Source: an uncultured Alcanivorax sp. (GTDB lineage: Bacteria; Pseudomonadota; Gammaproteobacteria; Pseudomonadales; Alcanivoracaceae). Taken from it: a stretch of 64,000 nt of DNA. The stretch lies in contig NZ_CAMYIV010000011.1 in the NCBI RefSeq assembly GCF_947258575.1, positions 1 to 64,000 of the forward strand. The letters are read 5' to 3'. Shown here in pieces: positions 1 to 64,000 of this stretch. The notes under the pieces were generated by a model. That model made no database searches. It saw only the letters and a list, made by a program, of their open reading frames with translations, and had not been told where the DNA came from. Every line of letters starts with the position of its first letter. The stretch's first letter is position 1. The translations under genes and the position numbers were made by a program.

Positions 1-177
1 GAAGGAAAGGAGCTAGCTTCTAGCTGCTAGCTCCGAGGTAAGACATTTTGTACGAGCGGCGCTTGAGCCGCGAACTGTTTTGGGGAATGCCTTAGCAAGT
101 AAGTTCGCGGCTCAAGCGCCGCTCGTACAAAATGTCTTACCTCGGAGCTAGCAGCTAGAAGCTAGCTCCTTTCCTTC
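1..177. repeat. Perfect 76-bp inverted repeat (giant palindrome) at ppnN 3' end
   Basis: Positions 1-76 are an exact reverse complement of 102-177, with a 25-nt loop (77-101). Reading inward, each arm has three layers: an outer array of 7-nt units ending in TAGC (AGCTAGC, TTCTAGC, TGCTAGC), a linker, and an inner REP-like arm (GAGCGGCGCTTGAGCCGCGA). The same inner arm occurs at 18511-18584. The outer array read out of ppnN carries TAG in all three frames. The ppnN stop codon (176-178) overlaps the outer edge. The left arm starts at the first base of the window, so the repeat may extend further. Confidence 0.95.
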
Positions 178-1543
178 ACCCCACCAACGCATAGCACGGC
201 ACGTAATGACTCCCGGGCAGCTTCATGCGGTGTTGCTCCACAAATGCCTGCAGCAACTCATCAAGGTGCTTCATCAACTCGCCCGGGGCGTGCAGGCGGT
301 AGGGGCCGTGTTGTTCGATGGCGTGGATGCCCTGTTCTTTCACGTTGCCAGCGACGATGCCGGAGAAGGCGCGGCGCAGGTTGGCGGCCAACAGGTGGAC
401 CGGCTGATTGGCGCTGAGATCCAGGCTGGCCATGGCCTCGTGGGTAGGCTCGAACGGTTGTTGGAATTCCAGGGGGATTTTCAGTCGCCAGTTGAAGTAG
501 AAGGCGTCGTCGTTATCCCGGCGGAACAGGGTGAGGCGATCAATGCCGGCGCACATGGCCAGGGCCACGGCCTCCGGATCATCAATGATGATCTGGTAGC
601 GCTCGGCGGCTTTCTCTCCCAGGGTATAACGGATAAAGGCATCCACCTGGCGAAAATACTCCGCGCTGCTGGCTGGCCCGGTCAGCACCATGGGCAGCGG
701 CATATCTGCGTTGTCGGGATGCAGTAACACGCCGAGCAGATAAAGAATTTCCTCGGTGGTGCCTACCCCGCCAGGGAAGACAATGATGCCGTGACCCACC
801 CGCAGAAACGCTTCCAGTCGTTTCTCGATATCCGGCATGATCACCAATTCGTTGACGATAGGGTTGGGGGCCTCAGCGGCGATAATGCCCGGCTCGGAGA
901 TTCCCAGGTAACGACCGTCCTTGAAGCGTTGTTTGGCATGGGCCACATGGGCGCCCTTCATGGGCCCTTTCATGGCGCCGGGCCCGCAGCCGGTGCAGAT
1001 ATCCTTGTGGCGTAAGCCGAGCTGGTAGCCCACGCTCTTGCTGTAGTCATATTCGACCCGGGAAATACTGTGGCCCCCCCAGCACACCACCATATTGGGG
1101 GACGCCCCGGCTCGAAGCGCCCCGGCATTACGGAGGATATGGAACACCGCATTGGTGATGCCCTGGCTGCTGCTCAGGTTGAAGCTGTCGTTATTCTGGA
1201 TTTCGTTGGCCACATAAACCAGATCGCGCAGCACTGCAGACAGGTGCTCGCGAATCCCGCGAATCATGCGCCCGTCCACAAAGGCCCCGGCAGGGGCATT
1301 GTCCACCTTGAGTCGTAGCCCCCGGTCCTCCTGGATCACCTCGATATCAAAATCCTTGTAGGTCTCCAGCACCTGACGGCTGTCATCGGTGGGGGTGCCG
1401 CAGTTGAGCACCGCCAGGGCGCAACGGCGTAGCAGCTCGTGCAGGCCGCTGCCGGAGGTGTCACGCAGGCGTTCGACTTCGTGCTGGCTGAGTACTTCCA
1501 GGCTGCCTTCCGGAGCAACAATGGTGGATACCGTTTCGGTCAT
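176..1543 (-). CDS. ppnN: Pyrimidine/purine nucleotide 5'-monophosphate nucleosidase (LOG family, PpnN/YgdH)
   Basis: This 455-residue protein matches the length and character of E. coli PpnN (about 454 aa), which cleaves nucleoside monophosphates into base and ribose 5-phosphate and is a target of (p)ppGpp. The central Rossmann-like LOG domain carries PGGVGTTEEIL, the family signature that contributes to ribose-phosphate binding and catalysis, preceded by a glycine-rich stretch (CTGCGPGAMKGPMKGA). The N-terminal 120 residues and C-terminal 100 residues correspond to the extra domains of the long PpnN type, not the short plant-like LOG. No strong Shine-Dalgarno sequence is seen before the ATG. 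The stop codon lies on the edge of the large palindrome, whose hairpin probably ends transcription. Confidence 0.93.
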   Translation of the reverse strand: MTETVSTIVAPEGSLEVLSQHEVERLRDTSGSGLHELLRRCALAVLNCGTPTDDSRQVLETYKDFDIEVIQEDRGLRLKVDNAPAGAFVDGRMIRGIREHLSAVLRDLVYVANEIQNNDSFNLSSSQGITNAVFHILRNAGALRAGASPNMVVCWGGHSISRVEYDYSKSVGYQLGLRHKDICTGCGPGAMKGPMKGAHVAHAKQRFKDGRYLGISEPGIIAAEAPNPIVNELVIMPDIEKRLEAFLRVGHGIIVFPGGVGTTEEILYLLGVLLHPDNADMPLPMVLTGPASSAEYFRQVDAFIRYTLGEKAAERYQIIIDDPEAVALAMCAGIDRLTLFRRDNDDAFYFNWRLKIPLEFQQPFEPTHEAMASLDLSANQPVHLLAANLRRAFSGIVAGNVKEQGIHAIEQHGPYRLHAPGELMKHLDELLQAFVEQHRMKLPGSHYVPCYALVG

Positions 1544-1895
1544 AGGGTCGGGTCCGTCGCAAAATAATCGTTATTCGGGGGCTGCCGGGCAGCCCGTGCG
1601 GCTACGAAGCCGTCGCCGCCCATCCCAAAGACAGGGGCACTTTACAAGAGTACCCCAGATGACAATCCCTGTGAGTGAAGAGTTGCAGGCCCGGCGTCCC
1701 TGGGGTTACGACAGACTCTTTTACAATTTGCCGGGAACGCCACGCCGCCCCAGGCGTCCGAATCTTTATCAAGTCTGGCACACTGACTGCATGGTTGATC
1801 TGTGTCATATGGCTGTCGCTAAGCGTCGCCATACTTGGTCGATTGGGAACCGGCACAATGCCGGCCCGTTAATGAGGTTTTATCTGGAGCAAAGC
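1544..1895. other. Intergenic region, divergent promoters expected
   Basis: This 352-bp stretch separates ppnN (minus) from a small plus-strand gene, so promoters for both should lie here. I see a short GC-rich self-complementary patch near 1578-1596 (GGGCTGCC followed by GGGCAGCCC), but no confident -10/-35 pair, operator or coding region. Confidence 0.4.
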
Positions 1896-2111
1896 ATGTT
1901 GCTCAAATATCTGAATCAGCTGGAACAGGCGGTGAAGGCCGCGTCCGAACACCCGGATACGGATTCCATGAACCGCTGTGCCGATTGTGTGGCCACCCTG
2001 GATGCCTACCTGGATGCCCAGATGGAGCCGGTACAGCGCCGGGGCCGGGAACTGATGGATGGGCTGATCCCTTCGGATTTGCACAGTCGCGTCTGCCAGC
2101 GGGTGCATTGA
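1896..2111 (+). CDS. Small hypothetical protein (71 aa)
   Basis: I do not recognise this protein. It begins at ATG 1896 with GGAG at a 7-nt spacing, ends at TGA 2109-2111, and would be a soluble, mostly helical 71-residue protein starting MLLKYLNQLEQAVKAA. It has three cysteines, two of them in NRCADC. The amino-acid composition is that of a real protein, not a random frame, and it is followed at once by a hairpin repeat, as real genes here often are. It has no signal peptide or membrane segment. A 107-residue frame on the opposite strand (1869-2192) is the competing reading and looks less protein-like. Confidence 0.55.
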   Translation: MLLKYLNQLEQAVKAASEHPDTDSMNRCADCVATLDAYLDAQMEPVQRRGRELMDGLIPSDLHSRVCQRVH

Positions 2112-2177
2112 AGCTCCCACGTTCCCGGTAGGAGCGTCGCTGGCGGCGCGATAGCCAAAGGCCGGAAAAGATAGATT

Positions 2178-2249
2178 TACCACAGAGGGCACAGAGCTCG
2201 CTGAGGAAAAGAACGGATTTTCTTGGTGAGCTCTGTGCCCTCCGTGGTG
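2178..2249. repeat. Inverted repeat, CACAGAGGGCACAGAG type (REP-like, possible terminator)
   Basis: The arms 2178-2199 and 2228-2249 are reverse complements with about two mismatches (core GAGGGCACAGAGCTC). The spacer contains a further short A/T-rich stem. The repeat lies between two converging genes, the small ORF and dinB, and could end transcription from both sides. Confidence 0.75.
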
Positions 2250-2287
2250 AAAATCCTTTTGATCCGGGTCTGTTATTGGCGCCGCCC

Positions 2288-3391
2288 CTAGAGCCGATTA
2301 CGCTGATGCCGCAGCGCTTTTTCCCTTTCTTCCGGAAACAGGTCCGGCTGCTGCGGGGCTTTCAGGTCGCGCAGGCGAGCGCCGATACCGATCAGGCGGG
2401 CAGGGCCCTGGCGGCGTTCCCATAGCTGTCGCAGAAGTGCCTCGAAATGGGCCGGGTCCAGATCGTCTCCCACTTTGTCGCAGCTCAGGCTGACAAAATC
2501 CTGATACTTCACCTTGGCGGTCAGCCCGCTGATCAGATAGTGCTGGTCGAGCTTGTCGAAGCGGGCCTTGAGCTTTTCCAGCAGGCCATCCAGCTCTCTC
2601 AGCCAGGCATTCAGATCCACCTGATCCTTGTCGTAGGTTCGCTCTACAGACACGGATTTGCGACGCCGGCCGGTTTGCACGGGCCGATTATCTTCGCCAC
2701 GACTCAGGTGGTAAAGCCGCTCACCGAAACTGCCGAAGTGCTGAGACAGTTCCAGCCGACTCATGTTCTGCAGGTCGCCGCAGGTATGCAGGTTTAGCCC
2801 GGCCATGCGCTCGCCGGTAACCCGGCCCACGCCGGAAATCTTTTTTACCGGCAGGGCCGCCACAAAGTCGTCTACCTGAGCGGGGGGAATCACAAAGAGC
2901 CCGTCCGGCTTGCGCCAGTCGCTGGCCACCTTGGCGAGAAACTTGTTGGGGGCCACGCCAGCGGACACGGTAATTCCCAGTTCCCGACGAATGTCCTGCC
3001 TTAACGCCTCGGCAATGCGGGTTGCGCTATTATCGAACTGGTCGCTGGCGCTCACGTCCAGAAACGCCTCGTCCAGCGACAAGGGCTCGATCAGGCTGGT
3101 GTAACGGCGAAAGATGTCATGGATCTGTGTGGAGACCTTGCGATACTTGTCGAAGTTGGGCGGTACAATGACCAGTTCCGGGCAGAGTCGCAGAGCCTGT
3201 GACGAGGCCATGGCTGAATGCACCCCGAAATGACGGGCCGGATAATTGCAGGTGGCGATAACGCCGCGTCGGTTAGGGTCGCCCCCGACGGCCACGGGAC
3301 GATGACGCAAGGTCGGGTCATCACGCATTTCCACGGCGGCATAGAAGCAGTCGCAGTCCACGTGGATAATCTTGCGTGAGGCCTGTGCCAT
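2288..3391 (-). CDS. dinB: DNA polymerase IV (Y family)
   Basis: This is the error-prone translesion polymerase DinB, 367 aa (E. coli 351). The palm starts with HVDCDCFYAAVE, giving the metal-binding D12 and steric-gate Y17. SLDEAFLDVS supplies the other catalytic acids at D107/E108. The helix-hairpin-helix region (KKISGVGRVTGERM) follows at about 180-195, and the little-finger domain fills roughly 240-350. The C-terminal end is basic (LRHQRNRL) and shows no clear beta-clamp-binding pentapeptide. It is divergent from the flavoprotein gene, with a 76-bp gap. I looked for a LexA box (CTGT-N8-ACAG) there and did not find one, so SOS control is not supported. Confidence 0.95.
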   Translation of the reverse strand: MAQASRKIIHVDCDCFYAAVEMRDDPTLRHRPVAVGGDPNRRGVIATCNYPARHFGVHSAMASSQALRLCPELVIVPPNFDKYRKVSTQIHDIFRRYTSLIEPLSLDEAFLDVSASDQFDNSATRIAEALRQDIRRELGITVSAGVAPNKFLAKVASDWRKPDGLFVIPPAQVDDFVAALPVKKISGVGRVTGERMAGLNLHTCGDLQNMSRLELSQHFGSFGERLYHLSRGEDNRPVQTGRRRKSVSVERTYDKDQVDLNAWLRELDGLLEKLKARFDKLDQHYLISGLTAKVKYQDFVSLSCDKVGDDLDPAHFEALLRQLWERRQGPARLIGIGARLRDLKAPQQPDLFPEEREKALRHQRNRL

Positions 3392-3453
3392 GAATGAACT
3401 CTGGGATGTGGCAGGATTGAAAATCGGGTTGCCTGTGTCACACGGGCAGCCCT

Positions 3454-3459
3454 AAGGAG
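3454..3459 (+). promoter_or_regulatory. Shine-Dalgarno AAGGAG that points to a non-standard start
   Basis: AAGGAG is followed 8 nt later by ATC (3468-3470) in frame with the flavoprotein. An in-frame TAA at 3453-3455 lies directly upstream, so the start must be downstream of it. No ATG, GTG or TTG occurs in frame before the FAD-binding motif. ATC is therefore the best-placed start codon, unless the base is a sequencing error for ATG. Confidence 0.6.
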
Positions 3460-3467
3460 AGTGTAAC

Positions 3468-5114
3468 ATCGGCATTACCGGTAACCGCACACCGCAGGTC
3501 CTGATTGTTGGCGCCGGCCCCACAGGCCTGGCGCTGGGGATCGGCCTGCGTCGACACGGCATTGATTGCTGCATTATCGACCGGCTCGCCGAGCCGTCCC
3601 CCTGGTCCAGGGCCCTGGGGCTACACGCCCGTAGCCTGGAAATTTTTGCTGCCCTGGAAGTGCTGGCACCGATCCGCAAGGCCTCGCGCACCATGCGCGC
3701 CGTGTCTGTCTATGGTGACAAGGGCTTCCTGTTCGAGTTGGATCTGACCAGCCTGGATGCCCCGTATCCCTGGGTGCTGAGCTGCCCCCAGTCCGATGTG
3801 GAAAAAGCCCTGACGGAACGCTATCGAAGTCTTGGTGGCGAGCTGATCCGTGGCACAGAGTTGCTCGATTTTACCCAGGATGGTGCAGGCGTCCGCGCCC
3901 GGATACGGCAAGGTGCCGACGTGGAAACGGTCAGCTGTGATCTGCTTGTCGGCGCAGATGGTGTCGGTTCCACCGTGCGTCAGCAGTTGGGCATCGGCTT
4001 CAATGGCGTCGATTACGACGAACATTTCCTGCTTGCGGATGTGGACTGGCAAGGGCCCTGGCGCAGTGATAGCTCCCATGGCTTTTTGCAGGAGGACGGT
4101 CTGCTGATCGCCTTGCCGTTACCAAAAGGCTGGCGGTTGATCATGGCCAGGGAGCAGGCCTGGGAAGGTGAACTGAGCCTGCAGCCCTTTACCGACCGGC
4201 TGACGTCTATTCTTGGCGAAACGCCGGATCTGGGTGAGCCTCGCTGGATCAGCCGCTTTTCCGTGCAGAGGCGGCTGGCGCATCATTACCGGCGCAACCG
4301 GGTGTTTCTGGCCGGCGATGCCGCCCATGTACAGAGTCCGCTGGGCGCCCAGGGAATGAACACTGGCCTGGCAGATGCCTTTAATCTGAGCTGGAAACTG
4401 GCGTTCTACCTCAAGGGCTATGGCAGCGGTGCCTTGCTCGACAGCTACGAGCAGGAACGCAAACCGGTGGCAGATAAGATGCTGCACGGGGTGGACATGT
4501 TATCGCGGGCCTCGTTGGTGAAGCTGCCCATGCTGCGGCGCACCCGCGACTCCCTGTTGAAAATGGCGGGAGGACGGACCGGTCTGTCCAGGCGCTTGCT
4601 ACGCAGGGCCAGCCAGCTGGATGTGCATTATCGGTCCTCGCCGCTGGTGGGCTGTGGCCCGGAAGCAGAGCTGGGCTGGCGCAATCGGGGACCGTTGCCC
4701 GGTGACCGGCTTCCCGATGCGGCGCTTCGCTCTGTGCGCACTGGCCACCTTCACCAGCTCCATGATCTGTTGCGAAAACCGGTTCATCACCTGTTGCTGC
4801 AACTGGGCGATAACCCCGAGCACAATGAACGGCTGGTGCTGTATGCACTGAGCGATCGTCTTGGTCAGGAATATCGTGAGCGTGTTCACCTGACGGTTAT
4901 CGTGGCCCCTGATACCCCGAGTGAAGAGATCCCCCGGGAGGGCACCACCCGTATTTGGCAGGATCATCAAGGAGAGTTTGGCAAGGCCTTCGGCGACGGG
5001 CCGAGAATGTGGCTGATGCGCCCTGATGGTCATCTGGCCTACCGGGCGCCGGTGAGCAATGCCAACCATCTGCTGGAGTATCTGGATACGGTGCTGGGGA
5101 GAGGTAACAGTTAA
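3468..5114 (+). CDS. FAD-dependent aromatic hydroxylase-type monooxygenase
   Basis: Starting from ATC 3468 this is a 548-residue member of the PHBH/UbiH/TfdB class of flavin monooxygenases, which hydroxylate aromatic or cyclic substrates using NAD(P)H and oxygen. Motifs in order: the Rossmann GxGxxG as VGAGPTGLALG at about 14-24, the DG motif GADGVGS (D164), and the FAD ribityl-binding GD motif AGDAAHVQSPLGAQGMNTG (D284). The last 150 residues resemble the thioredoxin-like C-terminal domain of phenol-hydroxylase relatives. The first ATG in frame is 3660, which would delete the dinucleotide-binding fold, so a start there is not credible. The substrate is unknown. The gene ends inside a repeat array (…RGNS, stop 5112-5114). 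Confidence 0.85.
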   Translation: MGITGNRTPQVLIVGAGPTGLALGIGLRRHGIDCCIIDRLAEPSPWSRALGLHARSLEIFAALEVLAPIRKASRTMRAVSVYGDKGFLFELDLTSLDAPYPWVLSCPQSDVEKALTERYRSLGGELIRGTELLDFTQDGAGVRARIRQGADVETVSCDLLVGADGVGSTVRQQLGIGFNGVDYDEHFLLADVDWQGPWRSDSSHGFLQEDGLLIALPLPKGWRLIMAREQAWEGELSLQPFTDRLTSILGETPDLGEPRWISRFSVQRRLAHHYRRNRVFLAGDAAHVQSPLGAQGMNTGLADAFNLSWKLAFYLKGYGSGALLDSYEQERKPVADKMLHGVDMLSRASLVKLPMLRRTRDSLLKMAGGRTGLSRRLLRRASQLDVHYRSSPLVGCGPEAELGWRNRGPLPGDRLPDAALRSVRTGHLHQLHDLLRKPVHHLLLQLGDNPEHNERLVLYALSDRLGQEYRERVHLTVIVAPDTPSEEIPREGTTRIWQDHQGEFGKAFGDGPRMWLMRPDGHLAYRAPVSNANHLLEYLDTVLGRGNS

Positions 5115-5265
5115 CAGTGAATAGTTAACAGCGACGCGCGCAGTGTCGTTTCTGTTCGTAAACGCAAGAAGCCGCGCCCAGCCTCTGGGCGCGGCTTCTT
5201 TGCTATGAATACAGCAAGCGTTTTCCGCGCAACTGCTCACTATTCACGGTTAACTGTTCACTGCT
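5104..5265. repeat. Gene-end element A (7-nt-unit arrays plus central hairpin)
   Basis: The left array (about 5104-5138) is built from 7-nt units of type AGTKAAY and ends in GACGCG. The right array (5226-5265) is its imperfect inverse. In the middle is a perfect 14-bp hairpin, 5166-5179 with 5187-5200, loop of 7 nt, stem core GAAGCCGCGCCC. It sits between converging genes and supplies the stop codons of both the flavoprotein and rlmA. The T run after the stem is short, so it is only a possible intrinsic terminator. Confidence 0.9.
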
Positions 5266-6065
5266 TTTGTCCATCGCTGAATCACAAAGTGCGCATTCAT
5301 GGCTTTGCCGGCCAGCTTGCCGATACCAGCTTTGGCCTCGGGCTTGGCGCGCCAGTGATGTGGCGTCATGGCCAGCAGGTTTTGTAATTCCTGCTCGTCA
5401 TCGGGAGTCCACTCCAGGTGGATATCCTGGCTATCGATCTGCGTAAAACGTTCATCCAGAAACTTGCCTGCATCGAACCCGGATTGACGAACCTCCTCAT
5501 AGAGGGCTTCGCGCAAGGGCAGTAGATGCTGTTCTCCGGTGCCCACCACAATCAGTTCGCCACCGGGTTTCAGTACCCGGGCAATATCATCGGTGAATAG
5601 CCGTGTGAACAGCACAAAAACGCGCTGCTGGCTGGCGTCGAAGAGAGGCAACCGAGCGCCACTGGCCACCAGCCAGGTCAGTGCCTTGTCCCGCTTGGCG
5701 GCTGCATCCACGGCAAACTTGGAAATATCAACGCCCATGCCGTTGTCGCTTCCCAGCCGTCGGGCGAACTGGCAGGTATACCAGCCTTCTCCGCAACCGA
5801 TATCCAGCCAGGGCTGGTCATCGTCGTCCAGCCCGGCCAGCAGCGCATCGGCGAGGGGCTGATAACGCCCCATTTCCAGAAATGCCGTACGGGCCTGCAC
5901 CATGGCTTTGTCATCACCCGGTGCGCGTGAGCGGCGGTGCTGGGCCAGCAGCAGGTTGGTATAGCCGCGTTTGGCCCGGTCGAAGCGGTGGCTGTTGTCG
6001 CAGAGCCAGCTATTGCCGGTGAGTTGCAGGGGCTGGTCGCAGCTGGGGCATTTGAGGTTGGGCAT
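5250..6065 (-). CDS. rlmA: 23S rRNA (guanine-745-N1)-methyltransferase
   Basis: RlmA methylates G745 in helix 35 of 23S rRNA. The 271-residue protein (E. coli 269) opens with the zinc-binding module: MPNLKCPSC gives C6 and C9, and C22 and H26 complete the site. The stretch RAKRGYTNLLL is typical of the family. The SAM-binding motif I is WLDIGCGEGWY at about 92-102. The C-terminus …KAVNS and its stop are encoded by the right array of element A, so the original end may have been replaced. It stands alone, converging with the flavoprotein gene. Confidence 0.93.
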   Translation of the reverse strand: MPNLKCPSCDQPLQLTGNSWLCDNSHRFDRAKRGYTNLLLAQHRRSRAPGDDKAMVQARTAFLEMGRYQPLADALLAGLDDDDQPWLDIGCGEGWYTCQFARRLGSDNGMGVDISKFAVDAAAKRDKALTWLVASGARLPLFDASQQRVFVLFTRLFTDDIARVLKPGGELIVVGTGEQHLLPLREALYEEVRQSGFDAGKFLDERFTQIDSQDIHLEWTPDDEQELQNLLAMTPHHWRAKPEAKAGIGKLAGKAMNAHFVIQRWTKAVNS

Positions 6066-6140
6066 GGTATGGATGCGACCCGGGAAGGGCGCATTTCACT
6101 GTGGAAGAGGGCTGCATTGTCGCAAATTATCCAGACAATA

Positions 6141-6170
6141 AAAAAGGGCCAGCAACGGCTGGCCCTTTTT
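6141..6170 (-). terminator. Intrinsic terminator of the first GlyGly-CTERM protease gene
   Basis: A 13-bp perfect stem with a 4-nt loop: AAAAAGGGCCAGC at 6141-6153 pairs with 6158-6170. It has A and T tracts on its two flanks, so it can work in either direction. It lies 18 nt past the protease stop on the minus strand. Confidence 0.9.
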
Positions 6171-6187
6171 GTGCTTCCGGTTGATGG

Positions 6188-8014
6188 TCAGGCTTTACGG
6201 CGATAAAGCCCTAACAGCATCAACATGGACAGTAATCCAGCCGGCAGGCTACCGCCGCCACCGCCAGAACCGCCCGGTGCCAGAGTAGCAGGAGGCGCCA
6301 CACTGGGGCATTCCTCAAGGTCTTCGCGGCTGAAATCCAGTGCAACGTTAGCTTGCAGAACGGAGCCTACCTGCGCCCCGTTGTCGCTATCCACATTGAT
6401 TGAAATAGTTTCGGTAGTTTCAGCTGCGGCCTTGATCGCAATGGTTGAGGTTTGTTCTGCACCGGCTTCCAGTAGGCCGAGCTGACATTCATAGTCGCCG
6501 GCTTCCACGGTACAGGATGTGCTTCTCTTGCTGACCAGAGTGATCGTTTCCGGTAGTGAGCCGAAGGCAAAAGTGCCTGTGGAATCAATCACATCGTCCA
6601 GGTTGGCCACGCTTGTTTCGATGCGCATTTCCACACCGTTATTTCGGTTGGACAGACAGACTGGCTCTGCGGTAATGGACAGTTCGGGCTGGCCCAGTTG
6701 CAAGGTGACAGTGCCGCTGTTGTTAAGACGGTGGTAATCCCGGCTGTTATCCAACTCGACAGAGACCTGGAAGGGAACAGCGATGCCGCTCTGGCTGTTG
6801 GCATCAACCGCTGTAAAGGCCAAGGGTTTGGTTGAGCCGCCGGAGATGGCCTCGCCGTCATAAACGCATTCGGTAACGTCATTGTCAGAAGGGGAGCAGG
6901 ACAGCCCGGCTTCTGCCGCAGAGGGTGTCAGGGTGAATTCCTTGGGGTGTTCAATGACAAGAGAGAAATCAGTCGCTCCTCGGGTACCTGCGTTTTCTAC
7001 CGGAACCTGGAAATCGATATTCACGAATCCCTGAAAATTGTTGCTTCCATCAGCAATAGTGAGGTCACGGAGCGCCAGGTTTTCACTGCTGGTTTTTCGT
7101 TCGATCCAGTCGAGATATTGTGAGACCCGGGTGTAGACAGACGGGATCTCCGGGTCGCCACATTTGTCATCCAGGGAATAGCCAAAACTGGTAATGCCGA
7201 CCTGGGGGCTGTCATTCAGTGTCGCGCTGGTCAGGAACAGTGGGCCGCCACTATCGCCCTGGCAGGAGTCTTCGCCAAAAGGGTCGCCAGCATCGGGTGA
7301 CGGTTCATTGGCGCAGAGCATGGTATCCAGAATCTGGTCGCCATTGGTATAGAGATCAATGATGGTCTGGCACGATGCATTGGTGACATAGTCCAGGGCT
7401 ACTTCCTGAAGCTCCACAAACGCCACGGGTTCCAGGTCGGGGTCTTCGTCCCGGTTCTCATAGGTGGCGATCCCCCAGCCTAATACGCTGAGAATGTCAT
7501 CGTAGCTGACAAGGTTTTCCAGGGCGTTATCGGTATCAAGCTTGGCCAGCACCCCGGTCTGGATAGTGGCAGTGCCTGTATCGGCTGGTTCTGCCAACCG
7601 GATCAATGCAATATCGTTTTCAAACGTATTTTCGTTGAAGCCGGCGTGGACGATGATATTCGCGGCGTCGAGCAAGAGCGGGCTATCTGGGGAGACCTCC
7701 AGAGTTTGGCTGCCGACCAGGAGTTCGAGTTCACTGGCCGGGGTTGTAACGATGCCGGAGCGGACACAGTGTGCTGCGGTCAGCACCCAGTCCCGGGACA
7801 GCAAGGTGCCGCCGCAGACCTGTCCTTGACCAACCGGGAAAGGTTGCTCTGCATCGATGGCGTCTTGTTTTCTCTGTTTATCAATCAGAGCAACCAGTGT
7901 GTTCCAGTTAGTGTCAGCGGTCTCCCCGCCGACAACTCTTGGTGAGGCGGTTGCAGCGAACAAGGTGCTGCAGGCCAGTGTGGAAGCCAGTGCGGCAATC
8001 AAGCGGTACTTCAT
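6188..8014 (-). CDS. Secreted trypsin-like serine protease with GlyGly-CTERM tail
   Basis: This 608-residue protein starts at ATG 8012-8014, where GGGGAA gives a good ribosome site and a Sec signal peptide follows (hydrophobic 5-20, cleavage likely after ATA). The mature enzyme begins at RVVGG, the usual S1 activation site. The triad is complete: H82 in TAAHC, D134 in NDIALIRL and S255 in GDSGGPLF. Residues 340-560 are beta-rich repeats resembling DUF11-like modules. The tail has GGSGGGGGSLP, a hydrophobic helix and YRRKA, the GlyGly-CTERM sorting signal normally processed by a rhombosortase. The longer frame upstream of 8014 lacks protein character. A second protease of the same plan lies at 11384-13063. 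The target substrate is unknown. Confidence 0.92.
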   Translation of the reverse strand: MKYRLIAALASTLACSTLFAATASPRVVGGETADTNWNTLVALIDKQRKQDAIDAEQPFPVGQGQVCGGTLLSRDWVLTAAHCVRSGIVTTPASELELLVGSQTLEVSPDSPLLLDAANIIVHAGFNENTFENDIALIRLAEPADTGTATIQTGVLAKLDTDNALENLVSYDDILSVLGWGIATYENRDEDPDLEPVAFVELQEVALDYVTNASCQTIIDLYTNGDQILDTMLCANEPSPDAGDPFGEDSCQGDSGGPLFLTSATLNDSPQVGITSFGYSLDDKCGDPEIPSVYTRVSQYLDWIERKTSSENLALRDLTIADGSNNFQGFVNIDFQVPVENAGTRGATDFSLVIEHPKEFTLTPSAAEAGLSCSPSDNDVTECVYDGEAISGGSTKPLAFTAVDANSQSGIAVPFQVSVELDNSRDYHRLNNSGTVTLQLGQPELSITAEPVCLSNRNNGVEMRIETSVANLDDVIDSTGTFAFGSLPETITLVSKRSTSCTVEAGDYECQLGLLEAGAEQTSTIAIKAAAETTETISINVDSDNGAQVGSVLQANVALDFSREDLEECPSVAPPATLAPGGSGGGGGSLPAGLLSMLMLLGLYRRKA

Positions 8015-8164
8015 GTGAAATTCCCCAGATGAATCAAAATGCCCAAAAAGCGGCATTCTAGGTGCGGTTAGCGCTGAAAGATGTAGGAAAAACGCCATAC
8101 TTTTTGTAGTCAGCATGACTGGTGTGACGTGCTTCACATTCCTTGTCAGCGTTTCCGAGAGGGG

Positions 8165-10084
8165 TTAAGGGCTTTTTGGTAGTGGATTCCCGAACCGTTC
8201 CAGATACACCTTGCCAATCTCCGTTGACCCCACATGGTTAAGATGACTTTCATCCCGGTACAAGGGGATGCCATTCAGTACGGTCTGGCAGCGGTTTTCG
8301 CCGCAGACGGCCTGTCTCGGATTGATCCAGATGATCTCCGGGAAGCGTTCCTGCACGGTTTGCTTGAAGCGATAGAAGTTGGCCAGGCGCTTTTCGGCTT
8401 CCACCGCATCAATGGAGCAATCGTCCATATTTTTCAGCAGGCATTCCGCGTAGGACGCGGAGGGCAGTTCCGGGACGTCTTCAATGAGGATAACGGTGTG
8501 ACCCTGGGCGTGCAGCCAGGCCACGGTGTCCACAAAGTAGGTCTGGAACGAGTCGTTTTGCAGGTAGGCATTCCACCAGGCGTTGACGAAGACGGTCATG
8601 GGACGCTGTTGCAGATACTCGGCCAGGGCGGCGTTGCGTTCGGTTTTTTCCGGGTCGCCGAAGGCGTTGGCGGAGTGTTCGGGGATCACGAAGGGTGTCG
8701 AGGCGCGGGTAACCACCAGCATGGAATGGCGGTTACCGATCAGCTGCTCCACGAAACCCAGCAGGGCGATGGCGTGGGAATCACCGATCAGCATGGTATC
8801 CGGCTGGCCGTTTTTCGGCTCGGCGCCGAACATGCAGGCTTTGCCCTTGTTGAACTCCGTGGGATCTCCCTTGAAGCATCGCTTGTAGAGGTCTGCGGCA
8901 TTGTTCTCGGCGATGATGCTGTAAAGCTCGCGGCGATCTTCCGGGATGCGGAAGCTCAGGTCATCGGCGATGCGGATAGTGGACTGGATCGCCCAGATGA
9001 TCAGCAACGGCACGAAGATGAACACCATGAAGGATTTCTTGAAGCTCCAGGGGCGGTTGCGGTAGCGGTTTTCCACCAGGCGGTAGCTCAGCCACGACAG
9101 CGCCACGACGACGGCCATCAGCAGCAGACGATTGCTCCAGGTCAGTTCTATCAGCTGATAGTGCAGCAACGCCACCGGCGGCCAGTGCCACAGATACAGG
9201 GAGTAGGAAATGCCGCCCAGAAACACCATCACCGGCAGGCTGAGCAGGCGGGCGGTTAGAGTGCCGGTCTGGTGCAGGCCGGCATAGATCACCATGGCGG
9301 TCCCCAGGGTGGGCCACAGGGCGTTATAGCCGGGGAAATGGTCATGCTTGGTCAGCAGCAGGCCGGTGGCGATGATCATGGCCAGTCCCAGACCTGCGAG
9401 AATTTCTGCACTGGGCCGGTTCAGGGCCGGAAGCTGACGGCTGAACAGGGCCACGCCGGTGCCCAGCATGAATTCGAACAGGCGGGCGGGTAGCAGGTAA
9501 TAAGCGGCCGCAGGGTAGGCGCTGGCCAGGTACACCGACAGCGCAAAGGTGCCCACCAGGGTTATGCGGAACGGCCAGTGGCCGTCACGCCCCTTGCCGA
9601 ACCGGTAGGCAAGGTACAGGGCCAGAGGCCAGATCAGGTAGAACTGCTCTTCCACAGCCAGCGACCAGGTGTGCAGCAGCGACAGGGAGCGGGTTTCCGG
9701 GGCGAAGTACTGGGCCAATTCCTGGAAATAGTAGATATTGCTCAGGCCTACCAGTGAGGACAGCCAGCTCTTGGCAAAGATGTAGTAGGCATCGCCGATA
9801 TAGAAGGGCGAGATCATCAGGAAGGTGACGGTGGACACCAGCAGGAACAGGGGCACCAGACGGCGGATACGACGGGCGTAGAAATCGCGAAACTGGAAGG
9901 TGCCTTTTTCAAAAGCCCGCTGCAGGAGCTGGGTGATCACGAACCCGGAAATGACGAAGAACACATCCACGCCGATGAAACCGCCGGTGATGCCAGGGAC
10001 GTCGTAGTGGTAGAGAATCACCAGCACAACGGCCAGCGCACGCAGCCCTTCGATATCGGCACGGTAGCTTGGCGTGGTCTTCAA
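8165..10084 (-). CDS. OafA/OatA-type O-acyltransferase with C-terminal SGNH domain
   Basis: This inner-membrane enzyme probably O-acetylates a surface polysaccharide or lipid. The start is TTG 10082-10084, preceded by GGGGAG at 6 nt. It gives 639 residues and places the family opening YRADIEGLRALAVVLV at once. The first 340 residues form about ten membrane helices of the acyltransferase-3 fold with the conserved GGFIGVDVFFVISGF. The periplasmic C-terminal SGNH hydrolase-like domain has GDSHA (nucleophile Ser) and DESHLNHVG (catalytic Asp-His). An open frame continues upstream of the TTG but is not protein-like. The neighbours do not reveal the acceptor; it stands between two protease genes and is divergent from the LLM gene. 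Confidence 0.9.
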   Translation of the reverse strand: MKTTPSYRADIEGLRALAVVLVILYHYDVPGITGGFIGVDVFFVISGFVITQLLQRAFEKGTFQFRDFYARRIRRLVPLFLLVSTVTFLMISPFYIGDAYYIFAKSWLSSLVGLSNIYYFQELAQYFAPETRSLSLLHTWSLAVEEQFYLIWPLALYLAYRFGKGRDGHWPFRITLVGTFALSVYLASAYPAAAYYLLPARLFEFMLGTGVALFSRQLPALNRPSAEILAGLGLAMIIATGLLLTKHDHFPGYNALWPTLGTAMVIYAGLHQTGTLTARLLSLPVMVFLGGISYSLYLWHWPPVALLHYQLIELTWSNRLLLMAVVVALSWLSYRLVENRYRNRPWSFKKSFMVFIFVPLLIIWAIQSTIRIADDLSFRIPEDRRELYSIIAENNAADLYKRCFKGDPTEFNKGKACMFGAEPKNGQPDTMLIGDSHAIALLGFVEQLIGNRHSMLVVTRASTPFVIPEHSANAFGDPEKTERNAALAEYLQQRPMTVFVNAWWNAYLQNDSFQTYFVDTVAWLHAQGHTVILIEDVPELPSASYAECLLKNMDDCSIDAVEAEKRLANFYRFKQTVQERFPEIIWINPRQAVCGENRCQTVLNGIPLYRDESHLNHVGSTEIGKVYLERFGNPLPKSP

Positions 10085-10300
10085 GGTGTTCTCCCCGGAA
10101 TGATCAGCAAAGCGGGGAGAATATAGGGCGGTGGCAGGGCAAACAAGACTGGGCGGGCTTGCCCACGCAGGGATAACGTCCTTCTCGCGTTTACCGTTTG
10201 AGCGTGACGGAGCATGGCTCGAACATGATTCAGGGTGGCGTTGATGCATGGTAATGTGAGCGCCGAGCCAATTCCTCCGGCTGTTATCAAGGAGCATTCT

Positions 10301-11305
10301 GTGGCGACATCCCTGCCGTTTTCCCTGCTGGAACTGGCTTCGGTCCGTGAAGGCGACACCATCGGCCAGACCCTGGCCAACAGCGTGGCCTATGCCCGCC
10401 ATGCGGAGTCCCTCGGCTTCAGCCGGTTCTGGTTGGCCGAGCATCACAACATGGAGGGCATCAGCAGTGCCGCCACGTCGGTGTTGATTGGTCACATCGC
10501 CAATGCCACGGAAACCATACGGGTGGGCTCAGGTGGGGTGATGTTGCCCAATCATCCGCCACTGGTGATCGCCGAGCAGTTCGGCACCCTGGAAATCCTG
10601 CATCCCGGCCGGATCGATCTGGGGCTGGGCCGGGCCCCGGGCACCGACCCGATGACCAGCCGCGCCCTGCGCCGGGAAGGCCTGGGTGCCGAGCAGTTCC
10701 CCCATGACGTGGCCGAATTGCAGCGGCTGCTGGGGCCGCTGGATCGTTCCCGTCCGGTCAATGCCATACCCGGTGCCGGCACAGAAGTGCCGATCTGGTT
10801 GCTGGGCTCCAGCCTCTACAGTGCGCAACTGGCGGCCCAGCAGGGGCTGCCCTATGCCTTTGCCGGGCATTTTGCGCCGCGTCTCTATCGCGAAGCGCTG
10901 CGCCTCTACCGGGAGCAATTTCAGCCGTCGGCCCAGCTGGACAAGCCCTACGCCATGCTGGCGGTACCGGCGGTGGCGGCGGATTCCGATGAGGAAGCCC
11001 ATTTTCTTACCACCACCAGCTATCGACGTATCCTGTCCCTGTTTCGCGGCCAGCCTCTATGGATGCGTCCGCCGGTGGAAAGCATGGAGGGGTACTGGAA
11101 TCCGGAAGAAGAGGCGGGCGTAAGGGGGTTTCTGGCGCTGCAATTGCTGGGCACTGCCAACACTATCCAGGGGCAGCTGGATCAATTGCTCGATAGCGTA
11201 GAAATTGATGAATTGATGGTGACTGTCGATCTCTACGATCCGGAAAAGCGTCGCCACGCTCTGGATATTCTGGCGTCGCTGCCGCAGTTTTGTCGCGAGC
11301 AGTAG
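10301..11305 (+). CDS. Luciferase-like (LLM class) flavin-dependent oxidoreductase, YhbW type
   Basis: This 334-residue protein starts at GTG 10301 with AAGGAG six bases before it. The upstream ATG at 10235 has no ribosome site. It has the bacterial luciferase-like TIM-barrel signatures: [14 protein letters not shown] near 40-55, the conserved [20 protein letters not shown] at about 80-100, and [16 protein letters not shown]. coli YhbW is nearly the same length. Family members use FMNH2 and oxygen, but the physiological substrate of this subgroup is not known. It is monocistronic, divergent from the acyltransferase across 216 bp that should hold both promoters. Confidence 0.9.
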
Positions 11306-11383
11306 CGACAGCGCCAGACTGTGTTGTTGCAAAGCGAATGGTCCTTCGCCTTGTGAAAAAGGCGCCAACAGGACAGGAAGGGG

Positions 11384-13063
11384 CTAGCGGTGTTGTGCTT
11401 TGGCGCGCGTGTTGCGCAACACCAGTAGCAGCCCGGCCAGCAGGGTGAGGATGCCCGGGGCTCCACCGCCACTGCTGCCACCTCCCGTCTGCGTCGGGGC
11501 CGGGGAGGGGTATCGCAAGGTCAGTGTGACCCTGCTGTCGCTATCGTTTGGCACGTCCCCATTACCAGAGAAACCGGTAAAGGTAACGGCCTGGTTGTCT
11601 CCGGTGTCCGAGACAAACGTCAGATTCAAGGTTCGGCTGCCGCTGGCGGCTAAATTGCCAACCGGGCAGCGCAACGGGTTGGACAGGGTGCAGCCCAGTT
11701 CGTCAGCGTTTGCCAGGGTTGTATTGAGCGGCAGGGAAAAGCGGATTTCTCCATCGGTTGCGCCATTGATGGTGGACCGATTGCTGAGCGTTACCGCTAC
11801 CCTGGCTTCACTGGTGTTGCCGCTCTGCTGGATGGCGGACAGTGCCAGATCCGGCTGGTTGGAGAACACCACCTTCTGCGTAATGCGGTTATTGCGGCGT
11901 CGGTAATCATCCTGATTGGCAGTGGCGGAGATGGCCACAGTGACCACCTGATCGGCGCCGCTATTGCCATCAATCACCAGATCCTGGGTAACACTGCCGC
12001 TGGCCGCGAGGCTGGCGGCGGGCCGACAGCGGTTGCCGGAAAGCAGGCCGCCACACCCGAACCAGCCCCCACTGGCAAAGGTATTGCCAGTGAGACTAAA
12101 CCCCAGGATCGGATTGGTAACAGTGTTTTCCTTACTGTCGTTTTTCAGGGTCAGGGTCAGCGTCTGGCTGCCGCCGGGGGGCTGGTAGTAATACTGCGGT
12201 GGTGGTGTGAGCCATTCAGGGAGTAAGTCCACCAGAGGGATACCGGCGGAAGCGGTCAACACTTCCAGCTCCCGGGTTTCCGCAGACAGATGCGTATAAC
12301 CCGATGGCGCGCCGGTGGCACAGTTACGCAGGCCAAAACTGGTCAGGCCGACCAGCCAGGGTTGTCGGTCCCGGTCCAGAAAAAGGGGGCCGCCGCTATC
12401 ACCAAAGCAGGAGTCTTGCTGGACGCCGTTGACCGGGTTCAACTCGGCGGCGCAGACCGCAAAGTTGGTGATGGTAAGACTGGATAGCTCTCGACAGCGC
12501 TGCTGGGGGATGTAGTCCAGTTGCACTTCTCGGAGCACATTGCTGAGGTTGCCAGCGCCGGTATCGCCCCATCCCAGAGCAGTGACAGACTCATCCAGCG
12601 CACCGGTACTTCGCCGCTCCAGATCGTCAAAGTTGTCCTTGCTGATGATGCTGGGCCACAGAGTATTACCACGGGGGTCGATACGCAGGAGGGCCAGATC
12701 GCGGTCCAGATTTTCGTACTGACGATGTACCAGGATCTGTCGGACGGGAATGCCGTTCTGTGGGACATTATTGCGATCGGTGTCACCGATAAAAACGAAG
12801 GTTCGATTCGCTTCCGCGCGCTCGCCGCTGAGATATTCCATGCAATGAGCCGCCGTCACCAGCCATTCCGGACTGAGGTGGCTGGCGCCGCAGAGCAAAT
12901 AGCCGCTCACGCTGGGGTCATCCACGGCCACTTGGGCCATCCAGGGCCAGCGGTCGACCGGTGCCGGTTCGCCACCCACAATTCGAGCGGTGGCGGTGTC
13001 TGCGAGGGCGCTGGAGAAGGGGAGTGTGGCGAGCCCTGCCAGCAGAGCGATACGACGGAACAT
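11384..13063 (-). CDS. Secreted trypsin-like serine protease with GlyGly-CTERM tail (second copy)
   Basis: This 559-residue protein starts with a signal peptide (MFRRIALLAGLATLPFSSALA) and then RIVGGEPAP, the S1 activation site. The triad is H73 in TAAHC, D122 in RDLALLRI and S223 in GDSGGPLF. After about residue 290 come beta-rich repeats, and at the end GGGSSGGGAPG, a hydrophobic helix and a basic tail: a GlyGly-CTERM sorting signal. It shares its architecture with the protease at 6188-8014, but the sequences are clearly diverged, so this is an old duplication or two recruits of one domain plan. Export is expected by Sec and then the type II system, with surface attachment after tail processing. 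Confidence 0.92.
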   Translation of the reverse strand: MFRRIALLAGLATLPFSSALADTATARIVGGEPAPVDRWPWMAQVAVDDPSVSGYLLCGASHLSPEWLVTAAHCMEYLSGERAEANRTFVFIGDTDRNNVPQNGIPVRQILVHRQYENLDRDLALLRIDPRGNTLWPSIISKDNFDDLERRSTGALDESVTALGWGDTGAGNLSNVLREVQLDYIPQQRCRELSSLTITNFAVCAAELNPVNGVQQDSCFGDSGGPLFLDRDRQPWLVGLTSFGLRNCATGAPSGYTHLSAETRELEVLTASAGIPLVDLLPEWLTPPPQYYYQPPGGSQTLTLTLKNDSKENTVTNPILGFSLTGNTFASGGWFGCGGLLSGNRCRPAASLAASGSVTQDLVIDGNSGADQVVTVAISATANQDDYRRRNNRITQKVVFSNQPDLALSAIQQSGNTSEARVAVTLSNRSTINGATDGEIRFSLPLNTTLANADELGCTLSNPLRCPVGNLAASGSRTLNLTFVSDTGDNQAVTFTGFSGNGDVPNDSDSRVTLTLRYPSPAPTQTGGGSSGGGAPGILTLLAGLLLVLRNTRAKAQHR

Positions 13064-13133
13064 GACAGCTGCCTTGCACGTTTCCCACCATTTTATCGGC
13101 TTTCACGGCAAGGCAGTGTGAGCTTATGTATCT

Positions 13134-13157
13134 GACCCGAATTCACTAATTCGGGTC
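13134..13157. terminator. Hairpin between protease and membrane protein genes
   Basis: A perfect 10-bp stem (GACCCGAATT pairing with AATTCGGGTC) with a 4-nt loop is followed on the plus strand by TTGTTTT. Both neighbouring genes are on the minus strand, where no T run follows, so action on the upstream minus-strand gene is uncertain. Confidence 0.6.
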
Positions 13158-13176
13158 TTGTTTTGGGGCCTAGGGT

Positions 13177-14118
13177 TCAGTGCATGGGCGGGGCGTGGGC
13201 CAGCCAATGGTCGTTGTCGTCCCGGGTGCGGGCCATGGAGCTTTGCAGGTGGGCCAGCGCCTGTTCCAGAGCGGCATCACCATCAGTCAGGGTCATGATG
13301 GCGGCGCGCAGGCCAGGGTGGCGGTCGCGCAGATCATTGAGTAGCTGCTCAGCGGCGGCGGTGGCGGTGCAGGGCAGCAGCAGGGCCAGATGCTGTTCGT
13401 CATAGCGCGCGGCCACATCGCTGCGGCGGATACGGTGGGCCACCCGGTTGGCCAGCTGGGGCAGCTCATCGTGATGCACCAGCGCCAGGGTCATGGGTGA
13501 GGAAATCCGGTCGTGCAGCGGCACCAGCCAGCCGGCGGTGCTGATCAGCGCCTCGCGGCTGATGAAATCCGTATCCGGATCCCGCCAGGTGGCTTCCAGG
13601 GCCGCCCGGGCCAGGGCCTGGTTACGCCATATCATCAGCCCGAAATAGAGCATACAGGCGCTCAGGGCGATGACCAGAAACAGGCTCGCCGAGGCAGACG
13701 GCGTGGTCACATAGCTCAGCCGGATCGGCAACACGAAGGCCAGCACGATTTCCGCACCGGCCAGCATGATCAGGAAGCGTTTGATACCGTGCAGCAGGCC
13801 GTTGCTGAGTACGGCAATAAACAATAGCGCCATGGTGGGCGGCGGGTTGCCCGGGTCCAGCAGTAGCACAATGCCCAGGGTCAGCAGATCCAGACCGGAA
13901 GCAAACGCATCGCCATTGGCAGGCCGCCAGAACAGCAGCAGTAGCTGCAGGCCCACATAGGCAGCAAACAGCAGCCAGGGCGTGGCCTTTGGCAGCGCAA
14001 AGAAGAAGCTGTCCGCGTGATGGAAATAAATCACGGCCAGGGCGGCAAACAGGGCCCGGGCCAGGTACTGCATGATCACCACACCCTGATCCGAGGTGAT
14101 ACGGCTGGAAGTCGTCAT
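13177..14118 (-). CDS. Membrane protein with degenerate GGDEF domain
   Basis: This protein has 313 residues. About six membrane helices fill residues 15-165 and a cytoplasmic domain follows. DPDTDFISREALIS (about 178-191) matches the D-x-L-T-x-x-x-N-R-x-x-L start of diguanylate cyclase domains, and RRSDVAARYDEQHLALLLP matches the RxxDxxxRxGGDEFxxLLP segment, but the GGDEF signature itself has decayed to YDEQH. Catalysis of c-di-GMP synthesis is therefore unlikely; a receptor or structural role is possible. It is divergent from ppc, with 177 bp between. The link to GGDEF is my alignment by eye. Confidence 0.7.
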   Translation of the reverse strand: MTTSSRITSDQGVVIMQYLARALFAALAVIYFHHADSFFFALPKATPWLLFAAYVGLQLLLLFWRPANGDAFASGLDLLTLGIVLLLDPGNPPPTMALLFIAVLSNGLLHGIKRFLIMLAGAEIVLAFVLPIRLSYVTTPSASASLFLVIALSACMLYFGLMIWRNQALARAALEATWRDPDTDFISREALISTAGWLVPLHDRISSPMTLALVHHDELPQLANRVAHRIRRSDVAARYDEQHLALLLPCTATAAAEQLLNDLRDRHPGLRAAIMTLTDGDAALEQALAHLQSSMARTRDDNDHWLAHAPPMH

Positions 14119-14295
14119 GATTCATCGATCCCCGGTTACTGAGCCGCCTATGTTGCGTCAGGGCCCCCCGGGAATAAAGATGTGATGCACGCTAATCTTG
14201 TTAAAAATGCGTTTTTTTGCGGTTGTCATGGCCAAGTCGAATGTGCTCAGGCATAAATGAAGGCCATACCGTTCGGCAGTTATGAAGGAGCCACA

Positions 14296-16962
14296 GTGGA
14301 TAACAGTGTCAATACGCCCCTGAGAGATGATGTCCGTTTACTGGGGGACTTGCTGGGCGAGTGTCTGCGTCAGCAAGCCGGTGAAGATCTGTATCAGACC
14401 ATCGAAACCATCCGCAAAGCCTCGGTGGCCACCCGCGGCGAGCAGGGAGCCGCATTGTCTTCCCTGCGTGATCTGCTTTCCCCCCTGGATGACGCCACCC
14501 TGCTGGAAGTGGCGCGGGCCTTCAGCCAGTTTCTCAATCTGAGCAACATTGCCGAACAGCATCACCGTGAACGCCTGCACCGTCAGCATCAGCGTTACCC
14601 CGGAGATCCCGGTGGTGATCAGGGGATCGCCAATGTGCTGCAACGCCTGCAACAGGAGCAGATCAGCGCTGATGTGATCGATGGCACCCTGCAAGACCTG
14701 TCCGTGGAGCTGGTGCTCACTGCTCACCCTACCGAAGTGACCCGTCGCACCCTGATCCGCAAATACGACCAGATGGCGGATCTGCTCGGCGAACTGGACC
14801 GGCCGGACCTGACCGATGACGAGCTGGCCTTTCGTCGTGAGAAGCTTTACCGGCTGATCCTGGCTGCCTGGAGCACCGATGAGATCCGCCGCGAACGGCC
14901 CACCCCGGTGGACGAAGCCAAGTGGGGTTTCGCCACCATTGAGCAATCCCTGTGGCAGGCGGTACCGGAAATGGTGCGGCAACTGGAGCGGGAGCTGGCC
15001 GAGCAGGGCCTGCCCCAGCCGCCGGCGGACTGGGCGCCGGTGAAGCTGGCCTCCTGGATGGGCGGCGACCGGGACGGCAACCCCAATGTGACCGCGCCCG
15101 TGACCCGGGAAGTGTTGCTGCTGGCCCGCTGGATGGCCGCGGACCTTTACCTGCGTGACGTGGAAAACCTGCTGGCGGATCTGTCCATGGAAGCCGCCAG
15201 TGAGGAATTGCTGGCAGAAACCGGCCCCAGCCATGAACCCTACCGGGTGATTCTGCGCCAGGTGCGCCAGAGGCTGAAGCTCACCCGGCGGCAGATGGAA
15301 GCCCAGGTAGAGAATCAGCCGGTGCCCGAGGGCGAGGGGTTCCTGCGCCGTGAGCAATTACTGGCCCCCCTGCAACTGATCGACCGTTCCCTGCGTGAGG
15401 TGGGGTTGGGCGATATCGCCGATGGCGATCTGAAAAACACCCTGCGCCGGCTTAATTGCTTCGGCATTACCCTGTTGCGGCTGGATATCCGCCAGGAATC
15501 CACTCGCCATCGCGATGCCGTGGATGCGGTCACCCGTTATCTGGAGCTGGGCAGCTACGCGGACTGGCCGGAGGAGCGCAAGCAGGCGTTCCTGGTGGAG
15601 GAACTCCAGGCTCGCCGTCCACTGATAGATGACAGTTTCCACGCCAGTGAGGCATGCACCGACGAGGTGGCAGAAGTGCTGGCCACCTGCCGGGTGATTG
15701 CCGAGCAGGGCAGTGAAGGGCTGGGTGCCTATGTCATCTCCATGGCCCGTGCCCCCTCGGATGTACTGGCAGTGATGCTGCTGCAGAAAATCGCCGGCGT
15801 CAGCAATCCCATGCGGGTGGTGCCGTTGTTTGAGACCCTGGATGACTTGGACAATGCCGAGGCCACCATGTCGGCCTTGCTAGCGGTGCCGTTCTACCGC
15901 CAGCGAGTGGCCGGGGGCCAGGAAGTGATGATTGGCTATTCTGATTCTGCCAAGGATGCCGGCTTTCTCGGTGCCGCCTGGGCTCAGTACCGCTCCCAGG
16001 AAAAGCTAACCGCCCTGTTTGCCGAGCACAAGATTCCACTGACCCTGTTCCATGGTCGCGGTGGTTCCATCTCGCGGGGTGGTTCGCCTACTCGCATGGC
16101 GTTGCTGTCCCAGCCGCCGGGCTCGGTGGCCGGGCGCATTCGTGTCACCGAACAGGGCGAGGTGATCCGCTTCAAGTACGGTCGCCCGGCGGTGGCCGTG
16201 TTCAACTTGGCGCAATATGTGGCCGCCACCCTGGAAGCGACCCTGTTGCCGCCCCGGGCCGCCAAGCCGCAATGGCGGGAACAGATGCAGACCCTCACCG
16301 ACGTGTCCGTGGCCGGCTACCGCAGCGTAGTGCAGGAAGAGCCGGAGCTGGTGCGCTACCTGCGCACGGTAACCCCGGAAACCGAACTGTCCCGGCTGGC
16401 CCTGGGCAGTCGCCCGGCGCGGCGAAAGCAGGATGCCGGCATCAGCTCCCTGCGGGCTATCCCCTGGGTGTTCGCCTGGACCCAGATCCGCCTGATGCTG
16501 CCCGCCTGGCTGGGCACCGGCGCGGCGCTGGAAGCGGCCCAGGCGGATCCGGCGCAGAGCCGTACCGTGCAGGAAATGGTGGCGCAGTGGCCCTTCTTTC
16601 AGGGTGTGGTGGACATGCTCGAGATGGTGCTGGCCAAGGCGGACCTGCGCGTGGCGGCCTGGTACGAGCAACGCCTGGCCGGGGATGACGCTGATCTGGC
16701 CCGGTTGGGTGAGGTGTTACGCGAGCGACTCACCGGCACGGTGGATGCCCTGTCTGCCCTCACCGGGCGTGAGGATCTGCTGGACAACAACCCGGTGATG
16801 CGCTGGTCCATCCGTGTCCGCGACCCTTACACGGACCCCCTGCACCTGCTCCAGGCAGAACTGATGGCGCGCCTGCGCCAGCAGGATGGCGATAAAGTCC
16901 TGGAAAGCGCCTTGATGGTGACGATTGCGGGTATTGCAGCGGGGCTACGAAACACGGGGTGA
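14296..16962 (+). CDS. ppc: Phosphoenolpyruvate carboxylase
   Basis: Ppc carboxylates PEP to oxaloacetate and feeds the TCA cycle. The start is GTG 14296, with AAGGAG five bases before it, giving 888 residues (E. coli 883). The motif VLTAHPTEVTRRT holds the catalytic His (about H144). FHGRGGSISRGGSPT is the glycine-rich active-site loop. The C-terminus ends RNTG, the family's conserved last residues that enter the allosteric site, so the gene end is intact even though a repeat array begins directly after the stop. An upstream ATG at 14257 has no ribosome site. It is monocistronic, converging with the CDGSH gene. Confidence 0.96.
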   Translation: MDNSVNTPLRDDVRLLGDLLGECLRQQAGEDLYQTIETIRKASVATRGEQGAALSSLRDLLSPLDDATLLEVARAFSQFLNLSNIAEQHHRERLHRQHQRYPGDPGGDQGIANVLQRLQQEQISADVIDGTLQDLSVELVLTAHPTEVTRRTLIRKYDQMADLLGELDRPDLTDDELAFRREKLYRLILAAWSTDEIRRERPTPVDEAKWGFATIEQSLWQAVPEMVRQLERELAEQGLPQPPADWAPVKLASWMGGDRDGNPNVTAPVTREVLLLARWMAADLYLRDVENLLADLSMEAASEELLAETGPSHEPYRVILRQVRQRLKLTRRQMEAQVENQPVPEGEGFLRREQLLAPLQLIDRSLREVGLGDIADGDLKNTLRRLNCFGITLLRLDIRQESTRHRDAVDAVTRYLELGSYADWPEERKQAFLVEELQARRPLIDDSFHASEACTDEVAEVLATCRVIAEQGSEGLGAYVISMARAPSDVLAVMLLQKIAGVSNPMRVVPLFETLDDLDNAEATMSALLAVPFYRQRVAGGQEVMIGYSDSAKDAGFLGAAWAQYRSQEKLTALFAEHKIPLTLFHGRGGSISRGGSPTRMALLSQPPGSVAGRIRVTEQGEVIRFKYGRPAVAVFNLAQYVAATLEATLLPPRAAKPQWREQMQTLTDVSVAGYRSVVQEEPELVRYLRTVTPETELSRLALGSRPARRKQDAGISSLRAIPWVFAWTQIRLMLPAWLGTGAALEAAQADPAQSRTVQEMVAQWPFFQGVVDMLEMVLAKADLRVAAWYEQRLAGDDADLARLGEVLRERLTGTVDALSALTGREDLLDNNPVMRWSIRVRDPYTDPLHLLQAELMARLRQQDGDKVLESALMVTIAGIAAGLRNTG

Positions 16963-17132
16963 AAACAGTGAACAGTGAATAGTGAATAGTTAACAGTGAC
17001 GCGAATGGACGCGTCCCAAGCTGCAAGCGGAGAGGCCGCGCTCATACATTGGGCGCGGCCTCTCCGCTTTCTGATTCAGACATTTCTATTTCGCGCCGCT
17101 GTTACTTGTTCATTGTTCACTATTCACTATCT
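16963..17132. repeat. Gene-end element B (7-nt-unit arrays plus central hairpin)
   Basis: The left array (16963-17003) follows the ppc stop at once, has four AGTKAAY units and ends in GACGCG. The hairpin 17027-17043 / 17051-17067 is 17 bp with one G-U pair on the plus strand and a 7-nt loop. The right array (about 17091-17132) has four inverse units and runs into the CDGSH gene, encoding its last residues. It lies between converging genes. Confidence 0.9.
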
Positions 17133-17364
17133 TCGAATGGCTGCCATCACAAACCGGCCCCTTGCCGCTGTGCTTGCAGCCGCAGAAGAACACGATCTTG
17201 TCCCGTGGGGCGGTGTAGGCCACCGGGGTGATGCCGGTGCCTTTGTGGCTGCCATCACAGTACGGCTGATTCTCGCTGCGGCCACAGGCACACCAAAACA
17301 CCTTTTCCCCTTTCTTCACCGGCAACGGGTAGGGAAACCGGGAAGCAATGACAGGCTTGTCCAT
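17110..17364 (-). CDS. Small CDGSH iron-sulfur protein with two motifs
   Basis: This 84-residue protein starts at ATG 17362-17364 with GGAGAG seven bases upstream. Two CDGSH-type [2Fe-2S] sites are complete: C25, C27, C36 and H40 ([16 protein letters not shown]), then C61, C63, C72 and H76 ([16 protein letters not shown]). Each coordinates a cluster by three Cys and one His. Bacterial tandem CDGSH proteins are soluble and of uncertain redox function. The last residues (…KIVNSEQ) and the stop are encoded by the right array of element B, so the native tail has probably been replaced or extended. Confidence 0.92.
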
Positions 17365-17469
17365 AGGGTCTCTCCTTTTCAAAAATGGCCGGGGCGTTGT
17401 AATTGCTACGCGCATTGCGGCGGGATCGCGCCTCCCTATTCACCCCGGAATGTCGCTCCCCCGCCTTTG

Positions 17470-17548
17470 CGCGCGGTCTCATGCGTTTCAGCAGCCACAG
17501 TGCCACTTCCGCGCAACTATTAACTATTCACTGTTAACTATTAACTGC
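17470..17548. repeat. Right half of a gene-end element (remnant C)
   Basis: Only the right side remains: a degraded hairpin arm (about 17470-17492, GCGCGGTCTCATGCGTTTCA, compare CGCGGCCTCTTGCGTTTCA in element E) and then a full right array, 17510-17548. Read as reverse complement, this array is identical over about 39 nt to the left array of element E at 25743. It lies in the divergent gap between the CDGSH gene and olsB, an exception to the gene-end placement. Confidence 0.75.
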
Positions 17549-17639
17549 CTTTAACCCCTGTCGCACAAATGTCACTCAAATGTCACTGCTGTGCCACGTC
17601 CACTGGCGAAACTGCCCGAAACTGCCAGTGGAGTACACT

Positions 17640-18494
17640 ATGCTTGCGCAAGCCGCAGGAAAGATCAAAGCCCTTAGCCCCCACTTAAGAGGGGCCCTGG
17701 CCAAGCCGTTTACGGCCACTGCCGATATTCTCCGTTTCCCCAGGGACATGACGGCGGATGCGGAAAATGCTGGACGGTTCAGTGCCTACTTCACCCGCTC
17801 CCGACGGGAAATCATCAAGGTCCAGCGTCTGCGCTACCGTATTTTCTCCCAGGAATACGGCGCCAGTTTCAGTGCTCCCTTCGGGCTGGATCGGGACCGC
17901 TTTGATAAGCACTGTCTGCACCTGGTGGTGCGCGATAACCAGAGCGGCGAGATCGTCGGGTACACCCGGGTGTTGCCCGGTGAGCGCCTGCATCGCACCG
18001 GCGGTTTCTATTCCAGCGGCGAATTCGATCTGTCCATGCTGCGCCATCTGGATGGCCGGGTGGCAGAGATCGGCCGCACCTGCATTCATCCCGCCCACCG
18101 CAGCGGTGCCGTGATCACCGTGCTGTGGGCGCGGTTGGCCCAATACATGCTCGAAAACGATGTGCGCTACCTGCTGGGCTGCGCCAGCATTGCCCTGAGT
18201 GAGGGCTACAACGTGGCCGCCATTCAGCAGCGCATCAACCAGCGTCACCTGAGCGAGCCGGCACTGCGGGTGCAGCCGCACCTGCGTCTGGAGCGCCTGC
18301 CGGGCAATGCCGACGACGAGAGCGTGAAAATGCCGCCGTTGCTCAAGGCCTACCTGCGCATGGGCGCCCGGGTCTGTGGCGAGCCCTGCTGGGACCCGGA
18401 TTTCAACTGCCTGGATTTCTTCGTGCTGATGGCGGTGGATGACCTACCGGCCCGTTATGTGCAGCACTTCCTGCAGCCCGCCCAGGCGGTTTAA
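17640..18494 (+). CDS. olsB: OlsB-type GNAT acyltransferase (ornithine lipid synthesis, first step)
   Basis: The 284-residue protein starts at ATG 17640 with GTGGAG at six bases. It belongs to the hemolysin/OlsB GNAT group that transfers 3-hydroxyacyl groups from ACP to the alpha-amino group of ornithine, making lyso-ornithine lipid. Seen in it: KVQRLRYRIFSQEYGA, the family opening of the GNAT fold; VAEIGRTCIHPAHRSG; and LLGCASIAL further on. A plsC-like olsA gene lies 123 bp downstream on the same strand, the partner needed for the second acylation, which supports the role. The two are separated by a strong hairpin repeat, unusual inside an operon. The specific acceptor is inferred from family and neighbour. 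Confidence 0.82.
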   Translation: MLAQAAGKIKALSPHLRGALAKPFTATADILRFPRDMTADAENAGRFSAYFTRSRREIIKVQRLRYRIFSQEYGASFSAPFGLDRDRFDKHCLHLVVRDNQSGEIVGYTRVLPGERLHRTGGFYSSGEFDLSMLRHLDGRVAEIGRTCIHPAHRSGAVITVLWARLAQYMLENDVRYLLGCASIALSEGYNVAAIQQRINQRHLSEPALRVQPHLRLERLPGNADDESVKMPPLLKAYLRMGARVCGEPCWDPDFNCLDFFVLMAVDDLPARYVQHFLQPAQAV

Positions 18495-18510
18495 CGACCA
18501 TCGTTTTCCC

Positions 18511-18584
18511 GTAGGAGCGGCGCTTGAGTCGCGAATGTACTTGCGACACACCTGCCATCTTCGCGGCTCAAGCGCCGCTCCTAC
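18511..18584. repeat. REP-type inverted repeat between olsB and olsA
   Basis: The arms 18511-18534 and 18561-18584 (GTAGGAGCGGCGCTTGAG…) are 24 nt with a single mismatch and a 26-nt spacer. The same motif forms the inner arms of the palindrome at 1-177 and resembles a class of REP sequence common in Pseudomonas and relatives. It could dampen transcription of olsA or stabilise the olsB end of the transcript. Confidence 0.9.
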
Positions 18585-18617
18585 GGGGCCTATACGATTC
18601 GGCTCAGGCTCTGAACT

Positions 18618-19412
18618 ATGAGTGAAATGAACGATAGCGTCAGCGTCAGTCCTGATATGCAAAGCGGCCTCTGGCCGCAACTGCGCAGGGTGCTACGGGT
18701 TGCCCGCATCGTGCTTTATCTGCTGTGGGGTTTTGTGCTGGCATTTTTGCTGGGGGCGTTCTGGTCGCCTTATCGGCCGGTGGTGCTGGTGGCCAAGCAG
18801 CGTTGGTGTCGTCGCTTTCTGCGCATCCTCGGCGTGGAACTGACCGTCACCGGCACCCCGGTCGACGCCCCGGTGTTTCTGGTCAGCAATCATGTGTCCT
18901 GGCTGGATATTCCGTTGATCGCCAGCCAGCGCCATCTGTATTTCCTTTCCAAGGCGGAAGTGGGGGATTGGCCGTTAATCGGCACCCTGGCCCGGGCCAT
19001 GGGTACCCTGTTTATCAAGCGGGGCAGCGGTGAGTCCAGCCGCAAGGCCCGGGAAATTGCCGACCGCTTGAAGCAGGGCCACACCGTACTGGTGTTCCCG
19101 GAAGGCACCACCACCGACGGCACCAGCCTGCGCCGTTTCTTCCCACAGCTGTTCGATGCGCCGCTGATGGCCGATGTGCCGGTACAACCCCTGGCGGTGC
19201 GCTACCTGGATGACAGCGGCGCCCCGGATGCCGCCATGGCCTTCATCGGCGACGACGAATTCCACCACCACCTGTGGGCCATGCTGCTGCGCAATCGCAT
19301 CCGCGTGCGCCTGCACTTCTGCGAACCGCTATCGGCACAGGGCACGGATCGGAAGGGGTTGTGTGAGGGGGCGTGGGGTAAGGTGGCGGAGCAGTTAACA
19401 GTGAATAGTTAA
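18618..19412 (+). CDS. olsA: OlsA-type 1-acyl-glycerol-phosphate acyltransferase family protein
   Basis: This 264-residue protein of the PlsC family has a hydrophobic segment at about 30-50, the acyltransferase motif I NHVSWLD (catalytic H-x4-D), KRGSGE (motif II region) and FPEGTTT (motif III). Its place after olsB suggests it acylates lyso-ornithine lipid; ordinary lysophosphatidate acylation is the alternative, and both activities can coexist. The C-terminus …EQLTVNS and the stop codon come from the left array of element D. The family does not require those residues, so function is probably kept. Confidence 0.82.
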   Translation: MSEMNDSVSVSPDMQSGLWPQLRRVLRVARIVLYLLWGFVLAFLLGAFWSPYRPVVLVAKQRWCRRFLRILGVELTVTGTPVDAPVFLVSNHVSWLDIPLIASQRHLYFLSKAEVGDWPLIGTLARAMGTLFIKRGSGESSRKAREIADRLKQGHTVLVFPEGTTTDGTSLRRFFPQLFDAPLMADVPVQPLAVRYLDDSGAPDAAMAFIGDDEFHHHLWAMLLRNRIRVRLHFCEPLSAQGTDRKGLCEGAWGKVAEQLTVNS

Positions 19413-19549
19413 CAGCGTCGCGAATTGGGCCGTCATGGTTTCCAAGCGCAAGAGGCCGCGCCTGCATGTTGGGCGCGGCCTCTTGCGTTTGAAAACCCGA
19501 AGAGCTGCTTTCGCGCCGCTGTTAACTATTCACTATTCACTGTTAACTG
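19392..19549. repeat. Gene-end element D (7-nt-unit arrays plus central hairpin)
   Basis: The left array (19392-19422) has three AGTKAAY units and contains the olsA stop. The hairpin 19447-19463 / 19471-19487 is 17 bp with one G-U pair on the plus strand, a 7-nt loop and weaker pairing beyond to about 25 bp. The right array (19512-19549) has four units. Here both neighbours point the same way (olsA and efpL), so the element sits in a tandem junction. Confidence 0.9.
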
Positions 19550-19592
19550 GCTAGCATCGCCCTTTCCAACACATCAAGGATCTCCCCCAACC

Positions 19593-20159
19593 ATGACCCG
19601 CGCCAGCGATCTGAAAAAATCCGACGTTATCGAAGCCAACGGTACCCTTTACGCCATTCGCCAGATTGAGGTGCAGTCGCCCTCGGCCCGGGGCGCGGCG
19701 ACGCTGTATCGGGTGAAGGCCAGTGCGGTCGGTGGTGGGCCCAAGTTCGAGGAGCGGTACAAGGGGGATGACGACGTGACCACGGTGGAGTTGTTGCGCC
19801 GGCCGGTGCAGTTCTCTTATCTGGATGGTGACGATTACATCTTCATGGATAACGAGGATTTCTCCCAGTACCTGCTCAAGGCCGAGGACATTGCCGACGA
19901 GTTGGCCTTTATTACCGAGGACACCGAAGGCCTGCTGGCGCTGCGGGTGGAGGATGCGGTGATCGGCCTGGAGCTGCCTGCCTCCGTGGTGTTGGAAGTC
20001 ACTGAAACGGCTCCGGCCATGAAGGCCGCCTCTGCCTCCGCACGGACCAAACCGGCCACCCTGAATACCGGGCTGGTGGTGCAGGTGCCGGAATATATCG
20101 TGGAAGGCGAAAAGGTGCGGGTGAATACCGCCGAGCGCAAATTCATGTCCCGGGCCTGA
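19593..20159 (+). CDS. efpL: Elongation factor P-like protein EfpL (YeiP)
   Basis: The 188-residue protein (E. coli YeiP 190) has the three beta-barrel EF-P plan. The N-terminal KOW domain loop reads [13 protein letters not shown], with Arg at the tip where EF-P has a modified Lys; this is the EfpL hallmark. EfpL relieves ribosome stalling at polyproline and some other motifs without lysine modification. A partial SD (AAGGA, 11 nt from the ATG) precedes it. The strict start is ATG 19593; an open frame from 19425 runs through the repeat and is not part of the protein. It lies directly after element D and is followed closely by the aminopeptidase gene. Confidence 0.93.
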
Positions 20160-20168
20160 TCCCGGATC

Positions 20169-21212
20169 ATGAGGGTATTGCGGGTCGCCACGCTGGCATG
20201 CATGACCCTTCTGGGCGGCTGCCAGCTTGGCTACTACAGCCAGGCCGCCAAAGGTCACCTGTCGCTGATGGGCCAGCGTGAACCGCTGGAGGCGGTGCTG
20301 GCGGACCCCCAGATACCGCCGCAGATCGCCGCTTCCCTGCAGTTCAGCCAGCAGGTGGTCCGCTTTGCCGGGGATCAGCTGGCGCTGCCCGCCGAGGATG
20401 TTTATCACCAGTATGTGGCCCTGGAGCAGGACGCGGTGGTGTGGAATGTGCTGGCGGCCCCGGCCTGGTCCTTGACCCCCAAAACCTGGTGTTACCCGTT
20501 GATCGGCTGCGTCAGCTACCGGGGTTACTTCCTGCGCCAGGCGGCGGAAAAGACTGCCGCCAAACTGGCCGGGCAGGGACTGGATACCTATGTGGGCGGT
20601 GCCATTGCCTATTCTACCCTGGGCTGGTTTGCCGATCCGCTGACCACGCCCATGCTGCAACGCTCCCAGCCGGCGCTGGCGGAACTGTTGATCCACGAGC
20701 TGGCCCACCGGCGCCTGTATATCAAGAATGACACCCGTTTCAATGAATCCCTGGCTACCCTGGTGGGCCGTGAAGGCGCGGTGGATTTCTTCGCCGCCAG
20801 TGGCGAGCCGTTGCCGACGGATTTCTGGCAGCGCCGCGAGCAGGTCCGCCAGGCCTTTATGGCCATCGTCACCGATACCCGTGAAGCGCTGAAAAAGCTC
20901 TACACTGCTGAGCAGGATGTGACGGTGCTGGCCCGGGAAAAGGCCCGCATCCAGCAGCAGGCCCGCGAGCGCTTTGCCCGTGAGCAACAAAGCCTGCCGG
21001 CCCTGGCCGGTTACCAGGGCTTCTTTGACGGGCCGCTGAACAATGCCCAGTTAAACGGTGTCAGTGACTACAATGATCATGTGCCGGCCTTTGCCCGCCT
21101 GCTGGAACAATGTCGGCGGGACTGGGACTGTTTCTGGCAGCAGGTGGAAAACCTGGCTGCGCTGACGCCGGCACAACGTAACAACGCCCTGGAGGGCCTC
21201 GCATGGAACTGA
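20169..21212 (+). CDS. Predicted lipoprotein aminopeptidase (PF10023 family)
   Basis: This 347-residue protein has a lipoprotein signal (lipobox LLGGC, lipidated Cys18), so it is likely anchored in the periplasm. The zinc site is HELAH at 176-180, followed by IKNDTRFNESLATLVG, in which the Glu is the third ligand; this matches the COG4324 predicted aminopeptidase family. Peptide cleavage is inferred from the motif and has not been tested for the family as far as I know. It ends 10 bp inside the glpG start, so the two are probably co-translated: a periplasmic peptidase and an intramembrane protease. Confidence 0.85.
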   Translation: MRVLRVATLACMTLLGGCQLGYYSQAAKGHLSLMGQREPLEAVLADPQIPPQIAASLQFSQQVVRFAGDQLALPAEDVYHQYVALEQDAVVWNVLAAPAWSLTPKTWCYPLIGCVSYRGYFLRQAAEKTAAKLAGQGLDTYVGGAIAYSTLGWFADPLTTPMLQRSQPALAELLIHELAHRRLYIKNDTRFNESLATLVGREGAVDFFAASGEPLPTDFWQRREQVRQAFMAIVTDTREALKKLYTAEQDVTVLAREKARIQQQARERFAREQQSLPALAGYQGFFDGPLNNAQLNGVSDYNDHVPAFARLLEQCRRDWDCFWQQVENLAALTPAQRNNALEGLAWN

Positions 21213-22024
21213 TCCGCACCCCGCAACCGGAACTGGCCGAGCTGTTTGAGCATACCCTCAAGCGCAATGGCTTTGCGGTGGCGCGCCGGGAGGAGGGCAG
21301 TGAGCAGATCATCGAGCTGCAGGACCCGGCGCAGTACAACCATGCCAAGGCCCTGCTGGAAGAGCTGATCACTGATCTCAAACATCAGCAGGGTCGCCAG
21401 CCGATTGAGCCCCTCACCGGGCGTCCCCAGCCGTTGATGTCCGGGGGCTGGTTCGCCAGCCTGGGCTGGGTCACCCGCATCGTGCTGATTGTCAGCGTTC
21501 TGGTGTATCTGACGCCGTACCTGATGGGCGATGGCGTCTACCGGGCGCTGCTGTTCCCGGCGGCACTGGACGGGCTGGAAAACCAGCCCTGGCGGCTGGT
21601 GACCCCCATGCTGCTGCACTTTTCCCTGCTGCACCTGCTGTTCAACCTGCTCTGGTGGTCGGACCTGGGCCGCCTGATCGAGCGGTTCCAGTCCAGCGGG
21701 CAGCTGGTGCTGGTTACCCTGGTCACCGGTATTACCGCCAATGTGGCCCAGTTCTTCCATACCGGGCCCATGTTCGGTGGTTTGTCCGGGGTGGTTTATG
21801 GGCTGCTCGGTTACCTGTGGATTTACGGCAAGGTGAATCCCGAGTCTGGTTACCCCCTGCGCCGGGAAATCGTTATCTTCATGCTGGCCTGGATGGTGAT
21901 CTGCTTTGTGGGGCTGTCCAGTGTGGTAGCCAATGCGGCGCATCTGGCGGGGCTGGTCAGTGGTTGTCTGCTGGGGGCCGGTTTCGGCCTCTGGCGGCGG
22001 GCCCAAGGGGCCGGGGGCGTTTGA
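21203..22024 (+). CDS. glpG: Rhomboid intramembrane serine protease (GlpG)
   Basis: The 273-residue protein has the GlpG layout: a cytosolic N-terminal domain (1-75) and then about six membrane helices. The catalytic pair is S195 in GGLSGVVYG and H247 in ANAAHLAG. HLLFN (H144, oxyanion region) is in helix 2 and WRLVTPMLLH precedes it. It is a GlpG-type rhomboid, not the shorter rhombosortase that matures GlyGly-CTERM proteins such as the two proteases at 6-13 kb; whether it also acts on those is unknown. Its start overlaps the preceding gene by 10 bp. Confidence 0.93.
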   Translation: MELIRTPQPELAELFEHTLKRNGFAVARREEGSEQIIELQDPAQYNHAKALLEELITDLKHQQGRQPIEPLTGRPQPLMSGGWFASLGWVTRIVLIVSVLVYLTPYLMGDGVYRALLFPAALDGLENQPWRLVTPMLLHFSLLHLLFNLLWWSDLGRLIERFQSSGQLVLVTLVTGITANVAQFFHTGPMFGGLSGVVYGLLGYLWIYGKVNPESGYPLRREIVIFMLAWMVICFVGLSSVVANAAHLAGLVSGCLLGAGFGLWRRAQGAGGV

Positions 22025-22075
22025 GTTACCCCGGTCGTACTGCTATAAAGACTGCCAAAACAAATGATCACAATC

Positions 22076-22948
22076 ATGAAAGGATACCGGCGACCTATGC
22101 AGTGGCGCTTCCTACCCGGGTTTGTCCCCTCACTCCTTGTTGCAGCGGTGGTTTCCTTGCAGGGCTGTTCCCTGGCCAGCATCGACGACAACCTGCCCTA
22201 TGGCGTACTCAACAACAATGACCTTGAGCTGGTGGCTGAGGGCCTGCCCACCTATCTGTTGATGGTGGACGGTCTGATCGAAAACTGGCCTGACAGTGCC
22301 TCCATGCTGGCCAGTGGGGCAGACCTTTATGGCGCCTATGCCGGCCTGTTCGTGGAAGACCCGAAACGGGCCCGCAAGCTCAGCGACAAGGCGCTGGGTT
22401 ATGCCTTCCGTTCCGCCTGTGCCCACGATAGCGATTACTGCGACCTGCGTGATTTGTCCGTGCCCGAGTTCGAGGAATTGCTGGAAGATGCGGACAAGGG
22501 CGATGTGCCCATGCTGTTCACCCTGGGCAGCGCCTGGGCCGGTTACATTCAGCAGAACACCAATGACTGGAATGCGGTGGCCGAACTGGGCCGCGTGGAA
22601 GCCATCATGGAGCGCGTAGTGGTGCTGGATGATGGTTACCAGTATGGCCAGGCGCACATGTACCTGGGCGTGCTGAGCAGCATTCTGCCCGCTTCCCTGG
22701 GCGGCAAGCCGGACCAGGCAAAAGCCCATTTTGAGCAGGCCATGACCCTGTCAGAAGGCAAGAACCTGCTGGCGCCGGTGCTTTATGCCGAAAAGTACGC
22801 CCGTTTGGTGTTTGACCGTGAGCTGCATGATAGCCTGCTTGAGGATGTCCTTGCCGCTGATCCGCAGGTGCACGGTCTGACCCTGCAGAACACCTATGCG
22901 CAGGAGCAGGCCGAAGCCCTGCTCGCCGACGCTGACGATTATTTCTAG
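22076..22948 (+). CDS. TRAP transporter-associated lipoprotein, TatT family (T component)
   Basis: A lipoprotein of about 290 residues with lipobox LQGC near the N-terminus and an alpha-helical, TPR-like body. The segments LSDKALGYAFRSAC and QAHMYLGVLSSILPASLGGKP are characteristic of the TatT (Treponema Tp0956-like) family. In that family a trimer of T subunits binds the P subunit, and a role in handling hydrophobic ligands has been proposed. The start is uncertain: ATG at 22064, 22076 or 22097 are in frame, none with an ideal ribosome site. It is the first gene of an operon in T-P-Q-M order, the same logic as in Treponema. Confidence 0.85.
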   Translation: MKGYRRPMQWRFLPGFVPSLLVAAVVSLQGCSLASIDDNLPYGVLNNNDLELVAEGLPTYLLMVDGLIENWPDSASMLASGADLYGAYAGLFVEDPKRARKLSDKALGYAFRSACAHDSDYCDLRDLSVPEFEELLEDADKGDVPMLFTLGSAWAGYIQQNTNDWNAVAELGRVEAIMERVVVLDDGYQYGQAHMYLGVLSSILPASLGGKPDQAKAHFEQAMTLSEGKNLLAPVLYAEKYARLVFDRELHDSLLEDVLAADPQVHGLTLQNTYAQEQAEALLADADDYF

Positions 22949-22956
22949 GAGTACTT

Positions 22957-23946
22957 ATGCTGCGTCTTGCCACGATTCTGGTCGCGTTGTTGCCGGTCTG
23001 GGCTTCGGCCGCCAACACCCTGAAAATTTCCACCCTGTACCCGGACGGCACCACCATCGTCACCGGCCTGAAAGAGGCGGGTAAGGAAATCGCCGAAAAG
23101 ACCGAAGGGCGAGTCAAGCTCAAGGTGTATCCCGGCGGGGTGATGGGCGATGACCGGGCGGTACAGCGCAAGATCCGCATCGGCCAGCTGCACGGTCAGG
23201 TGGCCCAGGGCGGCGCCTTTGCCTCCGCCTACAAGGACAGCCAGATTCTCAACGTGCCGCTGGCCTTCAACAACTACGACGAAGTGGATGCGGTGCGCGC
23301 CGAACTGGACCCGGTGATCAAGCAGGGCCTGGAAGAGGGCGGCTGGGTCAGCTTCGGCCTGATCGACGGCGGCTTTGCCTACGTGATGTCGGAGAAGCCG
23401 GTGAAAAGCATTACCGATCTGCGCGACCAGAAGCTGTGGTTGCCGGCCAACGATGAAGGCTCCGCCAAGGCCGCCAAGGCGTTTGAATTGTCGCCGATCA
23501 TGCTCAACATCGGTTCGGTGCTGACCTCCCTGCAGACCGGGGCGGTCAATGCCTTCGCGGCCCCGCCGGTGGCGGCGCTGACATTGCAGTGGTATTCCCG
23601 GGTGAACTACCTGACCGACATGCCGCTGCTATACACCTTCGGCACCCTGGGGATTCACGAAAAGTTCTTCAAGCGACTCAGCGCCGAGGACCAGCAGGTA
23701 GTGCGTCAGGTGCTGGACAGCACCTTTGCCAAGCTGGATGCGCAAAGCCGTCAGGAAAACCTGAGTGCCTTCCAGGCGGTGAAACAGCAGGGCCTTGAAG
23801 TGGTCGAGCCCTCCCCGGAACAGCTGGCCGAATGGCGCAGCTACGCCAAGCGCGCCACCGCAGAACTGGTGGAAGAGGGCGAAATCTCCCAGGACATGCT
23901 GGACCGGCTTAACGCCATTCTGGCCCAGCAGCGCGAAGGGCAGTAA
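22957..23946 (+). CDS. dctP: TRAP transporter substrate-binding protein (DctP family)
   Basis: The 329-residue periplasmic protein has a signal peptide (MLRLATILVALLPVWASA) and the DctP fold. Typical segments are YPGGVMGDDRAVQRKIRIGQ and LYTFGTLGIHEKFFKRL near the C-terminal lobe. The conserved ligand Arg of sialate/C4-dicarboxylate DctPs is not evident: at that position the sequence reads LRDQKLWLPANDEGSA. Together with the TatT partner this suggests a non-standard, possibly hydrophobic ligand (inference). AGGAG lies five bases before the ATG, and the gene is 8 bp after the T gene. Confidence 0.9.
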   Translation: MLRLATILVALLPVWASAANTLKISTLYPDGTTIVTGLKEAGKEIAEKTEGRVKLKVYPGGVMGDDRAVQRKIRIGQLHGQVAQGGAFASAYKDSQILNVPLAFNNYDEVDAVRAELDPVIKQGLEEGGWVSFGLIDGGFAYVMSEKPVKSITDLRDQKLWLPANDEGSAKAAKAFELSPIMLNIGSVLTSLQTGAVNAFAAPPVAALTLQWYSRVNYLTDMPLLYTFGTLGIHEKFFKRLSAEDQQVVRQVLDSTFAKLDAQSRQENLSAFQAVKQQGLEVVEPSPEQLAEWRSYAKRATAELVEEGEISQDMLDRLNAILAQQREGQ

Positions 23947-24452
23947 TGGCGGCCTTGTTACACCGGCTCCACCGTACCCTTCACCAAATCGAGGACGGCC
24001 TGATCGTGGCCGTCCTTTTGTTTATGGTGCTGCTGGCGGTGGCCCAGATCGTGCTGCGTAATTTCTTTGGTACCAGCCTGGTATGGATTGAGCCGCTACT
24101 GCAGAACGCGGTGCTGTGGATCGGCCTGCTCGGCGCCATGATCGCCTCGCGCAATGATGAACACATCCGTATCGATGTGGCCTCGTCGCTGCTGCCGGAA
24201 AAATACCATCCTTTCCTCACCACCGTTGTGGACCTGTTCACCGCCTTTATCTGTGTACTGGTGGCCTGGTACAGCGTGGGGTTCGTGATCGAGGAATACG
24301 ACTACGCCGGGGCGGCCTTTGCCAATGTGCCGAGCTGGCTGCTGCAGAGCATTATTCCGGTGGGTTTCTCGGTGATGGCCCTGCGTTATGTGGTGCTGTT
24401 TGCGCTGGGCTTGCTGGGTAAACGGCCGAAGATGCAGGAGCCGGTGCCATGA
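23946..24452 (+). CDS. dctQ: TRAP transporter small permease (DctQ)
   Basis: 168 residues with four predicted membrane helices (about 18-38, 50-70, 90-112, 132-152), the DctQ pattern. The motif NAVLWIGLLGAMIASRNDEH (loop after helix 2, acidic and His) is characteristic. The start overlaps the dctP stop by one base (TAATG) and the end overlaps dctM by ATGA, so the three are translationally coupled. Confidence 0.92.
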   Translation: MAALLHRLHRTLHQIEDGLIVAVLLFMVLLAVAQIVLRNFFGTSLVWIEPLLQNAVLWIGLLGAMIASRNDEHIRIDVASSLLPEKYHPFLTTVVDLFTAFICVLVAWYSVGFVIEEYDYAGAAFANVPSWLLQSIIPVGFSVMALRYVVLFALGLLGKRPKMQEPVP

Positions 24453-25738
24453 TTACCGTCGCCATTATCCTGTTGGTGTTGCTGGCGCTGATGGGCGCCC
24501 CCCTGTTTGCGATCATTCTCGGCGCGGCGGCCCTGGGTTTTTATACCCTGGGCATCGAAATGTCGGTGCTGCATATCGACATCTATCAGCTCAGTAATTC
24601 CGTGGTGCTGATGGCGCTGCCGCTGTTCACCTTTGCCGGTTTCCTGCTCAGTGAATCGAAAACCGCCGACCGCATGCTACGCCTCAGCCAGGCGGCCTTC
24701 GGCTGGATGCCCGGCGGTATGGCCTTTGTGTCGCTGATCGCCTGCGCCTTCTTTACTGCCCTGACCGGTGGCTCCGGGGTCACCATCGTGGCGCTGGGTG
24801 CGCTGCTGTTGCCGGCGCTGGTAAAAGGCAATTACCCGGAAAAATTCAGCCTGGGTCTGGTGACGTCATCAGGTAGCCTGGGGCTGCTGCTGGTGCCTTC
24901 CGTGCCGTTGTTGATCTACGGCATCATCGCCCAGCAGATGTCCCAGCAACTGGACATGCCGTCGGTGGAAATCGTCGATTTGTATCTGGCCGGCCTGGTG
25001 CCGGCGCTGCTGATGGTTGTGCTGATGTACGGCTATTGTGTGTGGGCGACGCGCGGCACCACCGTGCCGCGACAGAGTTTCGATTTCCGTGAACTGGTGG
25101 ATGCCCTCTGGGAAGCCCGCTGGGAGCTGCCGCTGCCGCTGGTGGTGCTGGGCGGGATCTTCTCCGGCTTTCTGGTGATCAGTGAGGCGGCAGCGGTGAC
25201 GGCACTCTATGTGCTGGTGGCGGAAGTGTTCCTGTATCGGGAAATTACCCTGCGCAAGCTGCCAGGCATCATGCGTGATTCCATGATCATGGTGGGGGGG
25301 ATCCTGCTGATTTTGGCGGTGGCCCTGGCCTTTACCGATTACCTGGTTTACGCCGGGGTGCCGGAGAAGCTGTTCACCCTGATCCAGACCCACGTGGAGA
25401 GCAAGATCACCTTCCTGATCCTGCTCAACATCCTGCTGCTGTTGCTGGGGGCGGTGCTGGATATCTTTGCGGCCCTGGTGATCATGGTGCCGCTGATCCT
25501 GCCGGTGGCGCTGCGCTACGGTATCGACCCGGTGCATCTGGGGATCATCTTCGTGGCCAACATGCAGATCGGCTACATCACCCCGCCGGTGGGCATGAAC
25601 CTGTTCATCGCCAGCTACCGGTTCAAGAAGAAAGTCACCGAGCTGTTTGCGGCGACGTTGCCCTTCATGATGGTGCTGATCATCGCCTTGTTGATGATTA
25701 CCTATATCCCGCAGCTCAGCCTCTGGTTAGTGCGGTAA
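24449..25738 (+). CDS. dctM: TRAP transporter large permease (DctM)
   Basis: 429 residues with about 12 membrane helices and the DctM signatures: FFTALTGGSGVTIVALGALL (first re-entrant hairpin), LLVPSVPLLIYGI and, in the second half, IGYITPPVGMNLFI. Na+-driven import of the substrate is the family role. It begins at the ATGA overlap with dctQ and is the last gene of the operon; element E follows its stop by 4 nt. Confidence 0.94.
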   Translation: MITVAIILLVLLALMGAPLFAIILGAAALGFYTLGIEMSVLHIDIYQLSNSVVLMALPLFTFAGFLLSESKTADRMLRLSQAAFGWMPGGMAFVSLIACAFFTALTGGSGVTIVALGALLLPALVKGNYPEKFSLGLVTSSGSLGLLLVPSVPLLIYGIIAQQMSQQLDMPSVEIVDLYLAGLVPALLMVVLMYGYCVWATRGTTVPRQSFDFRELVDALWEARWELPLPLVVLGGIFSGFLVISEAAAVTALYVLVAEVFLYREITLRKLPGIMRDSMIMVGGILLILAVALAFTDYLVYAGVPEKLFTLIQTHVESKITFLILLNILLLLLGAVLDIFAALVIMVPLILPVALRYGIDPVHLGIIFVANMQIGYITPPVGMNLFIASYRFKKKVTELFAATLPFMMVLIIALLMITYIPQLSLWLVR

Positions 25739-25742
25739 AAGG

Positions 25743-25850
25743 CAGTTAATAGTTAACAGTGAATAGTTAATAGTTGCGCGGTCAGCGGTTGTTGATTGCT
25801 GGAATCGAGGAGGCCGCGTTCATTATCTGGACGCGGCCTCTTGCGTTTCA
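25743..25850. repeat. Gene-end element E (left array and hairpin only)
   Basis: The left array (25743-25780) has four 7-nt units and ends in TTGCGCG; the hairpin is 25810-25821 / 25829-25840 with a 7-nt loop and a G-U pair on the plus strand. No right array follows; the NYN gene end is reached instead. The array is the exact counterpart of remnant C's right array. Confidence 0.85.
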
Positions 25851-25872
25851 GCTGGTTGGTGAAGAAAAAACG

Positions 25873-26634
25873 TTATTTTCGTAGCGTTTTTACCTGAATG
25901 CTTTTGCCTTGCCCTTTTTGTATCTGGAACCACTTGGGGTAGGCGCGGATCATGTCGCTGAGTTTCTTGTGGCCAAACAGGCGGGTGTCGAAATCCGGTT
26001 TGCGCTTGCTCAGGTGCTGGCCCACGGTGCCCAGGTTGGCCCAGTCATCTTCGTCGGAAATGTCGTCGATCACGTTGGCAATCAGCTGCAGCGGGGGCGG
26101 TTCCTTGCTGACCGGTTCGCTGGGGGCAGGCTCATCGGTTTTGCCGGCGGTGTCTTGCGGGGTGTCCGAACGCAATACCTCGGTATAGATGAACTTGTCA
26201 CAGGCGGCTACAAAGGGGCCCGGGGTTTTGCGTTCCCCGAAGCCGTAAACGGTCTGCCCCTCTTCGCGCAATCTGGCCGCCAGACGGGTGAAATCGCTGT
26301 CGCTGGATACCAGACAGAACCCGGACAGTTGTTTCGTGTACAGCAGATCCATGGCATCGATGATCATGCTGCAGTCCGTGGCGTTCTTGCCCTGGGTGTA
26401 GGCGAACTGCTGGATCGGTTGTACGGAGTGTTTCAGCAGTACGTTCTTCCAGCCACCCAGGTTGGGTTTGGTCCAGTCGCCATAGATGCGCTTGACGCTG
26501 GCAGTGCCGAATTTGGCAATTTCCTCGAACAGGCCATCGACGATTTTCGGGGGCGTATTGTCTGCGTCGATCAGCACCGCCAGCGAGGTGCTGCTGATAA
26601 CGGAAGAGTCCGTGTCACTGTTGCTGCCTGCCAT
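25873..26634 (-). CDS. NYN-domain nuclease with C-terminal LOTUS/OST-HTH domain
   Basis: The 253-residue protein resembles LabA/DUF88-type NYN proteins. The PIN-like NYN fold has acidic catalytic residues in LIDADN (D23, D25), GKNATDCSMIIDAMD and SSDSDFT. A proline-rich linker (about 165-180) leads to an OST-HTH/LOTUS RNA-binding module at about 183-253, with DWANLGTVGQHLSKRKPDFD and LSDMIRAYPKWFQI. Such proteins are thought to be RNA-directed endonucleases; the target is unknown. AAAGGA precedes the ATG by 8-9 bases. It converges with the TRAP operon. Confidence 0.9.
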   Translation of the reverse strand: MAGSNSDTDSSVISSTSLAVLIDADNTPPKIVDGLFEEIAKFGTASVKRIYGDWTKPNLGGWKNVLLKHSVQPIQQFAYTQGKNATDCSMIIDAMDLLYTKQLSGFCLVSSDSDFTRLAARLREEGQTVYGFGERKTPGPFVAACDKFIYTEVLRSDTPQDTAGKTDEPAPSEPVSKEPPPLQLIANVIDDISDEDDWANLGTVGQHLSKRKPDFDTRLFGHKKLSDMIRAYPKWFQIQKGQGKSIQVKTLRK

Positions 26635-26687
26635 GATGCATTCCTTTTGCGTGGAATACCGTCAACATAACGGATTCGGTGGGGTAG

Positions 26688-26854
26688 AGTTAACAGTTAA
26701 TAGTGAATAGTTAACAGCGTCGCGAGATAGTGTTTTCCTGGTTTCAAACGAAAGAGGCCGCGGCCAAGTGATGGGCGCGGCCTCTTCGCTTTCAGAAAAA
26801 AACATGCTGCTGGTACGCGTAGCTGTTAACTATTCACTATTAACTGTTAACTGC
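26688..26854. repeat. Gene-end element F (7-nt-unit arrays plus central hairpin)
   Basis: The best-matched pair of arrays. The left (26688-26725) and right (about 26813-26854) each have four units in the same order and are nearly perfect inverses. The hairpin 26752-26765 / 26773-26786 is 14 bp with one mismatch and a 7-nt loop. The right array encodes the last residues and stop of the SDR gene. It lies in a tandem minus-strand junction, upstream of the NYN gene's promoter. Confidence 0.92.
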
Positions 26855-27646
26855 TTTCACCGATTTTCGGTAGACAAAATTGGCCATGGCGCGCAAAGGC
26901 ATTATTCGGATCCAGATGCTTTGCAGGGTCACGGACAGGCCGGGGAGGGCGTAGCGCTTGCCCTTGTTGAGGGCCGCGTAGCCGGCTTTGGCCACCGCTT
27001 CCGGGGTGGCGATTTGTGCCGAGACAAATTCTCTGATGCCGCTGGAGGAGGTGTGTTGGCTCTGGGCGGTATCCAGAAAGGCTGTCCTGGTGGTGCTGGG
27101 GCAGAAGCAGGTGACCTGCACGCCATAGGGTTTCAGCTCTTCGTGCAGGGAGGCGCTGAAGTTGATCACGAAAGCCTTGCTGGCGCTGTAGGCAGCGAAG
27201 AAGGGCATGGGGCAGAAGCCGGCCAGTGAACCGATGTTCATGATCTTGCCGTGGCCACGGGCCTTCATGCGCGCGCCCAACAGCATGCATAGCTTGCTGA
27301 GCGGGATGTTGTTGAGGGTGAGCATGCGCTCCAGTGTCTGGCTGTCCTGTTCCACGTGCTCGCCCATCATGCCGAAGCCCACGTTATTGACCAGTACGTC
27401 CACGTCCAGCTGTTGCTGGTCCAGCCACTGCATGATCGCTTCGGCGGCACCGGGTTGGGACAGGTCCATCTGCACGGCATGGTATTCCACATCAGGGCGT
27501 TGCGCCTTCAGATCGTTGCCAAGCGCGTCCAGTTCCTCCTGCAGCAGGCTGAACACCACGATGCGATAGCCGTCCGCGTTGAACAGCTTGCAGAATTCCC
27601 GACCAATGCCGCCGGCGCCGCCGGTGATCAGAACGGTTCTTGTCAT
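26840..27646 (-). CDS. Short-chain dehydrogenase/reductase
   Basis: This 268-residue classical SDR starts at ATG 27644-27646 with AGGAG upstream. It shows TGGAGGIG (the NAD(P) glycine motif TGxxxGIG, residues 8-15), NNVG (structural motif), and the catalytic YSASK with the Ser in IGSLAGF. It probably reduces or oxidises a lipid-type alcohol or ketone: it is 13 bp downstream of a desaturase in the same operon, under the AraC gene. The last residues …KAVNS are encoded by the right array of element F. Confidence 0.9.
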   Translation of the reverse strand: MTRTVLITGGAGGIGREFCKLFNADGYRIVVFSLLQEELDALGNDLKAQRPDVEYHAVQMDLSQPGAAEAIMQWLDQQQLDVDVLVNNVGFGMMGEHVEQDSQTLERMLTLNNIPLSKLCMLLGARMKARGHGKIMNIGSLAGFCPMPFFAAYSASKAFVINFSASLHEELKPYGVQVTCFCPSTTRTAFLDTAQSQHTSSSGIREFVSAQIATPEAVAKAGYAALNKGKRYALPGLSVTLQSIWIRIMPLRAMANFVYRKSVKAVNS

Positions 27647-27659
27647 GGAGGTTCTCCTG

Positions 27660-28541
27660 TCAGGCGTTGCCGGGGTTGTCGTCGGGGCCAAGCTGGAACG
27701 GGCGGATAATCATGCTGCCGGAATGCGCGCGGTGATATTGCTCACGGGCCTTCCAGGCCTTGCCGTAGCGGTAGAAGGGAATGGTCGGGTAGAGGTGATG
27801 GATCAGGTGATAGTTCTGATACATCAATACCGGCGTTAGCAGCCATTCCTTGCCCATGCGCATCAGCGCGGTGGTGTGCGGGTCCACGTCCTGGCGACCG
27901 GTGTGCGGGTAGTGGGGCAATACCATGAACACCAGGCACATCAGGTAGAAGGAAAAATAGGACGGGATTAGCCACAGCATCATGGCTTCATAGGGGCGCC
28001 AGAGAAACAGGGCGGTGAGCGCCACGCCGGCTACGGCCAGTTCCCGCCAGATTTCTGCGGGTTTCACATTGGGCAGCACCTGCGGATTGCGCAGGAAGTT
28101 GATCAGATAGAGGAAGGGCCAGAAGCCCCACAGGGGCATGGTCCACAGGCTGCTGGCCATCCAGTGATCCGGATCTTTCTGCGGATCATTGGCAAAGCGG
28201 TGATGGCGCATGTGCATCAGCCGGAACATCTTGCCCTTGCCGAACGGCACCGCCACAAAGGTGGCAATGGCGAGGACCAGGTCGTTGTGCTCGGGCTTGC
28301 GGGCGGCACAGCGGTGGATGGCTTCATGGGCTGGTGTGAACATCACATAGCCGGCGATGCTGTTGATGACCAGGCCCACCCAGGCAGGCCAGAGGCCGTT
28401 GAGCACCATCACCCAACTGAGGATGTTGGCCCCGTGGGACAGCACCATGAGGGTCACGGTGGGCCAGGCGATCCGGGGGGATACCTTGAGCCGGCTCAGG
28501 GTCTTCAGTTCGTCGTGTTGCGGGGCGGTTGTCGTTGTCAT
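27660..28541 (-). CDS. Membrane fatty acid desaturase / hydroxylase family protein
   Basis: A 293-residue inner-membrane di-iron enzyme with three histidine boxes: HEAIH, HMRHH and HLIHH. About four to five membrane helices. It belongs to the FA_desaturase superfamily that includes acyl-lipid desaturases and carotenoid hydroxylases; box spacing alone does not tell the substrate. With the downstream SDR (13 bp gap) it forms a two-gene unit, and an AraC-type gene lies 128 bp upstream on the same strand. AGGAG lies at the start. Likely substrates are membrane fatty acids or their derivatives (inference). Confidence 0.87.
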   Translation of the reverse strand: MTTTTAPQHDELKTLSRLKVSPRIAWPTVTLMVLSHGANILSWVMVLNGLWPAWVGLVINSIAGYVMFTPAHEAIHRCAARKPEHNDLVLAIATFVAVPFGKGKMFRLMHMRHHRFANDPQKDPDHWMASSLWTMPLWGFWPFLYLINFLRNPQVLPNVKPAEIWRELAVAGVALTALFLWRPYEAMMLWLIPSYFSFYLMCLVFMVLPHYPHTGRQDVDPHTTALMRMGKEWLLTPVLMYQNYHLIHHLYPTIPFYRYGKAWKAREQYHRAHSGSMIIRPFQLGPDDNPGNA

Positions 28542-28669
28542 GGGCGCTCTCCTGCAAGATGCTGAAACAGAGTGTTTACTTTTTGCAGGGCGAAGATAAG
28601 AGCGGAAAATGCCAACAGGGGGATAAATAATGACAATTATCAGGCGCAGAGGTGAGGAACTACGGAACC

Positions 28670-29671
28670 CTATTGCTCCCCACTGCGAAAGCGGCCGGGG
28701 CTGGTGCCAAACCAGCGCTGGAACGCCCGGCGGAAGCTGGCCACGTCGGTATACCCCAGCTCCTCGGCCACCATGCTGACGGTGTAGTGGGGCAGGCTGA
28801 GCAACTGGGTGGCCCGGCGGCTGAGGGTCTGGTCCCGCAATTGCTGAAAGCGGGTGTCTTCCCGTTTCAGTTTACGGATCAGAGTGCGCGGGCTGAGATG
28901 CAGGCGCTCGGCCATGGCGTCCAGGCTGGACTGGCCACGGCACTGATGCAGCAGGGCGAGCACCTGATCGCTGAGAGTGCCCTGTCGCCGCAGGCTTTCC
29001 TGGCGGGCTTCACATTGCTGCACGGCCATCCACATCAGGTCGCGGTCATGGCCGGGCAAGGGCTCGTCGCCATAACGGGATGGCAGGCAGAGCGCCACCG
29101 CCGGGGCATCAAAGACGATGCGGGTGCCCTTGAAGGTTTGCGGATAGAAGTCGGCGTGGGGTGGCGCCGGGTAATTGAAATGGGCTTCGCCTTCCTCGAT
29201 GGGCTTGCCGCGCAGCACCAGATGGCAGGCATAGGCGGAGGCCATGGCGGACTCGGTGAGAAAGCGCACCACCTCATCCTGCGGGTAGGCGAATGACAGC
29301 ACCAGCTTGAGGCGGTCATCGGTTTCCTGCATCTCGGAACTGAACACCCGGGTGCGGGTGTTGTTGAAGCGGGCAAACAGCTGCATGGCATCGCGCAGGG
29401 TGGGGCTGGCCATGGCGGCAATACCCATGGGGCCGTGCATGGCCGGCAGGGCGCGTAGGCCGGTTTGCAGGGCGATATCCGGGTGCTCGGTGAGCTGCAG
29501 GGCGTTACGGATCAACTGACGGGCACCGGGCCAGTCGATAAAGCCGTCGCTGTGCTGCAGGGTTTCCACATCCACGCCAGTGCCGGCTACCAGGGCTTGC
29601 AGCCCCACCTGATCCAGCCCCAGGGTCTGGGCGATCATGCGGCAGTAGGTCATTGCCAGGTCCGGAGTCAT
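28670..29671 (-). CDS. AraC-family transcriptional regulator
   Basis: 333 residues. The N-terminal domain (about 15-200) has the arabinose-binding-like type 2 fold of OruR/ArgR-type AraC proteins (YCRMIAQTLGLD…, LRALPAMHGPMGIAAMAS). The C-terminal double helix-turn-helix (about 230-330) has LDAMAERLHLSPRTLIRKLK and VSMVAEELGYTDVASFRRAF. It is upstream of and co-directional with the desaturase-SDR pair, so it probably controls them; the ligand may be a lipid (inference). Confidence 0.92.
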   Translation of the reverse strand: MTPDLAMTYCRMIAQTLGLDQVGLQALVAGTGVDVETLQHSDGFIDWPGARQLIRNALQLTEHPDIALQTGLRALPAMHGPMGIAAMASPTLRDAMQLFARFNNTRTRVFSSEMQETDDRLKLVLSFAYPQDEVVRFLTESAMASAYACHLVLRGKPIEEGEAHFNYPAPPHADFYPQTFKGTRIVFDAPAVALCLPSRYGDEPLPGHDRDLMWMAVQQCEARQESLRRQGTLSDQVLALLHQCRGQSSLDAMAERLHLSPRTLIRKLKREDTRFQQLRDQTLSRRATQLLSLPHYTVSMVAEELGYTDVASFRRAFQRWFGTSPGRFRSGEQ

Positions 29672-29794
29672 GGTCGAGCGGGTCCTGTGCGGTGGTGGTG
29701 ATGCGGAACTGAGGAGAAATAGATAGTCGCACCTGGGTTTCGGGCAGGCAATGACAGAACCGCGTGGCTCATTGAGCGGCAGATCAAGGCAGAC

Positions 29795-29960
29795 AAAAAA
29801 ACGGCCGTCAGGGGTGACGGCCTAAGGGGGGGAAGCATGAACCCTCACGGGTTCCGGGTATCTCTATCTCAGAATCAACGCATGGATGTCTGTTCGGACG
29901 GCGATGGCGCCATCCGATAGGTACACAATAGCGACAGGCGCGGGGAGAACCCAGAAGGCT
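29795..29960 (-). ncRNA. Candidate small RNA or long 3' UTR with strong terminator
   Basis: Between the GNAT gene and the AraC gene the minus strand has no good ORF, but ends in a textbook terminator: stem GGCCGTCA / TGACGGCC (29803-29810 / 29815-29822) with a U7 run encoded at 29795-29801. Two further hairpins lie upstream: GAACCC/GGGTTC (29839-29854) and a perfect palindrome GATGGCGCCATC (29903-29914). The stretch starts about 190 nt after the GNAT stop, too far for a simple terminator. I cannot identify a promoter with confidence and the 5' end is a guess. It may be an sRNA or the processed 3' end of the GNAT mRNA. Confidence 0.35.
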
Positions 29961-30014
29961 GGATTGAGCGATGTGATCAGATTTTTCGATCAATTAGAGG
30001 GTTTGGGGCGGATT

Positions 30015-30608
30015 TCAGACCAGTGACTTGCGCATGGCATGGCGAGTGAGCGTGATGCCGTCCCGGTCTGCCTGTTCCTGGCCTTCGCTGGCAAACCCCA
30101 TATAGGCAAAGAAATCGTGGGCGGTGAGGCTGGCGTGGGTGGTCAGTTCGGTGATGCCCTCGATGCGGGCGCCGTCTTCCAGGTGCTGGTAGAGGAGGGT
30201 GGCGATGCCCACCCGGGAGGCCTCCGGGTGCACGAACACCATGTTGATGTAATCGCGAATGCGGTGGGCAAACCCCACCAGCTTGTCGTCCCATTCCGCC
30301 ACCACGGTATCGCCTTCGCTGAGTACCGAGATCAGGCTGTCGTAGCTTTGAGCCCGGCTCCAGGCATCCCGTTGCTGCTGGTCATAATCATCCGCCGCAC
30401 TGACCTGGATGGCCTCGCGGAACACGCCCAGCAGCTCGGCCATGTCCTTGCTGTCCAGGGGGCGTATCTGGAAGGGCATGAGGGCCGCGATGGGATCCGG
30501 CTCCGACGCGCGGGGAGCGGGTTCCGGCTCAGGCTGAGCGGCGGAGTGGGCCGGGGCCTCCGGTTGAACGGGGGTGCGGTGAAAAAGCTGGCGTAGCCAT
30601 TGCAACAT
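30015..30608 (-). CDS. GNAT-family N-acetyltransferase
   Basis: 197 residues from ATG 30606-30608, whose A overlaps the TGA of the upstream gene (TGATG). A Pro/Glu-rich linker (about 12-40) precedes the GNAT domain. The acetyl-CoA pyrophosphate loop is in MVFVHPEASRVGIATLLYQH (R/Q-x-x-G-x-G/A type) and the end has HDFFAYMGFASEGQ. It resembles YafP/ElaA-like acetyltransferases; the acceptor is unknown. It is co-translated with the small coiled-coil protein. Confidence 0.85.
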   Translation of the reverse strand: MLQWLRQLFHRTPVQPEAPAHSAAQPEPEPAPRASEPDPIAALMPFQIRPLDSKDMAELLGVFREAIQVSAADDYDQQQRDAWSRAQSYDSLISVLSEGDTVVAEWDDKLVGFAHRIRDYINMVFVHPEASRVGIATLLYQHLEDGARIEGITELTTHASLTAHDFFAYMGFASEGQEQADRDGITLTRHAMRKSLV

Positions 30609-30886
30609 CACTGATCTGCCTGGGCAGTGTTATCTGCCTCTTCTGAGAGTTTTTTGAGTGCCTGGATTTCTTGCTGTAGCGCGTCCAGGTACTGGTCCTG
30701 TTGGCGGAGAAGTTGTTGCGCTGTGTCCTGGCGATCTTGTAATTCTGCCGCCCGCTCTGACAATTCCTGCTGTTCACGCAGGCGAGCGTCGCGCTCCTCT
30801 TCCGTGAGCAGACGGGCGTTGCTGTCCTGCTCGGCAAACAAAGTGCCGGACAGGATCAGCGCGGTAGCAGCAAACAGGTAACGCAC
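30608..30886 (-). CDS. Small exported coiled-coil protein (92 aa)
   Basis: Starts at GTG 30884-30886 after GGGGGAA. A signal peptide (MRYLFAATALILSGTLFA) is followed by an almost continuous charged heptad-rich coiled coil (residues 25-90, rich in E, Q, R, L), without cysteine. I do not recognise the family. It is likely periplasmic. It is translationally coupled to the GNAT gene (TGATG). Confidence 0.75.
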   Translation of the reverse strand: MRYLFAATALILSGTLFAEQDSNARLLTEEERDARLREQQELSERAAELQDRQDTAQQLLRQQDQYLDALQQEIQALKKLSEEADNTAQADQ

Positions 30887-31021
30887 GGACTTCCCCCAAA
30901 CTGGCCGTGAAGGGAATCAGCATAGCAAAAACGGGGCGCCAAGGGGGAGGGCTAGCTACGCTCGACAGGATAGGGAAAGGGTGGAGGGTTCCCCGGATCC
31001 CGTCATTTCTACGAAGCCGCT

Positions 31022-31247
31022 TGTAGGAGCTATGCTTGTCCCCCAGGGGATCTGCGACATGCGAACCGCGCTTGCGCGGAAATCGACCGCAGGGCGATCA
31101 GGAATCTCAGAGCTCGACAGGTTCCAGAAAGAACGGCGGACAGACCTTTGCCTCTGTCGCCTCGCGACGCTCGGTTCGCACCTCAAGCGGTGCTCCTACG
31201 GGGCGGGGTAGAGCGGTGCAGTTCGCCTGAGGCTCAGTGCACCCTAC
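31022..31247. repeat. Composite REP region
   Basis: The 483 bp between the coiled-coil gene and acnA hold no convincing gene. GTAGGAGC at 31022-31029 and its inverse GCTCCTAC at 31192-31199 bracket about 160 bp, with the REP-like words TTCGCACCTCAAGCGGTGC. Then comes one arm (31215-31247, GGTGCAGTTCGCCTGAGG…) of the repeat that is a full inverted pair at 44135-44216. Confidence 0.65.
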
Positions 31248-31263
31248 GGTGGGGCCACAAATG

Positions 31264-31369
31264 CAGGAGGCCGCGTCCGGTGTTCGGGCGCGGCCTCCTG
31301 GGTCAGAGCAAGCGACACGGCTTGCCCGCGTTCCTGCTCGCAGCTAGCAGCTCGAAGCTAGCCGCTTCT
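31264..31369. repeat. Gene-end element I (GCTAGC-type array with shared hairpin)
   Basis: The hairpin 31264-31278 / 31286-31300 (GGAGGCCGCG core, one G-U pair on the plus strand, 7-nt loop) is the same as in elements A-F. Downstream, 31335-31366 is an array of 7-nt units of the GCTAGC type seen at 1-177, followed directly by the acnA stop. So the central hairpin occurs with two different array families. A left array is not apparent. Confidence 0.8.
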
Positions 31370-34114
<2,745 letters not shown>

Positions 34115-34427
34115 TACACACCTCCTGGGCTCTGATTGGAGTCCCGCGCAGGCGGATAGAGCGACCGCCTGCGGGAACACTGGCGCAGGATCAGTACAGC
34201 ATTGCCACAAACCGAGGCACTGATGACCCTGCGTTATGACGTTAAGTCATTTCATACTACGCCCTTATGGCGGGGACATGAAACTGCCGGGCAAGGTCTT
34301 TGGCGATATCCTGGATGTGGAATGTAACGGCTTGTTGAATAAAGGGGTTTTGACGTTGCGGGGGGGGGGGTCTTGCCTGGGTAAGGGGCGGAAAGAGCCC
34401 TTGCCGGCGTTTATAGAAGCAGGGTTG
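34115..34427. other. Intergenic region with an 11-G homopolymer
   Basis: 313 bp upstream of acnA. It should hold the acnA promoter, which I cannot place. A run of 11 G (34360-34370) stands out. A small plus-strand frame (34236-34457, 73 codons) spans the G run and ends inside the next gene; its second ATG (34278) follows GGCGGGGAC. I do not call it a gene. A weak hairpin (AAGGGGC…GCCCTT, about 34382-34402) may terminate the YgjP-like gene. Confidence 0.5.
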
Positions 34428-34925
34428 TCAGCCGCTTGCGATGTCCTGCCAGAGTAGCCAGAGGCGGGTGTCGAGCTCCAACTGGTGGTAGTCCGGCGCC
34501 ATGTGCGAGCAGAGCTGGTAAAACGCCTTGTTATGGTCCGTTTCTTTGAAGTGGGCCAGTTCGTGGACCACGATCATGCGCAGAAAGGCTTCCGGCGCCG
34601 CCTTGAACTGGCTGGCGATGCGCAGGCTGTTATGGCTTCGCAGTTTGCTGCCGTGGATACGGGTTTGCCGGGTGTGCATGCCCAGTGCCTGACTCAGCGT
34701 CTTCAGCTTGGCGTCGTAATGGGCCTTGCCCAGCGGCGGTGCCTTGCGCAGGTATTGTTGCTTGAGGCTGTTGGCATACTGGAACAGGGCCTTGTCGCCC
34801 TGGATATCATGTTTGTCCGGGTAGCGCTGTTGCAGATAATCACCCAGCTGCCCGCGGTCCACCAGGGTTTGGGCCTGCTGCTGGATCTGGGTGGGGTAGC
34901 CGGTCAGGTAATGCAGGGGATTCAT
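34428..34925 (-). CDS. YgjP-like M48-related metallopeptidase
   Basis: A 165-residue cytosolic protein with HELAH (H121, H125) and a third His in DHNKAFY (H131), the zinc site of the YgjP/DUF45 (WLM-like) group. The N-terminal half is helical and Gln-rich. YgjP has been described as a UTP pyrophosphatase or metallopeptidase, so the activity is not settled. It is divergent from the acyltransferase gene. Confidence 0.82.
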   Translation of the reverse strand: MNPLHYLTGYPTQIQQQAQTLVDRGQLGDYLQQRYPDKHDIQGDKALFQYANSLKQQYLRKAPPLGKAHYDAKLKTLSQALGMHTRQTRIHGSKLRSHNSLRIASQFKAAPEAFLRMIVVHELAHFKETDHNKAFYQLCSHMAPDYHQLELDTRLWLLWQDIASG

Positions 34926-35012
34926 GGGCCGGTTATCGCTTCCTGGATGCGTTGGGCGTTAGTGCCAATGTGATCATTGAGCTGCGTGGGTATGATCGCC
35001 GCTCTCTTTGCA

Positions 35013-35639
35013 ATGGACAATCCCATGTCTTCACCCCAGGACTCTGATTATCCCCGTCGCGGCAATGCCTTTTCCCGGTCGCTGGCCCATGGTTTTTTGC
35101 GCCTGGCAGGCTGGCGGGTGACCAATCCCATGCCGGCAGTGCCCAAGGCAGTCATCATCGGCGGGCCGCATACGTCCAACTGGGATGGTATCTATACCCT
35201 TGCGGCGATGATGCAGCTGGGGCTGGATGCTCACGTGATGATCAAGGATAGCGCCTTCAAGGGGCCGTTTGGGGCAATGCTGCGCTGGATGGGAGCGTTG
35301 CCCATTGCCCGCCACAAGGCGGGTGGGGTCGTCGAGCAGACCGTGGCGCAGTTCAACAGCCGCGACAAGCTGGTCATGGTGGTGGCGCCGGAAGGCACCC
35401 GGGGTGGGGCCACACAATGGAAAACCGGCTTCTATCGTATCGCTGAGCAGGCCGGTGTGCCCATCGTGTTGGCCACAGCGGACTACCAGAAAAAAGAGAT
35501 TACCTTTGCCCGGGTGATTGAACCCTGTGGGGATGTGGAAAAGGATCTGGCGGAAATTTTTGAATGCTATGCGTCCATTCACCCGCGTCATCCGGATAAA
35601 TTGTCGGCACCATTGAAAGCCCTCCGCGAGCGTCGTTAA
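35013..35639 (+). CDS. Lysophospholipid acyltransferase family protein
   Basis: About 208 residues. The acyltransferase motif I is HTSNWD (H-x4-D), and motif III is VAPEGTRGG, as in PlsC-like enzymes that lack a strong N-terminal membrane helix. The start is ambiguous: ATG 34986, 35013 and 35025 all lack a clear ribosome site; I use 35013. It is distinct from olsA. The substrate is unknown. The stop is 75 bp from the converging GH31 gene. Confidence 0.8.
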   Translation: MDNPMSSPQDSDYPRRGNAFSRSLAHGFLRLAGWRVTNPMPAVPKAVIIGGPHTSNWDGIYTLAAMMQLGLDAHVMIKDSAFKGPFGAMLRWMGALPIARHKAGGVVEQTVAQFNSRDKLVMVVAPEGTRGGATQWKTGFYRIAEQAGVPIVLATADYQKKEITFARVIEPCGDVEKDLAEIFECYASIHPRHPDKLSAPLKALRERR

Positions 35640-35714
35640 TACCTGTCAGAGCATGAGTGGCAGATCTGCCCCACTGTTCGGGACTGCCCCTCATCGCTCT
35701 TATGCAACTTCGAT

Positions 35715-38111
35715 CTAGAAACCGCCTTCCGGTACCGGAAAGGGTTGGGTTGCGCAGCTGAAGAAGTAAGGGAGCTCGTCGACGGCGGCCAGGATAAATT
35801 TTGTCTGTGGTCCAACAACGGTCTCTTTCGTTTCCGGGTGCTGCCAGCAACCGCTCGGAAAATAGACGTCGCGTCCGTCAGTGTTTGCGGATACCACTGG
35901 TGCCACGAGTACATTCGGCCCCAGCATGAACTGCTGGTCCTGACGGCCAGCCTCCGGGTCGTTCGGGTACTCAAGCCATAGAGGCCGGGTTATCGGAATG
36001 CCGGTGGCCAGTGCTTCCTGCCAAAGACGATAAATTAGCGGTTGCGCAGCGATGTGCCTGTTCATCGCTGCGCGATAGTGCTCGACAACCTCGGGATCGT
36101 CGAATCGCCACGGCATGGGAGTGCCATTGACAGGGCCTCCATGTTGGCGGAATACGGGCATCAGGGACGCATGGTTGGCCCAGCGAATCAATAATTCCGA
36201 ATCGATGGAACCGAATAGATCAATGTAGCCGCCAATCTCGGTGACAAAGCCATAGGCTCCGCCAACACTGCGATTCAGCATGTCAGGAATGACCGAGCCA
36301 AGGCCCGAGGCACGGCTCCAGTCGGCGGTGTTGTCGCCAGGCCAGCTCGCGGACTCGTAGTGTGCTGAGCCTCTACGCCCGGAGTTGCCAAAACGCACGA
36401 AGAACCACGGTTCCCTGTCCGGATTATCGGCAACAAATTCATCAAAGGCCTCCCGGGTTGCCTGATGGAACAGTGCAGCATTGCGGTTGTGCATGGCGAT
36501 CCCTGAGCTGCCGTCATGGAAAACCATATCAACCTGAACCTGCTCGCCGAAGTCTTGCATAAAGCCTTCGCTGCCTTCTTCGAGACCCTTCTTGATCCGC
36601 TCTTTCCACCACTCGACGGCTTGCGGGTTTGTGAAATCAATCAGAGCGGCGATGCCACCCATCAGTGGGGAGCCAAAAATGTAAGGCAGCCCTGATGCCC
36701 GCTTTGTGACATACCCGCGGGATAGTGCTTCTTGATATACCTCGGGTTCTTCAAGCTCGTCCTCTGTCTGCCCCACAAATCCCCGATAATAGGTCAGAGG
36801 CTTGATGTTCTGTGCGCGCAGCCGCTGGATAATATCCTCGAAGGCGCCTGTCTTTTTGGTGCCAACCCACCCTTCGAAAGCAAATGCAGTGATGGGAAGT
36901 TCCAGTTCTTCGATTTGATCCAATGATTCCTTCACTTTTTCGGTGTAATTCTCCGGAGTGTCTGTGAACTCCTGAATGGTTTCAGACAGCATTGGGCCCA
37001 GTGACCAGCGTGGTGGAACCCGGTGCCGACCGTTTATTCCTGAGAGTCGGCTCACGACTTGCTTTTGATTGCCGGGGACGACCAGGAAATCCAGTTCGCT
37101 GCCCGCTACTTCGACACGCCAGGCATCGTTGCGGTCTGATGCCATTCGCCAATGAGAAAGCTCATCGCGATCCAGCATAAAACCGTAACCTTGATCTGAA
37201 ATGAAAAGCGACTGGATGTAATAAGCCCCCTGGGGGCCGGTGGGGAACTGGTACTGTTCGCCGAACGTATCGCCAATAAGAGGCTCAAGTTGCTCAGGGG
37301 TTTGTGAAAACTCTTCCGCCCAATTCAAGAAAGCTTCATGGCGTTGATCGATTTTGTTGCGTCTGCCGCCAAACCCCCTGAACGCCTCATCGGGCGTTGA
37401 ATCGAAACTGGCTGAGATCAGGGGGACTTCCCGGAGGACGTGATTCACCTTGACGGAGACATGGAAGCTGCTGTTTTCATCGGCCTTGACGGTGACGCGT
37501 GCCTCACGCCCGCTGGGGTCAGAGGTTCCTACGCGCAATACTAGCTGACTGCCGTCAACAGACAGGTCTTTCACATTGGTCAGACGAAACTCGACACCGG
37601 TGGATGCTGAAGCCAGCATATTTCCGACCCAGAAGGTCGCCGGGAACTGGAGGTTTAACTGATCGCCAACAACAAATGTGAAGGGTGCATACAGCGCGGG
37701 TGCTTCCGGCATGATCTCGGTCCAGCCACCCAAAAGCCGGCTTGGCAGCGGTGTTCTCAATAGCAGTGGGATCGGCGGTTGCTGCCTGTCGCTGCTTAAT
37801 ACTTTGTTGCCATTCTCGTCGTAAAAGCTCATGGATAATGGCGCGCGTTTTATTTCCACGTGCCCATAGTCTGTTCTCAATGTAATGAGCTCAGGGCCAT
37901 CTTCTATCTGGATGTTGTCAGGTGGCGTCGTGGCGGGTGTTTCATTTTTTGCTTGCGTGGGGGCGTCTGGTTCAGAGGCCGTGATGTCGGGAGGCAGGGT
38001 AGAGGTTGACGGTGGGGGTGACATTGACGTTGGAGAAGACGAGTCGTCTCCACTGCCGCATCCCCACAATAGACCTGAGAGAAGAAGAATGAATTGGATA
38101 TTTTTAGTCAT
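35715..38111 (-). CDS. Glycoside hydrolase family 31 lipoprotein
   Basis: A 798-residue lipoprotein (LLWGC, C18) with a Ser/Pro-rich linker (20-65), a beta-sandwich N-terminal domain and a GH31 barrel. MQDFGE places the nucleophile at D520, and WPGDNTADWS the acid/base at D593. The segment GLGSVIPDML…TEIGGY is closest, from memory, to sulfoquinovosidase YihQ. The Q…R…W residues by which YihQ recognises the sulfonate are not present (FEGWVGTKKTGAFEDII stands there), so the substrate is likely a different alpha-glycoside. It is the first of three consecutive large lipoprotein genes on this strand, with its own start region. Confidence 0.88.
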   Translation of the reverse strand: MTKNIQFILLLSGLLWGCGSGDDSSSPTSMSPPPSTSTLPPDITASEPDAPTQAKNETPATTPPDNIQIEDGPELITLRTDYGHVEIKRAPLSMSFYDENGNKVLSSDRQQPPIPLLLRTPLPSRLLGGWTEIMPEAPALYAPFTFVVGDQLNLQFPATFWVGNMLASASTGVEFRLTNVKDLSVDGSQLVLRVGTSDPSGREARVTVKADENSSFHVSVKVNHVLREVPLISASFDSTPDEAFRGFGGRRNKIDQRHEAFLNWAEEFSQTPEQLEPLIGDTFGEQYQFPTGPQGAYYIQSLFISDQGYGFMLDRDELSHWRMASDRNDAWRVEVAGSELDFLVVPGNQKQVVSRLSGINGRHRVPPRWSLGPMLSETIQEFTDTPENYTEKVKESLDQIEELELPITAFAFEGWVGTKKTGAFEDIIQRLRAQNIKPLTYYRGFVGQTEDELEEPEVYQEALSRGYVTKRASGLPYIFGSPLMGGIAALIDFTNPQAVEWWKERIKKGLEEGSEGFMQDFGEQVQVDMVFHDGSSGIAMHNRNAALFHQATREAFDEFVADNPDREPWFFVRFGNSGRRGSAHYESASWPGDNTADWSRASGLGSVIPDMLNRSVGGAYGFVTEIGGYIDLFGSIDSELLIRWANHASLMPVFRQHGGPVNGTPMPWRFDDPEVVEHYRAAMNRHIAAQPLIYRLWQEALATGIPITRPLWLEYPNDPEAGRQDQQFMLGPNVLVAPVVSANTDGRDVYFPSGCWQHPETKETVVGPQTKFILAAVDELPYFFSCATQPFPVPEGGF

Positions 38112-38189
38112 GTTAGGGGCCCCATTCCAAAAACATAGCCCTGCCCTGGTGCTCTGAGAGCTGCTGTTCGGATAGTTAAAAAATAAAAA

Positions 38190-38209
38190 CCCTCCCCTTG
38201 CGGGGAGGG
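38190..38209 (-). terminator. Intrinsic terminator of the cytochrome fusion gene
   Basis: An 8-bp GC stem (CCCTCCCC / GGGGAGGG) with a TTGC loop. The A-rich tract at 38178-38189 gives a U-rich tail on the minus strand. It lies 54 nt after the stop of the beta-helix/cytochrome gene. Confidence 0.85.
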
Positions 38210-38262
38210 GCCAAACGCTCCTCCCGGAGACAAGGGGAGGAGGGAGGGGGAAAAGCGCAGCG

Positions 38263-41200
38263 CTAGTTGCAGGCGCTGCCGTTGGTGTAGCTACTATCCA
38301 CGACCTGATTGATCCACTGGTCCAGTAGCGTGGTGGCTTCGTCGTGGGCCACGCTGCGGGCGATGGGGGGCATCATCCGTTGCGGATCGTTTTCCGCGGC
38401 CAGGCGGCAGGAAACGATGGAGCTGTTCGCGCTGCCCGGGACCACCACATGCTGGCGACCGCAGGAGCCACCGCCGGTGGCGGTGGGCTTCTTGCAGATG
38501 CCGTAGCTGGCGTCCACTTCACGGAAGTGGTCCAGGTAGTAGCCCGTGTTGGAGGCGGCGCCCTTGTCGTTGTGACAGTGCTGGCAGTTCACTTCCAGGT
38601 AGGCTTTTACCCGACTTTCAATATCCGCATCGGAGTTGGCGGTGTTGCCGCTGTCGCCGGGCACGTTCCAGTGCGGCAGGCGCTCGATGTTGCTGGCCAC
38701 GCCGTTGCTGATCTGCAGCTCCGGAGTGCCACTGAGGATGCCCACGTCAGTCCAGTACTGCAGCTGGTTGAGGCGCGGGAAGCCGGCCTGCCCAGTGTTA
38801 CCCATGAAGGCGGATTCCGGTTTGTAGGCACGGTTCAGGTTGCGCGGCTTGGGGCCGATAGGGGCGCTGCCGCCGGCCTGGTCGTCGTTGCCATGGCAGG
38901 TGATGCACTGGTTGGCGTTGGGCACGGAGTAGTTGTCAGTGCTGCCGGTGAGCAGGGCACCGGAGTCGCTGTCGCGGTAATGCCAGCTGGCCGGAGTGCT
39001 GCCACCGCCCATGCTCAGAAATGCCACCGGTTTGCCATCTTCTTCGCCCCAGATATAGGGAAGACCTTCCCAGAAAGGTTTGCCGCTGCTGCTGATGCGT
39101 TTGATCAACAGGCGGGTCTCCACCAGCGTTTCATTGCTGTTGGCCTCATCGGTGAAGGCGAAGGTCTTGGCAAGCACGGTGCCGGTGGGGAAGTGAATGC
39201 CGCCATTGGGGTTGCTGCCGCCCTGGCCGTCCCGGTACACCGCCTTGGTGCCGGGAGGAACAAAGGCTACCCGGTATTTGGTGGCGTAGTCGGAGAACAG
39301 TTTGGTGTTCAGCACATAGGGCACGCCGCCTTCATTGGGCAAGCTGCGTGGGTCGCTGGCATCGGCAAACAGGTTGTACTGTTCCAGGCGCGGGCAATTT
39401 ACTGCCAGGGCGTCGCGATTGATTTCACCGCTGGCCACTTCGGTGTTGCAGAGTGCTTCCACCACTTCCGGTGACGGCGCAGGATCGAAATCACCGCTGG
39501 GTTCGAAGGGGGGGATTTCCACCCGTGGCAGTGACGGTAACAGTTTGCCGAAACGGGCCTGACAGTCGTGGTCGGACAGGTTGGTATCCGAAGGCATATT
39601 GAGCAGACCCTCCAGGGCATCAAGCAGACCACCGGGGGAGAGAATCGAGAAATCCTGCTCTGCCAGCGCCAAGACCAACTCCAGTCCATCGGTACCGTGG
39701 AAGTTCAGGTAGGGTTCGCTGTCCTCGGAAAAATCGTTGTCGTGGAAACAGGAGCCCCAGGTGGGCTGGATACGTGCATTGTTTTCATCGAATTTGTAGG
39801 CGTTGTAATGACATGCCGGGTTGGGGTGCTCATTGGTGTGCAGCGGCTTGCCGTTGCTGTCCATGGGCACCGGCTCGCCATTACTGTCCACCGGGTAGGG
39901 GCAGTCTGCATCCAGGTCATCACGCAGGCCGTCCCAGACAATGTGGGCGCCTTTACCCAGGTTGAGGATGTTGTCCAGGCTGCCCAGCAATTGGGTGGGA
40001 TCATTGATGATGGGCAGGTTCTTCAGGCCGATCAGGGTGGGCAACACGCTTTCTACTTCGCCGTTGGCTACTTTTTCCAGGTCCGGTGGCGGCAGGTCGT
40101 AACCGGAGTTTTTCATCACGTTGTTGTGGATGTGCAGCCCTTCGGTATAGGGGTCCAGTTTCTTGTCGGCGGTGTTGTCTTTGCCATCAATCAGTTCATA
40201 GCTGGTATAGATGACGGCGGCGGTGCTGTGGTCTTCAAATGTGTTGTTGAAGACCTCGATGTTGTCGTAGCCCAGGGTGATAAAACCGGTGCCGCGCGGC
40301 ACCGCAGAGACCAGCCCGCTCTGGGCGAAGTTGTAGGTGTTGTTGTTGCGGGCCAGGTTGTTGAGCATCACCGAGGTATCGCCGTACTGGGTGATATTTT
40401 CCAGATCGTAGATCAGGAAGCCGCCGGTATTACACTCGGCCACGTTGTTGTCGTATTCGCCGCCTTGCACATTTTCGATTTCGAAACCCATGACGTTATA
40501 GACGGCACGGCTGTCACGAATAATGGCGGTGTTGGTCTGGCCCACGTAGATGCCGGCATCGGAGGCGCCCACGGATTCACTGCCTTCCACCAGGATGTTT
40601 TCCGATTCCACCGGGTAGATGCCGTAGCGGCCGCTGGTGGCACTGGGTACGTAATCGGGGGTAGGGTCACCTTCGTTGAAGGGCGGCTTGGTACAGGCCA
40701 CATGCAGCCGGTCGCCGTAGTTGTCGGCGGTGATCGGCTCACCGCCACCAGACCACATGGCGCGCACATTGCGCAGGGTGCCCCATTTCACGCCCTTGAG
40801 TTTGAAGGCGTCGCCGGGGGAATCCAGGATGGTCAGGTCTTCCACGGTAATGCCGCGAATGTTGAGCGCTTCCAGGCCGGTGACGTTGGCGCTGTCTTTG
40901 AACGACAACACCGTTTCGTCCTTGCCGCAGCCTTTGATCAGCACGTCCTCGGTGGCCTGGATCAGCAGCCCCTGATCCAGGTCGAAATAGCCGCAGTCGA
41001 ACTGCAGTGTGTCGCCGGGGCGCAGCTGAATCATGGCGTTGACCATGTCTTCAGTGGCGCTGTCGCCGGGGGAAATTATAAAGGTGCGGCCTTCGCCGGT
41101 GGGCGGGGTAATCGGGTCGCCACCGTTATCGCCGCCATCACTTCCTCCCCCGCCATCATCGCCGCTGTTGGCGGTAGGGGTGTTGGCTGGGTCGCTGCTG

Positions 41201-41274
41201 CCGCCACCACCGCAGCCGACTACGAAGGTGGTCAGTAACAGCAGAAAGAGTGACCGGGCTGTTAGTGTTTTCAT
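38263..41274 (-). CDS. Lipoprotein fusion: parallel beta-helix domain and diheme c-type cytochrome
   Basis: 1003 residues from ATG 41272-41274 (GGGGAA ribosome site). Lipobox VVGC, Gly/Asp-rich linker, then a parallel beta-helix (about 60-420; repeats such as GIYVGQTNTAIIRDSRAVYN and GFEIENVQGGEYDNNVAECN). The C-terminal half (about 650-1003) matches the SO2930-type diheme cytochrome family: two CxxCH haem sites at C790-H794 (CITCH) and C897-H901 (CQHCH). In Shewanella these two families are, as I recall, neighbouring separate genes (SO2929/SO2930); here they are one chain. The role is unknown: possibly binding or oxidation of a surface carbohydrate with electron transfer (inference). Maturation needs the Ccm system. 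Confidence 0.87.
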   Translation of the reverse strand: MKTLTARSLFLLLLTTFVVGCGGGGSSDPANTPTANSGDDGGGGSDGGDNGGDPITPPTGEGRTFIISPGDSATEDMVNAMIQLRPGDTLQFDCGYFDLDQGLLIQATEDVLIKGCGKDETVLSFKDSANVTGLEALNIRGITVEDLTILDSPGDAFKLKGVKWGTLRNVRAMWSGGGEPITADNYGDRLHVACTKPPFNEGDPTPDYVPSATSGRYGIYPVESENILVEGSESVGASDAGIYVGQTNTAIIRDSRAVYNVMGFEIENVQGGEYDNNVAECNTGGFLIYDLENITQYGDTSVMLNNLARNNNTYNFAQSGLVSAVPRGTGFITLGYDNIEVFNNTFEDHSTAAVIYTSYELIDGKDNTADKKLDPYTEGLHIHNNVMKNSGYDLPPPDLEKVANGEVESVLPTLIGLKNLPIINDPTQLLGSLDNILNLGKGAHIVWDGLRDDLDADCPYPVDSNGEPVPMDSNGKPLHTNEHPNPACHYNAYKFDENNARIQPTWGSCFHDNDFSEDSEPYLNFHGTDGLELVLALAEQDFSILSPGGLLDALEGLLNMPSDTNLSDHDCQARFGKLLPSLPRVEIPPFEPSGDFDPAPSPEVVEALCNTEVASGEINRDALAVNCPRLEQYNLFADASDPRSLPNEGGVPYVLNTKLFSDYATKYRVAFVPPGTKAVYRDGQGGSNPNGGIHFPTGTVLAKTFAFTDEANSNETLVETRLLIKRISSSGKPFWEGLPYIWGEEDGKPVAFLSMGGGSTPASWHYRDSDSGALLTGSTDNYSVPNANQCITCHGNDDQAGGSAPIGPKPRNLNRAYKPESAFMGNTGQAGFPRLNQLQYWTDVGILSGTPELQISNGVASNIERLPHWNVPGDSGNTANSDADIESRVKAYLEVNCQHCHNDKGAASNTGYYLDHFREVDASYGICKKPTATGGGSCGRQHVVVPGSANSSIVSCRLAAENDPQRMMPPIARSVAHDEATTLLDQWINQVVDSSYTNGSACN

Positions 41275-41395
41275 GGTATTCCCCAACGGTTCTAGTTTTT
41301 GGCTCTCTTCTCTCTTGATAAGAGAAAAGTTGGGGGAGTTGGGGCATTGCGCCAGATGACCGAGCAAGCCTTGGCGCCTCTCACCCTCTCCCTGT

Positions 41396-41418
41396 CCCTC
41401 TCCCCTCAAGGGAGAGGG
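41396..41418. repeat. Hairpin CCCTCTCCC / GGGAGAGGG
   Basis: A 9-bp stem with a 5-nt loop, in a pyrimidine-rich stretch typical of a REP class in many proteobacteria. It lies 47 nt after the M19-like gene stop (minus strand) and may terminate it; no strong U tract. Confidence 0.6.
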
Positions 41419-41464
41419 GACCTTTCTTGAAATGCTCTGGAATAGGAGCTTCCTTGATAGTTAC

Positions 41465-43957
41465 TCATTGCGCCGCTTGTTCAAGCCGTTCCCACATGCG
41501 CAGGTAGGCTTCCGCCGAGGTGAATAACTGGTTGATGGCGTCGTCGATCTGTTCCGGCGGGCGGTCACTGTTCGCCACCATGTCGGCGATCTGATCCGGG
41601 TAGAGGCCGTAGTGGGCCACACCCCGGCCTTCATACAGGCTGAAGGCGTGGTCACCGGTGACTTGCTTGTCGAACACCACACGACCATCCACGGAGGTGA
41701 ATGGATAGAGGCTGTCTTCCTGATCCGGTGTCCCCGGGTTACCGGCCAGGGCGGCGATACCGTTCACATCTGAGGCAAAGGGAGCGCCGCCGAAGGGCCC
41801 CACCTTGAAGGCATCCGGGCGCGGGCGGTTGCCATCGCGGGTGAGCTGGTCCACCCAGTCATCGCGGACACTGCCAAAGGAGGCGCTGATACCGCCCTGG
41901 GCGGCGACACGGTCACGCAGGGTTTCGGTGCCGCCCCAGTTGCCGTGGCTGTTGATGATCGGGTAGCCACGCGGGGCGGTCAGGTCGAGAATCTGGGTGG
42001 CGGCCTTGCGGCTGATGTGGTCGGTTTCAATCATCATGCCGCGTTTAGCCAGCTCTTCGATCAGGAAGAAGCCCAGGTCAGTCAGCCCGCGGGTGTTGCA
42101 CAGGTGGTCGGTGCCCCGGCGCGGGTCGAGTTCGGCAAGCTCTTGCGGACTGGCCGGGAATCGCTCGCCCACATAATCCAGCTGGAACAGCAATTGCTCG
42201 AAAATGCCGTAGGGTTGCAGCGGGTTGGCCAGCGGGCTGTCATTCACCGCGTGGTCGTGATCCGGGCATTCTTCGAATTCCACGGTATGACCGGTTTCCA
42301 GCAGGTTGCCGCCGTACAGCACGGCGCCAATGCCGATGCCGTCGGAGAGATCCGGCAGGTGGCCACCGAAGGCGTTATCGAATTTGTGCACCGGGAACAG
42401 GCTGCGCACATCCATGGCATAGAGGCGGTCCAGTCGCTCCACAATTTCGTCACGGCTGCATTCGGCCACGCCCAGAAATTCTCCGCAGTTGAGAGCCTTG
42501 GAGGCTTCCACGCCGAGGATCACTGCCATCTTGCCTTCGCCGATGACCTGGCGAGCCTCGCTGGGGCTGGTGACGATGCGGAACCAGCCTTCGCCGGGGC
42601 CGCCCTGTTGGGCGTCGATGTAATCCTCCATGCGATGCATCAGTTCCGCCTGCTGCTCAATGGCGGCCACGGTGTCGCAGTCATTCTGTTTCTGCGGATT
42701 GATCTGGCAGAGGATTTCGTTGTGCACCAGGTGATTGACCAGAATCTTCAGGCCGGACAGGTGGGCCCGTTCAATCCATTTGTAATAGCTCTGATGGTGT
42801 TGCAGGGAGTCGTTGCGCGGCCAGAAGGGAAAATCCGGCCAGCCTCGGGTTTCGTGGGGGCCCGGATTGCTGGTGACCTGTTCCACCAGGCCGGTGAGGC
42901 CCTGGGGGCCATGGTTTTCTGCGCAATCGTGGAGGGCGTGATCGACACCGAATTTGTGGAAGGGGTCGCCATAGTTAACCCGGCCGCCGATGAATTCGTA
43001 GGCGGAGATATGGCTGTGGGCATCCACGTAGCCGAACAGGTCGTCGTTATCGATGCCCGGGGTGCCGCGGAAGCGATCCACCTCTTGCAGGTAAATGGCC
43101 GGGCCGCTGTCGGCCACGGTGGCGCTCAGTTCGGCTTCCGGGTAGCCGCTGCAGCCGTCGGCGTCGTTGAGCACAAAACGGGTGTCGGCGTTTTCCAGAC
43201 TCGGTGAGGTAAGGGTCAGCCCGTCGTCGCCGGCGGTGAGCAGAAGGCCGGTGACCTGGGAGGCCAGGGTAAAGCTGTCGCCCTCGCTGGGATTGAGATT
43301 CCATACCGCCAGATCGTTGGCATCGGAGACCATGGCCAGAGACGGGCGCAGGGTGGTGTCGCCCAGATTGTTGCCGATACCTTCCAGGCTTTCCCCCAGT
43401 TCCCGCAGCAGGCCGCCCAGCGGCGCTACCGGGTCCAGCACCAGATTGAGCGTGTCGCCCAGGCCGGCCACCAGGTAGCTGAGTTCGCCGACGAAGTTGC
43501 CGCCCTGATCCAGCAGTTCCCCGGCGGGATCGCTGATGCCGAGCAGCTCCTTTTCCCCGGTGCTGCCGGTGGTGCGCTGGTAATCGGACACCAACAGATA
43601 GCGGCCCAGGTCGGTGGGTTTGAGGGTAAAGGCCGTAGCTTGTGCCGCCTCTGTGGTCAGGCTGTAGGCACTGCTGGCGGTGTCCGCCTGCAGGAAGCGG
43701 CCGTCGCTATTCAGGGTGTAGCAGCCATTGGCGAACTGGAAGCGATTGAGCGGTTGTGGTTCTGGTGCCGGTTCCGGGCCGGGTTCCGGCGTGGGGGCCG
43801 GGTTCTCGGTATCGGGTTGGCGCGGTTGCTCTGCGGTAGTGGTGGCGGAAGTACCACCACTACCACCACCACAGCCGGCCAGAAGGCTGGCGGCCAGTAG
43901 CAGCGAGCAGGGCAACGCAGAAGCAGTCAGGGCCGGAGCCCGGGTCAGTTGTAGCAT
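41465..43957 (-). CDS. Lipoprotein with M19 (membrane dipeptidase)-like amidohydrolase domain
   Basis: 830 residues. Signal peptide, lipobox LLAGC (C29), then a Pro/Glu/Thr-rich linker (30-70), a beta-rich N-terminal domain, and from about 310 a TIM-barrel with metal-binding motifs YVDAHSHIS, ETDHISRKAA and NSHGNWGG. This resembles the M19 dipeptidase superfamily but is much longer than renal-type dipeptidases. Its substrate is unknown. It is on the same strand as the beta-helix/cytochrome gene, 190 bp upstream, and both have the same lipobox-plus-low-complexity linker. Confidence 0.8.
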   Translation of the reverse strand: MLQLTRAPALTASALPCSLLLAASLLAGCGGGSGGTSATTTAEQPRQPDTENPAPTPEPGPEPAPEPQPLNRFQFANGCYTLNSDGRFLQADTASSAYSLTTEAAQATAFTLKPTDLGRYLLVSDYQRTTGSTGEKELLGISDPAGELLDQGGNFVGELSYLVAGLGDTLNLVLDPVAPLGGLLRELGESLEGIGNNLGDTTLRPSLAMVSDANDLAVWNLNPSEGDSFTLASQVTGLLLTAGDDGLTLTSPSLENADTRFVLNDADGCSGYPEAELSATVADSGPAIYLQEVDRFRGTPGIDNDDLFGYVDAHSHISAYEFIGGRVNYGDPFHKFGVDHALHDCAENHGPQGLTGLVEQVTSNPGPHETRGWPDFPFWPRNDSLQHHQSYYKWIERAHLSGLKILVNHLVHNEILCQINPQKQNDCDTVAAIEQQAELMHRMEDYIDAQQGGPGEGWFRIVTSPSEARQVIGEGKMAVILGVEASKALNCGEFLGVAECSRDEIVERLDRLYAMDVRSLFPVHKFDNAFGGHLPDLSDGIGIGAVLYGGNLLETGHTVEFEECPDHDHAVNDSPLANPLQPYGIFEQLLFQLDYVGERFPASPQELAELDPRRGTDHLCNTRGLTDLGFFLIEELAKRGMMIETDHISRKAATQILDLTAPRGYPIINSHGNWGGTETLRDRVAAQGGISASFGSVRDDWVDQLTRDGNRPRPDAFKVGPFGGAPFASDVNGIAALAGNPGTPDQEDSLYPFTSVDGRVVFDKQVTGDHAFSLYEGRGVAHYGLYPDQIADMVANSDRPPEQIDDAINQLFTSAEAYLRMWERLEQAAQ

Positions 43958-44134
43958 GGCTAACCCCTTAAGGGAGTCCTCGCGATGCGGGGCGCCCGTT
44001 GTTGTTATGGGTACGTACGTTCTTATTGGTACGTTTGTACAACTAAAGGCTTGGGGGAGGCTGTAGCGTTATTGTCAAAAAGGGGGAGGGGTTTGTTACT
44101 GGAGGGGCTCGGGGGGAGATCTAGCGATAACTGT

Positions 44135-44216
44135 GTAGGGTGCACTGAGCCTAGGGCGAACTGCACCATCCCGGCGTCTGATCGGTGCAGTTCGCCTTAG
44201 GCTCAGTGCACCCTAC
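44135..44216. repeat. Inverted repeat (GTAGGGTGCACTGAGCC family)
   Basis: Arms 44135-44167 and 44184-44216 are 33 nt each with one mismatch and a 16-nt spacer. A single arm occurs at 31215-31247. It sits in the 345-bp gap (43958-44302) between the M19-like gene and the ABC1-kinase gene, both on the minus strand; I see nothing else in that gap apart from a possible promoter upstream of 43957. Confidence 0.9.
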
Positions 44217-44302
44217 GGAGAGGGGGAGAGTGGGTTGGGAGAGCGGTCGCCCCCCACAGGGCGGGCAGGCGACAGCTTCCACAAAAAACGAAAAAAGGGA
44301 GC

Positions 44303-45895
44303 TTACGCCGCCTGCTGGTTATCCAGCGGACGGGTCAGGTAGCCCAGCACCAGAGCGGCGATATCCACCTTGGGCTGGTAGTGCAGGAAAAAGCCGCCCA
44401 GGGTGCCGAACACCCGCGCCAGCATGATGAAGTCGCCGGGCATTTTTTCCACCGGGTCATGTTCCAGCCGGCCCAGCAGGTGACTGACCTGCTGCATCAT
44501 TTCCTCGGCGCTGGGCCAGCCCTTGTCCGGGTCCGGGTAGATGATGGCGTTGCGCACCTGATCGAGAATGGCGGCGACGAACGCCAGCAGGGTATCCGGG
44601 TTGCCGCTGCGGGTGGTGAAGCCCATGGCGGTAAGGGTGTCGGCAATCACTTTCTGATCATCCACCACGCAGGCCTGCAAGACCCGGAAGTAGCCGTGCC
44701 GTGCCGCATCGCTGAGGCTCTGGGCACAACCGAAATCCAGCAGTACCAGGGTATCGTCGTCGGTGATCATGATGTTGCCCGGGTGCGGGTCAGCATGAAA
44801 GACGCCACCATGCAGCACCTGGGAGAACCAGGCATCCAGCAGCCGATGCAGCACTATACCCAGGCGCTCCGGGTCGGTGTGGTGCAGTTCATCCAGCACG
44901 GTGGTGAGCTTGCGCCCGTGTACGAATTCAGTGGTCAGCACATGGCGGCTGCTGTGTTCTGCCACCAGGGCTGGTGTGGTGATGCCGGTGACGCCGGCCA
45001 GCTGCTCGCCGATCTGTGTCATCACCCGGGCTTCGCGCTGATAGTCCAGTTCTTCGCGTACGGTGCGCTGGATTTCACTGACGATGGTGTCCATGTCCAT
45101 GGGCGGCAGGGCGGATTTCACCGCGTCCATGAACACTTTTAGCAGGGTCATATCCAGCTCTACCACTTCGTCCAAGCCCGGACGCTGTACTTTGACGGCG
45201 ACCTCGCGGCCATCGTGCAGCTGTGCCCGGTGTACCTGCCCGATGCTGGCTGCGGCCAGCGGCTGCGGGTCGAAATCGGCAAACAGTTCACCCAAGGGCT
45301 GACCGAACTCCTGCTCCAGCACCCTGGCAATGTCATCGAAGGGCACCGGGCTGGCTTGATCCTGCAAGATCGTCAGTTCATCCACCCAGGCCTGGGGTAA
45401 CAGGTCCGGTCGGCTGGACAGCAGTTGGCCGATCTTCAGGAAGGCGCCGCCCTGTTCCAGGGAGGTATCGCGGAAGCGGCGGGCATTGCGCTGGTGCAGG
45501 CTCTCCAGGGCGGCCTCGCGCATGCTGGTTGGCAAAAAGGCAGAGCGGGTGCCCCACAGGCGGTAGCTGGCCACCACCTTGGTGAGCATCCAGCCGGTTT
45601 TGCTCAGGCGCTTGAGGCGGGTCGGCCAGCGGCGCGCCTCGTCAGCCAGGATCTGCATTTCCTCGTTCACGGCGTTGGCGCCACGGCCCACCGCCTTGCA
45701 GGCCTTGAGCGCCTGGTCGGCGATGTCGCGACCCTGCCAGGCGGTTTTCTCGATGGCCCGGATACAGCCCTCCACCACGGACAGCCAGGCCTTCAGGCCA
45801 CTGTCTTTCTGCTTGCGCTCGGCAAAGTCGTTGAGCGGCTGCCAGTTGGGCTCTGCCGGGGTGGTCGGGGTTTGTTGCAATGACGTGTTTTTCAT
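44303..45895 (-). CDS. ABC1/UbiB-family atypical kinase
   Basis: 530 residues with the UbiB/ADCK signatures: FLKIGQLLSSRPDLLP (KxGQ), AAASIGQVHRA (A-rich loop), VAVKVQRPG (nucleotide-binding Lys), HADPHPGNIM (catalytic) and LLDFGC (DFG-like). An N-terminal 100-residue helical extension is different from canonical UbiB, and the usual C-terminal membrane helices are not obvious. Some such proteins support ubiquinone synthesis, others have unknown lipid roles. GGAGG precedes the ATG by 8 nt. A palindromic operator-like site lies immediately upstream. Confidence 0.87.
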   Translation of the reverse strand: MKNTSLQQTPTTPAEPNWQPLNDFAERKQKDSGLKAWLSVVEGCIRAIEKTAWQGRDIADQALKACKAVGRGANAVNEEMQILADEARRWPTRLKRLSKTGWMLTKVVASYRLWGTRSAFLPTSMREAALESLHQRNARRFRDTSLEQGGAFLKIGQLLSSRPDLLPQAWVDELTILQDQASPVPFDDIARVLEQEFGQPLGELFADFDPQPLAAASIGQVHRAQLHDGREVAVKVQRPGLDEVVELDMTLLKVFMDAVKSALPPMDMDTIVSEIQRTVREELDYQREARVMTQIGEQLAGVTGITTPALVAEHSSRHVLTTEFVHGRKLTTVLDELHHTDPERLGIVLHRLLDAWFSQVLHGGVFHADPHPGNIMITDDDTLVLLDFGCAQSLSDAARHGYFRVLQACVVDDQKVIADTLTAMGFTTRSGNPDTLLAFVAAILDQVRNAIIYPDPDKGWPSAEEMMQQVSHLLGRLEHDPVEKMPGDFIMLARVFGTLGGFFLHYQPKVDIAALVLGYLTRPLDNQQAA

Positions 45896-45910
45896 AAGGC
45901 ACGCCTCCGC

Positions 45911-45932
45911 TTTGTGAATAGGTGTTCACAAA
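45911..45932. promoter_or_regulatory. Palindromic operator-like site upstream of the ABC1-kinase gene
   Basis: TTTGTGAA-N6-TTCACAAA is a perfect 8-bp inverted repeat located 16-37 bp upstream of the gene start, where a repressor (for example TetR type) would block the promoter or ribosome entry. No regulator gene is adjacent. The rest of the 359-bp gap (45896-46254) should contain the divergent porin promoter; I could not place it. Confidence 0.5.
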
Positions 45933-46254
45933 ATAGGGATGAAGGGCTCGATTGGCAAGCAAAAATGTTTACGACCGTTCACTTTGTAGGGCAATTCAGG
46001 TCGGGGCGTTGATGCAACGGGGTTCCAGTGCGTCAGGGAATGATGGCTTGGTGCTACCACGGGTAACCTTTCTTTGGTTCTTTCGTACTAAATTCAAAGG
46101 GTTACGTGTTTCGGTGTGATGGGCGGTACAGCCATATGGATAACCGGCACTGCAGGCAACGTCTCCCTCACCCACAGTGGACAGACTCCGATACCGTTTG
46201 GGAACGGCGGGTCGGTGCCCTTAACGATAATAACAACGTAATCAGAGGAACCTG

Positions 46255-47514
46255 ATGACAACCACTACCAGGATGTTGGTACCAGCCGTGTTGTTGCTGG
46301 CACCGGTGGTCCAGGCGCAATCTCCTGCGTCGCTGGAAGACATGGAGCGGCGTCTTGAGCAACTGGAAATGCAGCAGTACGAAAAGCAGAACAACTGGAG
46401 CGACCGTATCTCCGTTAACGGCTTCATGACCTATGGCGTTACCCGTCACGATGTTCATGTTCGCGCTAATAACGGTGAGCCGATCGATTACATTGATCGT
46501 ACTAGCGACGAGATTTCCCACCGGGAGCTGTCACGGGCGGGGATTCAGTTCAATGCAACCATCAGCGATGAGACCAGTGCTACGGTCCAGGTGCTGGCCC
46601 GGGGGCGGGATGATTACGATGCACAAGTGCAGTGGGCTTACCTGAGCCATGATCTGTCGCCGTCGGTGACGGTTCGGGCCGGCCGTATGGTGTTGCCATT
46701 TTTCATGCACACCCAGTACAACAATGTGGGTTACACCTACCACTGGGCGACCTTGCCCGGTGAGGCCTATGACGTGGTGCCGTTTGACACCATGGAAGGG
46801 GTAGACCTGAGCTGGAATCTGAACACCGGTCCCGTCTCCCATCGTCTCAATGTATATGGCGGTGCCACCGATGTGCCCAGTTTTTCGCTGCCGGCCCCGG
46901 TGGTGTATGAAGTCAGCGAGTTGACCGGCATCAATCTGACCAGCCAATGGCGGGACTGGACCAGCTGGCTCAGTTACAGCCACGCGGAAGTGACCCTGGA
47001 TCTTACCGACCTTGCCGGCCCTACCGGTTTGCCGGTGGCGGCATTGGAAGAGCCGGTCAGCCTGGATGAGGCTCAGACCTATATCAGTAGTGTGGGCTTG
47101 CAGTATGACAATGGTGCCATGGTGCTGATGGCAGAGCGCACCCAGCTGGGTATCGAGGGCTGGTTTCCCACCAAGTGGGGGGGGTATGTCAGCGCAGGGT
47201 ATCGCTTTGGGCCGTGGATGCCGCACGTGACCTGGGGCGCTGCCAATGCCCACGGCGTCAGTGAAGCACAAAGCGAAGGACCGGTAGCTGCCAATTTCTC
47301 TGCGGCCAATCAGGTGCGCAGTAAAAGCTGGACGCTGGGTTTGCGTTACGAATTGGAAGTGGGCGTTGCCGTGAAACTGGAAGCGCAGCGCTTTTATGAC
47401 ATGAGTAACGACAAGATCATGACTAACGGTCTGTTCACTCCCCAGGGGTCGGCACCTTCCATTGAAGAGGAAGAACCGACGGTATTCCGGCTCACTGTCG
47501 ATGCGGCCTTTTAA
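46255..47514 (+). CDS. Outer-membrane porin with N-terminal coiled coil
   Basis: 419 residues: signal peptide (ends VVQA), a short coiled coil (about 25-45, LEDMERRLEQLEMQQYEKQN), then a 16- or 18-strand beta barrel with many alternating aromatic strands, ending in …LTVDAAF with the C-terminal Phe of outer-membrane proteins. The layout resembles phosphate/OprO-like and similar gammaproteobacterial porins, but the solute is not clear. AGAGGA lies before the ATG. The short binding-protein gene follows 12 bp later, so the two form one operon. Confidence 0.85.
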   Translation: MTTTTRMLVPAVLLLAPVVQAQSPASLEDMERRLEQLEMQQYEKQNNWSDRISVNGFMTYGVTRHDVHVRANNGEPIDYIDRTSDEISHRELSRAGIQFNATISDETSATVQVLARGRDDYDAQVQWAYLSHDLSPSVTVRAGRMVLPFFMHTQYNNVGYTYHWATLPGEAYDVVPFDTMEGVDLSWNLNTGPVSHRLNVYGGATDVPSFSLPAPVVYEVSELTGINLTSQWRDWTSWLSYSHAEVTLDLTDLAGPTGLPVAALEEPVSLDEAQTYISSVGLQYDNGAMVLMAERTQLGIEGWFPTKWGGYVSAGYRFGPWMPHVTWGAANAHGVSEAQSEGPVAANFSAANQVRSKSWTLGLRYELEVGVAVKLEAQRFYDMSNDKIMTNGLFTPQGSAPSIEEEEPTVFRLTVDAAF

Positions 47515-47526
47515 GGGAGAATGATC

Positions 47527-47943
47527 ATGTTGCAGAAATTAAGTGTTTTCTTCCTGGCTCTGTGCTGTCCCGCCCTGTCATTCGCCGGCTTGTTGGTGGT
47601 GGTGGCGGAATCGTCGCCACTGGCAGAGATGGACCGCCATGAGGTGCGTCAGCTCTATATGGACAATGCCTCCCGCGTCGACGGCCATGCTGTGACCGTG
47701 CTGGATATGCCGGAAGGCAGCCAGCAGCGCGAACGCTTTTATCAGGGCGCCACCGGCAAATCCGCTTCCCAGCTGAAGAGCTACTGGGCAAGGATGATTT
47801 TCACCGGCCAGGGTATGCCGCCGCGGCAGGTGAAAAATGCCCGGGATATGGTGCAGCAGGTAAAACAGAATCCCCGTGCCGTTGGCTATGTGCAGGAAGC
47901 CGATATGCAGGAGGGGTTGCGGGTGTTGTTACGGTTGCCATGA
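47527..47943 (+). CDS. Short PstS-like periplasmic binding protein
   Basis: 138 residues from ATG 47527 (GGGAG at 7 nt; ATG 47521 is too close). Signal peptide MLQKLSVFFLALCCPALSFA and then a single-lobe periplasmic-binding domain: LYMDNASRVDG…, YWARMIFTGQGMPP and NPRAVGYVQ, features of the small phosphate-ABC-transporter-type substrate-binding family. It is less than half the length of real PstS and no ABC transporter genes are near, so it probably serves the adjacent porin or acts as a sensor (inference). Confidence 0.8.
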   Translation: MLQKLSVFFLALCCPALSFAGLLVVVAESSPLAEMDRHEVRQLYMDNASRVDGHAVTVLDMPEGSQQRERFYQGATGKSASQLKSYWARMIFTGQGMPPRQVKNARDMVQQVKQNPRAVGYVQEADMQEGLRVLLRLP

Positions 47944-47948
47944 CAGGG

Positions 47949-48132
47949 AGTTGCAAGTTCAAAGTTGAAAGTTGCAACGCGTAAGATGACGAGCCAACCG
48001 AAACCATGACCGCCGCGATCCTGCGGCGGTTTTTTATGATGTCATAACCCGCCTTGAATCGCGGCCACTGCCGGTGCAGCGTCTATTACCGCTGTCGCGC
48101 GTTGTAACTTTCAACTTTGAACTTGCAACTGC
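47949..48132. repeat. Gene-end element G (AGTTGCA-type arrays and terminator)
   Basis: The left array 47949-47981 has four 7-nt units (AGTTGCA and relatives) ending in ACGCG, and the right array 48097-48132 is its inverse with one or two changes. Between them is an intrinsic terminator: stem ACCGCCGC / GCGGCGGT (48009-48016 / 48023-48030) and T run to 48035. It lies between converging genes, 5 nt after the binding-protein stop and 1 nt before the kefB-type stop. Same architecture as elements A-F but unrelated sequence. Confidence 0.9.
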
Positions 48133-48133
48133 T

Positions 48134-50086
48134 TCACCCCCCCAGCAAGCGGTTTTCCGCCGCTTCTACCGCCTCCAGTGGACCATAAAGAATCACCGTA
48201 TCACCTGGTTCGAGAACCAGCTCTTCGTCAGGACTTTCCAGGGTCTTGTCTTGCCGTTTTACCGCCCGGATTTCCACATCCCGTAATGCACAGCGTGCAA
48301 TGCTCCGACCGATGCCCCGGGCCTTGTCGGATAACGTCACTGCATGCAACAGCCGGTACGGGTTACCGGCACTGTCGGTAGTGGGCAGGGTGTCGCCGTG
48401 ATAATACCCCTGCAACATACGGTAGCGTTCCCGGCGGGTCTTGCGCAGCGTGGCCATGACCCGGTCGAAGGGCACATCCAGCATCATCAGGGCATGGGCA
48501 ACCAGCATCAGGGAGGCTTCCAGTACTTCGGGCACCACTTCTTCCGCGCCGGCGCTGATCAGGGCGTCCAGGTGGGTGTCGTCCCGGGTGCGCACCAGCA
48601 CGCGGATATTGGGATTGAGCTCCCGTGCTGTGTGCAGAATGCGCTCTGCCAGGCGCGCGTCATCAAAGGTCACTACCAGTAGGCGAGCATGCTGAATGCC
48701 GGCGTTGACCAGGATTTCCTTGCGGCTGGAATCACCAAACAGGATGTGTTCACCGGCGGCGCTGGCTTCCTGTAGCCGTACCAGATCTCGATCCACCGCC
48801 ACCGCCTTGAGGTGGAAACTGTTCAGGTAGCGCATCAGGTTCTGACCCACCCGGCCATAGCCGCAGAGGATCACGTGGTTGCGGGTTTCATCGGAGATGG
48901 GCGTGTCTTCGGGAATCTTTTGCCAGCGTTGCAGCAAGCGGCGGGTAAGGCGCCCGCTGTTGTCCAGCAAGGCGGGCGTGAACACCATGGTCAGCACCAC
49001 GATGGAGACCAGCAAGCCAGCCTTGTCCGGCGTAATCAGCTGATGAGAGACCCCCAGTGCAACCAGCACAAAACCGAACTCCCCCGCCTGGGAGAGAATC
49101 AGCCCGCTTCGCATTGCGGTATCGCTGCGCTCTTTCAACAAGCGCAGCAGCGTAAATATCAGCACCCCCTTGAACAGCATCAATGCCGCAGCGGCCAGTA
49201 TGATCCAGTGCCACTGATCGGCGAACAGGTTCGGGTCCACCAGCATGCCGACACTGATAAAGAACAAGCCCAGCAGCAGATCCCGGAAGGGGCGCAGGTC
49301 GGCTTCGATCTGATGGCGGAAGTGACTTTCGCCCAGCATCATGCCGGCCAGAAAAGCGCCCAGTGCCATGGACAGGCCCAGCCAATGGGTCACCCAGGCC
49401 GCCAGCAATGCCAGCAGCAGGGCGGTCATGACAAAGACTTCATCGGAACGGGCCCGGCCGGTTTCTTCCAGCATGCGTGGCAGCACCCAACGGCCGATCA
49501 CATAGATACCGGCAAACAACAGCAGGGATTTGCCCAGCGTCAGTGACGCCACGGACCACATGGGGCCGCTGTTTTCTTGAGTGAGGATCGGCAACATCAC
49601 CAGCATGATCACGGCGGCCAGATCCTGGAACAGCAGTATGCCGGTGGAGGTTCTGCCGTAGCCGGTATTGACCGATCCCCGGGATATCAGATCGCGGATC
49701 ACAATGGCGGTTGAGGAGAGGGAGAGAGCACAGGCGGTAATCAGAGAGGGTGTGTAGTCAAACCCGAGTAACCGCATGATAGCGAACACTGCCAGGCCGG
49801 TTAGGGCGACTTGCAGCGGGCCGGCGCCGAACACAATGCGGCGAAGGGTCATCAGCCGGGGAATGGAAAATTCCAGCCCCAGGGTGAACAGCAAAAAGAC
49901 GATGCCAAACTCGGCCAGATGCTGAATGCCTTCAGTATTACTGACCCAGCCAAAGCCGAATGGGCCGGCGGCCAGGCCGCAGAGCAGGTAGGCCAGAATG
50001 GGCGGCATGCCAAGGCGCCGAAACAGCACCACGGCTGCCACGGCGGTGCCGAGCAGGACAACAATGAGTGTCAGGGCATCATGCAT
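48134..50086 (-). CDS. KefB/YbaL-type cation:proton antiporter with RCK domains
   Basis: 650 residues: 12-13 membrane helices of the CPA2 antiporter fold (1-385; LFTLGLEFS, SLSSTAIVIRDL), then a TrkA-N NAD-binding domain (HVILCGYGRVGQ, about 410-530), and a TrkA-C domain to the end (LVLEPGDTVILYGP). K+ or Na+ efflux coupled to proton uptake is the family role. The KefF/G partner is absent. It converges with the porin operon; the stop sits at element G. Confidence 0.92.
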   Translation of the reverse strand: MHDALTLIVVLLGTAVAAVVLFRRLGMPPILAYLLCGLAAGPFGFGWVSNTEGIQHLAEFGIVFLLFTLGLEFSIPRLMTLRRIVFGAGPLQVALTGLAVFAIMRLLGFDYTPSLITACALSLSSTAIVIRDLISRGSVNTGYGRTSTGILLFQDLAAVIMLVMLPILTQENSGPMWSVASLTLGKSLLLFAGIYVIGRWVLPRMLEETGRARSDEVFVMTALLLALLAAWVTHWLGLSMALGAFLAGMMLGESHFRHQIEADLRPFRDLLLGLFFISVGMLVDPNLFADQWHWIILAAAALMLFKGVLIFTLLRLLKERSDTAMRSGLILSQAGEFGFVLVALGVSHQLITPDKAGLLVSIVVLTMVFTPALLDNSGRLTRRLLQRWQKIPEDTPISDETRNHVILCGYGRVGQNLMRYLNSFHLKAVAVDRDLVRLQEASAAGEHILFGDSSRKEILVNAGIQHARLLVVTFDDARLAERILHTARELNPNIRVLVRTRDDTHLDALISAGAEEVVPEVLEASLMLVAHALMMLDVPFDRVMATLRKTRRERYRMLQGYYHGDTLPTTDSAGNPYRLLHAVTLSDKARGIGRSIARCALRDVEIRAVKRQDKTLESPDEELVLEPGDTVILYGPLEAVEAAENRLLGG

Positions 50087-50188
50087 AAACGTGTCGGGTT
50101 CCCCAAAATTCAGACTACCAGTGTAGCAGCCCGGTCATGGCAGGCCAGAACCGTATCTTGATCGGTATCAACAGGATTGGGGAAGGAT

Positions 50189-50980
50189 TCAGAAACAGCT
50201 GAAACGGAAGCTGTCGTCCAGTGCCAGGGGCAGGGTCATGGAGCGGTAGCCTAATACATCCATATGTTCGCAGTGGAATGCTCTCTCTCCGGCATCCTGG
50301 CTGAACCGGTAGTCGATGTGCAGCACCGGTTTGCCGGCATCAATGAAGGGTTGCAGCAGATGGCACTCGCGCCATTCATGGCAGGATTCGTTGATGGCAA
50401 AGTCAGCGTAGTCCACCAGCTCATCCACTTGCTGCAGGTCGTTTTTCAGGGACACGGCCAGGCCATGCTGGTGGGCGGTGCGGAACAGGAAACGGTTATA
50501 AGACAGTTGCTGTTTGCCATTCAGGGGGAAGCCGGTTTCATTGGTGTAGCCATCCACATTGTCCGGATCGACCCCGTCGCAGCCTTTTTCAGCAGCCAGT
50601 TCAATGCGGTCCGCCATGCGCTTGCGAACATTCAGCGAGCGGATATCCAGCCAGCGTTCTCCCGGCCAGTTACCCAGGCGTCGGCCCTTGTCCGTGGGCA
50701 GGAAACGGTAGCGGTCCGGGCGCCAGTTTTCGTAGGTGCCGGCGGAAAAATAGCAGATCACCTTTTTGCCGGCGGCCTGCAGGTCATGAATGACACTCTC
50801 TTGGGTATCGAACAGGTCTACCACATACAGTTCCACGTCATAGCCGGTGTTGATCGCACCTTGCAGCTGGATCTGCCACTGCACATCCACGGGCGGCTGG
50901 TACCACTCGGGCGCCAGATTGCCGCCATCGGTGGGTAATGGCAGTAGCAGAGCTGAGACGAGACTGAGCGAAAGATGCAT
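50189..50980 (-). CDS. GH114 (endo-alpha-1,4-polygalactosaminidase-type) hydrolase
   Basis: 263 residues with an apparent N-terminal signal peptide. The TIM-barrel has KKVICYFSAGTYENWRPDR, WLDIRSLNVRKRM and CDGVDPDNVDGY, typical of GH114 enzymes that cleave galactosaminogalactan-type polymers. The catalytic acids are expected in GVDPDN and ESCHEW. The substrate in this organism (own exopolysaccharide or another cell's) is unknown. The start (ATG 50978-50980) has a poor ribosome site. Confidence 0.83.
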   Translation of the reverse strand: MHLSLSLVSALLLPLPTDGGNLAPEWYQPPVDVQWQIQLQGAINTGYDVELYVVDLFDTQESVIHDLQAAGKKVICYFSAGTYENWRPDRYRFLPTDKGRRLGNWPGERWLDIRSLNVRKRMADRIELAAEKGCDGVDPDNVDGYTNETGFPLNGKQQLSYNRFLFRTAHQHGLAVSLKNDLQQVDELVDYADFAINESCHEWRECHLLQPFIDAGKPVLHIDYRFSQDAGERAFHCEHMDVLGYRSMTLPLALDDSFRFSCF

Positions 50981-51100
50981 GGCGACATACCGGAATTGAA
51001 CACCTGGATGCTAGCGGGTTTCCGGGTCGGCGAATGTTACGTTATGAGATTTCTTTGTAAGAATGGGGCAGGGTGCGCGGCCTCATTAGAGGCCCCGTTA

Positions 51101-52189
51101 TTATCTCTGTTCCATGATTTCCCGGGATGCCTCGATGATGGCTTCCACACGCCGGTTGCGGGCACGGCCCTCTTCGCTGTCGTTGTCAGCCACCGGCTGG
51201 CTCTCGCCCAGGCCGAGCGTATCAATGCGGGTTGCATCAATCTGGAAGCGGTCAATCAGTACTCGCTTGACCGCCCCGGCTCGGGCCTGCGAGAGGGCCT
51301 GGTTGTAGACGGCGCGCCCTACGCTGTCCGTATGCCCCTCCAGCATGAGCTGGCTATTCGGGTATTTCACCATCACGGCGGCGATTTTTCCGATGTCAGT
51401 CAGGTAGCGCCCCGGGACCTCGGTACTGTTGAATGAAAACTCGATATCCAGGGTGATGTTGACCGATTCGGTCAGCATGATGGGGCAACCTTCCGCATCC
51501 ACTTTGGCGCCCTGTGGTGTGTCAGGGCATTTGTCCTTCCGGTCTTCTACCCCATCACCATCACTGTCGACCCAGGGGGCAGGTTTCGGTGCCGGCTTGG
51601 GCTCAGGTGCGGGCGCGGGAGGATATTGCTGACCCAAACGGTAATTGAGGGCAATAAAGGGGTGCTGGTCAGTAAAGTTATCGCCGGTGTCGACCAGATG
51701 ACGGTAGCCCACATCCAGCATCAGGTGTTGACCCAGCAAACGTTGCACGCCGAGTTCCAGCAGGGCCATGTTTTCCTTGACCGGGTCCTGCGACTCCGTG
51801 GACAGTTCGTGACGTGCATAGCCCAGCCCCAGGTAGGGATGGGTGGTGAACAGATTAATGCCATTGCCGTGTAGCCTGGCCTGCAGGATTAATTGACTGT
51901 GTTCCACTTCCCGTTCGTCATCGCGCAGGGTTCTGCCGGCCTCTCCATACTGAACCTGGGTGGATAGATACCGGTTGAAACGGCGGCCAACCTGGAAGGC
52001 TGGGCGCCAGAAATCCGGCAGTTGGCCTGTTCTTTCGTCATCCTGCTCGATCATGTAATAGCCCACTTCACCCCCCACGTACCAGTAGGAAACAGGCTTC
52101 TTTTCGTGGCTTCCCATGTCAGCGAATAAAGTGACAGGAGCCAACAGAGCGGCCAGGGCCAGACGCGGGAAACCGAAGTGCGTATTCAT
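51101..52189 (-). CDS. OmpA/OprF-type outer-membrane protein
   Basis: 362 residues: signal peptide, N-terminal 8-stranded barrel (about 25-190), a Pro-rich hinge (PAPAPEPKPAPKPAP), a calcium-binding TSP3-like motif (DSDGDGVEDRKDKCPDTPQG), then an OmpA peptidoglycan-binding domain (LEGHTDSVGR…NQALSQARAGAVKRVL). The plan is that of OprF. It lies directly downstream of the chaperone-usher operon on the same strand, 55 bp from its last gene. Confidence 0.9.
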   Translation of the reverse strand: MNTHFGFPRLALAALLAPVTLFADMGSHEKKPVSYWYVGGEVGYYMIEQDDERTGQLPDFWRPAFQVGRRFNRYLSTQVQYGEAGRTLRDDEREVEHSQLILQARLHGNGINLFTTHPYLGLGYARHELSTESQDPVKENMALLELGVQRLLGQHLMLDVGYRHLVDTGDNFTDQHPFIALNYRLGQQYPPAPAPEPKPAPKPAPWVDSDGDGVEDRKDKCPDTPQGAKVDAEGCPIMLTESVNITLDIEFSFNSTEVPGRYLTDIGKIAAVMVKYPNSQLMLEGHTDSVGRAVYNQALSQARAGAVKRVLIDRFQIDATRIDTLGLGESQPVADNDSEEGRARNRRVEAIIEASREIMEQR

Positions 52190-52243
52190 TGTGGAGTTGC
52201 CGCCATAAAGAGACCTTCAAAGCATGCCGATGACATATCCGGG

Positions 52244-52717
52244 TTAGTTGAACTCCAGGGTGACGGTCACCGTGTCGCTGTATTGTCCGGCCGGCCCCCA
52301 CTGATTGATGGGGATCCTTCCGTACACGGTCAGTAACCGGGTGCAAAGTAACAGGCAACTGCCCGAAAAAGTGGTAGTGCCCACGGTTCCATCGCCCAGA
52401 ATCTGGGTCCGTTGAATGTCGGTGTATAAATTGTAGTTGAGCGTGGCGCCGGAGCTATGCATGAGCTGCCGTGGGGTAAAGGTGCCGGAATTGCCTTCGT
52501 CGACGCTGATTTGAAAAGTAACAGGAGTAAGCAGGTCCGGTGAGCAACTGAATGTGATCTGTCCCTGGCCATCGGCAGGATTGCTTTGCAAGGACATCAC
52601 GGTATTGAAGTTGACCAAGGTGCTGCCATCCGGAGTAATGAAACTGCAGGAGGCAGCAAACAGTGGCAGAGGCAGGCTGCTGGCGAGAAGCACGAGTAGG
52701 ACAATGAATCTGGGCAT
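52244..52717 (-). CDS. Spore coat U domain protein, probable pilus tip subunit
   Basis: 157 residues from ATG 52715-52717 (GAGGAA 7 nt before it); an alternative ATG at 52735 overlaps the usher stop by ATGA. After the signal peptide (MPRFIVLLVLLASSLPLPLFA) comes one SCPU beta-sandwich domain ending TVTVTLEFN. In archaic chaperone-usher systems the last gene, after the usher, encodes the two-domain tip adhesin (CsuE type). This protein is only a single domain, so it is a shortened tip or a minor pilin. Confidence 0.82.
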   Translation of the reverse strand: MPRFIVLLVLLASSLPLPLFAASCSFITPDGSTLVNFNTVMSLQSNPADGQGQITFSCSPDLLTPVTFQISVDEGNSGTFTPRQLMHSSGATLNYNLYTDIQRTQILGDGTVGTTTFSGSCLLLCTRLLTVYGRIPINQWGPAGQYSDTVTVTLEFN

Positions 52718-52731
52718 GCTGAAGTTCCTCG

Positions 52732-55164
52732 TCATGGCGCCATTACGCAGTTTACCGGTGAAAGCTGCGGGGTTCGCTCGCCGGCGGGGGGGATCGCCAC
52801 GGTGATTTCACATGATTGGGTTCCGTCTTGGTTCACAGACAGTGTGACGTTTTCCTTGGCGGTTTTCACATAGACCAGGCCATCAAACCCGACAGGGTAA
52901 GGCTCCGCATCAGGAGCACTGGCGTCCGTGACAAGCGCCGCTGCAGACAGCGGCTCGCTGACGCCATTGGCATTAATAACGACAACGGGTACCAGCGCAT
53001 CGCGATAGATAATGAAATCCGGGGTAACACGAACCAGCGACAACGCTTTGGGCGCGGCCAGGATTCTCTCGTCGCCCAGTGTGGTGTTGTAGGGAAGGTC
53101 GCGTTGGTTGATGTGCAGCTCTGTTTCCTGAAAAGGGGGTAGTCCGACCAGCATGGACCGGCCTTTCTTGTCGGTGGGAATGGCGTTGACACGAACGCCG
53201 GCAAACTCCGGGCCAAGATCGATCAGGGCAAAACCACCATTGGCAAAACGAGTGGGTTTGATGAAGCCTTCGCTCATCACGACACCACCGGCAACCCCGG
53301 CACGATAACTGCGAATGCCTGCCGCATCCACGGCAGAGGCAAAGGCGCCATAGGCAGGGCGCTCCACGGATGCGGAAATGGCTGTCAGGTCGCCGCCCTG
53401 CAATCGGTGCCTCACCTGCACGCTGGGATACCCTGCCTTCCCTAGTACCCGCAACTGAGCATCTACCACAGCTTCTTCATCGCGCGCCTTGCTGGCTTCC
53501 AGGCTGCCACGGGTGCGGGGCCTGCTGGACAGGGGCATTTCGAAGCTGGCCAGGGTCAGGCCGTCCCTGTCGGGTTTCAGCTGTTCGGTATGGGAAAGGC
53601 GAACACGCAGTTGTCGGCGGATATGGAAGTAGATGCCGGTGGTCAGGGCTGTTCGCACGGGGGCACTGTCCGGATCGCGATACTGGAAGCCGAAACGCAG
53701 CCCCACACCCTGCCAGGGCTGGCCGGCAATACTACCAACCCATTGCTGGAAGCCGTCCGTATCTAGCGGGGTGGTGTCCAGCGAAGGGGTAAAACCATTC
53801 TGCTGCTGTTCGTAGGAAAAGGCGTAGCTATAGCCCTTGTACTGGTTGCTCAGCGTAGCGGCTGCGGCCCAGGGCTGGTCCGCATCGGGCAAATCCCGGG
53901 AGGTGGCAAGGTGGGTTTGCAGGGCGCCGATTCGGGGCAGGGTGGTTTGCGCGAAGATCCCGCCATTGACGTGCTGCTCCGAGGCGGCGGCTGCGCCGAC
54001 CCCGAGGGTGAGCCAGCGGCTCATGCCCCGGCGATAACTGAATGATGAGACCAGTTGATCGTAGTCATTGCTGAAGCCCTGACGTTGCAAGCCTGCCGAG
54101 ATCTCGAAATCATCAAAGCCCTGTCGCAGCTGGCCCACCGTGAAGTAGGAAGGAATCTCAAGCGTACTGATGGTTCCATCCGCTTCACGCACGGTCAGGG
54201 TCTGGATGGTGTTGCTGAACAGGGGCTGGTTGATCACATCCACGGGACCGGGAGGCACCTGGTATCCGCTGCCGAAGTAGGCATTGCCGATGACTTCGGG
54301 TTGGTCGAGCCCTCGCTGGGCGAGCAGCAATTGCGCCTGGGTATCGACGATAGCCTGGAAATCGATCACCGGCCCGGTGACCAGTTCGGGGCGGGTGGCG
54401 TAGTTACGGGTAATCTGGAAACCGGCCAGCGCGGCACCTGTGCGCCATGGCGTGCGCCCGGCAAAGGCATCGCCGATACGGAAGGTGGTGGTTTCATCCG
54501 GGTTGTCGAATTGCCAGTAGGTGGCAATGCGTTGTGTCACGGTGTCATCGCCGATGACATAGCCGGAATGCTGGCTTTGCAGCACGCCCCAGTCGCCAAA
54601 GGCGCCCAGGCCAAGAAAGCCGTTATAAGCGGTGTCAGTATTTTCTGTCTGGCTGGCAGTCACGTTGTAGTTCACAAAGCCACCGGTTTGAGGCTCTCCC
54701 AATCTGGCTCTTGGCGTTTGCGCTGACATATCAATGCGGGTGGGGCAGAAAGAGTCGGCTGTCGCACTCAGGATGAGAGTCTGGTTGCTCTCATCAATAT
54801 GCAGCGCAATGCCATCCTGTTTATCAAGGCGTCGATAATGGCGCTGATCAACGGTGGTGACAGGAGCTGTTTTCAGGGCACAGAGTCTGGCCTTGCGCAG
54901 GTCTTCGGTCAGTGCGAGGACGGCGCCACAGTTATCACGCAGGATAAAGTGCTCCCCCAGGTCGCGGCCGTTGACGATCCATTTCAGCAGGCGCATGGAC
55001 GAGTCGTCGTAGCGGGTGCTTTCCCGTTGCGGGTTATCGCAACCTGGCTGTGGACCTGTCGAGTCTGCAACGGCGCCTTGATGACCAGAAACGCTGAACA
55101 ATAAAAGCAGAACCGGTCCGGTCAGCGTCAGGGACCTTTTTTGTTTTCTGGCGCTCCCAGCCAT
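52732..55164 (-). CDS. Outer-membrane usher of an archaic chaperone-usher system (CsuD-like)
   Basis: 810 residues: signal peptide, N-terminal domain (about 40-150), 24-strand barrel with plug, and C-terminal domains ending in …NCVMAP. Typical features include YNVTASQTENTDTAYNGFLG, RIGDAFAGRTPWRTGAALAG, IYFHIRRQLRVRLSHTEQ, and conserved glycine-rich hairpin turns. It secretes and assembles pilin subunits handed over by the chaperone. It overlaps the chaperone gene by 37 bp and the tip-subunit frame by ATGA, so the operon is tightly coupled. Confidence 0.92.
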   Translation of the reverse strand: MAGSARKQKRSLTLTGPVLLLLFSVSGHQGAVADSTGPQPGCDNPQRESTRYDDSSMRLLKWIVNGRDLGEHFILRDNCGAVLALTEDLRKARLCALKTAPVTTVDQRHYRRLDKQDGIALHIDESNQTLILSATADSFCPTRIDMSAQTPRARLGEPQTGGFVNYNVTASQTENTDTAYNGFLGLGAFGDWGVLQSQHSGYVIGDDTVTQRIATYWQFDNPDETTTFRIGDAFAGRTPWRTGAALAGFQITRNYATRPELVTGPVIDFQAIVDTQAQLLLAQRGLDQPEVIGNAYFGSGYQVPPGPVDVINQPLFSNTIQTLTVREADGTISTLEIPSYFTVGQLRQGFDDFEISAGLQRQGFSNDYDQLVSSFSYRRGMSRWLTLGVGAAAASEQHVNGGIFAQTTLPRIGALQTHLATSRDLPDADQPWAAAATLSNQYKGYSYAFSYEQQQNGFTPSLDTTPLDTDGFQQWVGSIAGQPWQGVGLRFGFQYRDPDSAPVRTALTTGIYFHIRRQLRVRLSHTEQLKPDRDGLTLASFEMPLSSRPRTRGSLEASKARDEEAVVDAQLRVLGKAGYPSVQVRHRLQGGDLTAISASVERPAYGAFASAVDAAGIRSYRAGVAGGVVMSEGFIKPTRFANGGFALIDLGPEFAGVRVNAIPTDKKGRSMLVGLPPFQETELHINQRDLPYNTTLGDERILAAPKALSLVRVTPDFIIYRDALVPVVVINANGVSEPLSAAALVTDASAPDAEPYPVGFDGLVYVKTAKENVTLSVNQDGTQSCEITVAIPPAGERTPQLSPVNCVMAP

Positions 55165-55922
55165 ACAGTCCCTCTTTCATCAAACCCCTGGCTGCGATAC
55201 CCGTAAATATCGGTACGAAGGCGAATCTGGGCATTAGCCGGGGCTTTCACGTGCCATTCCCGGGTCTGGTCGGCAAACACATAGGGAAAGCCTTGAACGG
55301 GCTGGGTGGACTGTTCCAGCAAATCGTTTTTTGTCAGATCATCACGGTCGGCGTTAGCTCGAAAGGCATCCAGACCGATGACCCGAAAGTTGGCACTGCC
55401 GACATTGCTGACACGGACTTGCCAGATGCCGTTCTGGTAACCGGTGACGATTCTGGGTTCTGGTTCAATGTTGTCAGGCGATACAAAAACAGGAAGGCCG
55501 ATGCGCACTGCCATATTAGCGCCACCAGATTGCCGGGCCCGGGCGGCGGTGTCCTGAAGGTAAAGCCGGTAGCCTTTCTCTTCATCGGGCATGGCCGGCA
55601 TATGGCGTAAACGGATGACCTGACGGCCCCCGGGCTTCAGCATCAGAATCGGCGGCGAGACGAAGATGTCATTGCTGGGCGTGAGATTGTCCTGATCACC
55701 GTCCTGTTGCCATCGCATCACTGTGGTTTGTAGCGTCACGGTGCTGTCGCTGTTGTTCTCGATGCTGAGTTGCGTGGTCGGGTTGTTGTCGTCGAACTGA
55801 ACCCGCAACGGCGTGATGCGAAAACTGCCGGCTTGTGAGGAACAAGCCAGCAGGAATGACAACAAAAAAACAAGCAGGCGCGGGCGAAATGCCAGGCAAT
55901 ACCTGGCTCCGGCGACGGGCAT
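55128..55922 (-). CDS. Periplasmic pilus chaperone (CsuC-like)
   Basis: 264 residues: signal peptide (ends SSQAG) and two Ig-like domains of the PapD/FimC fold. The Arg-Ile start of strand A1 (SFRITPLRVQF) and the G1 donor-strand area with LMLKPGGRQVIRLRHMP, which carries the alternating hydrophobic residues. Domain 2 continues to …VWLGAPENKKGP. It folds pilins in the periplasm and delivers them to the usher. GAGGAG at the start. Confidence 0.9.
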   Translation of the reverse strand: MPVAGARYCLAFRPRLLVFLLSFLLACSSQAGSFRITPLRVQFDDNNPTTQLSIENNSDSTVTLQTTVMRWQQDGDQDNLTPSNDIFVSPPILMLKPGGRQVIRLRHMPAMPDEEKGYRLYLQDTAARARQSGGANMAVRIGLPVFVSPDNIEPEPRIVTGYQNGIWQVRVSNVGSANFRVIGLDAFRANADRDDLTKNDLLEQSTQPVQGFPYVFADQTREWHVKAPANAQIRLRTDIYGYRSQGFDERGTVWLGAPENKKGP

Positions 55923-55933
55923 CCAGAGACTCC

Positions 55934-56644
55934 TCAGAATTCTACTGTGGCAGTCAGAACGTCCGTATAGTTACCCGCTACGACGGTGTTGCCGGTTTGA
56001 TCCCCGGGAATGCTGCCGATAGAGGTATAGAGGCCAGTGAAGAGATTGACCAGCCCAAGCACATCCTGGCTGACCACGGTTTCCGTGAAGCTCAGCTCGT
56101 AGTTGACCTGGTTGGTCGTGGCGACCGCACCGCCACCCACACCATCCATGATGCTGGTTACGATCGGGCCCTGTGAACCTGCGGTAGTGGTGGTGGTGAA
56201 GCTGACTGACCCGCCTGTCACTCTCGGGCCTTCCAGGGTAACGCTGACTGGTGAAGTGGTGCAGGCCACGTAAACCCCGGGTATCGTCAAGGCTTGTGCT
56301 GTCAGGGGATCCAGAATGGCGGCAAGGGCAGTGTTGAGCACACCGATGGGGGTGTTCAGCGTCAGCGTATCATCATTGCCTGCGCCGCCATCTGCGCCAG
56401 CATTGGGATGCGCATCGTTACCGGTAATGGCATTGCCGGTAGCGGTATTAGCGGTGATCACGTTGTTCACACCTCCTGACGGGATCGGCGCGGACAGCAC
56501 ACCAAAGTCAGTACCAATAGCTGCCACGTCACAGGCATCTGCCAGGGTCACGATATTGGTCATGGTGTTGGTGACGGCCGTAGCATTCATGGAAGCGGCT
56601 ACCAGAATGGAGCCAACGCCGGCTAACTGGATATGTTTTTTCAT
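55934..56644 (-). CDS. Spore coat U-type major pilin (CsuA/B-like)
   Basis: 236 residues from ATG 56642-56644 (AAGGAG upstream; GTG 56645 also possible). Signal peptide, then a SCPU domain rich in Thr/Ser/Gly/Ala with two cysteines (DACDV, YVACTTS). It lacks lysine in long tracts and ends …TDVLTATVEF, the F-type donor strand end of archaic pilins. It is the first gene of the operon pilin-chaperone-usher-tip, 11 bp before the chaperone. Longer than typical CsuA/B pilins (about 180 aa). Confidence 0.85.
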   Translation of the reverse strand: MKKHIQLAGVGSILVAASMNATAVTNTMTNIVTLADACDVAAIGTDFGVLSAPIPSGGVNNVITANTATGNAITGNDAHPNAGADGGAGNDDTLTLNTPIGVLNTALAAILDPLTAQALTIPGVYVACTTSPVSVTLEGPRVTGGSVSFTTTTTAGSQGPIVTSIMDGVGGGAVATTNQVNYELSFTETVVSQDVLGLVNLFTGLYTSIGSIPGDQTGNTVVAGNYTDVLTATVEF

Positions 56645-56930
56645 CACAACAAGCTCCTTGCCTGGAGGTTTCCCTGCGCACATGGTGGTCGGCACGATCA
56701 CAAGTGGTCGTTAATCTGCCGCTACTTTCCGATTGCGCAATACACGAAAAATAGTGAACTACTTCACAAATAGCATAAGTCTATTGATGTACAGAAAAAT
56801 AGTTAAAGATTGTGTTTTTCGTATGAATGGCGTTCGCCTGACGTTTGCCGCGTGCGCTGATGGAGGGTTGAAGCAGGGTAGAGGGGGCGCGGTTAACTAG
56901 CCTGTTCGGGTCGGTATCATAAAAACGGGC
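56645..56930. other. Pilus operon promoter region
   Basis: Upstream region of the pilin gene with an A/T-rich core (56740-56830) unusual for this window; the promoter and regulatory sites of the pilus operon probably lie here. I cannot define a -10/-35 pair or an operator. It also contains the end of the ALDH transcription unit at its far side. Confidence 0.4.
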
Positions 56931-56956
56931 CCGCCATCTTGCGATGACGGGCCCGT
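56931..56956 (-). terminator. Intrinsic terminator of the aldehyde dehydrogenase gene
   Basis: Stem ACGGGCCCG / CGGGCCCGT with an inner CATC/GATG extension, 56935-56956, preceded on the plus strand by AAAA, giving a U run on the minus strand. It lies 28 nt after the gene stop. Confidence 0.85.
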
Positions 56957-56984
56957 GCTCCCTGGTCCTGAGGGAGGTAACCGG

Positions 56985-58418
56985 TCAGGGCTGCGGTGTG
57001 CGAATCACCAGCAGCCGTTCTTCTGTCATGTCATTGATGGCCCAGCGGATGCCTTCGCGGCCCAGGCCGGAGTCCTTCACGCCGCCGTAGGGCATGTTGT
57101 CCACTCGCCAGCTGGGTACGTCGCCGATCACCACGCCACCCACTTCCAGCTCGTCCCAGGCTTTCTGGGCCTTGTACAGGTCGCGGGTGAAGATGCCGGC
57201 CTGCAGGCCGAACTTGGATTCGTTGACGGTGTTCAGGGCGTCGTCGAAATCACTGAAGCGGCTGATCACTGCCACCGGGCCGAAGGCTTCCTCTTCGACG
57301 ATGTTGGTTCCCTTGGGGGCGTCTTCCAGCAGGGTAGCCTGCAGCATGGCGCCGTCGCGCTTGCCGCCCACCAGCAGGGTGGCGCCGGCATCCACCGCTT
57401 CATTGATCCATTTTTCCAGGCGGGTGGCTTCGCCTTCGGAAATCACCGGGCCGATAAAGGTGTCTTCGTCTTTCGGGTCACCCATTTTCAGGGAGGCGGT
57501 TTTTTCCACCAGTTTGGCTTTCAACTCGTCGTAGATGGCGTCGTGGATCAGGATGCGCTGTACGCCGATGCAGCTCTGGCCAGACTGGTAGAAGGCGCCG
57601 AAGACGATACGCTCCATGGCATCGTTCAGGTCTGCATCTTCATCGACGATCACGGCGGCATTGCCGCCCAGCTCCAGAATCACCGGTTTCTTGCCAGCGC
57701 GAGCCTTCAGGTCCCAGCCCACGTCCGGGCTGCCGGTAAAGCTGAGCAGTTTGAAGCGCTCGTCGGTGGTGAACAGGTCGGCGCCTTCGCGATGACAGGG
57801 CAAAATAGAAAACGCGCCCTTAGGCAGATCGGTCTCCGCCAACACTTCACCGATGATGATGGCGCCGATGGGCGTGCGGCTGGCCGGCTTGAGCACAAAG
57901 GGGCAGCCGGCGGCGATGGCCGGGGCCACTTTGTGAGCCGCCAGGTTCAACGGGAAGTTGAACGGGGAAATAAACGAGCACGGGCCGATGGGTACGCGCT
58001 TGACCATGCCGCGATAGCCTTTGGCACGGGCGGAGATTTCCAGGTTGGGCATTTCGCCATCGATGCGCACGGCTTCTTCGGCGGCCACCCGGAAGGTGTC
58101 GATCAGGCGGCCTACTTCACCACGGGCATCCTTGATGGGTTTACCCGCTTCAATACACAGGGCCAGGGCCAGCTCTTCGTAGCGTTCTTCAAAACGTTTC
58201 ACGCAGTGGTAGAGGATCGCCTGGCGCTCGTAGGGAGCCAGTTTTGCCATGGCGCCAGCGGCCTTGTCGGCGGCGTCGATGGCTTTATCAATAGTGGCCG
58301 CATCGGCCATGGCCACTCGCGTGGCGACTTCACCGCTGTACTTGTCGGTGACATCCAGATCCTGGTTGGCGAAGACCGCTTCGTTGGCCAGGTAGTAGGG
58401 GTAGGCGTCTTTTAGCAT
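56985..58418 (-). CDS. NAD(P)-dependent aldehyde dehydrogenase
   Basis: 477 residues of the ALDH superfamily. Seen: the FISPFNFPLN cofactor region, ILELGGNA (catalytic Glu), and QSGQSCIGVQR with the nucleophilic Cys. The long form starts MLKDAYPYYLANEAVFANQD. It resembles the glyceraldehyde-3-phosphate / lactaldehyde / succinate-semialdehyde group; the substrate is not fixed. AAGGA lies 6 nt before the ATG. It is 117 bp downstream of the acetolactate-synthase-like gene with an inverted repeat between, so they may be co-transcribed. Confidence 0.9.
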   Translation of the reverse strand: MLKDAYPYYLANEAVFANQDLDVTDKYSGEVATRVAMADAATIDKAIDAADKAAGAMAKLAPYERQAILYHCVKRFEERYEELALALCIEAGKPIKDARGEVGRLIDTFRVAAEEAVRIDGEMPNLEISARAKGYRGMVKRVPIGPCSFISPFNFPLNLAAHKVAPAIAAGCPFVLKPASRTPIGAIIIGEVLAETDLPKGAFSILPCHREGADLFTTDERFKLLSFTGSPDVGWDLKARAGKKPVILELGGNAAVIVDEDADLNDAMERIVFGAFYQSGQSCIGVQRILIHDAIYDELKAKLVEKTASLKMGDPKDEDTFIGPVISEGEATRLEKWINEAVDAGATLLVGGKRDGAMLQATLLEDAPKGTNIVEEEAFGPVAVISRFSDFDDALNTVNESKFGLQAGIFTRDLYKAQKAWDELEVGGVVIGDVPSWRVDNMPYGGVKDSGLGREGIRWAINDMTEERLLVIRTPQP

Positions 58419-58459
58419 GTCGGTTCCTTAATGGTGTTGCAGGCCACTACCATTCGCGA

Positions 58460-58512
58460 TGCAAGCATCGCTTCCCACGGGGTGCAGGTGTTTGTGGGAA
58501 GTCATGCTTGCA
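58460..58512. repeat. Inverted repeat between ALS-like and ALDH genes
   Basis: Arms 58460-58478 and 58494-58512 (core GCAAGCAT…CTTCCCAC) are 19 nt with two mismatches and a 15-nt spacer. It is REP-like, not seen elsewhere in the window. Confidence 0.75.
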
Positions 58513-58535
58513 TGACGAAGCCAGTGGCACCTCGA

Positions 58536-60176
<1,641 letters not shown>

Positions 60177-60480
60177 GGTGCGTTGTCTCCAGTTGATCCC
60201 GCTATCGGTTTTGTCTGTTAGTGGGAGTCCACGATGCGTGGCTGTCAAAATTCACCGCGGTTAATGCAAGGATGGTGCCGCATTTTCCTCATGCTGGTGC
60301 AGGAAAGTTGCTTTAAGTTGGTGCGCCACCTGCACGACGGGCTTCACTATAGCGCGCCGGGGCCGGGAACAGGTATGGGGTAATCTGATCTGTTTCATTA
60401 ACAAATGTGATATTCCCGCTTGAGGCCGCAGGCGGGTCACGGCAGAGTCTGCGCTAGCAGGCTGCCAAGGAGCGATCACT
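60177..60480. other. Divergent intergenic region
   Basis: 304 bp between the ALS-like gene (minus) and the amidohydrolase (plus). Both promoters should lie here. The A/T-rich stretch around 60375-60410 (TGATCTGTTTCATTAACAAATGTGATA) is the most promoter-like part. No gene or repeat of note. Confidence 0.4.
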
Positions 60481-62190
60481 ATGAAAAAAATCTGGTTTAT
60501 CGGGGCCGTATCGCTACTGGCGTTGCTGGCAGCGGGGGTAGCGGGTGTGCATCGCTGGTTCAATCCGCCACCGCCACCGGTGCAGCTGTTTACCAACGGT
60601 ACCATCATGACCATGGATCCGGGCAATCCTCAGGTGGATGCCATGCTGGTCAAGCGCGGCGAGATCGTGGCGCTGGGTGACAGCGATGCCCTGCGTGATC
60701 AGGTGAGTCGCGATGTGCGGGTGGTGGATCTGCAGGGTGGGGTGTTGATGCCCGGCTTTATCGAGGCCCACGGCCATTTCCCCGGAGAGGGACTGTCGGC
60801 GGTGGCAGTGGATGCCAACAGTCCGCCAATTGGCGACCTGGACAGTATTGCCACCTTGTTGGAGCGGTTGCGCACCCTGGCCCAGCGACGCCCGGACGGA
60901 ACGCTGATGGCCTTCGGGTTCGACGACACCACCGTGAGCGACCAGCGTTATCCCACCCGGGCGGAACTGGATACCGTCAGCGACAGCCGACCGATCATGG
61001 TGATGCACATCTCCGGCCATCTGGGGGTGGTAAACACGGCGGCTCTGAAGGTCATGTCCATCACTGAGAACGTGCAGGATCCGCCCGGTGGCTATTATGG
61101 TCGCGACAGTGAAGGCCGCCTCAATGGCTTGCTGGCAGAGACCGCGTTCAACCCGGTGCGTGCCAACCTGTTGAAGCTGTCGGCCATGGATGGCTACCGG
61201 GTCATGCGCCGGGCCTCACGGTTGTACCTGTCACGGGGGATTACCTTTGCCCAGAACGGCCTGGCCGATACCACCACCATCAAGGCGTTAGTGCCGGCGT
61301 TGCGGTTCGGGCTGATCCCGCTGCGGCTCAGTGTCTGGCCGGATGCGGCCGCCGAGCAGGCAAGGCAGGACGGCCAGTGGACCCTGCCGGAGGGTGAGCG
61401 AGTTCATCTGGGGTCGGTGAAGCTGGTCAGTGATGGTTCCTTGCAGGGCTATACCGGTTTTCTCAACGACCCTTATTTTTCCGTGCCCGAGGATCACCCG
61501 CCGGAATATTTGGGTTTCCCCAACCAGTCGCCGCAGCAGCTCTCCGATCAGGTGGTGCAGTTCCATTGTGCCGGTCGGCAGACCGCGATCCATGCCAATG
61601 GTGATGCGGCCATCAGCATGAGCCTGGATGCGGTGGCGGCGGCCCGCCAGCGGTGCCCGGACGTGACCGTGCAACCGGTACTGATCCATGCCCAGATGGC
61701 CACCGGCGAACAACTGACGCGTATGCAGGCGCTGGACGTGATTCCCTCTTTCTTCAACAACCATGTGTACTACTGGGGCGATCGTCACAGGGATATTTTC
61801 CTGGGGCCGGAGCGGGCAGCACGCATCAGTCCACTGGCGGAAGCGGCGGATGCGGGGCTGCGCTTTACCCTGCATGCGGATTCACCGGTAGTGCCGTTCC
61901 AGCCATTGCAACTGGTATGGAATGCCACCCAGCGTCGCACGGCATCCGGCGCCATGCTGGGGCCGGAGCAGGCGATTGCGGTGGAGCGGGCCCTGCAGGC
62001 GGTGACCGTAGACGCCGCCAGTCAGCTGGGCGTGGCAGATCGGGTCGGGCAATTGCGTCTCGGCATGCGCGCGGATCTGGTCTGGCTGGATCGCGATCCG
62101 CGAGAATTTATCGGTGACTGGTCGTCTATCCAGGTGCGAGGGACCTGGGTGGATGGGGTACGCCGTTATCCGGAAAGGATCGCGGAGTAG
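60481..62190 (+). CDS. YtcJ-like exported amidohydrolase
   Basis: 569 residues. AAGGAG at 8 nt. An N-terminal hydrophobic segment (MKKIWFIGAVSLLALLAAGVAG) acts as an anchor or signal. The amidohydrolase_3 domain follows: PGFIEAHGHFP (metal His pair), SDGSLQGYTG, AIHANGDAAISM (metal His), TLHADSPVVPFQP (metal Asp area), and the composite beta-sandwich at the ends (DGVRR). The substrate class of YtcJ-like enzymes is mostly unknown. It is monocistronic. Confidence 0.88.
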   Translation: MKKIWFIGAVSLLALLAAGVAGVHRWFNPPPPPVQLFTNGTIMTMDPGNPQVDAMLVKRGEIVALGDSDALRDQVSRDVRVVDLQGGVLMPGFIEAHGHFPGEGLSAVAVDANSPPIGDLDSIATLLERLRTLAQRRPDGTLMAFGFDDTTVSDQRYPTRAELDTVSDSRPIMVMHISGHLGVVNTAALKVMSITENVQDPPGGYYGRDSEGRLNGLLAETAFNPVRANLLKLSAMDGYRVMRRASRLYLSRGITFAQNGLADTTTIKALVPALRFGLIPLRLSVWPDAAAEQARQDGQWTLPEGERVHLGSVKLVSDGSLQGYTGFLNDPYFSVPEDHPPEYLGFPNQSPQQLSDQVVQFHCAGRQTAIHANGDAAISMSLDAVAAARQRCPDVTVQPVLIHAQMATGEQLTRMQALDVIPSFFNNHVYYWGDRHRDIFLGPERAARISPLAEAADAGLRFTLHADSPVVPFQPLQLVWNATQRRTASGAMLGPEQAIAVERALQAVTVDAASQLGVADRVGQLRLGMRADLVWLDRDPREFIGDWSSIQVRGTWVDGVRRYPERIAE

Positions 62191-62240
62191 GTGAGAGTGG
62201 GGCCATCGATGCGGCCCCTGTCACTTCACACTGAGAGGAA

Positions 62241-62453
62241 CTAGTGCCAGGTGCCTTCCAGGTTCTCGCACTGCTCCAGAAATTCCTCGGCGCTCATTTC
62301 AACCGTGTACGGGTCAAGGTGTGAGGCCACCTGTTCCTTTAGCTGCCCGACTACTTTGGACATGACTGTCAGGGTTTCTTCTACCTGCTCAATCGTTTCC
62401 AACAGGTCTTCGGCTTCTTGCTGGTAATCATCTCTGTCGTCGTAATCGCTCAT
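62241..62453 (-). CDS. Small acidic hypothetical protein (70 aa)
   Basis: Starts at ATG 62451-62453 with a perfect AGGAGG at 6 nt. It is highly acidic (MSDYDDRDDYQQEAEDLLET…), predicted helical, with one Cys. I do not recognise the family. It converges with the amidohydrolase gene. The ribosome site and acidic composition argue that it is real; an upstream extension to 62534 is not protein-like. Confidence 0.7.
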   Translation of the reverse strand: MSDYDDRDDYQQEAEDLLETIEQVEETLTVMSKVVGQLKEQVASHLDPYTVEMSAEEFLEQCENLEGTWH

Positions 62454-62717
62454 GCGAAGCCTCCTGCAGTTAAGGTGAGCCAGTTTGTTGTGCCTTGTCC
62501 AAGCTCCACTCCATGTTGCCAACGATGCCGGCACAAAACAAACGGGAAATACCCGGTGTTGGTGAATGTTTCGCCACTCGGGACGGGTGGTCGCAGTTTC
62601 TGTCTCAGCGTGTCGATGGTTGATTGCCGCACAGAGAGCAGGAAATACCCGGATTAAAATGGCAGGCCAGATTCACGTTTGGGCTGTTTTCTCTGTGATC
62701 TTCTGTGCTGGAAGGCC

Positions 62718-62743
62718 AAAAAAAAGGGCGCCGAAGCGCCCTT
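62718..62743 (-). terminator. Intrinsic terminator of nrdB
   Basis: Stem AAGGGCGC / GCGCCCTT with a CGAA tetraloop and A8 upstream on the plus strand, which encodes a U tract on the minus strand. It lies 13 nt after the nrdB stop. The rest of the 302-bp gap (62454-62755) shows no gene or further repeat. Confidence 0.92.
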
Positions 62744-62755
62744 GGTGTACCACGA

Positions 62756-64000
62756 TCACTCCCAGGAGAGCGCGCCGCCCACCTGGTATTCGGTCACCCG
62801 CGTTTCGAAGAAGTTTTTCTCCTTGCGCAGGTCCATGATTTCGCTCATCCACGGGAAGGGGTTGTTCACGCCTTTGAACTGCTCCGGCAGGCCCAGCTGG
62901 ACCAGACGGCGGTTGGCGATGAACTGCAGGTACTCTTCCATCATGGCGGCGTTCATGCCGAGCACGCCGCGGGGCATGGTGTCGCGGGCATATTGAATTT
63001 CCAGCTCGGTACCTTCCAGGATCATCTGGGTGGCCTTGTCGCGCATCTGGGAATCCCACAGGTGCGGGTTTTCCAGTTTGATCTGGTTGATCACGTCCAC
63101 GCCGAAGTTCACGTGCATGGATTCGTCACGCAGGATGTACTGGAACTGCTCGGCCACACCGGTCATCTTGTTGCGCCGGCCCATGGACAGGATCTGGGTG
63201 AAGCCGCAGTAGAAGAAGATGCCTTCCAGTACGCAGTAGAAGGCGATCAGGTTTTCCAGCAGCGCCTTGTCGGTTTCCACGGTGCCGGTTTTGAATTCCG
63301 GGTCGGACAGGTCGCGGGTGTATTGGATACCCCATTGCGCTTTCTTCGCTACTGAGGGAATCTCCTGGTACATGTTGAAGATTTCGCCTTCATCCATGCC
63401 CAGTGACTCGATGCAGTACTGGTAGGCGTGGGTGTGGATGGCTTCTTCAAAGGACTGACGCAGGATGTACTGGCGGCACTCCGGGTTGGTGATCAGGCGG
63501 TAGATAGCCAGCACCAGGTTGTTGGCGACCAGGGAATCGGCGGTGGAGAAGAAACCCAGGTTGCGCTTGACGATACGACGCTCGTCGTCAGTCAGGCCGT
63601 CGGTTTTCTTCCACAGCGCCAGGTCGGCGTTCATGTTCACTTCCTGGGGCATCCAGTGGTTGGCGCAGCCATCCAGGTATTTCTGCCAGGCCCAGTCGTA
63701 CTTGAACGGCACCAGCTGGTTCAAGTCGGCGCGGCAGTTGATCATGCGCTTGTCGTCGACTTCCACGCGGCCGGCGGTGCCTTCCAGCTCGGCAACGCCT
63801 TCGCTGGCATCCATTTGCGACACAGTGGCGCGGGCGCGAGCTACGGCGTCGGTGGTGTCTCGTTCGGTTCGTCCTTGTCGCTGTTCGTCGGCTCCGCCTG
63901 TAATCGGCGCACTTCCCGCTCCCGGTGCTTTAGCTTCAGGTGCCGCTTGGTCAGATACCGTCTCAGGTTGCGGCGGCGTTGCGGGGCTTGGCTGCGGTTT
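62756..64000 (-). CDS. nrdB: Class Ia ribonucleotide reductase beta subunit, 5'-partial
   Basis: NrdB holds the diiron-tyrosyl radical of ribonucleotide reductase. The conserved body begins at …[15 protein letters not shown] and ends …VGGALSWE. Iron ligands and radical Tyr lie in [14 protein letters not shown] and the second site in [10 protein letters not shown]. The frame is open to the edge of the window beyond GTG 63823: upstream codons give a Pro/Ala-rich stretch (…[18 protein letters not shown]…) with no stop to position 64000. Pseudomonas-type NrdB has a comparable low-complexity N-terminal extension, so the true start is probably outside the window and the internal GTG 63821-63823 is unlikely to be it. 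Confidence 0.93.

Follow-up and report, generated by a model that had tools for sequence, protein, structure and literature searches.

Alcanivorax genomes carry a family of DNA modules of roughly 160 bases sited at gene ends, and the cores of these modules apparently lie in opposite orientations between like arms at orthologous junctions, with a draft genome in every inverted pair. The module is best read as a non-coding, dispersed, quasi-palindromic element in which two half-units, each composed of a heptameric arm, a CGCG box, a spacer and one half of a hairpin, are joined head to head within a GC-rich hairpin.

Element plan and members in the window

The consensus of 30 copies displayed a constant order in full copies, i.e. 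heptamer arm, CGCG box, variable spacer and GC hairpin, followed by the mirror image. In the stretches examined, 44 of 60 copies were full; these were short, non-coding and multicopy with terminal inverted repeats, and 30 of the 44 had a core of 102-109 nt. The window (the whole stretch of 64,000 nucleotides that was analysed) contained the following members, listed without strand; signs in brackets are the strands of neighbouring genes.

5109..5262: element A, a full copy; left arm at 5109-5129 and degenerate right arm at ~5230-5262, around a hairpin at ~5168-5201; neighbours are genes for an FAD-binding hydroxylase (3660-5114, +) and an RlmA-like methyltransferase (5250-6065, -)
16967..17128: element B, a full copy; left arm at 16967-16994 and right arm at ~17100-17128, around a hairpin at ~17025-17069; lies between the genes for PEP carboxylase (14257-16962, +) and a CDGSH-type protein (17110-17415, -)
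17469..17546: element C, reduced to its right half, with half of the hairpin and the arm at 17519-17546; located 5' of a gene resembling acetyltransferases (17580-18494, +)
19393..19548: element D, a full copy; hairpin at ~19448-19487 between arms at 19393-19413 and 19521-19548; preceded by a gene for an acyltransferase (18618-19412, +) with its stop in the left arm; next called gene also +, in tandem
25744..25845: element E, a partial copy with one arm (25744-25771) and the whole hairpin (~25807-25843) but lacking the right arm; lies between genes for a DctM transporter (24449-25738, +) and a NYN/LOTUS protein (25873-26634, -)
26688..26852: element F, a full copy; hairpin at ~26751-26790 between arms at 26688-26715 and 26825-26852; short-chain dehydrogenase gene (26840-27691, -) with its stop in the right arm
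31264..31299: hairpin I, a GC hairpin related to the others but lacking heptamer arms; located 3' of a gene (31370-34210, -), at its end

In element A, the stop codons of both flanking genes were located inside the arms, and in element F the unit order was identical in both arms. Compared with genome G004, the cores of A and F were inverted and that of B kept its orientation. The right-half state of C was common to G004 and G016.

An earlier note on this DNA had proposed a dispersed gene-end element of constant plan, which the present data support, and its inverted AGTKAAY arrays were present where it had placed them in A, B, D and F. It had further described C and E as half elements; the single arrays were in place, yet only C is a half, E retaining the whole hairpin. 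Similarly, hairpin I was in place, but the heptamer array that would put it on the common plan was absent both in the window and in the G004 copy. The claim of a loop that is always 7 nt long did not hold, as minimum-energy loops on the two strands were 3/3 (A), 5/5 (B), 7/9 (D), 5/5 (F) and 5/5 (I). Constant instead, reading along the sequence, were the 8 nt separating CGCGNN from GGGCGCG in A, B, D, F and I; E displayed GGACGCG.

Distribution of the family

A whole-genome search yielded 255 overlapping matches to (AGTKAAY)x3 in the window's own genome (reversed control, 0), thus extending the element beyond the window, and the pattern was found in 15 of 17 congeneric genomes. Within the window, 24 double-heptamer matches were recorded, against a mean and a maximum of 0 in 100 dinucleotide shuffles. 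In 404 kb of G000, 11 of 13 hairpins lay at most 160 nt from AGTKAAY arrays and a twelfth had AGTTGAC arms.

Rfam searches returned zero families at gathering score, one query element each gave no match in plasmids and in phages, and no bacterial paper printing the element sequences was found in the open-licence literature. Together with searches of RAYT neighbourhoods (see below), these results agree with the earlier note, in which no known terminator or REP class was recognised. Judged by sequence, the modules are real, genome-wide and outside any described family that was found. The arm pattern also occurred in 14 viral-contig stretches, and inverted AGTKAAY arrays of like polarity were encountered in other phyla, where the gene-end bias was only marginal (48 vs 29, p 0.04).

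Gene-end position and hairpin

Gene context was established for 37 full copies using gene calls made by codon scoring. Convergent genes flanked 23 of the 37 (both neighbours called), whereas 41 among 280 pairs of neighbouring genes were convergent (p 5e-11), and all 64 facing gene ends fell between -15 and +20 nt from the arm edge, which bears out the association with gene 3' ends. The stop codon lay inside the arm in 38 of these 64 cases.

The hairpin stem was nearly invariant and GC-rich as in an intrinsic terminator, with folding z-scores of -5.6 to -10.1 (ten folds; A, B, D, F and I were each folded on either strand). A simple terminator scan flagged zero element hairpins of A-F and I; no U run directly followed the stem, T-rich letters being located inside its lower part. 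The hairpin would end or protect transcripts coming from both sides, and a module with such a property may be tolerated or useful at gene ends.

High-copy hairpins at gene ends evoke REP/BIME-type elements moved by REP-associated tyrosine transposases (RAYTs). The likeness covers short palindromic repeats, high copy number, extragenic position and inverted arrangement, as given in the excerpt of PMC2817692, and Y1_Tnp genes were present in 16 of 17 genomes, the only exception (G001) having a single array. The same excerpt defines REPs by a palindrome headed by GTAG or GTGG, and the 30-copy consensus had no such head; the modules further differ by their heptameric arms and fixed two-half plan, and they were not found beside RAYT genes. 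ARTKRAY arrays occurred in 0 of 25 stretches around Y1_Tnp genes (part of 60 matches), whereas GTRGGAGC REP-like matches occurred in 17 of them. From these 25 stretches, a RAYT was rejected as direct mover, and we consider a REP/RAYT origin extremely improbable. True GTAG REPs coexist with the heptamer-armed modules in the same genomes.

Organization of the arms

The arrays placed earlier under one AGTKAAY consensus were confirmed, but one unit could not stand for another: whether position 4 was T or G depended on the place of the unit (chi-square 93.6; 144 arms, orthologues included). Arms displayed the order T-T-G-T and coherent dialects, with ARTKRAY units in inverted pairs. In 115 of 144 arm ends, the CGCG box was found at a fixed position.

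Uniform arrays were rarer than by chance (5 of 144 vs 19.5 expected). T/G mixing above chance is the opposite of slippage, which was thereby rejected as the origin of the Alcanivorax arms. Slippage is nonetheless likely behind the long uniform CACTGTT runs that form some right arms (G006, G013 and G015).

The two arms of one element shared 133 identical units out of 342, compared with 106.9 +/- 9.0 after permutation within the genome; 133 was reached in 8 of 4000 permutations, or in 37 of 4000 when counted from the inner edge. Arms were thus somewhat homogenised within elements. An initial test of arm symmetry, covering 17 elements, had given no significant result.

Stop codons in all three frames were also considered as the reason for the heptamers. 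All frames were stopped by 103 of 144 arms vs about 33 for letter-shuffled arms, yet random unit order stopped them in 118.4 +/- 4.4 arms and none of 500 permutations went as low as 103. The natural order being worse than random, stops were rejected as the cause of that order; stop-less units were not clearly depleted (2 vs 4.0 expected in G000, 5 vs 6.0 in G016), and stops in three frames are kept as a tolerated feature. In the excerpt of PMC4679880, TAACTGA repeats of Beggiatoaceae, Cyanobacteria and Bacteroidetes likewise stop every frame when read in one direction. They resemble the present arrays by their 7-nt units, intergenic position and patchy distribution over phyla, but they have another unit and are direct repeats, for the most part located immediately 5' of start codons, with only one indirect repeat mentioned there. 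The Alcanivorax ARTKRAY units, in contrast, form inverted pairs flanking a hairpin at gene 3' ends, convergent ones for most full copies with both neighbours called.

Core inversion and turnover at orthologous junctions

Among 115 junction pairs, 39 had the same core orientation, 18 were inverted and 58 had another core (a match below 100 bits or 80 nt). The core was thus inverted in 18 of 57 species pairs with alignable cores, which are not independent, and in 10 of 41 junction groups. The counts of 15/42 and 18/57 require 100 bits, and a looser cut-off gave 23 inversions. In the clearest pair (L382/L403), the 105-nt core was identical at 105 of 105 positions but reversed. Identity in the flanks was 98 and 99%; no difference occurred in the left arm or in the 30 nt adjoining each arm on the outside, and the right arm was two units longer in G009. 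The arms of 15 inverted pairs fitted better in place in six cases and swapped in two, with seven ties. Neither core inversion nor turnover at fixed slots figured in the earlier note.

All inverted pairs contained at least one multi-contig draft genome, so wrongly oriented draft contigs could still account for them. The two single-contig genomes G004 and G013 had another core in 5 of 5 pairs, and no inversion was seen between two closed genomes. Orientation in one four-species group was shared by G013 and G015 and by G006 and G009, and differed between these two sets; in the other such group, G006 and G009 differed. We find it quite unlikely that the data reflect slippage arrays beside ordinary terminators, with no coherent element and with inversions as assembly artefacts: long uniform CACTGTT arms and the involvement of drafts favour it, whereas the association of G000 hairpins with arrays, the narrow range of core lengths, the deficit of uniform arrays and the agreement of orientation within species sets speak against it.

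Other slots displayed a different core or arm dialect at the orthologous junction, and a whole slot can switch dialect. At junction A, 15 genomes had both flanks; nine carried the element, five had none and one a remnant. Element-free junctions do exist, but inspection by eye showed further sequence differences at them. In G006, one element had a left spacer equal to the right spacer of its neighbour in inverted form (mates 0.56), and one half had been copied, in inverted form, from a slot at a distance of 2.2 kb. One half was kept in 30 of 108 pairs; as chance alone gives about one unrelated pair in eight (3.4% per comparison, four per pair), only strong cases of half-sharing count. Slower evolution of spacers than of flanks was also considered but found no support (means 89.8 vs 90.2; the spacer had the higher value in 12 of 21 cases, p 0.97).

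Possible mechanisms

Such turnover, the presence-absence pattern at junction A, and arms of defined sequence, T-T-G-T order and coherent dialects would suit a miniature transposon, with arms acting as terminal inverted repeats for a putative transposase inserting at gene ends and core changes reflecting excision and re-insertion. The modules resemble bacterial MITEs in being short, non-coding and multicopy with terminal inverted repeats. They differ in that cores invert between fixed arms, which were in place in 6 of 8 decidable inverted pairs, and in that no arm-bracketed gene (as a parent transposon) occurred in the stretches examined. Inspection by eye revealed no clean target duplication at the orthologous junctions compared. 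Moreover, the best paralogous cores in G000 were just 87.6% identical (45 cores compared), which argues against a recent burst of transposition there. This origin is accordingly rated as rather unlikely.

Inversion with arms mostly in place, and the fixed CGCG box, could also point to a dedicated invertase acting on the arms and flipping the core in a large phase-variable family. Invertons are likewise invertible DNA within inverted repeats; here inversion was seen between species, drafts involved, and not within a culture. No promoter-like match was found inside A, B, D or F, in contrast to invertons, and hence no obvious switch. Unit order is not variable at typical recombination sites as it is in these arms. 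Site-specific recombination appears very unlikely.

We give about an even chance to gene-end hairpins whose cores are flipped by template switching between mirrored arms. A replicating strand would switch template between these arms, leaving the core inverted, though recombination through RecA or a dedicated enzyme may act in its place; the means by which the modules spread is something we infer only. In the excerpt of PMC8604942, template switching in short inverted repeats leads to spacer inversion and arm homogenisation, as proposed here; those repeats differ in being single loci in yeast coding sequence rather than a dispersed family, with spacers of merely 2-5 bp vs Alcanivorax cores of ~105 nt. 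More tentatively, the modules may belong to a widespread class of heptamer-armed gene-end modules in several phyla, with combinatorial copying of half-units in Alcanivorax, dialects competing for gene ends and core flips partly randomising orientation in the genus.

Significance

Core inversion at orthologous junctions would be a new result. With so many parallel slots, which bear like arms and cores whose orientation can be read, the rate and rules of short-inverted-repeat inversion may become measurable across natural species, the modules being a natural test bed for genome rearrangement by short mirrored repeats. Inverted AGTKAAY arrays of fixed polarity around a core in distant phyla raise the question of what makes a single 7-nt unit recur. 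Should the hairpins prove to end transcription, the modules would be exchangeable, evolving gene-end parts.

Structure and location of the element

Copies of the element occurred in the window in different states of completeness:

Elements A (5109-5262), B, D and F: full copies, two arms and hairpin
Elements C (17469-17546) and E: partial copies
Hairpin I: lone hairpin

The window contained 24 double-heptamer matches, against 0 in shuffled sequence. It forms the beginning of contig C11 in G000, a genome of 3.5 Mb. In the first stretches examined of the same genome, 60 elements were recorded, of which 44 were full, 13 were plus-halves and 3 were minus-halves. The common plan of arms, spacer and GC hairpin put forward in the earlier note was recovered in an alignment of 30 copies, which displayed an arm, AG, a CGCG box, a spacer that varies, GAAACGCAAGAGGCCGCGCCCA and, after about 5 nt, the mirror image of this series. 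The GC stem was almost without variation; some copy was changed on both sides in 8 of 38 predicted pairs (3 in arms, 5 in the hairpin), with a small covariation term (-0.44 kcal/mol). A few cores (the part between the two arms) were entirely different, e.g. a T-tailed hairpin in locus L291 and another one at G000 contig C11 160,690.

In a set of 144 arms that counts orthologues, position 4 of the unit varied with unit number (order T-T-G-T) and position 5 was uniform in 143/144 arrays (105.6 expected). The arms are thus defined sequences that come in dialects, namely AGTKAAY (124), AATKAAY (9), AGTKGAY (9) and AATKGAY (2).

Genes were called by codon scoring, and both neighbours were obtained for 37 of the 44 full copies: 23 convergent, 12 tandem and 2 divergent. 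The convergent share (23/37) exceeded the baseline of 41/280 adjacent pairs (p 5e-11). Where a gene 3' end faced an arm (64 cases), its distance from the outer arm edge was always between -15 and +20 nt, which bears out the gene-end placement claimed previously; in 38 cases the stop codon lay inside the arm. No full copy lay inside a called gene, though the called start of the gene after D overlaps D. Element C is a half element between diverging CDGSH-type and acetyltransferase-like genes, the same half being retained in several species. A second repeat class of 7-nt period, with an inverted partner and units like CGAGTTA CGAGAAG CGAGTTT CGAAAGG, shares some gene ends (L115, L116, L118, L120 and others).

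Distribution within and beyond the genus

Pattern (AGTKAAY)x3 gave 135 + 120 matches in G000 (reversed control 0). Since a single copy may yield several overlapping matches, this corresponds to a rough estimate of about 100 copies. The pattern was present in 15/17 genomes of the genus (1-368 matches each) and without match in G001 and G002. The element is thus dispersed and not restricted to the window, as anticipated, with 255 matches in G000. With the broader pattern ARTKRAY x3 plus A, 17/17 genomes matched (2-427 matches; reversed control 0-16), the lowest count being that of G001 (2 matches, one array). A class-wide sample of 369 genomes provided 5 matching ones, G000 included; in three of the others, the matches listed were uniform AGTGAAT arrays.

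A scan for (AGTKAAY)x4 in one genome per species returned at least 120 stretches. Among the matches listed were Bacteroidota, Cyanobacteria, Acidobacteria, Planctomycetes, Clostridia, Campylobacterota and others, together with some Alcanivorax, to which the named contigs with the same elements as the window belonged. Flanking sequence was long enough in 109 arrays to look for an inverted partner, allowing no more than 2 mismatches in 15 and a distance of up to 400 nt; 49 of them had one downstream and 3 upstream, against 0 in shuffled sequence. Cores differed across phyla (e.g. the AGTTATGGTGTCCGC type in Ruminococcus). When six Alcanivorax-type loci were excluded, the 5'-side neighbour of 97 arrays was a gene 3' end in 48 cases, a 5' end in 29, absent in 16, and the array lay inside a gene in 4 (p 0.04). 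Because of these differing cores and gene-side counts, cross-phylum arrays appear to share a plan rather than to form one homologous family. Clostridial loci L181, L194, L219 and L235 have in common a family in which AGTTAWGGTGTCNGC hairpins come after inverted AGTKAAY arrays, and an arm-like four-heptamer pattern occurred in 14 viral-contig stretches (L423-L436).

The nearest published topics were TAACTGA repeats (PMC4679880), REP/RAYT (PMC2817692) and template switching (PMC8604942), whose available text describes no element of the Alcanivorax kind. No bacterial paper with the exact sequences was found in the open-licence literature, in agreement with the earlier statement that the class was not recognised; papers outside it may describe the element. 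REP-like palindromes of the GTAGGAGC type are frequent in the genus (e.g. window 31150-31210) and adjoin REP-type transposase genes in 17/25 stretches (Y1_Tnp loci L337-L362).

Core inversion and turnover at orthologous positions

At junction A (the slot of element A) and at the slot of element F, arms were alike in G000 and the congeneric G004 and cores were opposite. We matched 132 full AGTKAAY elements from seven genomes by both flanks; empty slots and those of a different dialect do not enter the counts. Of the 115 junction pairs, 39 had cores in the same orientation, 18 had inverted cores and 58 had another core (i.e. without a core match of 100 bits and 80 nt). Same and inverted orientations numbered 19 and 5 for G000/G004, 9 and 1 for G013/G015, and 2 and 3 for G006/G009. 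Inversion was present in 10/41 junction groups with alignable cores. The clearest case opposes L382 (G006) to L403 (G009): flanks are 98 and 99% identical, there is no difference in the left arm or in the 30 nt beyond either arm, G009 has two extra units in the right arm, and the core is identical (105/105) but reversed. In one four-species group, G013 agreed with G015 and G006 with G009, the two pairs being opposite; in the other, G006 and G009 differed. The main weakness is that all inverted pairs contain a multi-contig genome; the sole closed-closed pairs (five, G004/G013) all had another core. Three G000/G004 pairs (L260/L442, L262/L439 and L266/L437) had 100% identical cores within flanks of just 90.6-93.5% identity (other cores about 84%), suggesting either uneven ages or exchange between species.

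Whole elements also changed. The slot at G000 C11 104,657 held an AGTKAAY element in G000, AATTAAT in G004 and AGTTGAC in G016, both arms of each element sharing one dialect; G006 (AGTKAAY) and G009 (AATTAAT) differed there though the 3.8-kb query was 94% identical overall. The left spacer of this slot in G006 equals, in inverted form, the right spacer of the following element, which lies 2.2 kb away, and mate spacers are only 0.56 alike, so that a half-unit (arm, CGCG box, spacer and hairpin half) was copied from one slot to another. As for the empty sites sought in the earlier note, 5 of the 15 genomes with both flanks of junction A were element-free, 1 had a remnant and 9 an element.

Possible mechanism and role

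Arms within one element were more alike than arms of different elements, with identical units in 133/342 cases against 106.9 +/- 9.0 when permuted (8/4000 permutations). According to the available text of PMC8604942, template switching between short inverted repeats leads to arm homogenisation and spacer inversion, and the same two features are encountered here. Spacers are 2-5 bp in those repeats, whereas the clearest inverted Alcanivorax core measures 105 nt; the strong hairpin would bring the arms effectively closer. Alternatively, a dedicated recombinase or RecA may flip the cores instead of template switching.

The simple terminator scan flagged none of the element hairpins, for which reason transcript protection is considered equally likely as a role. 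Position at gene ends and hairpin stability suggest, with the same likelihood, that the element would act as a bidirectional gene end.
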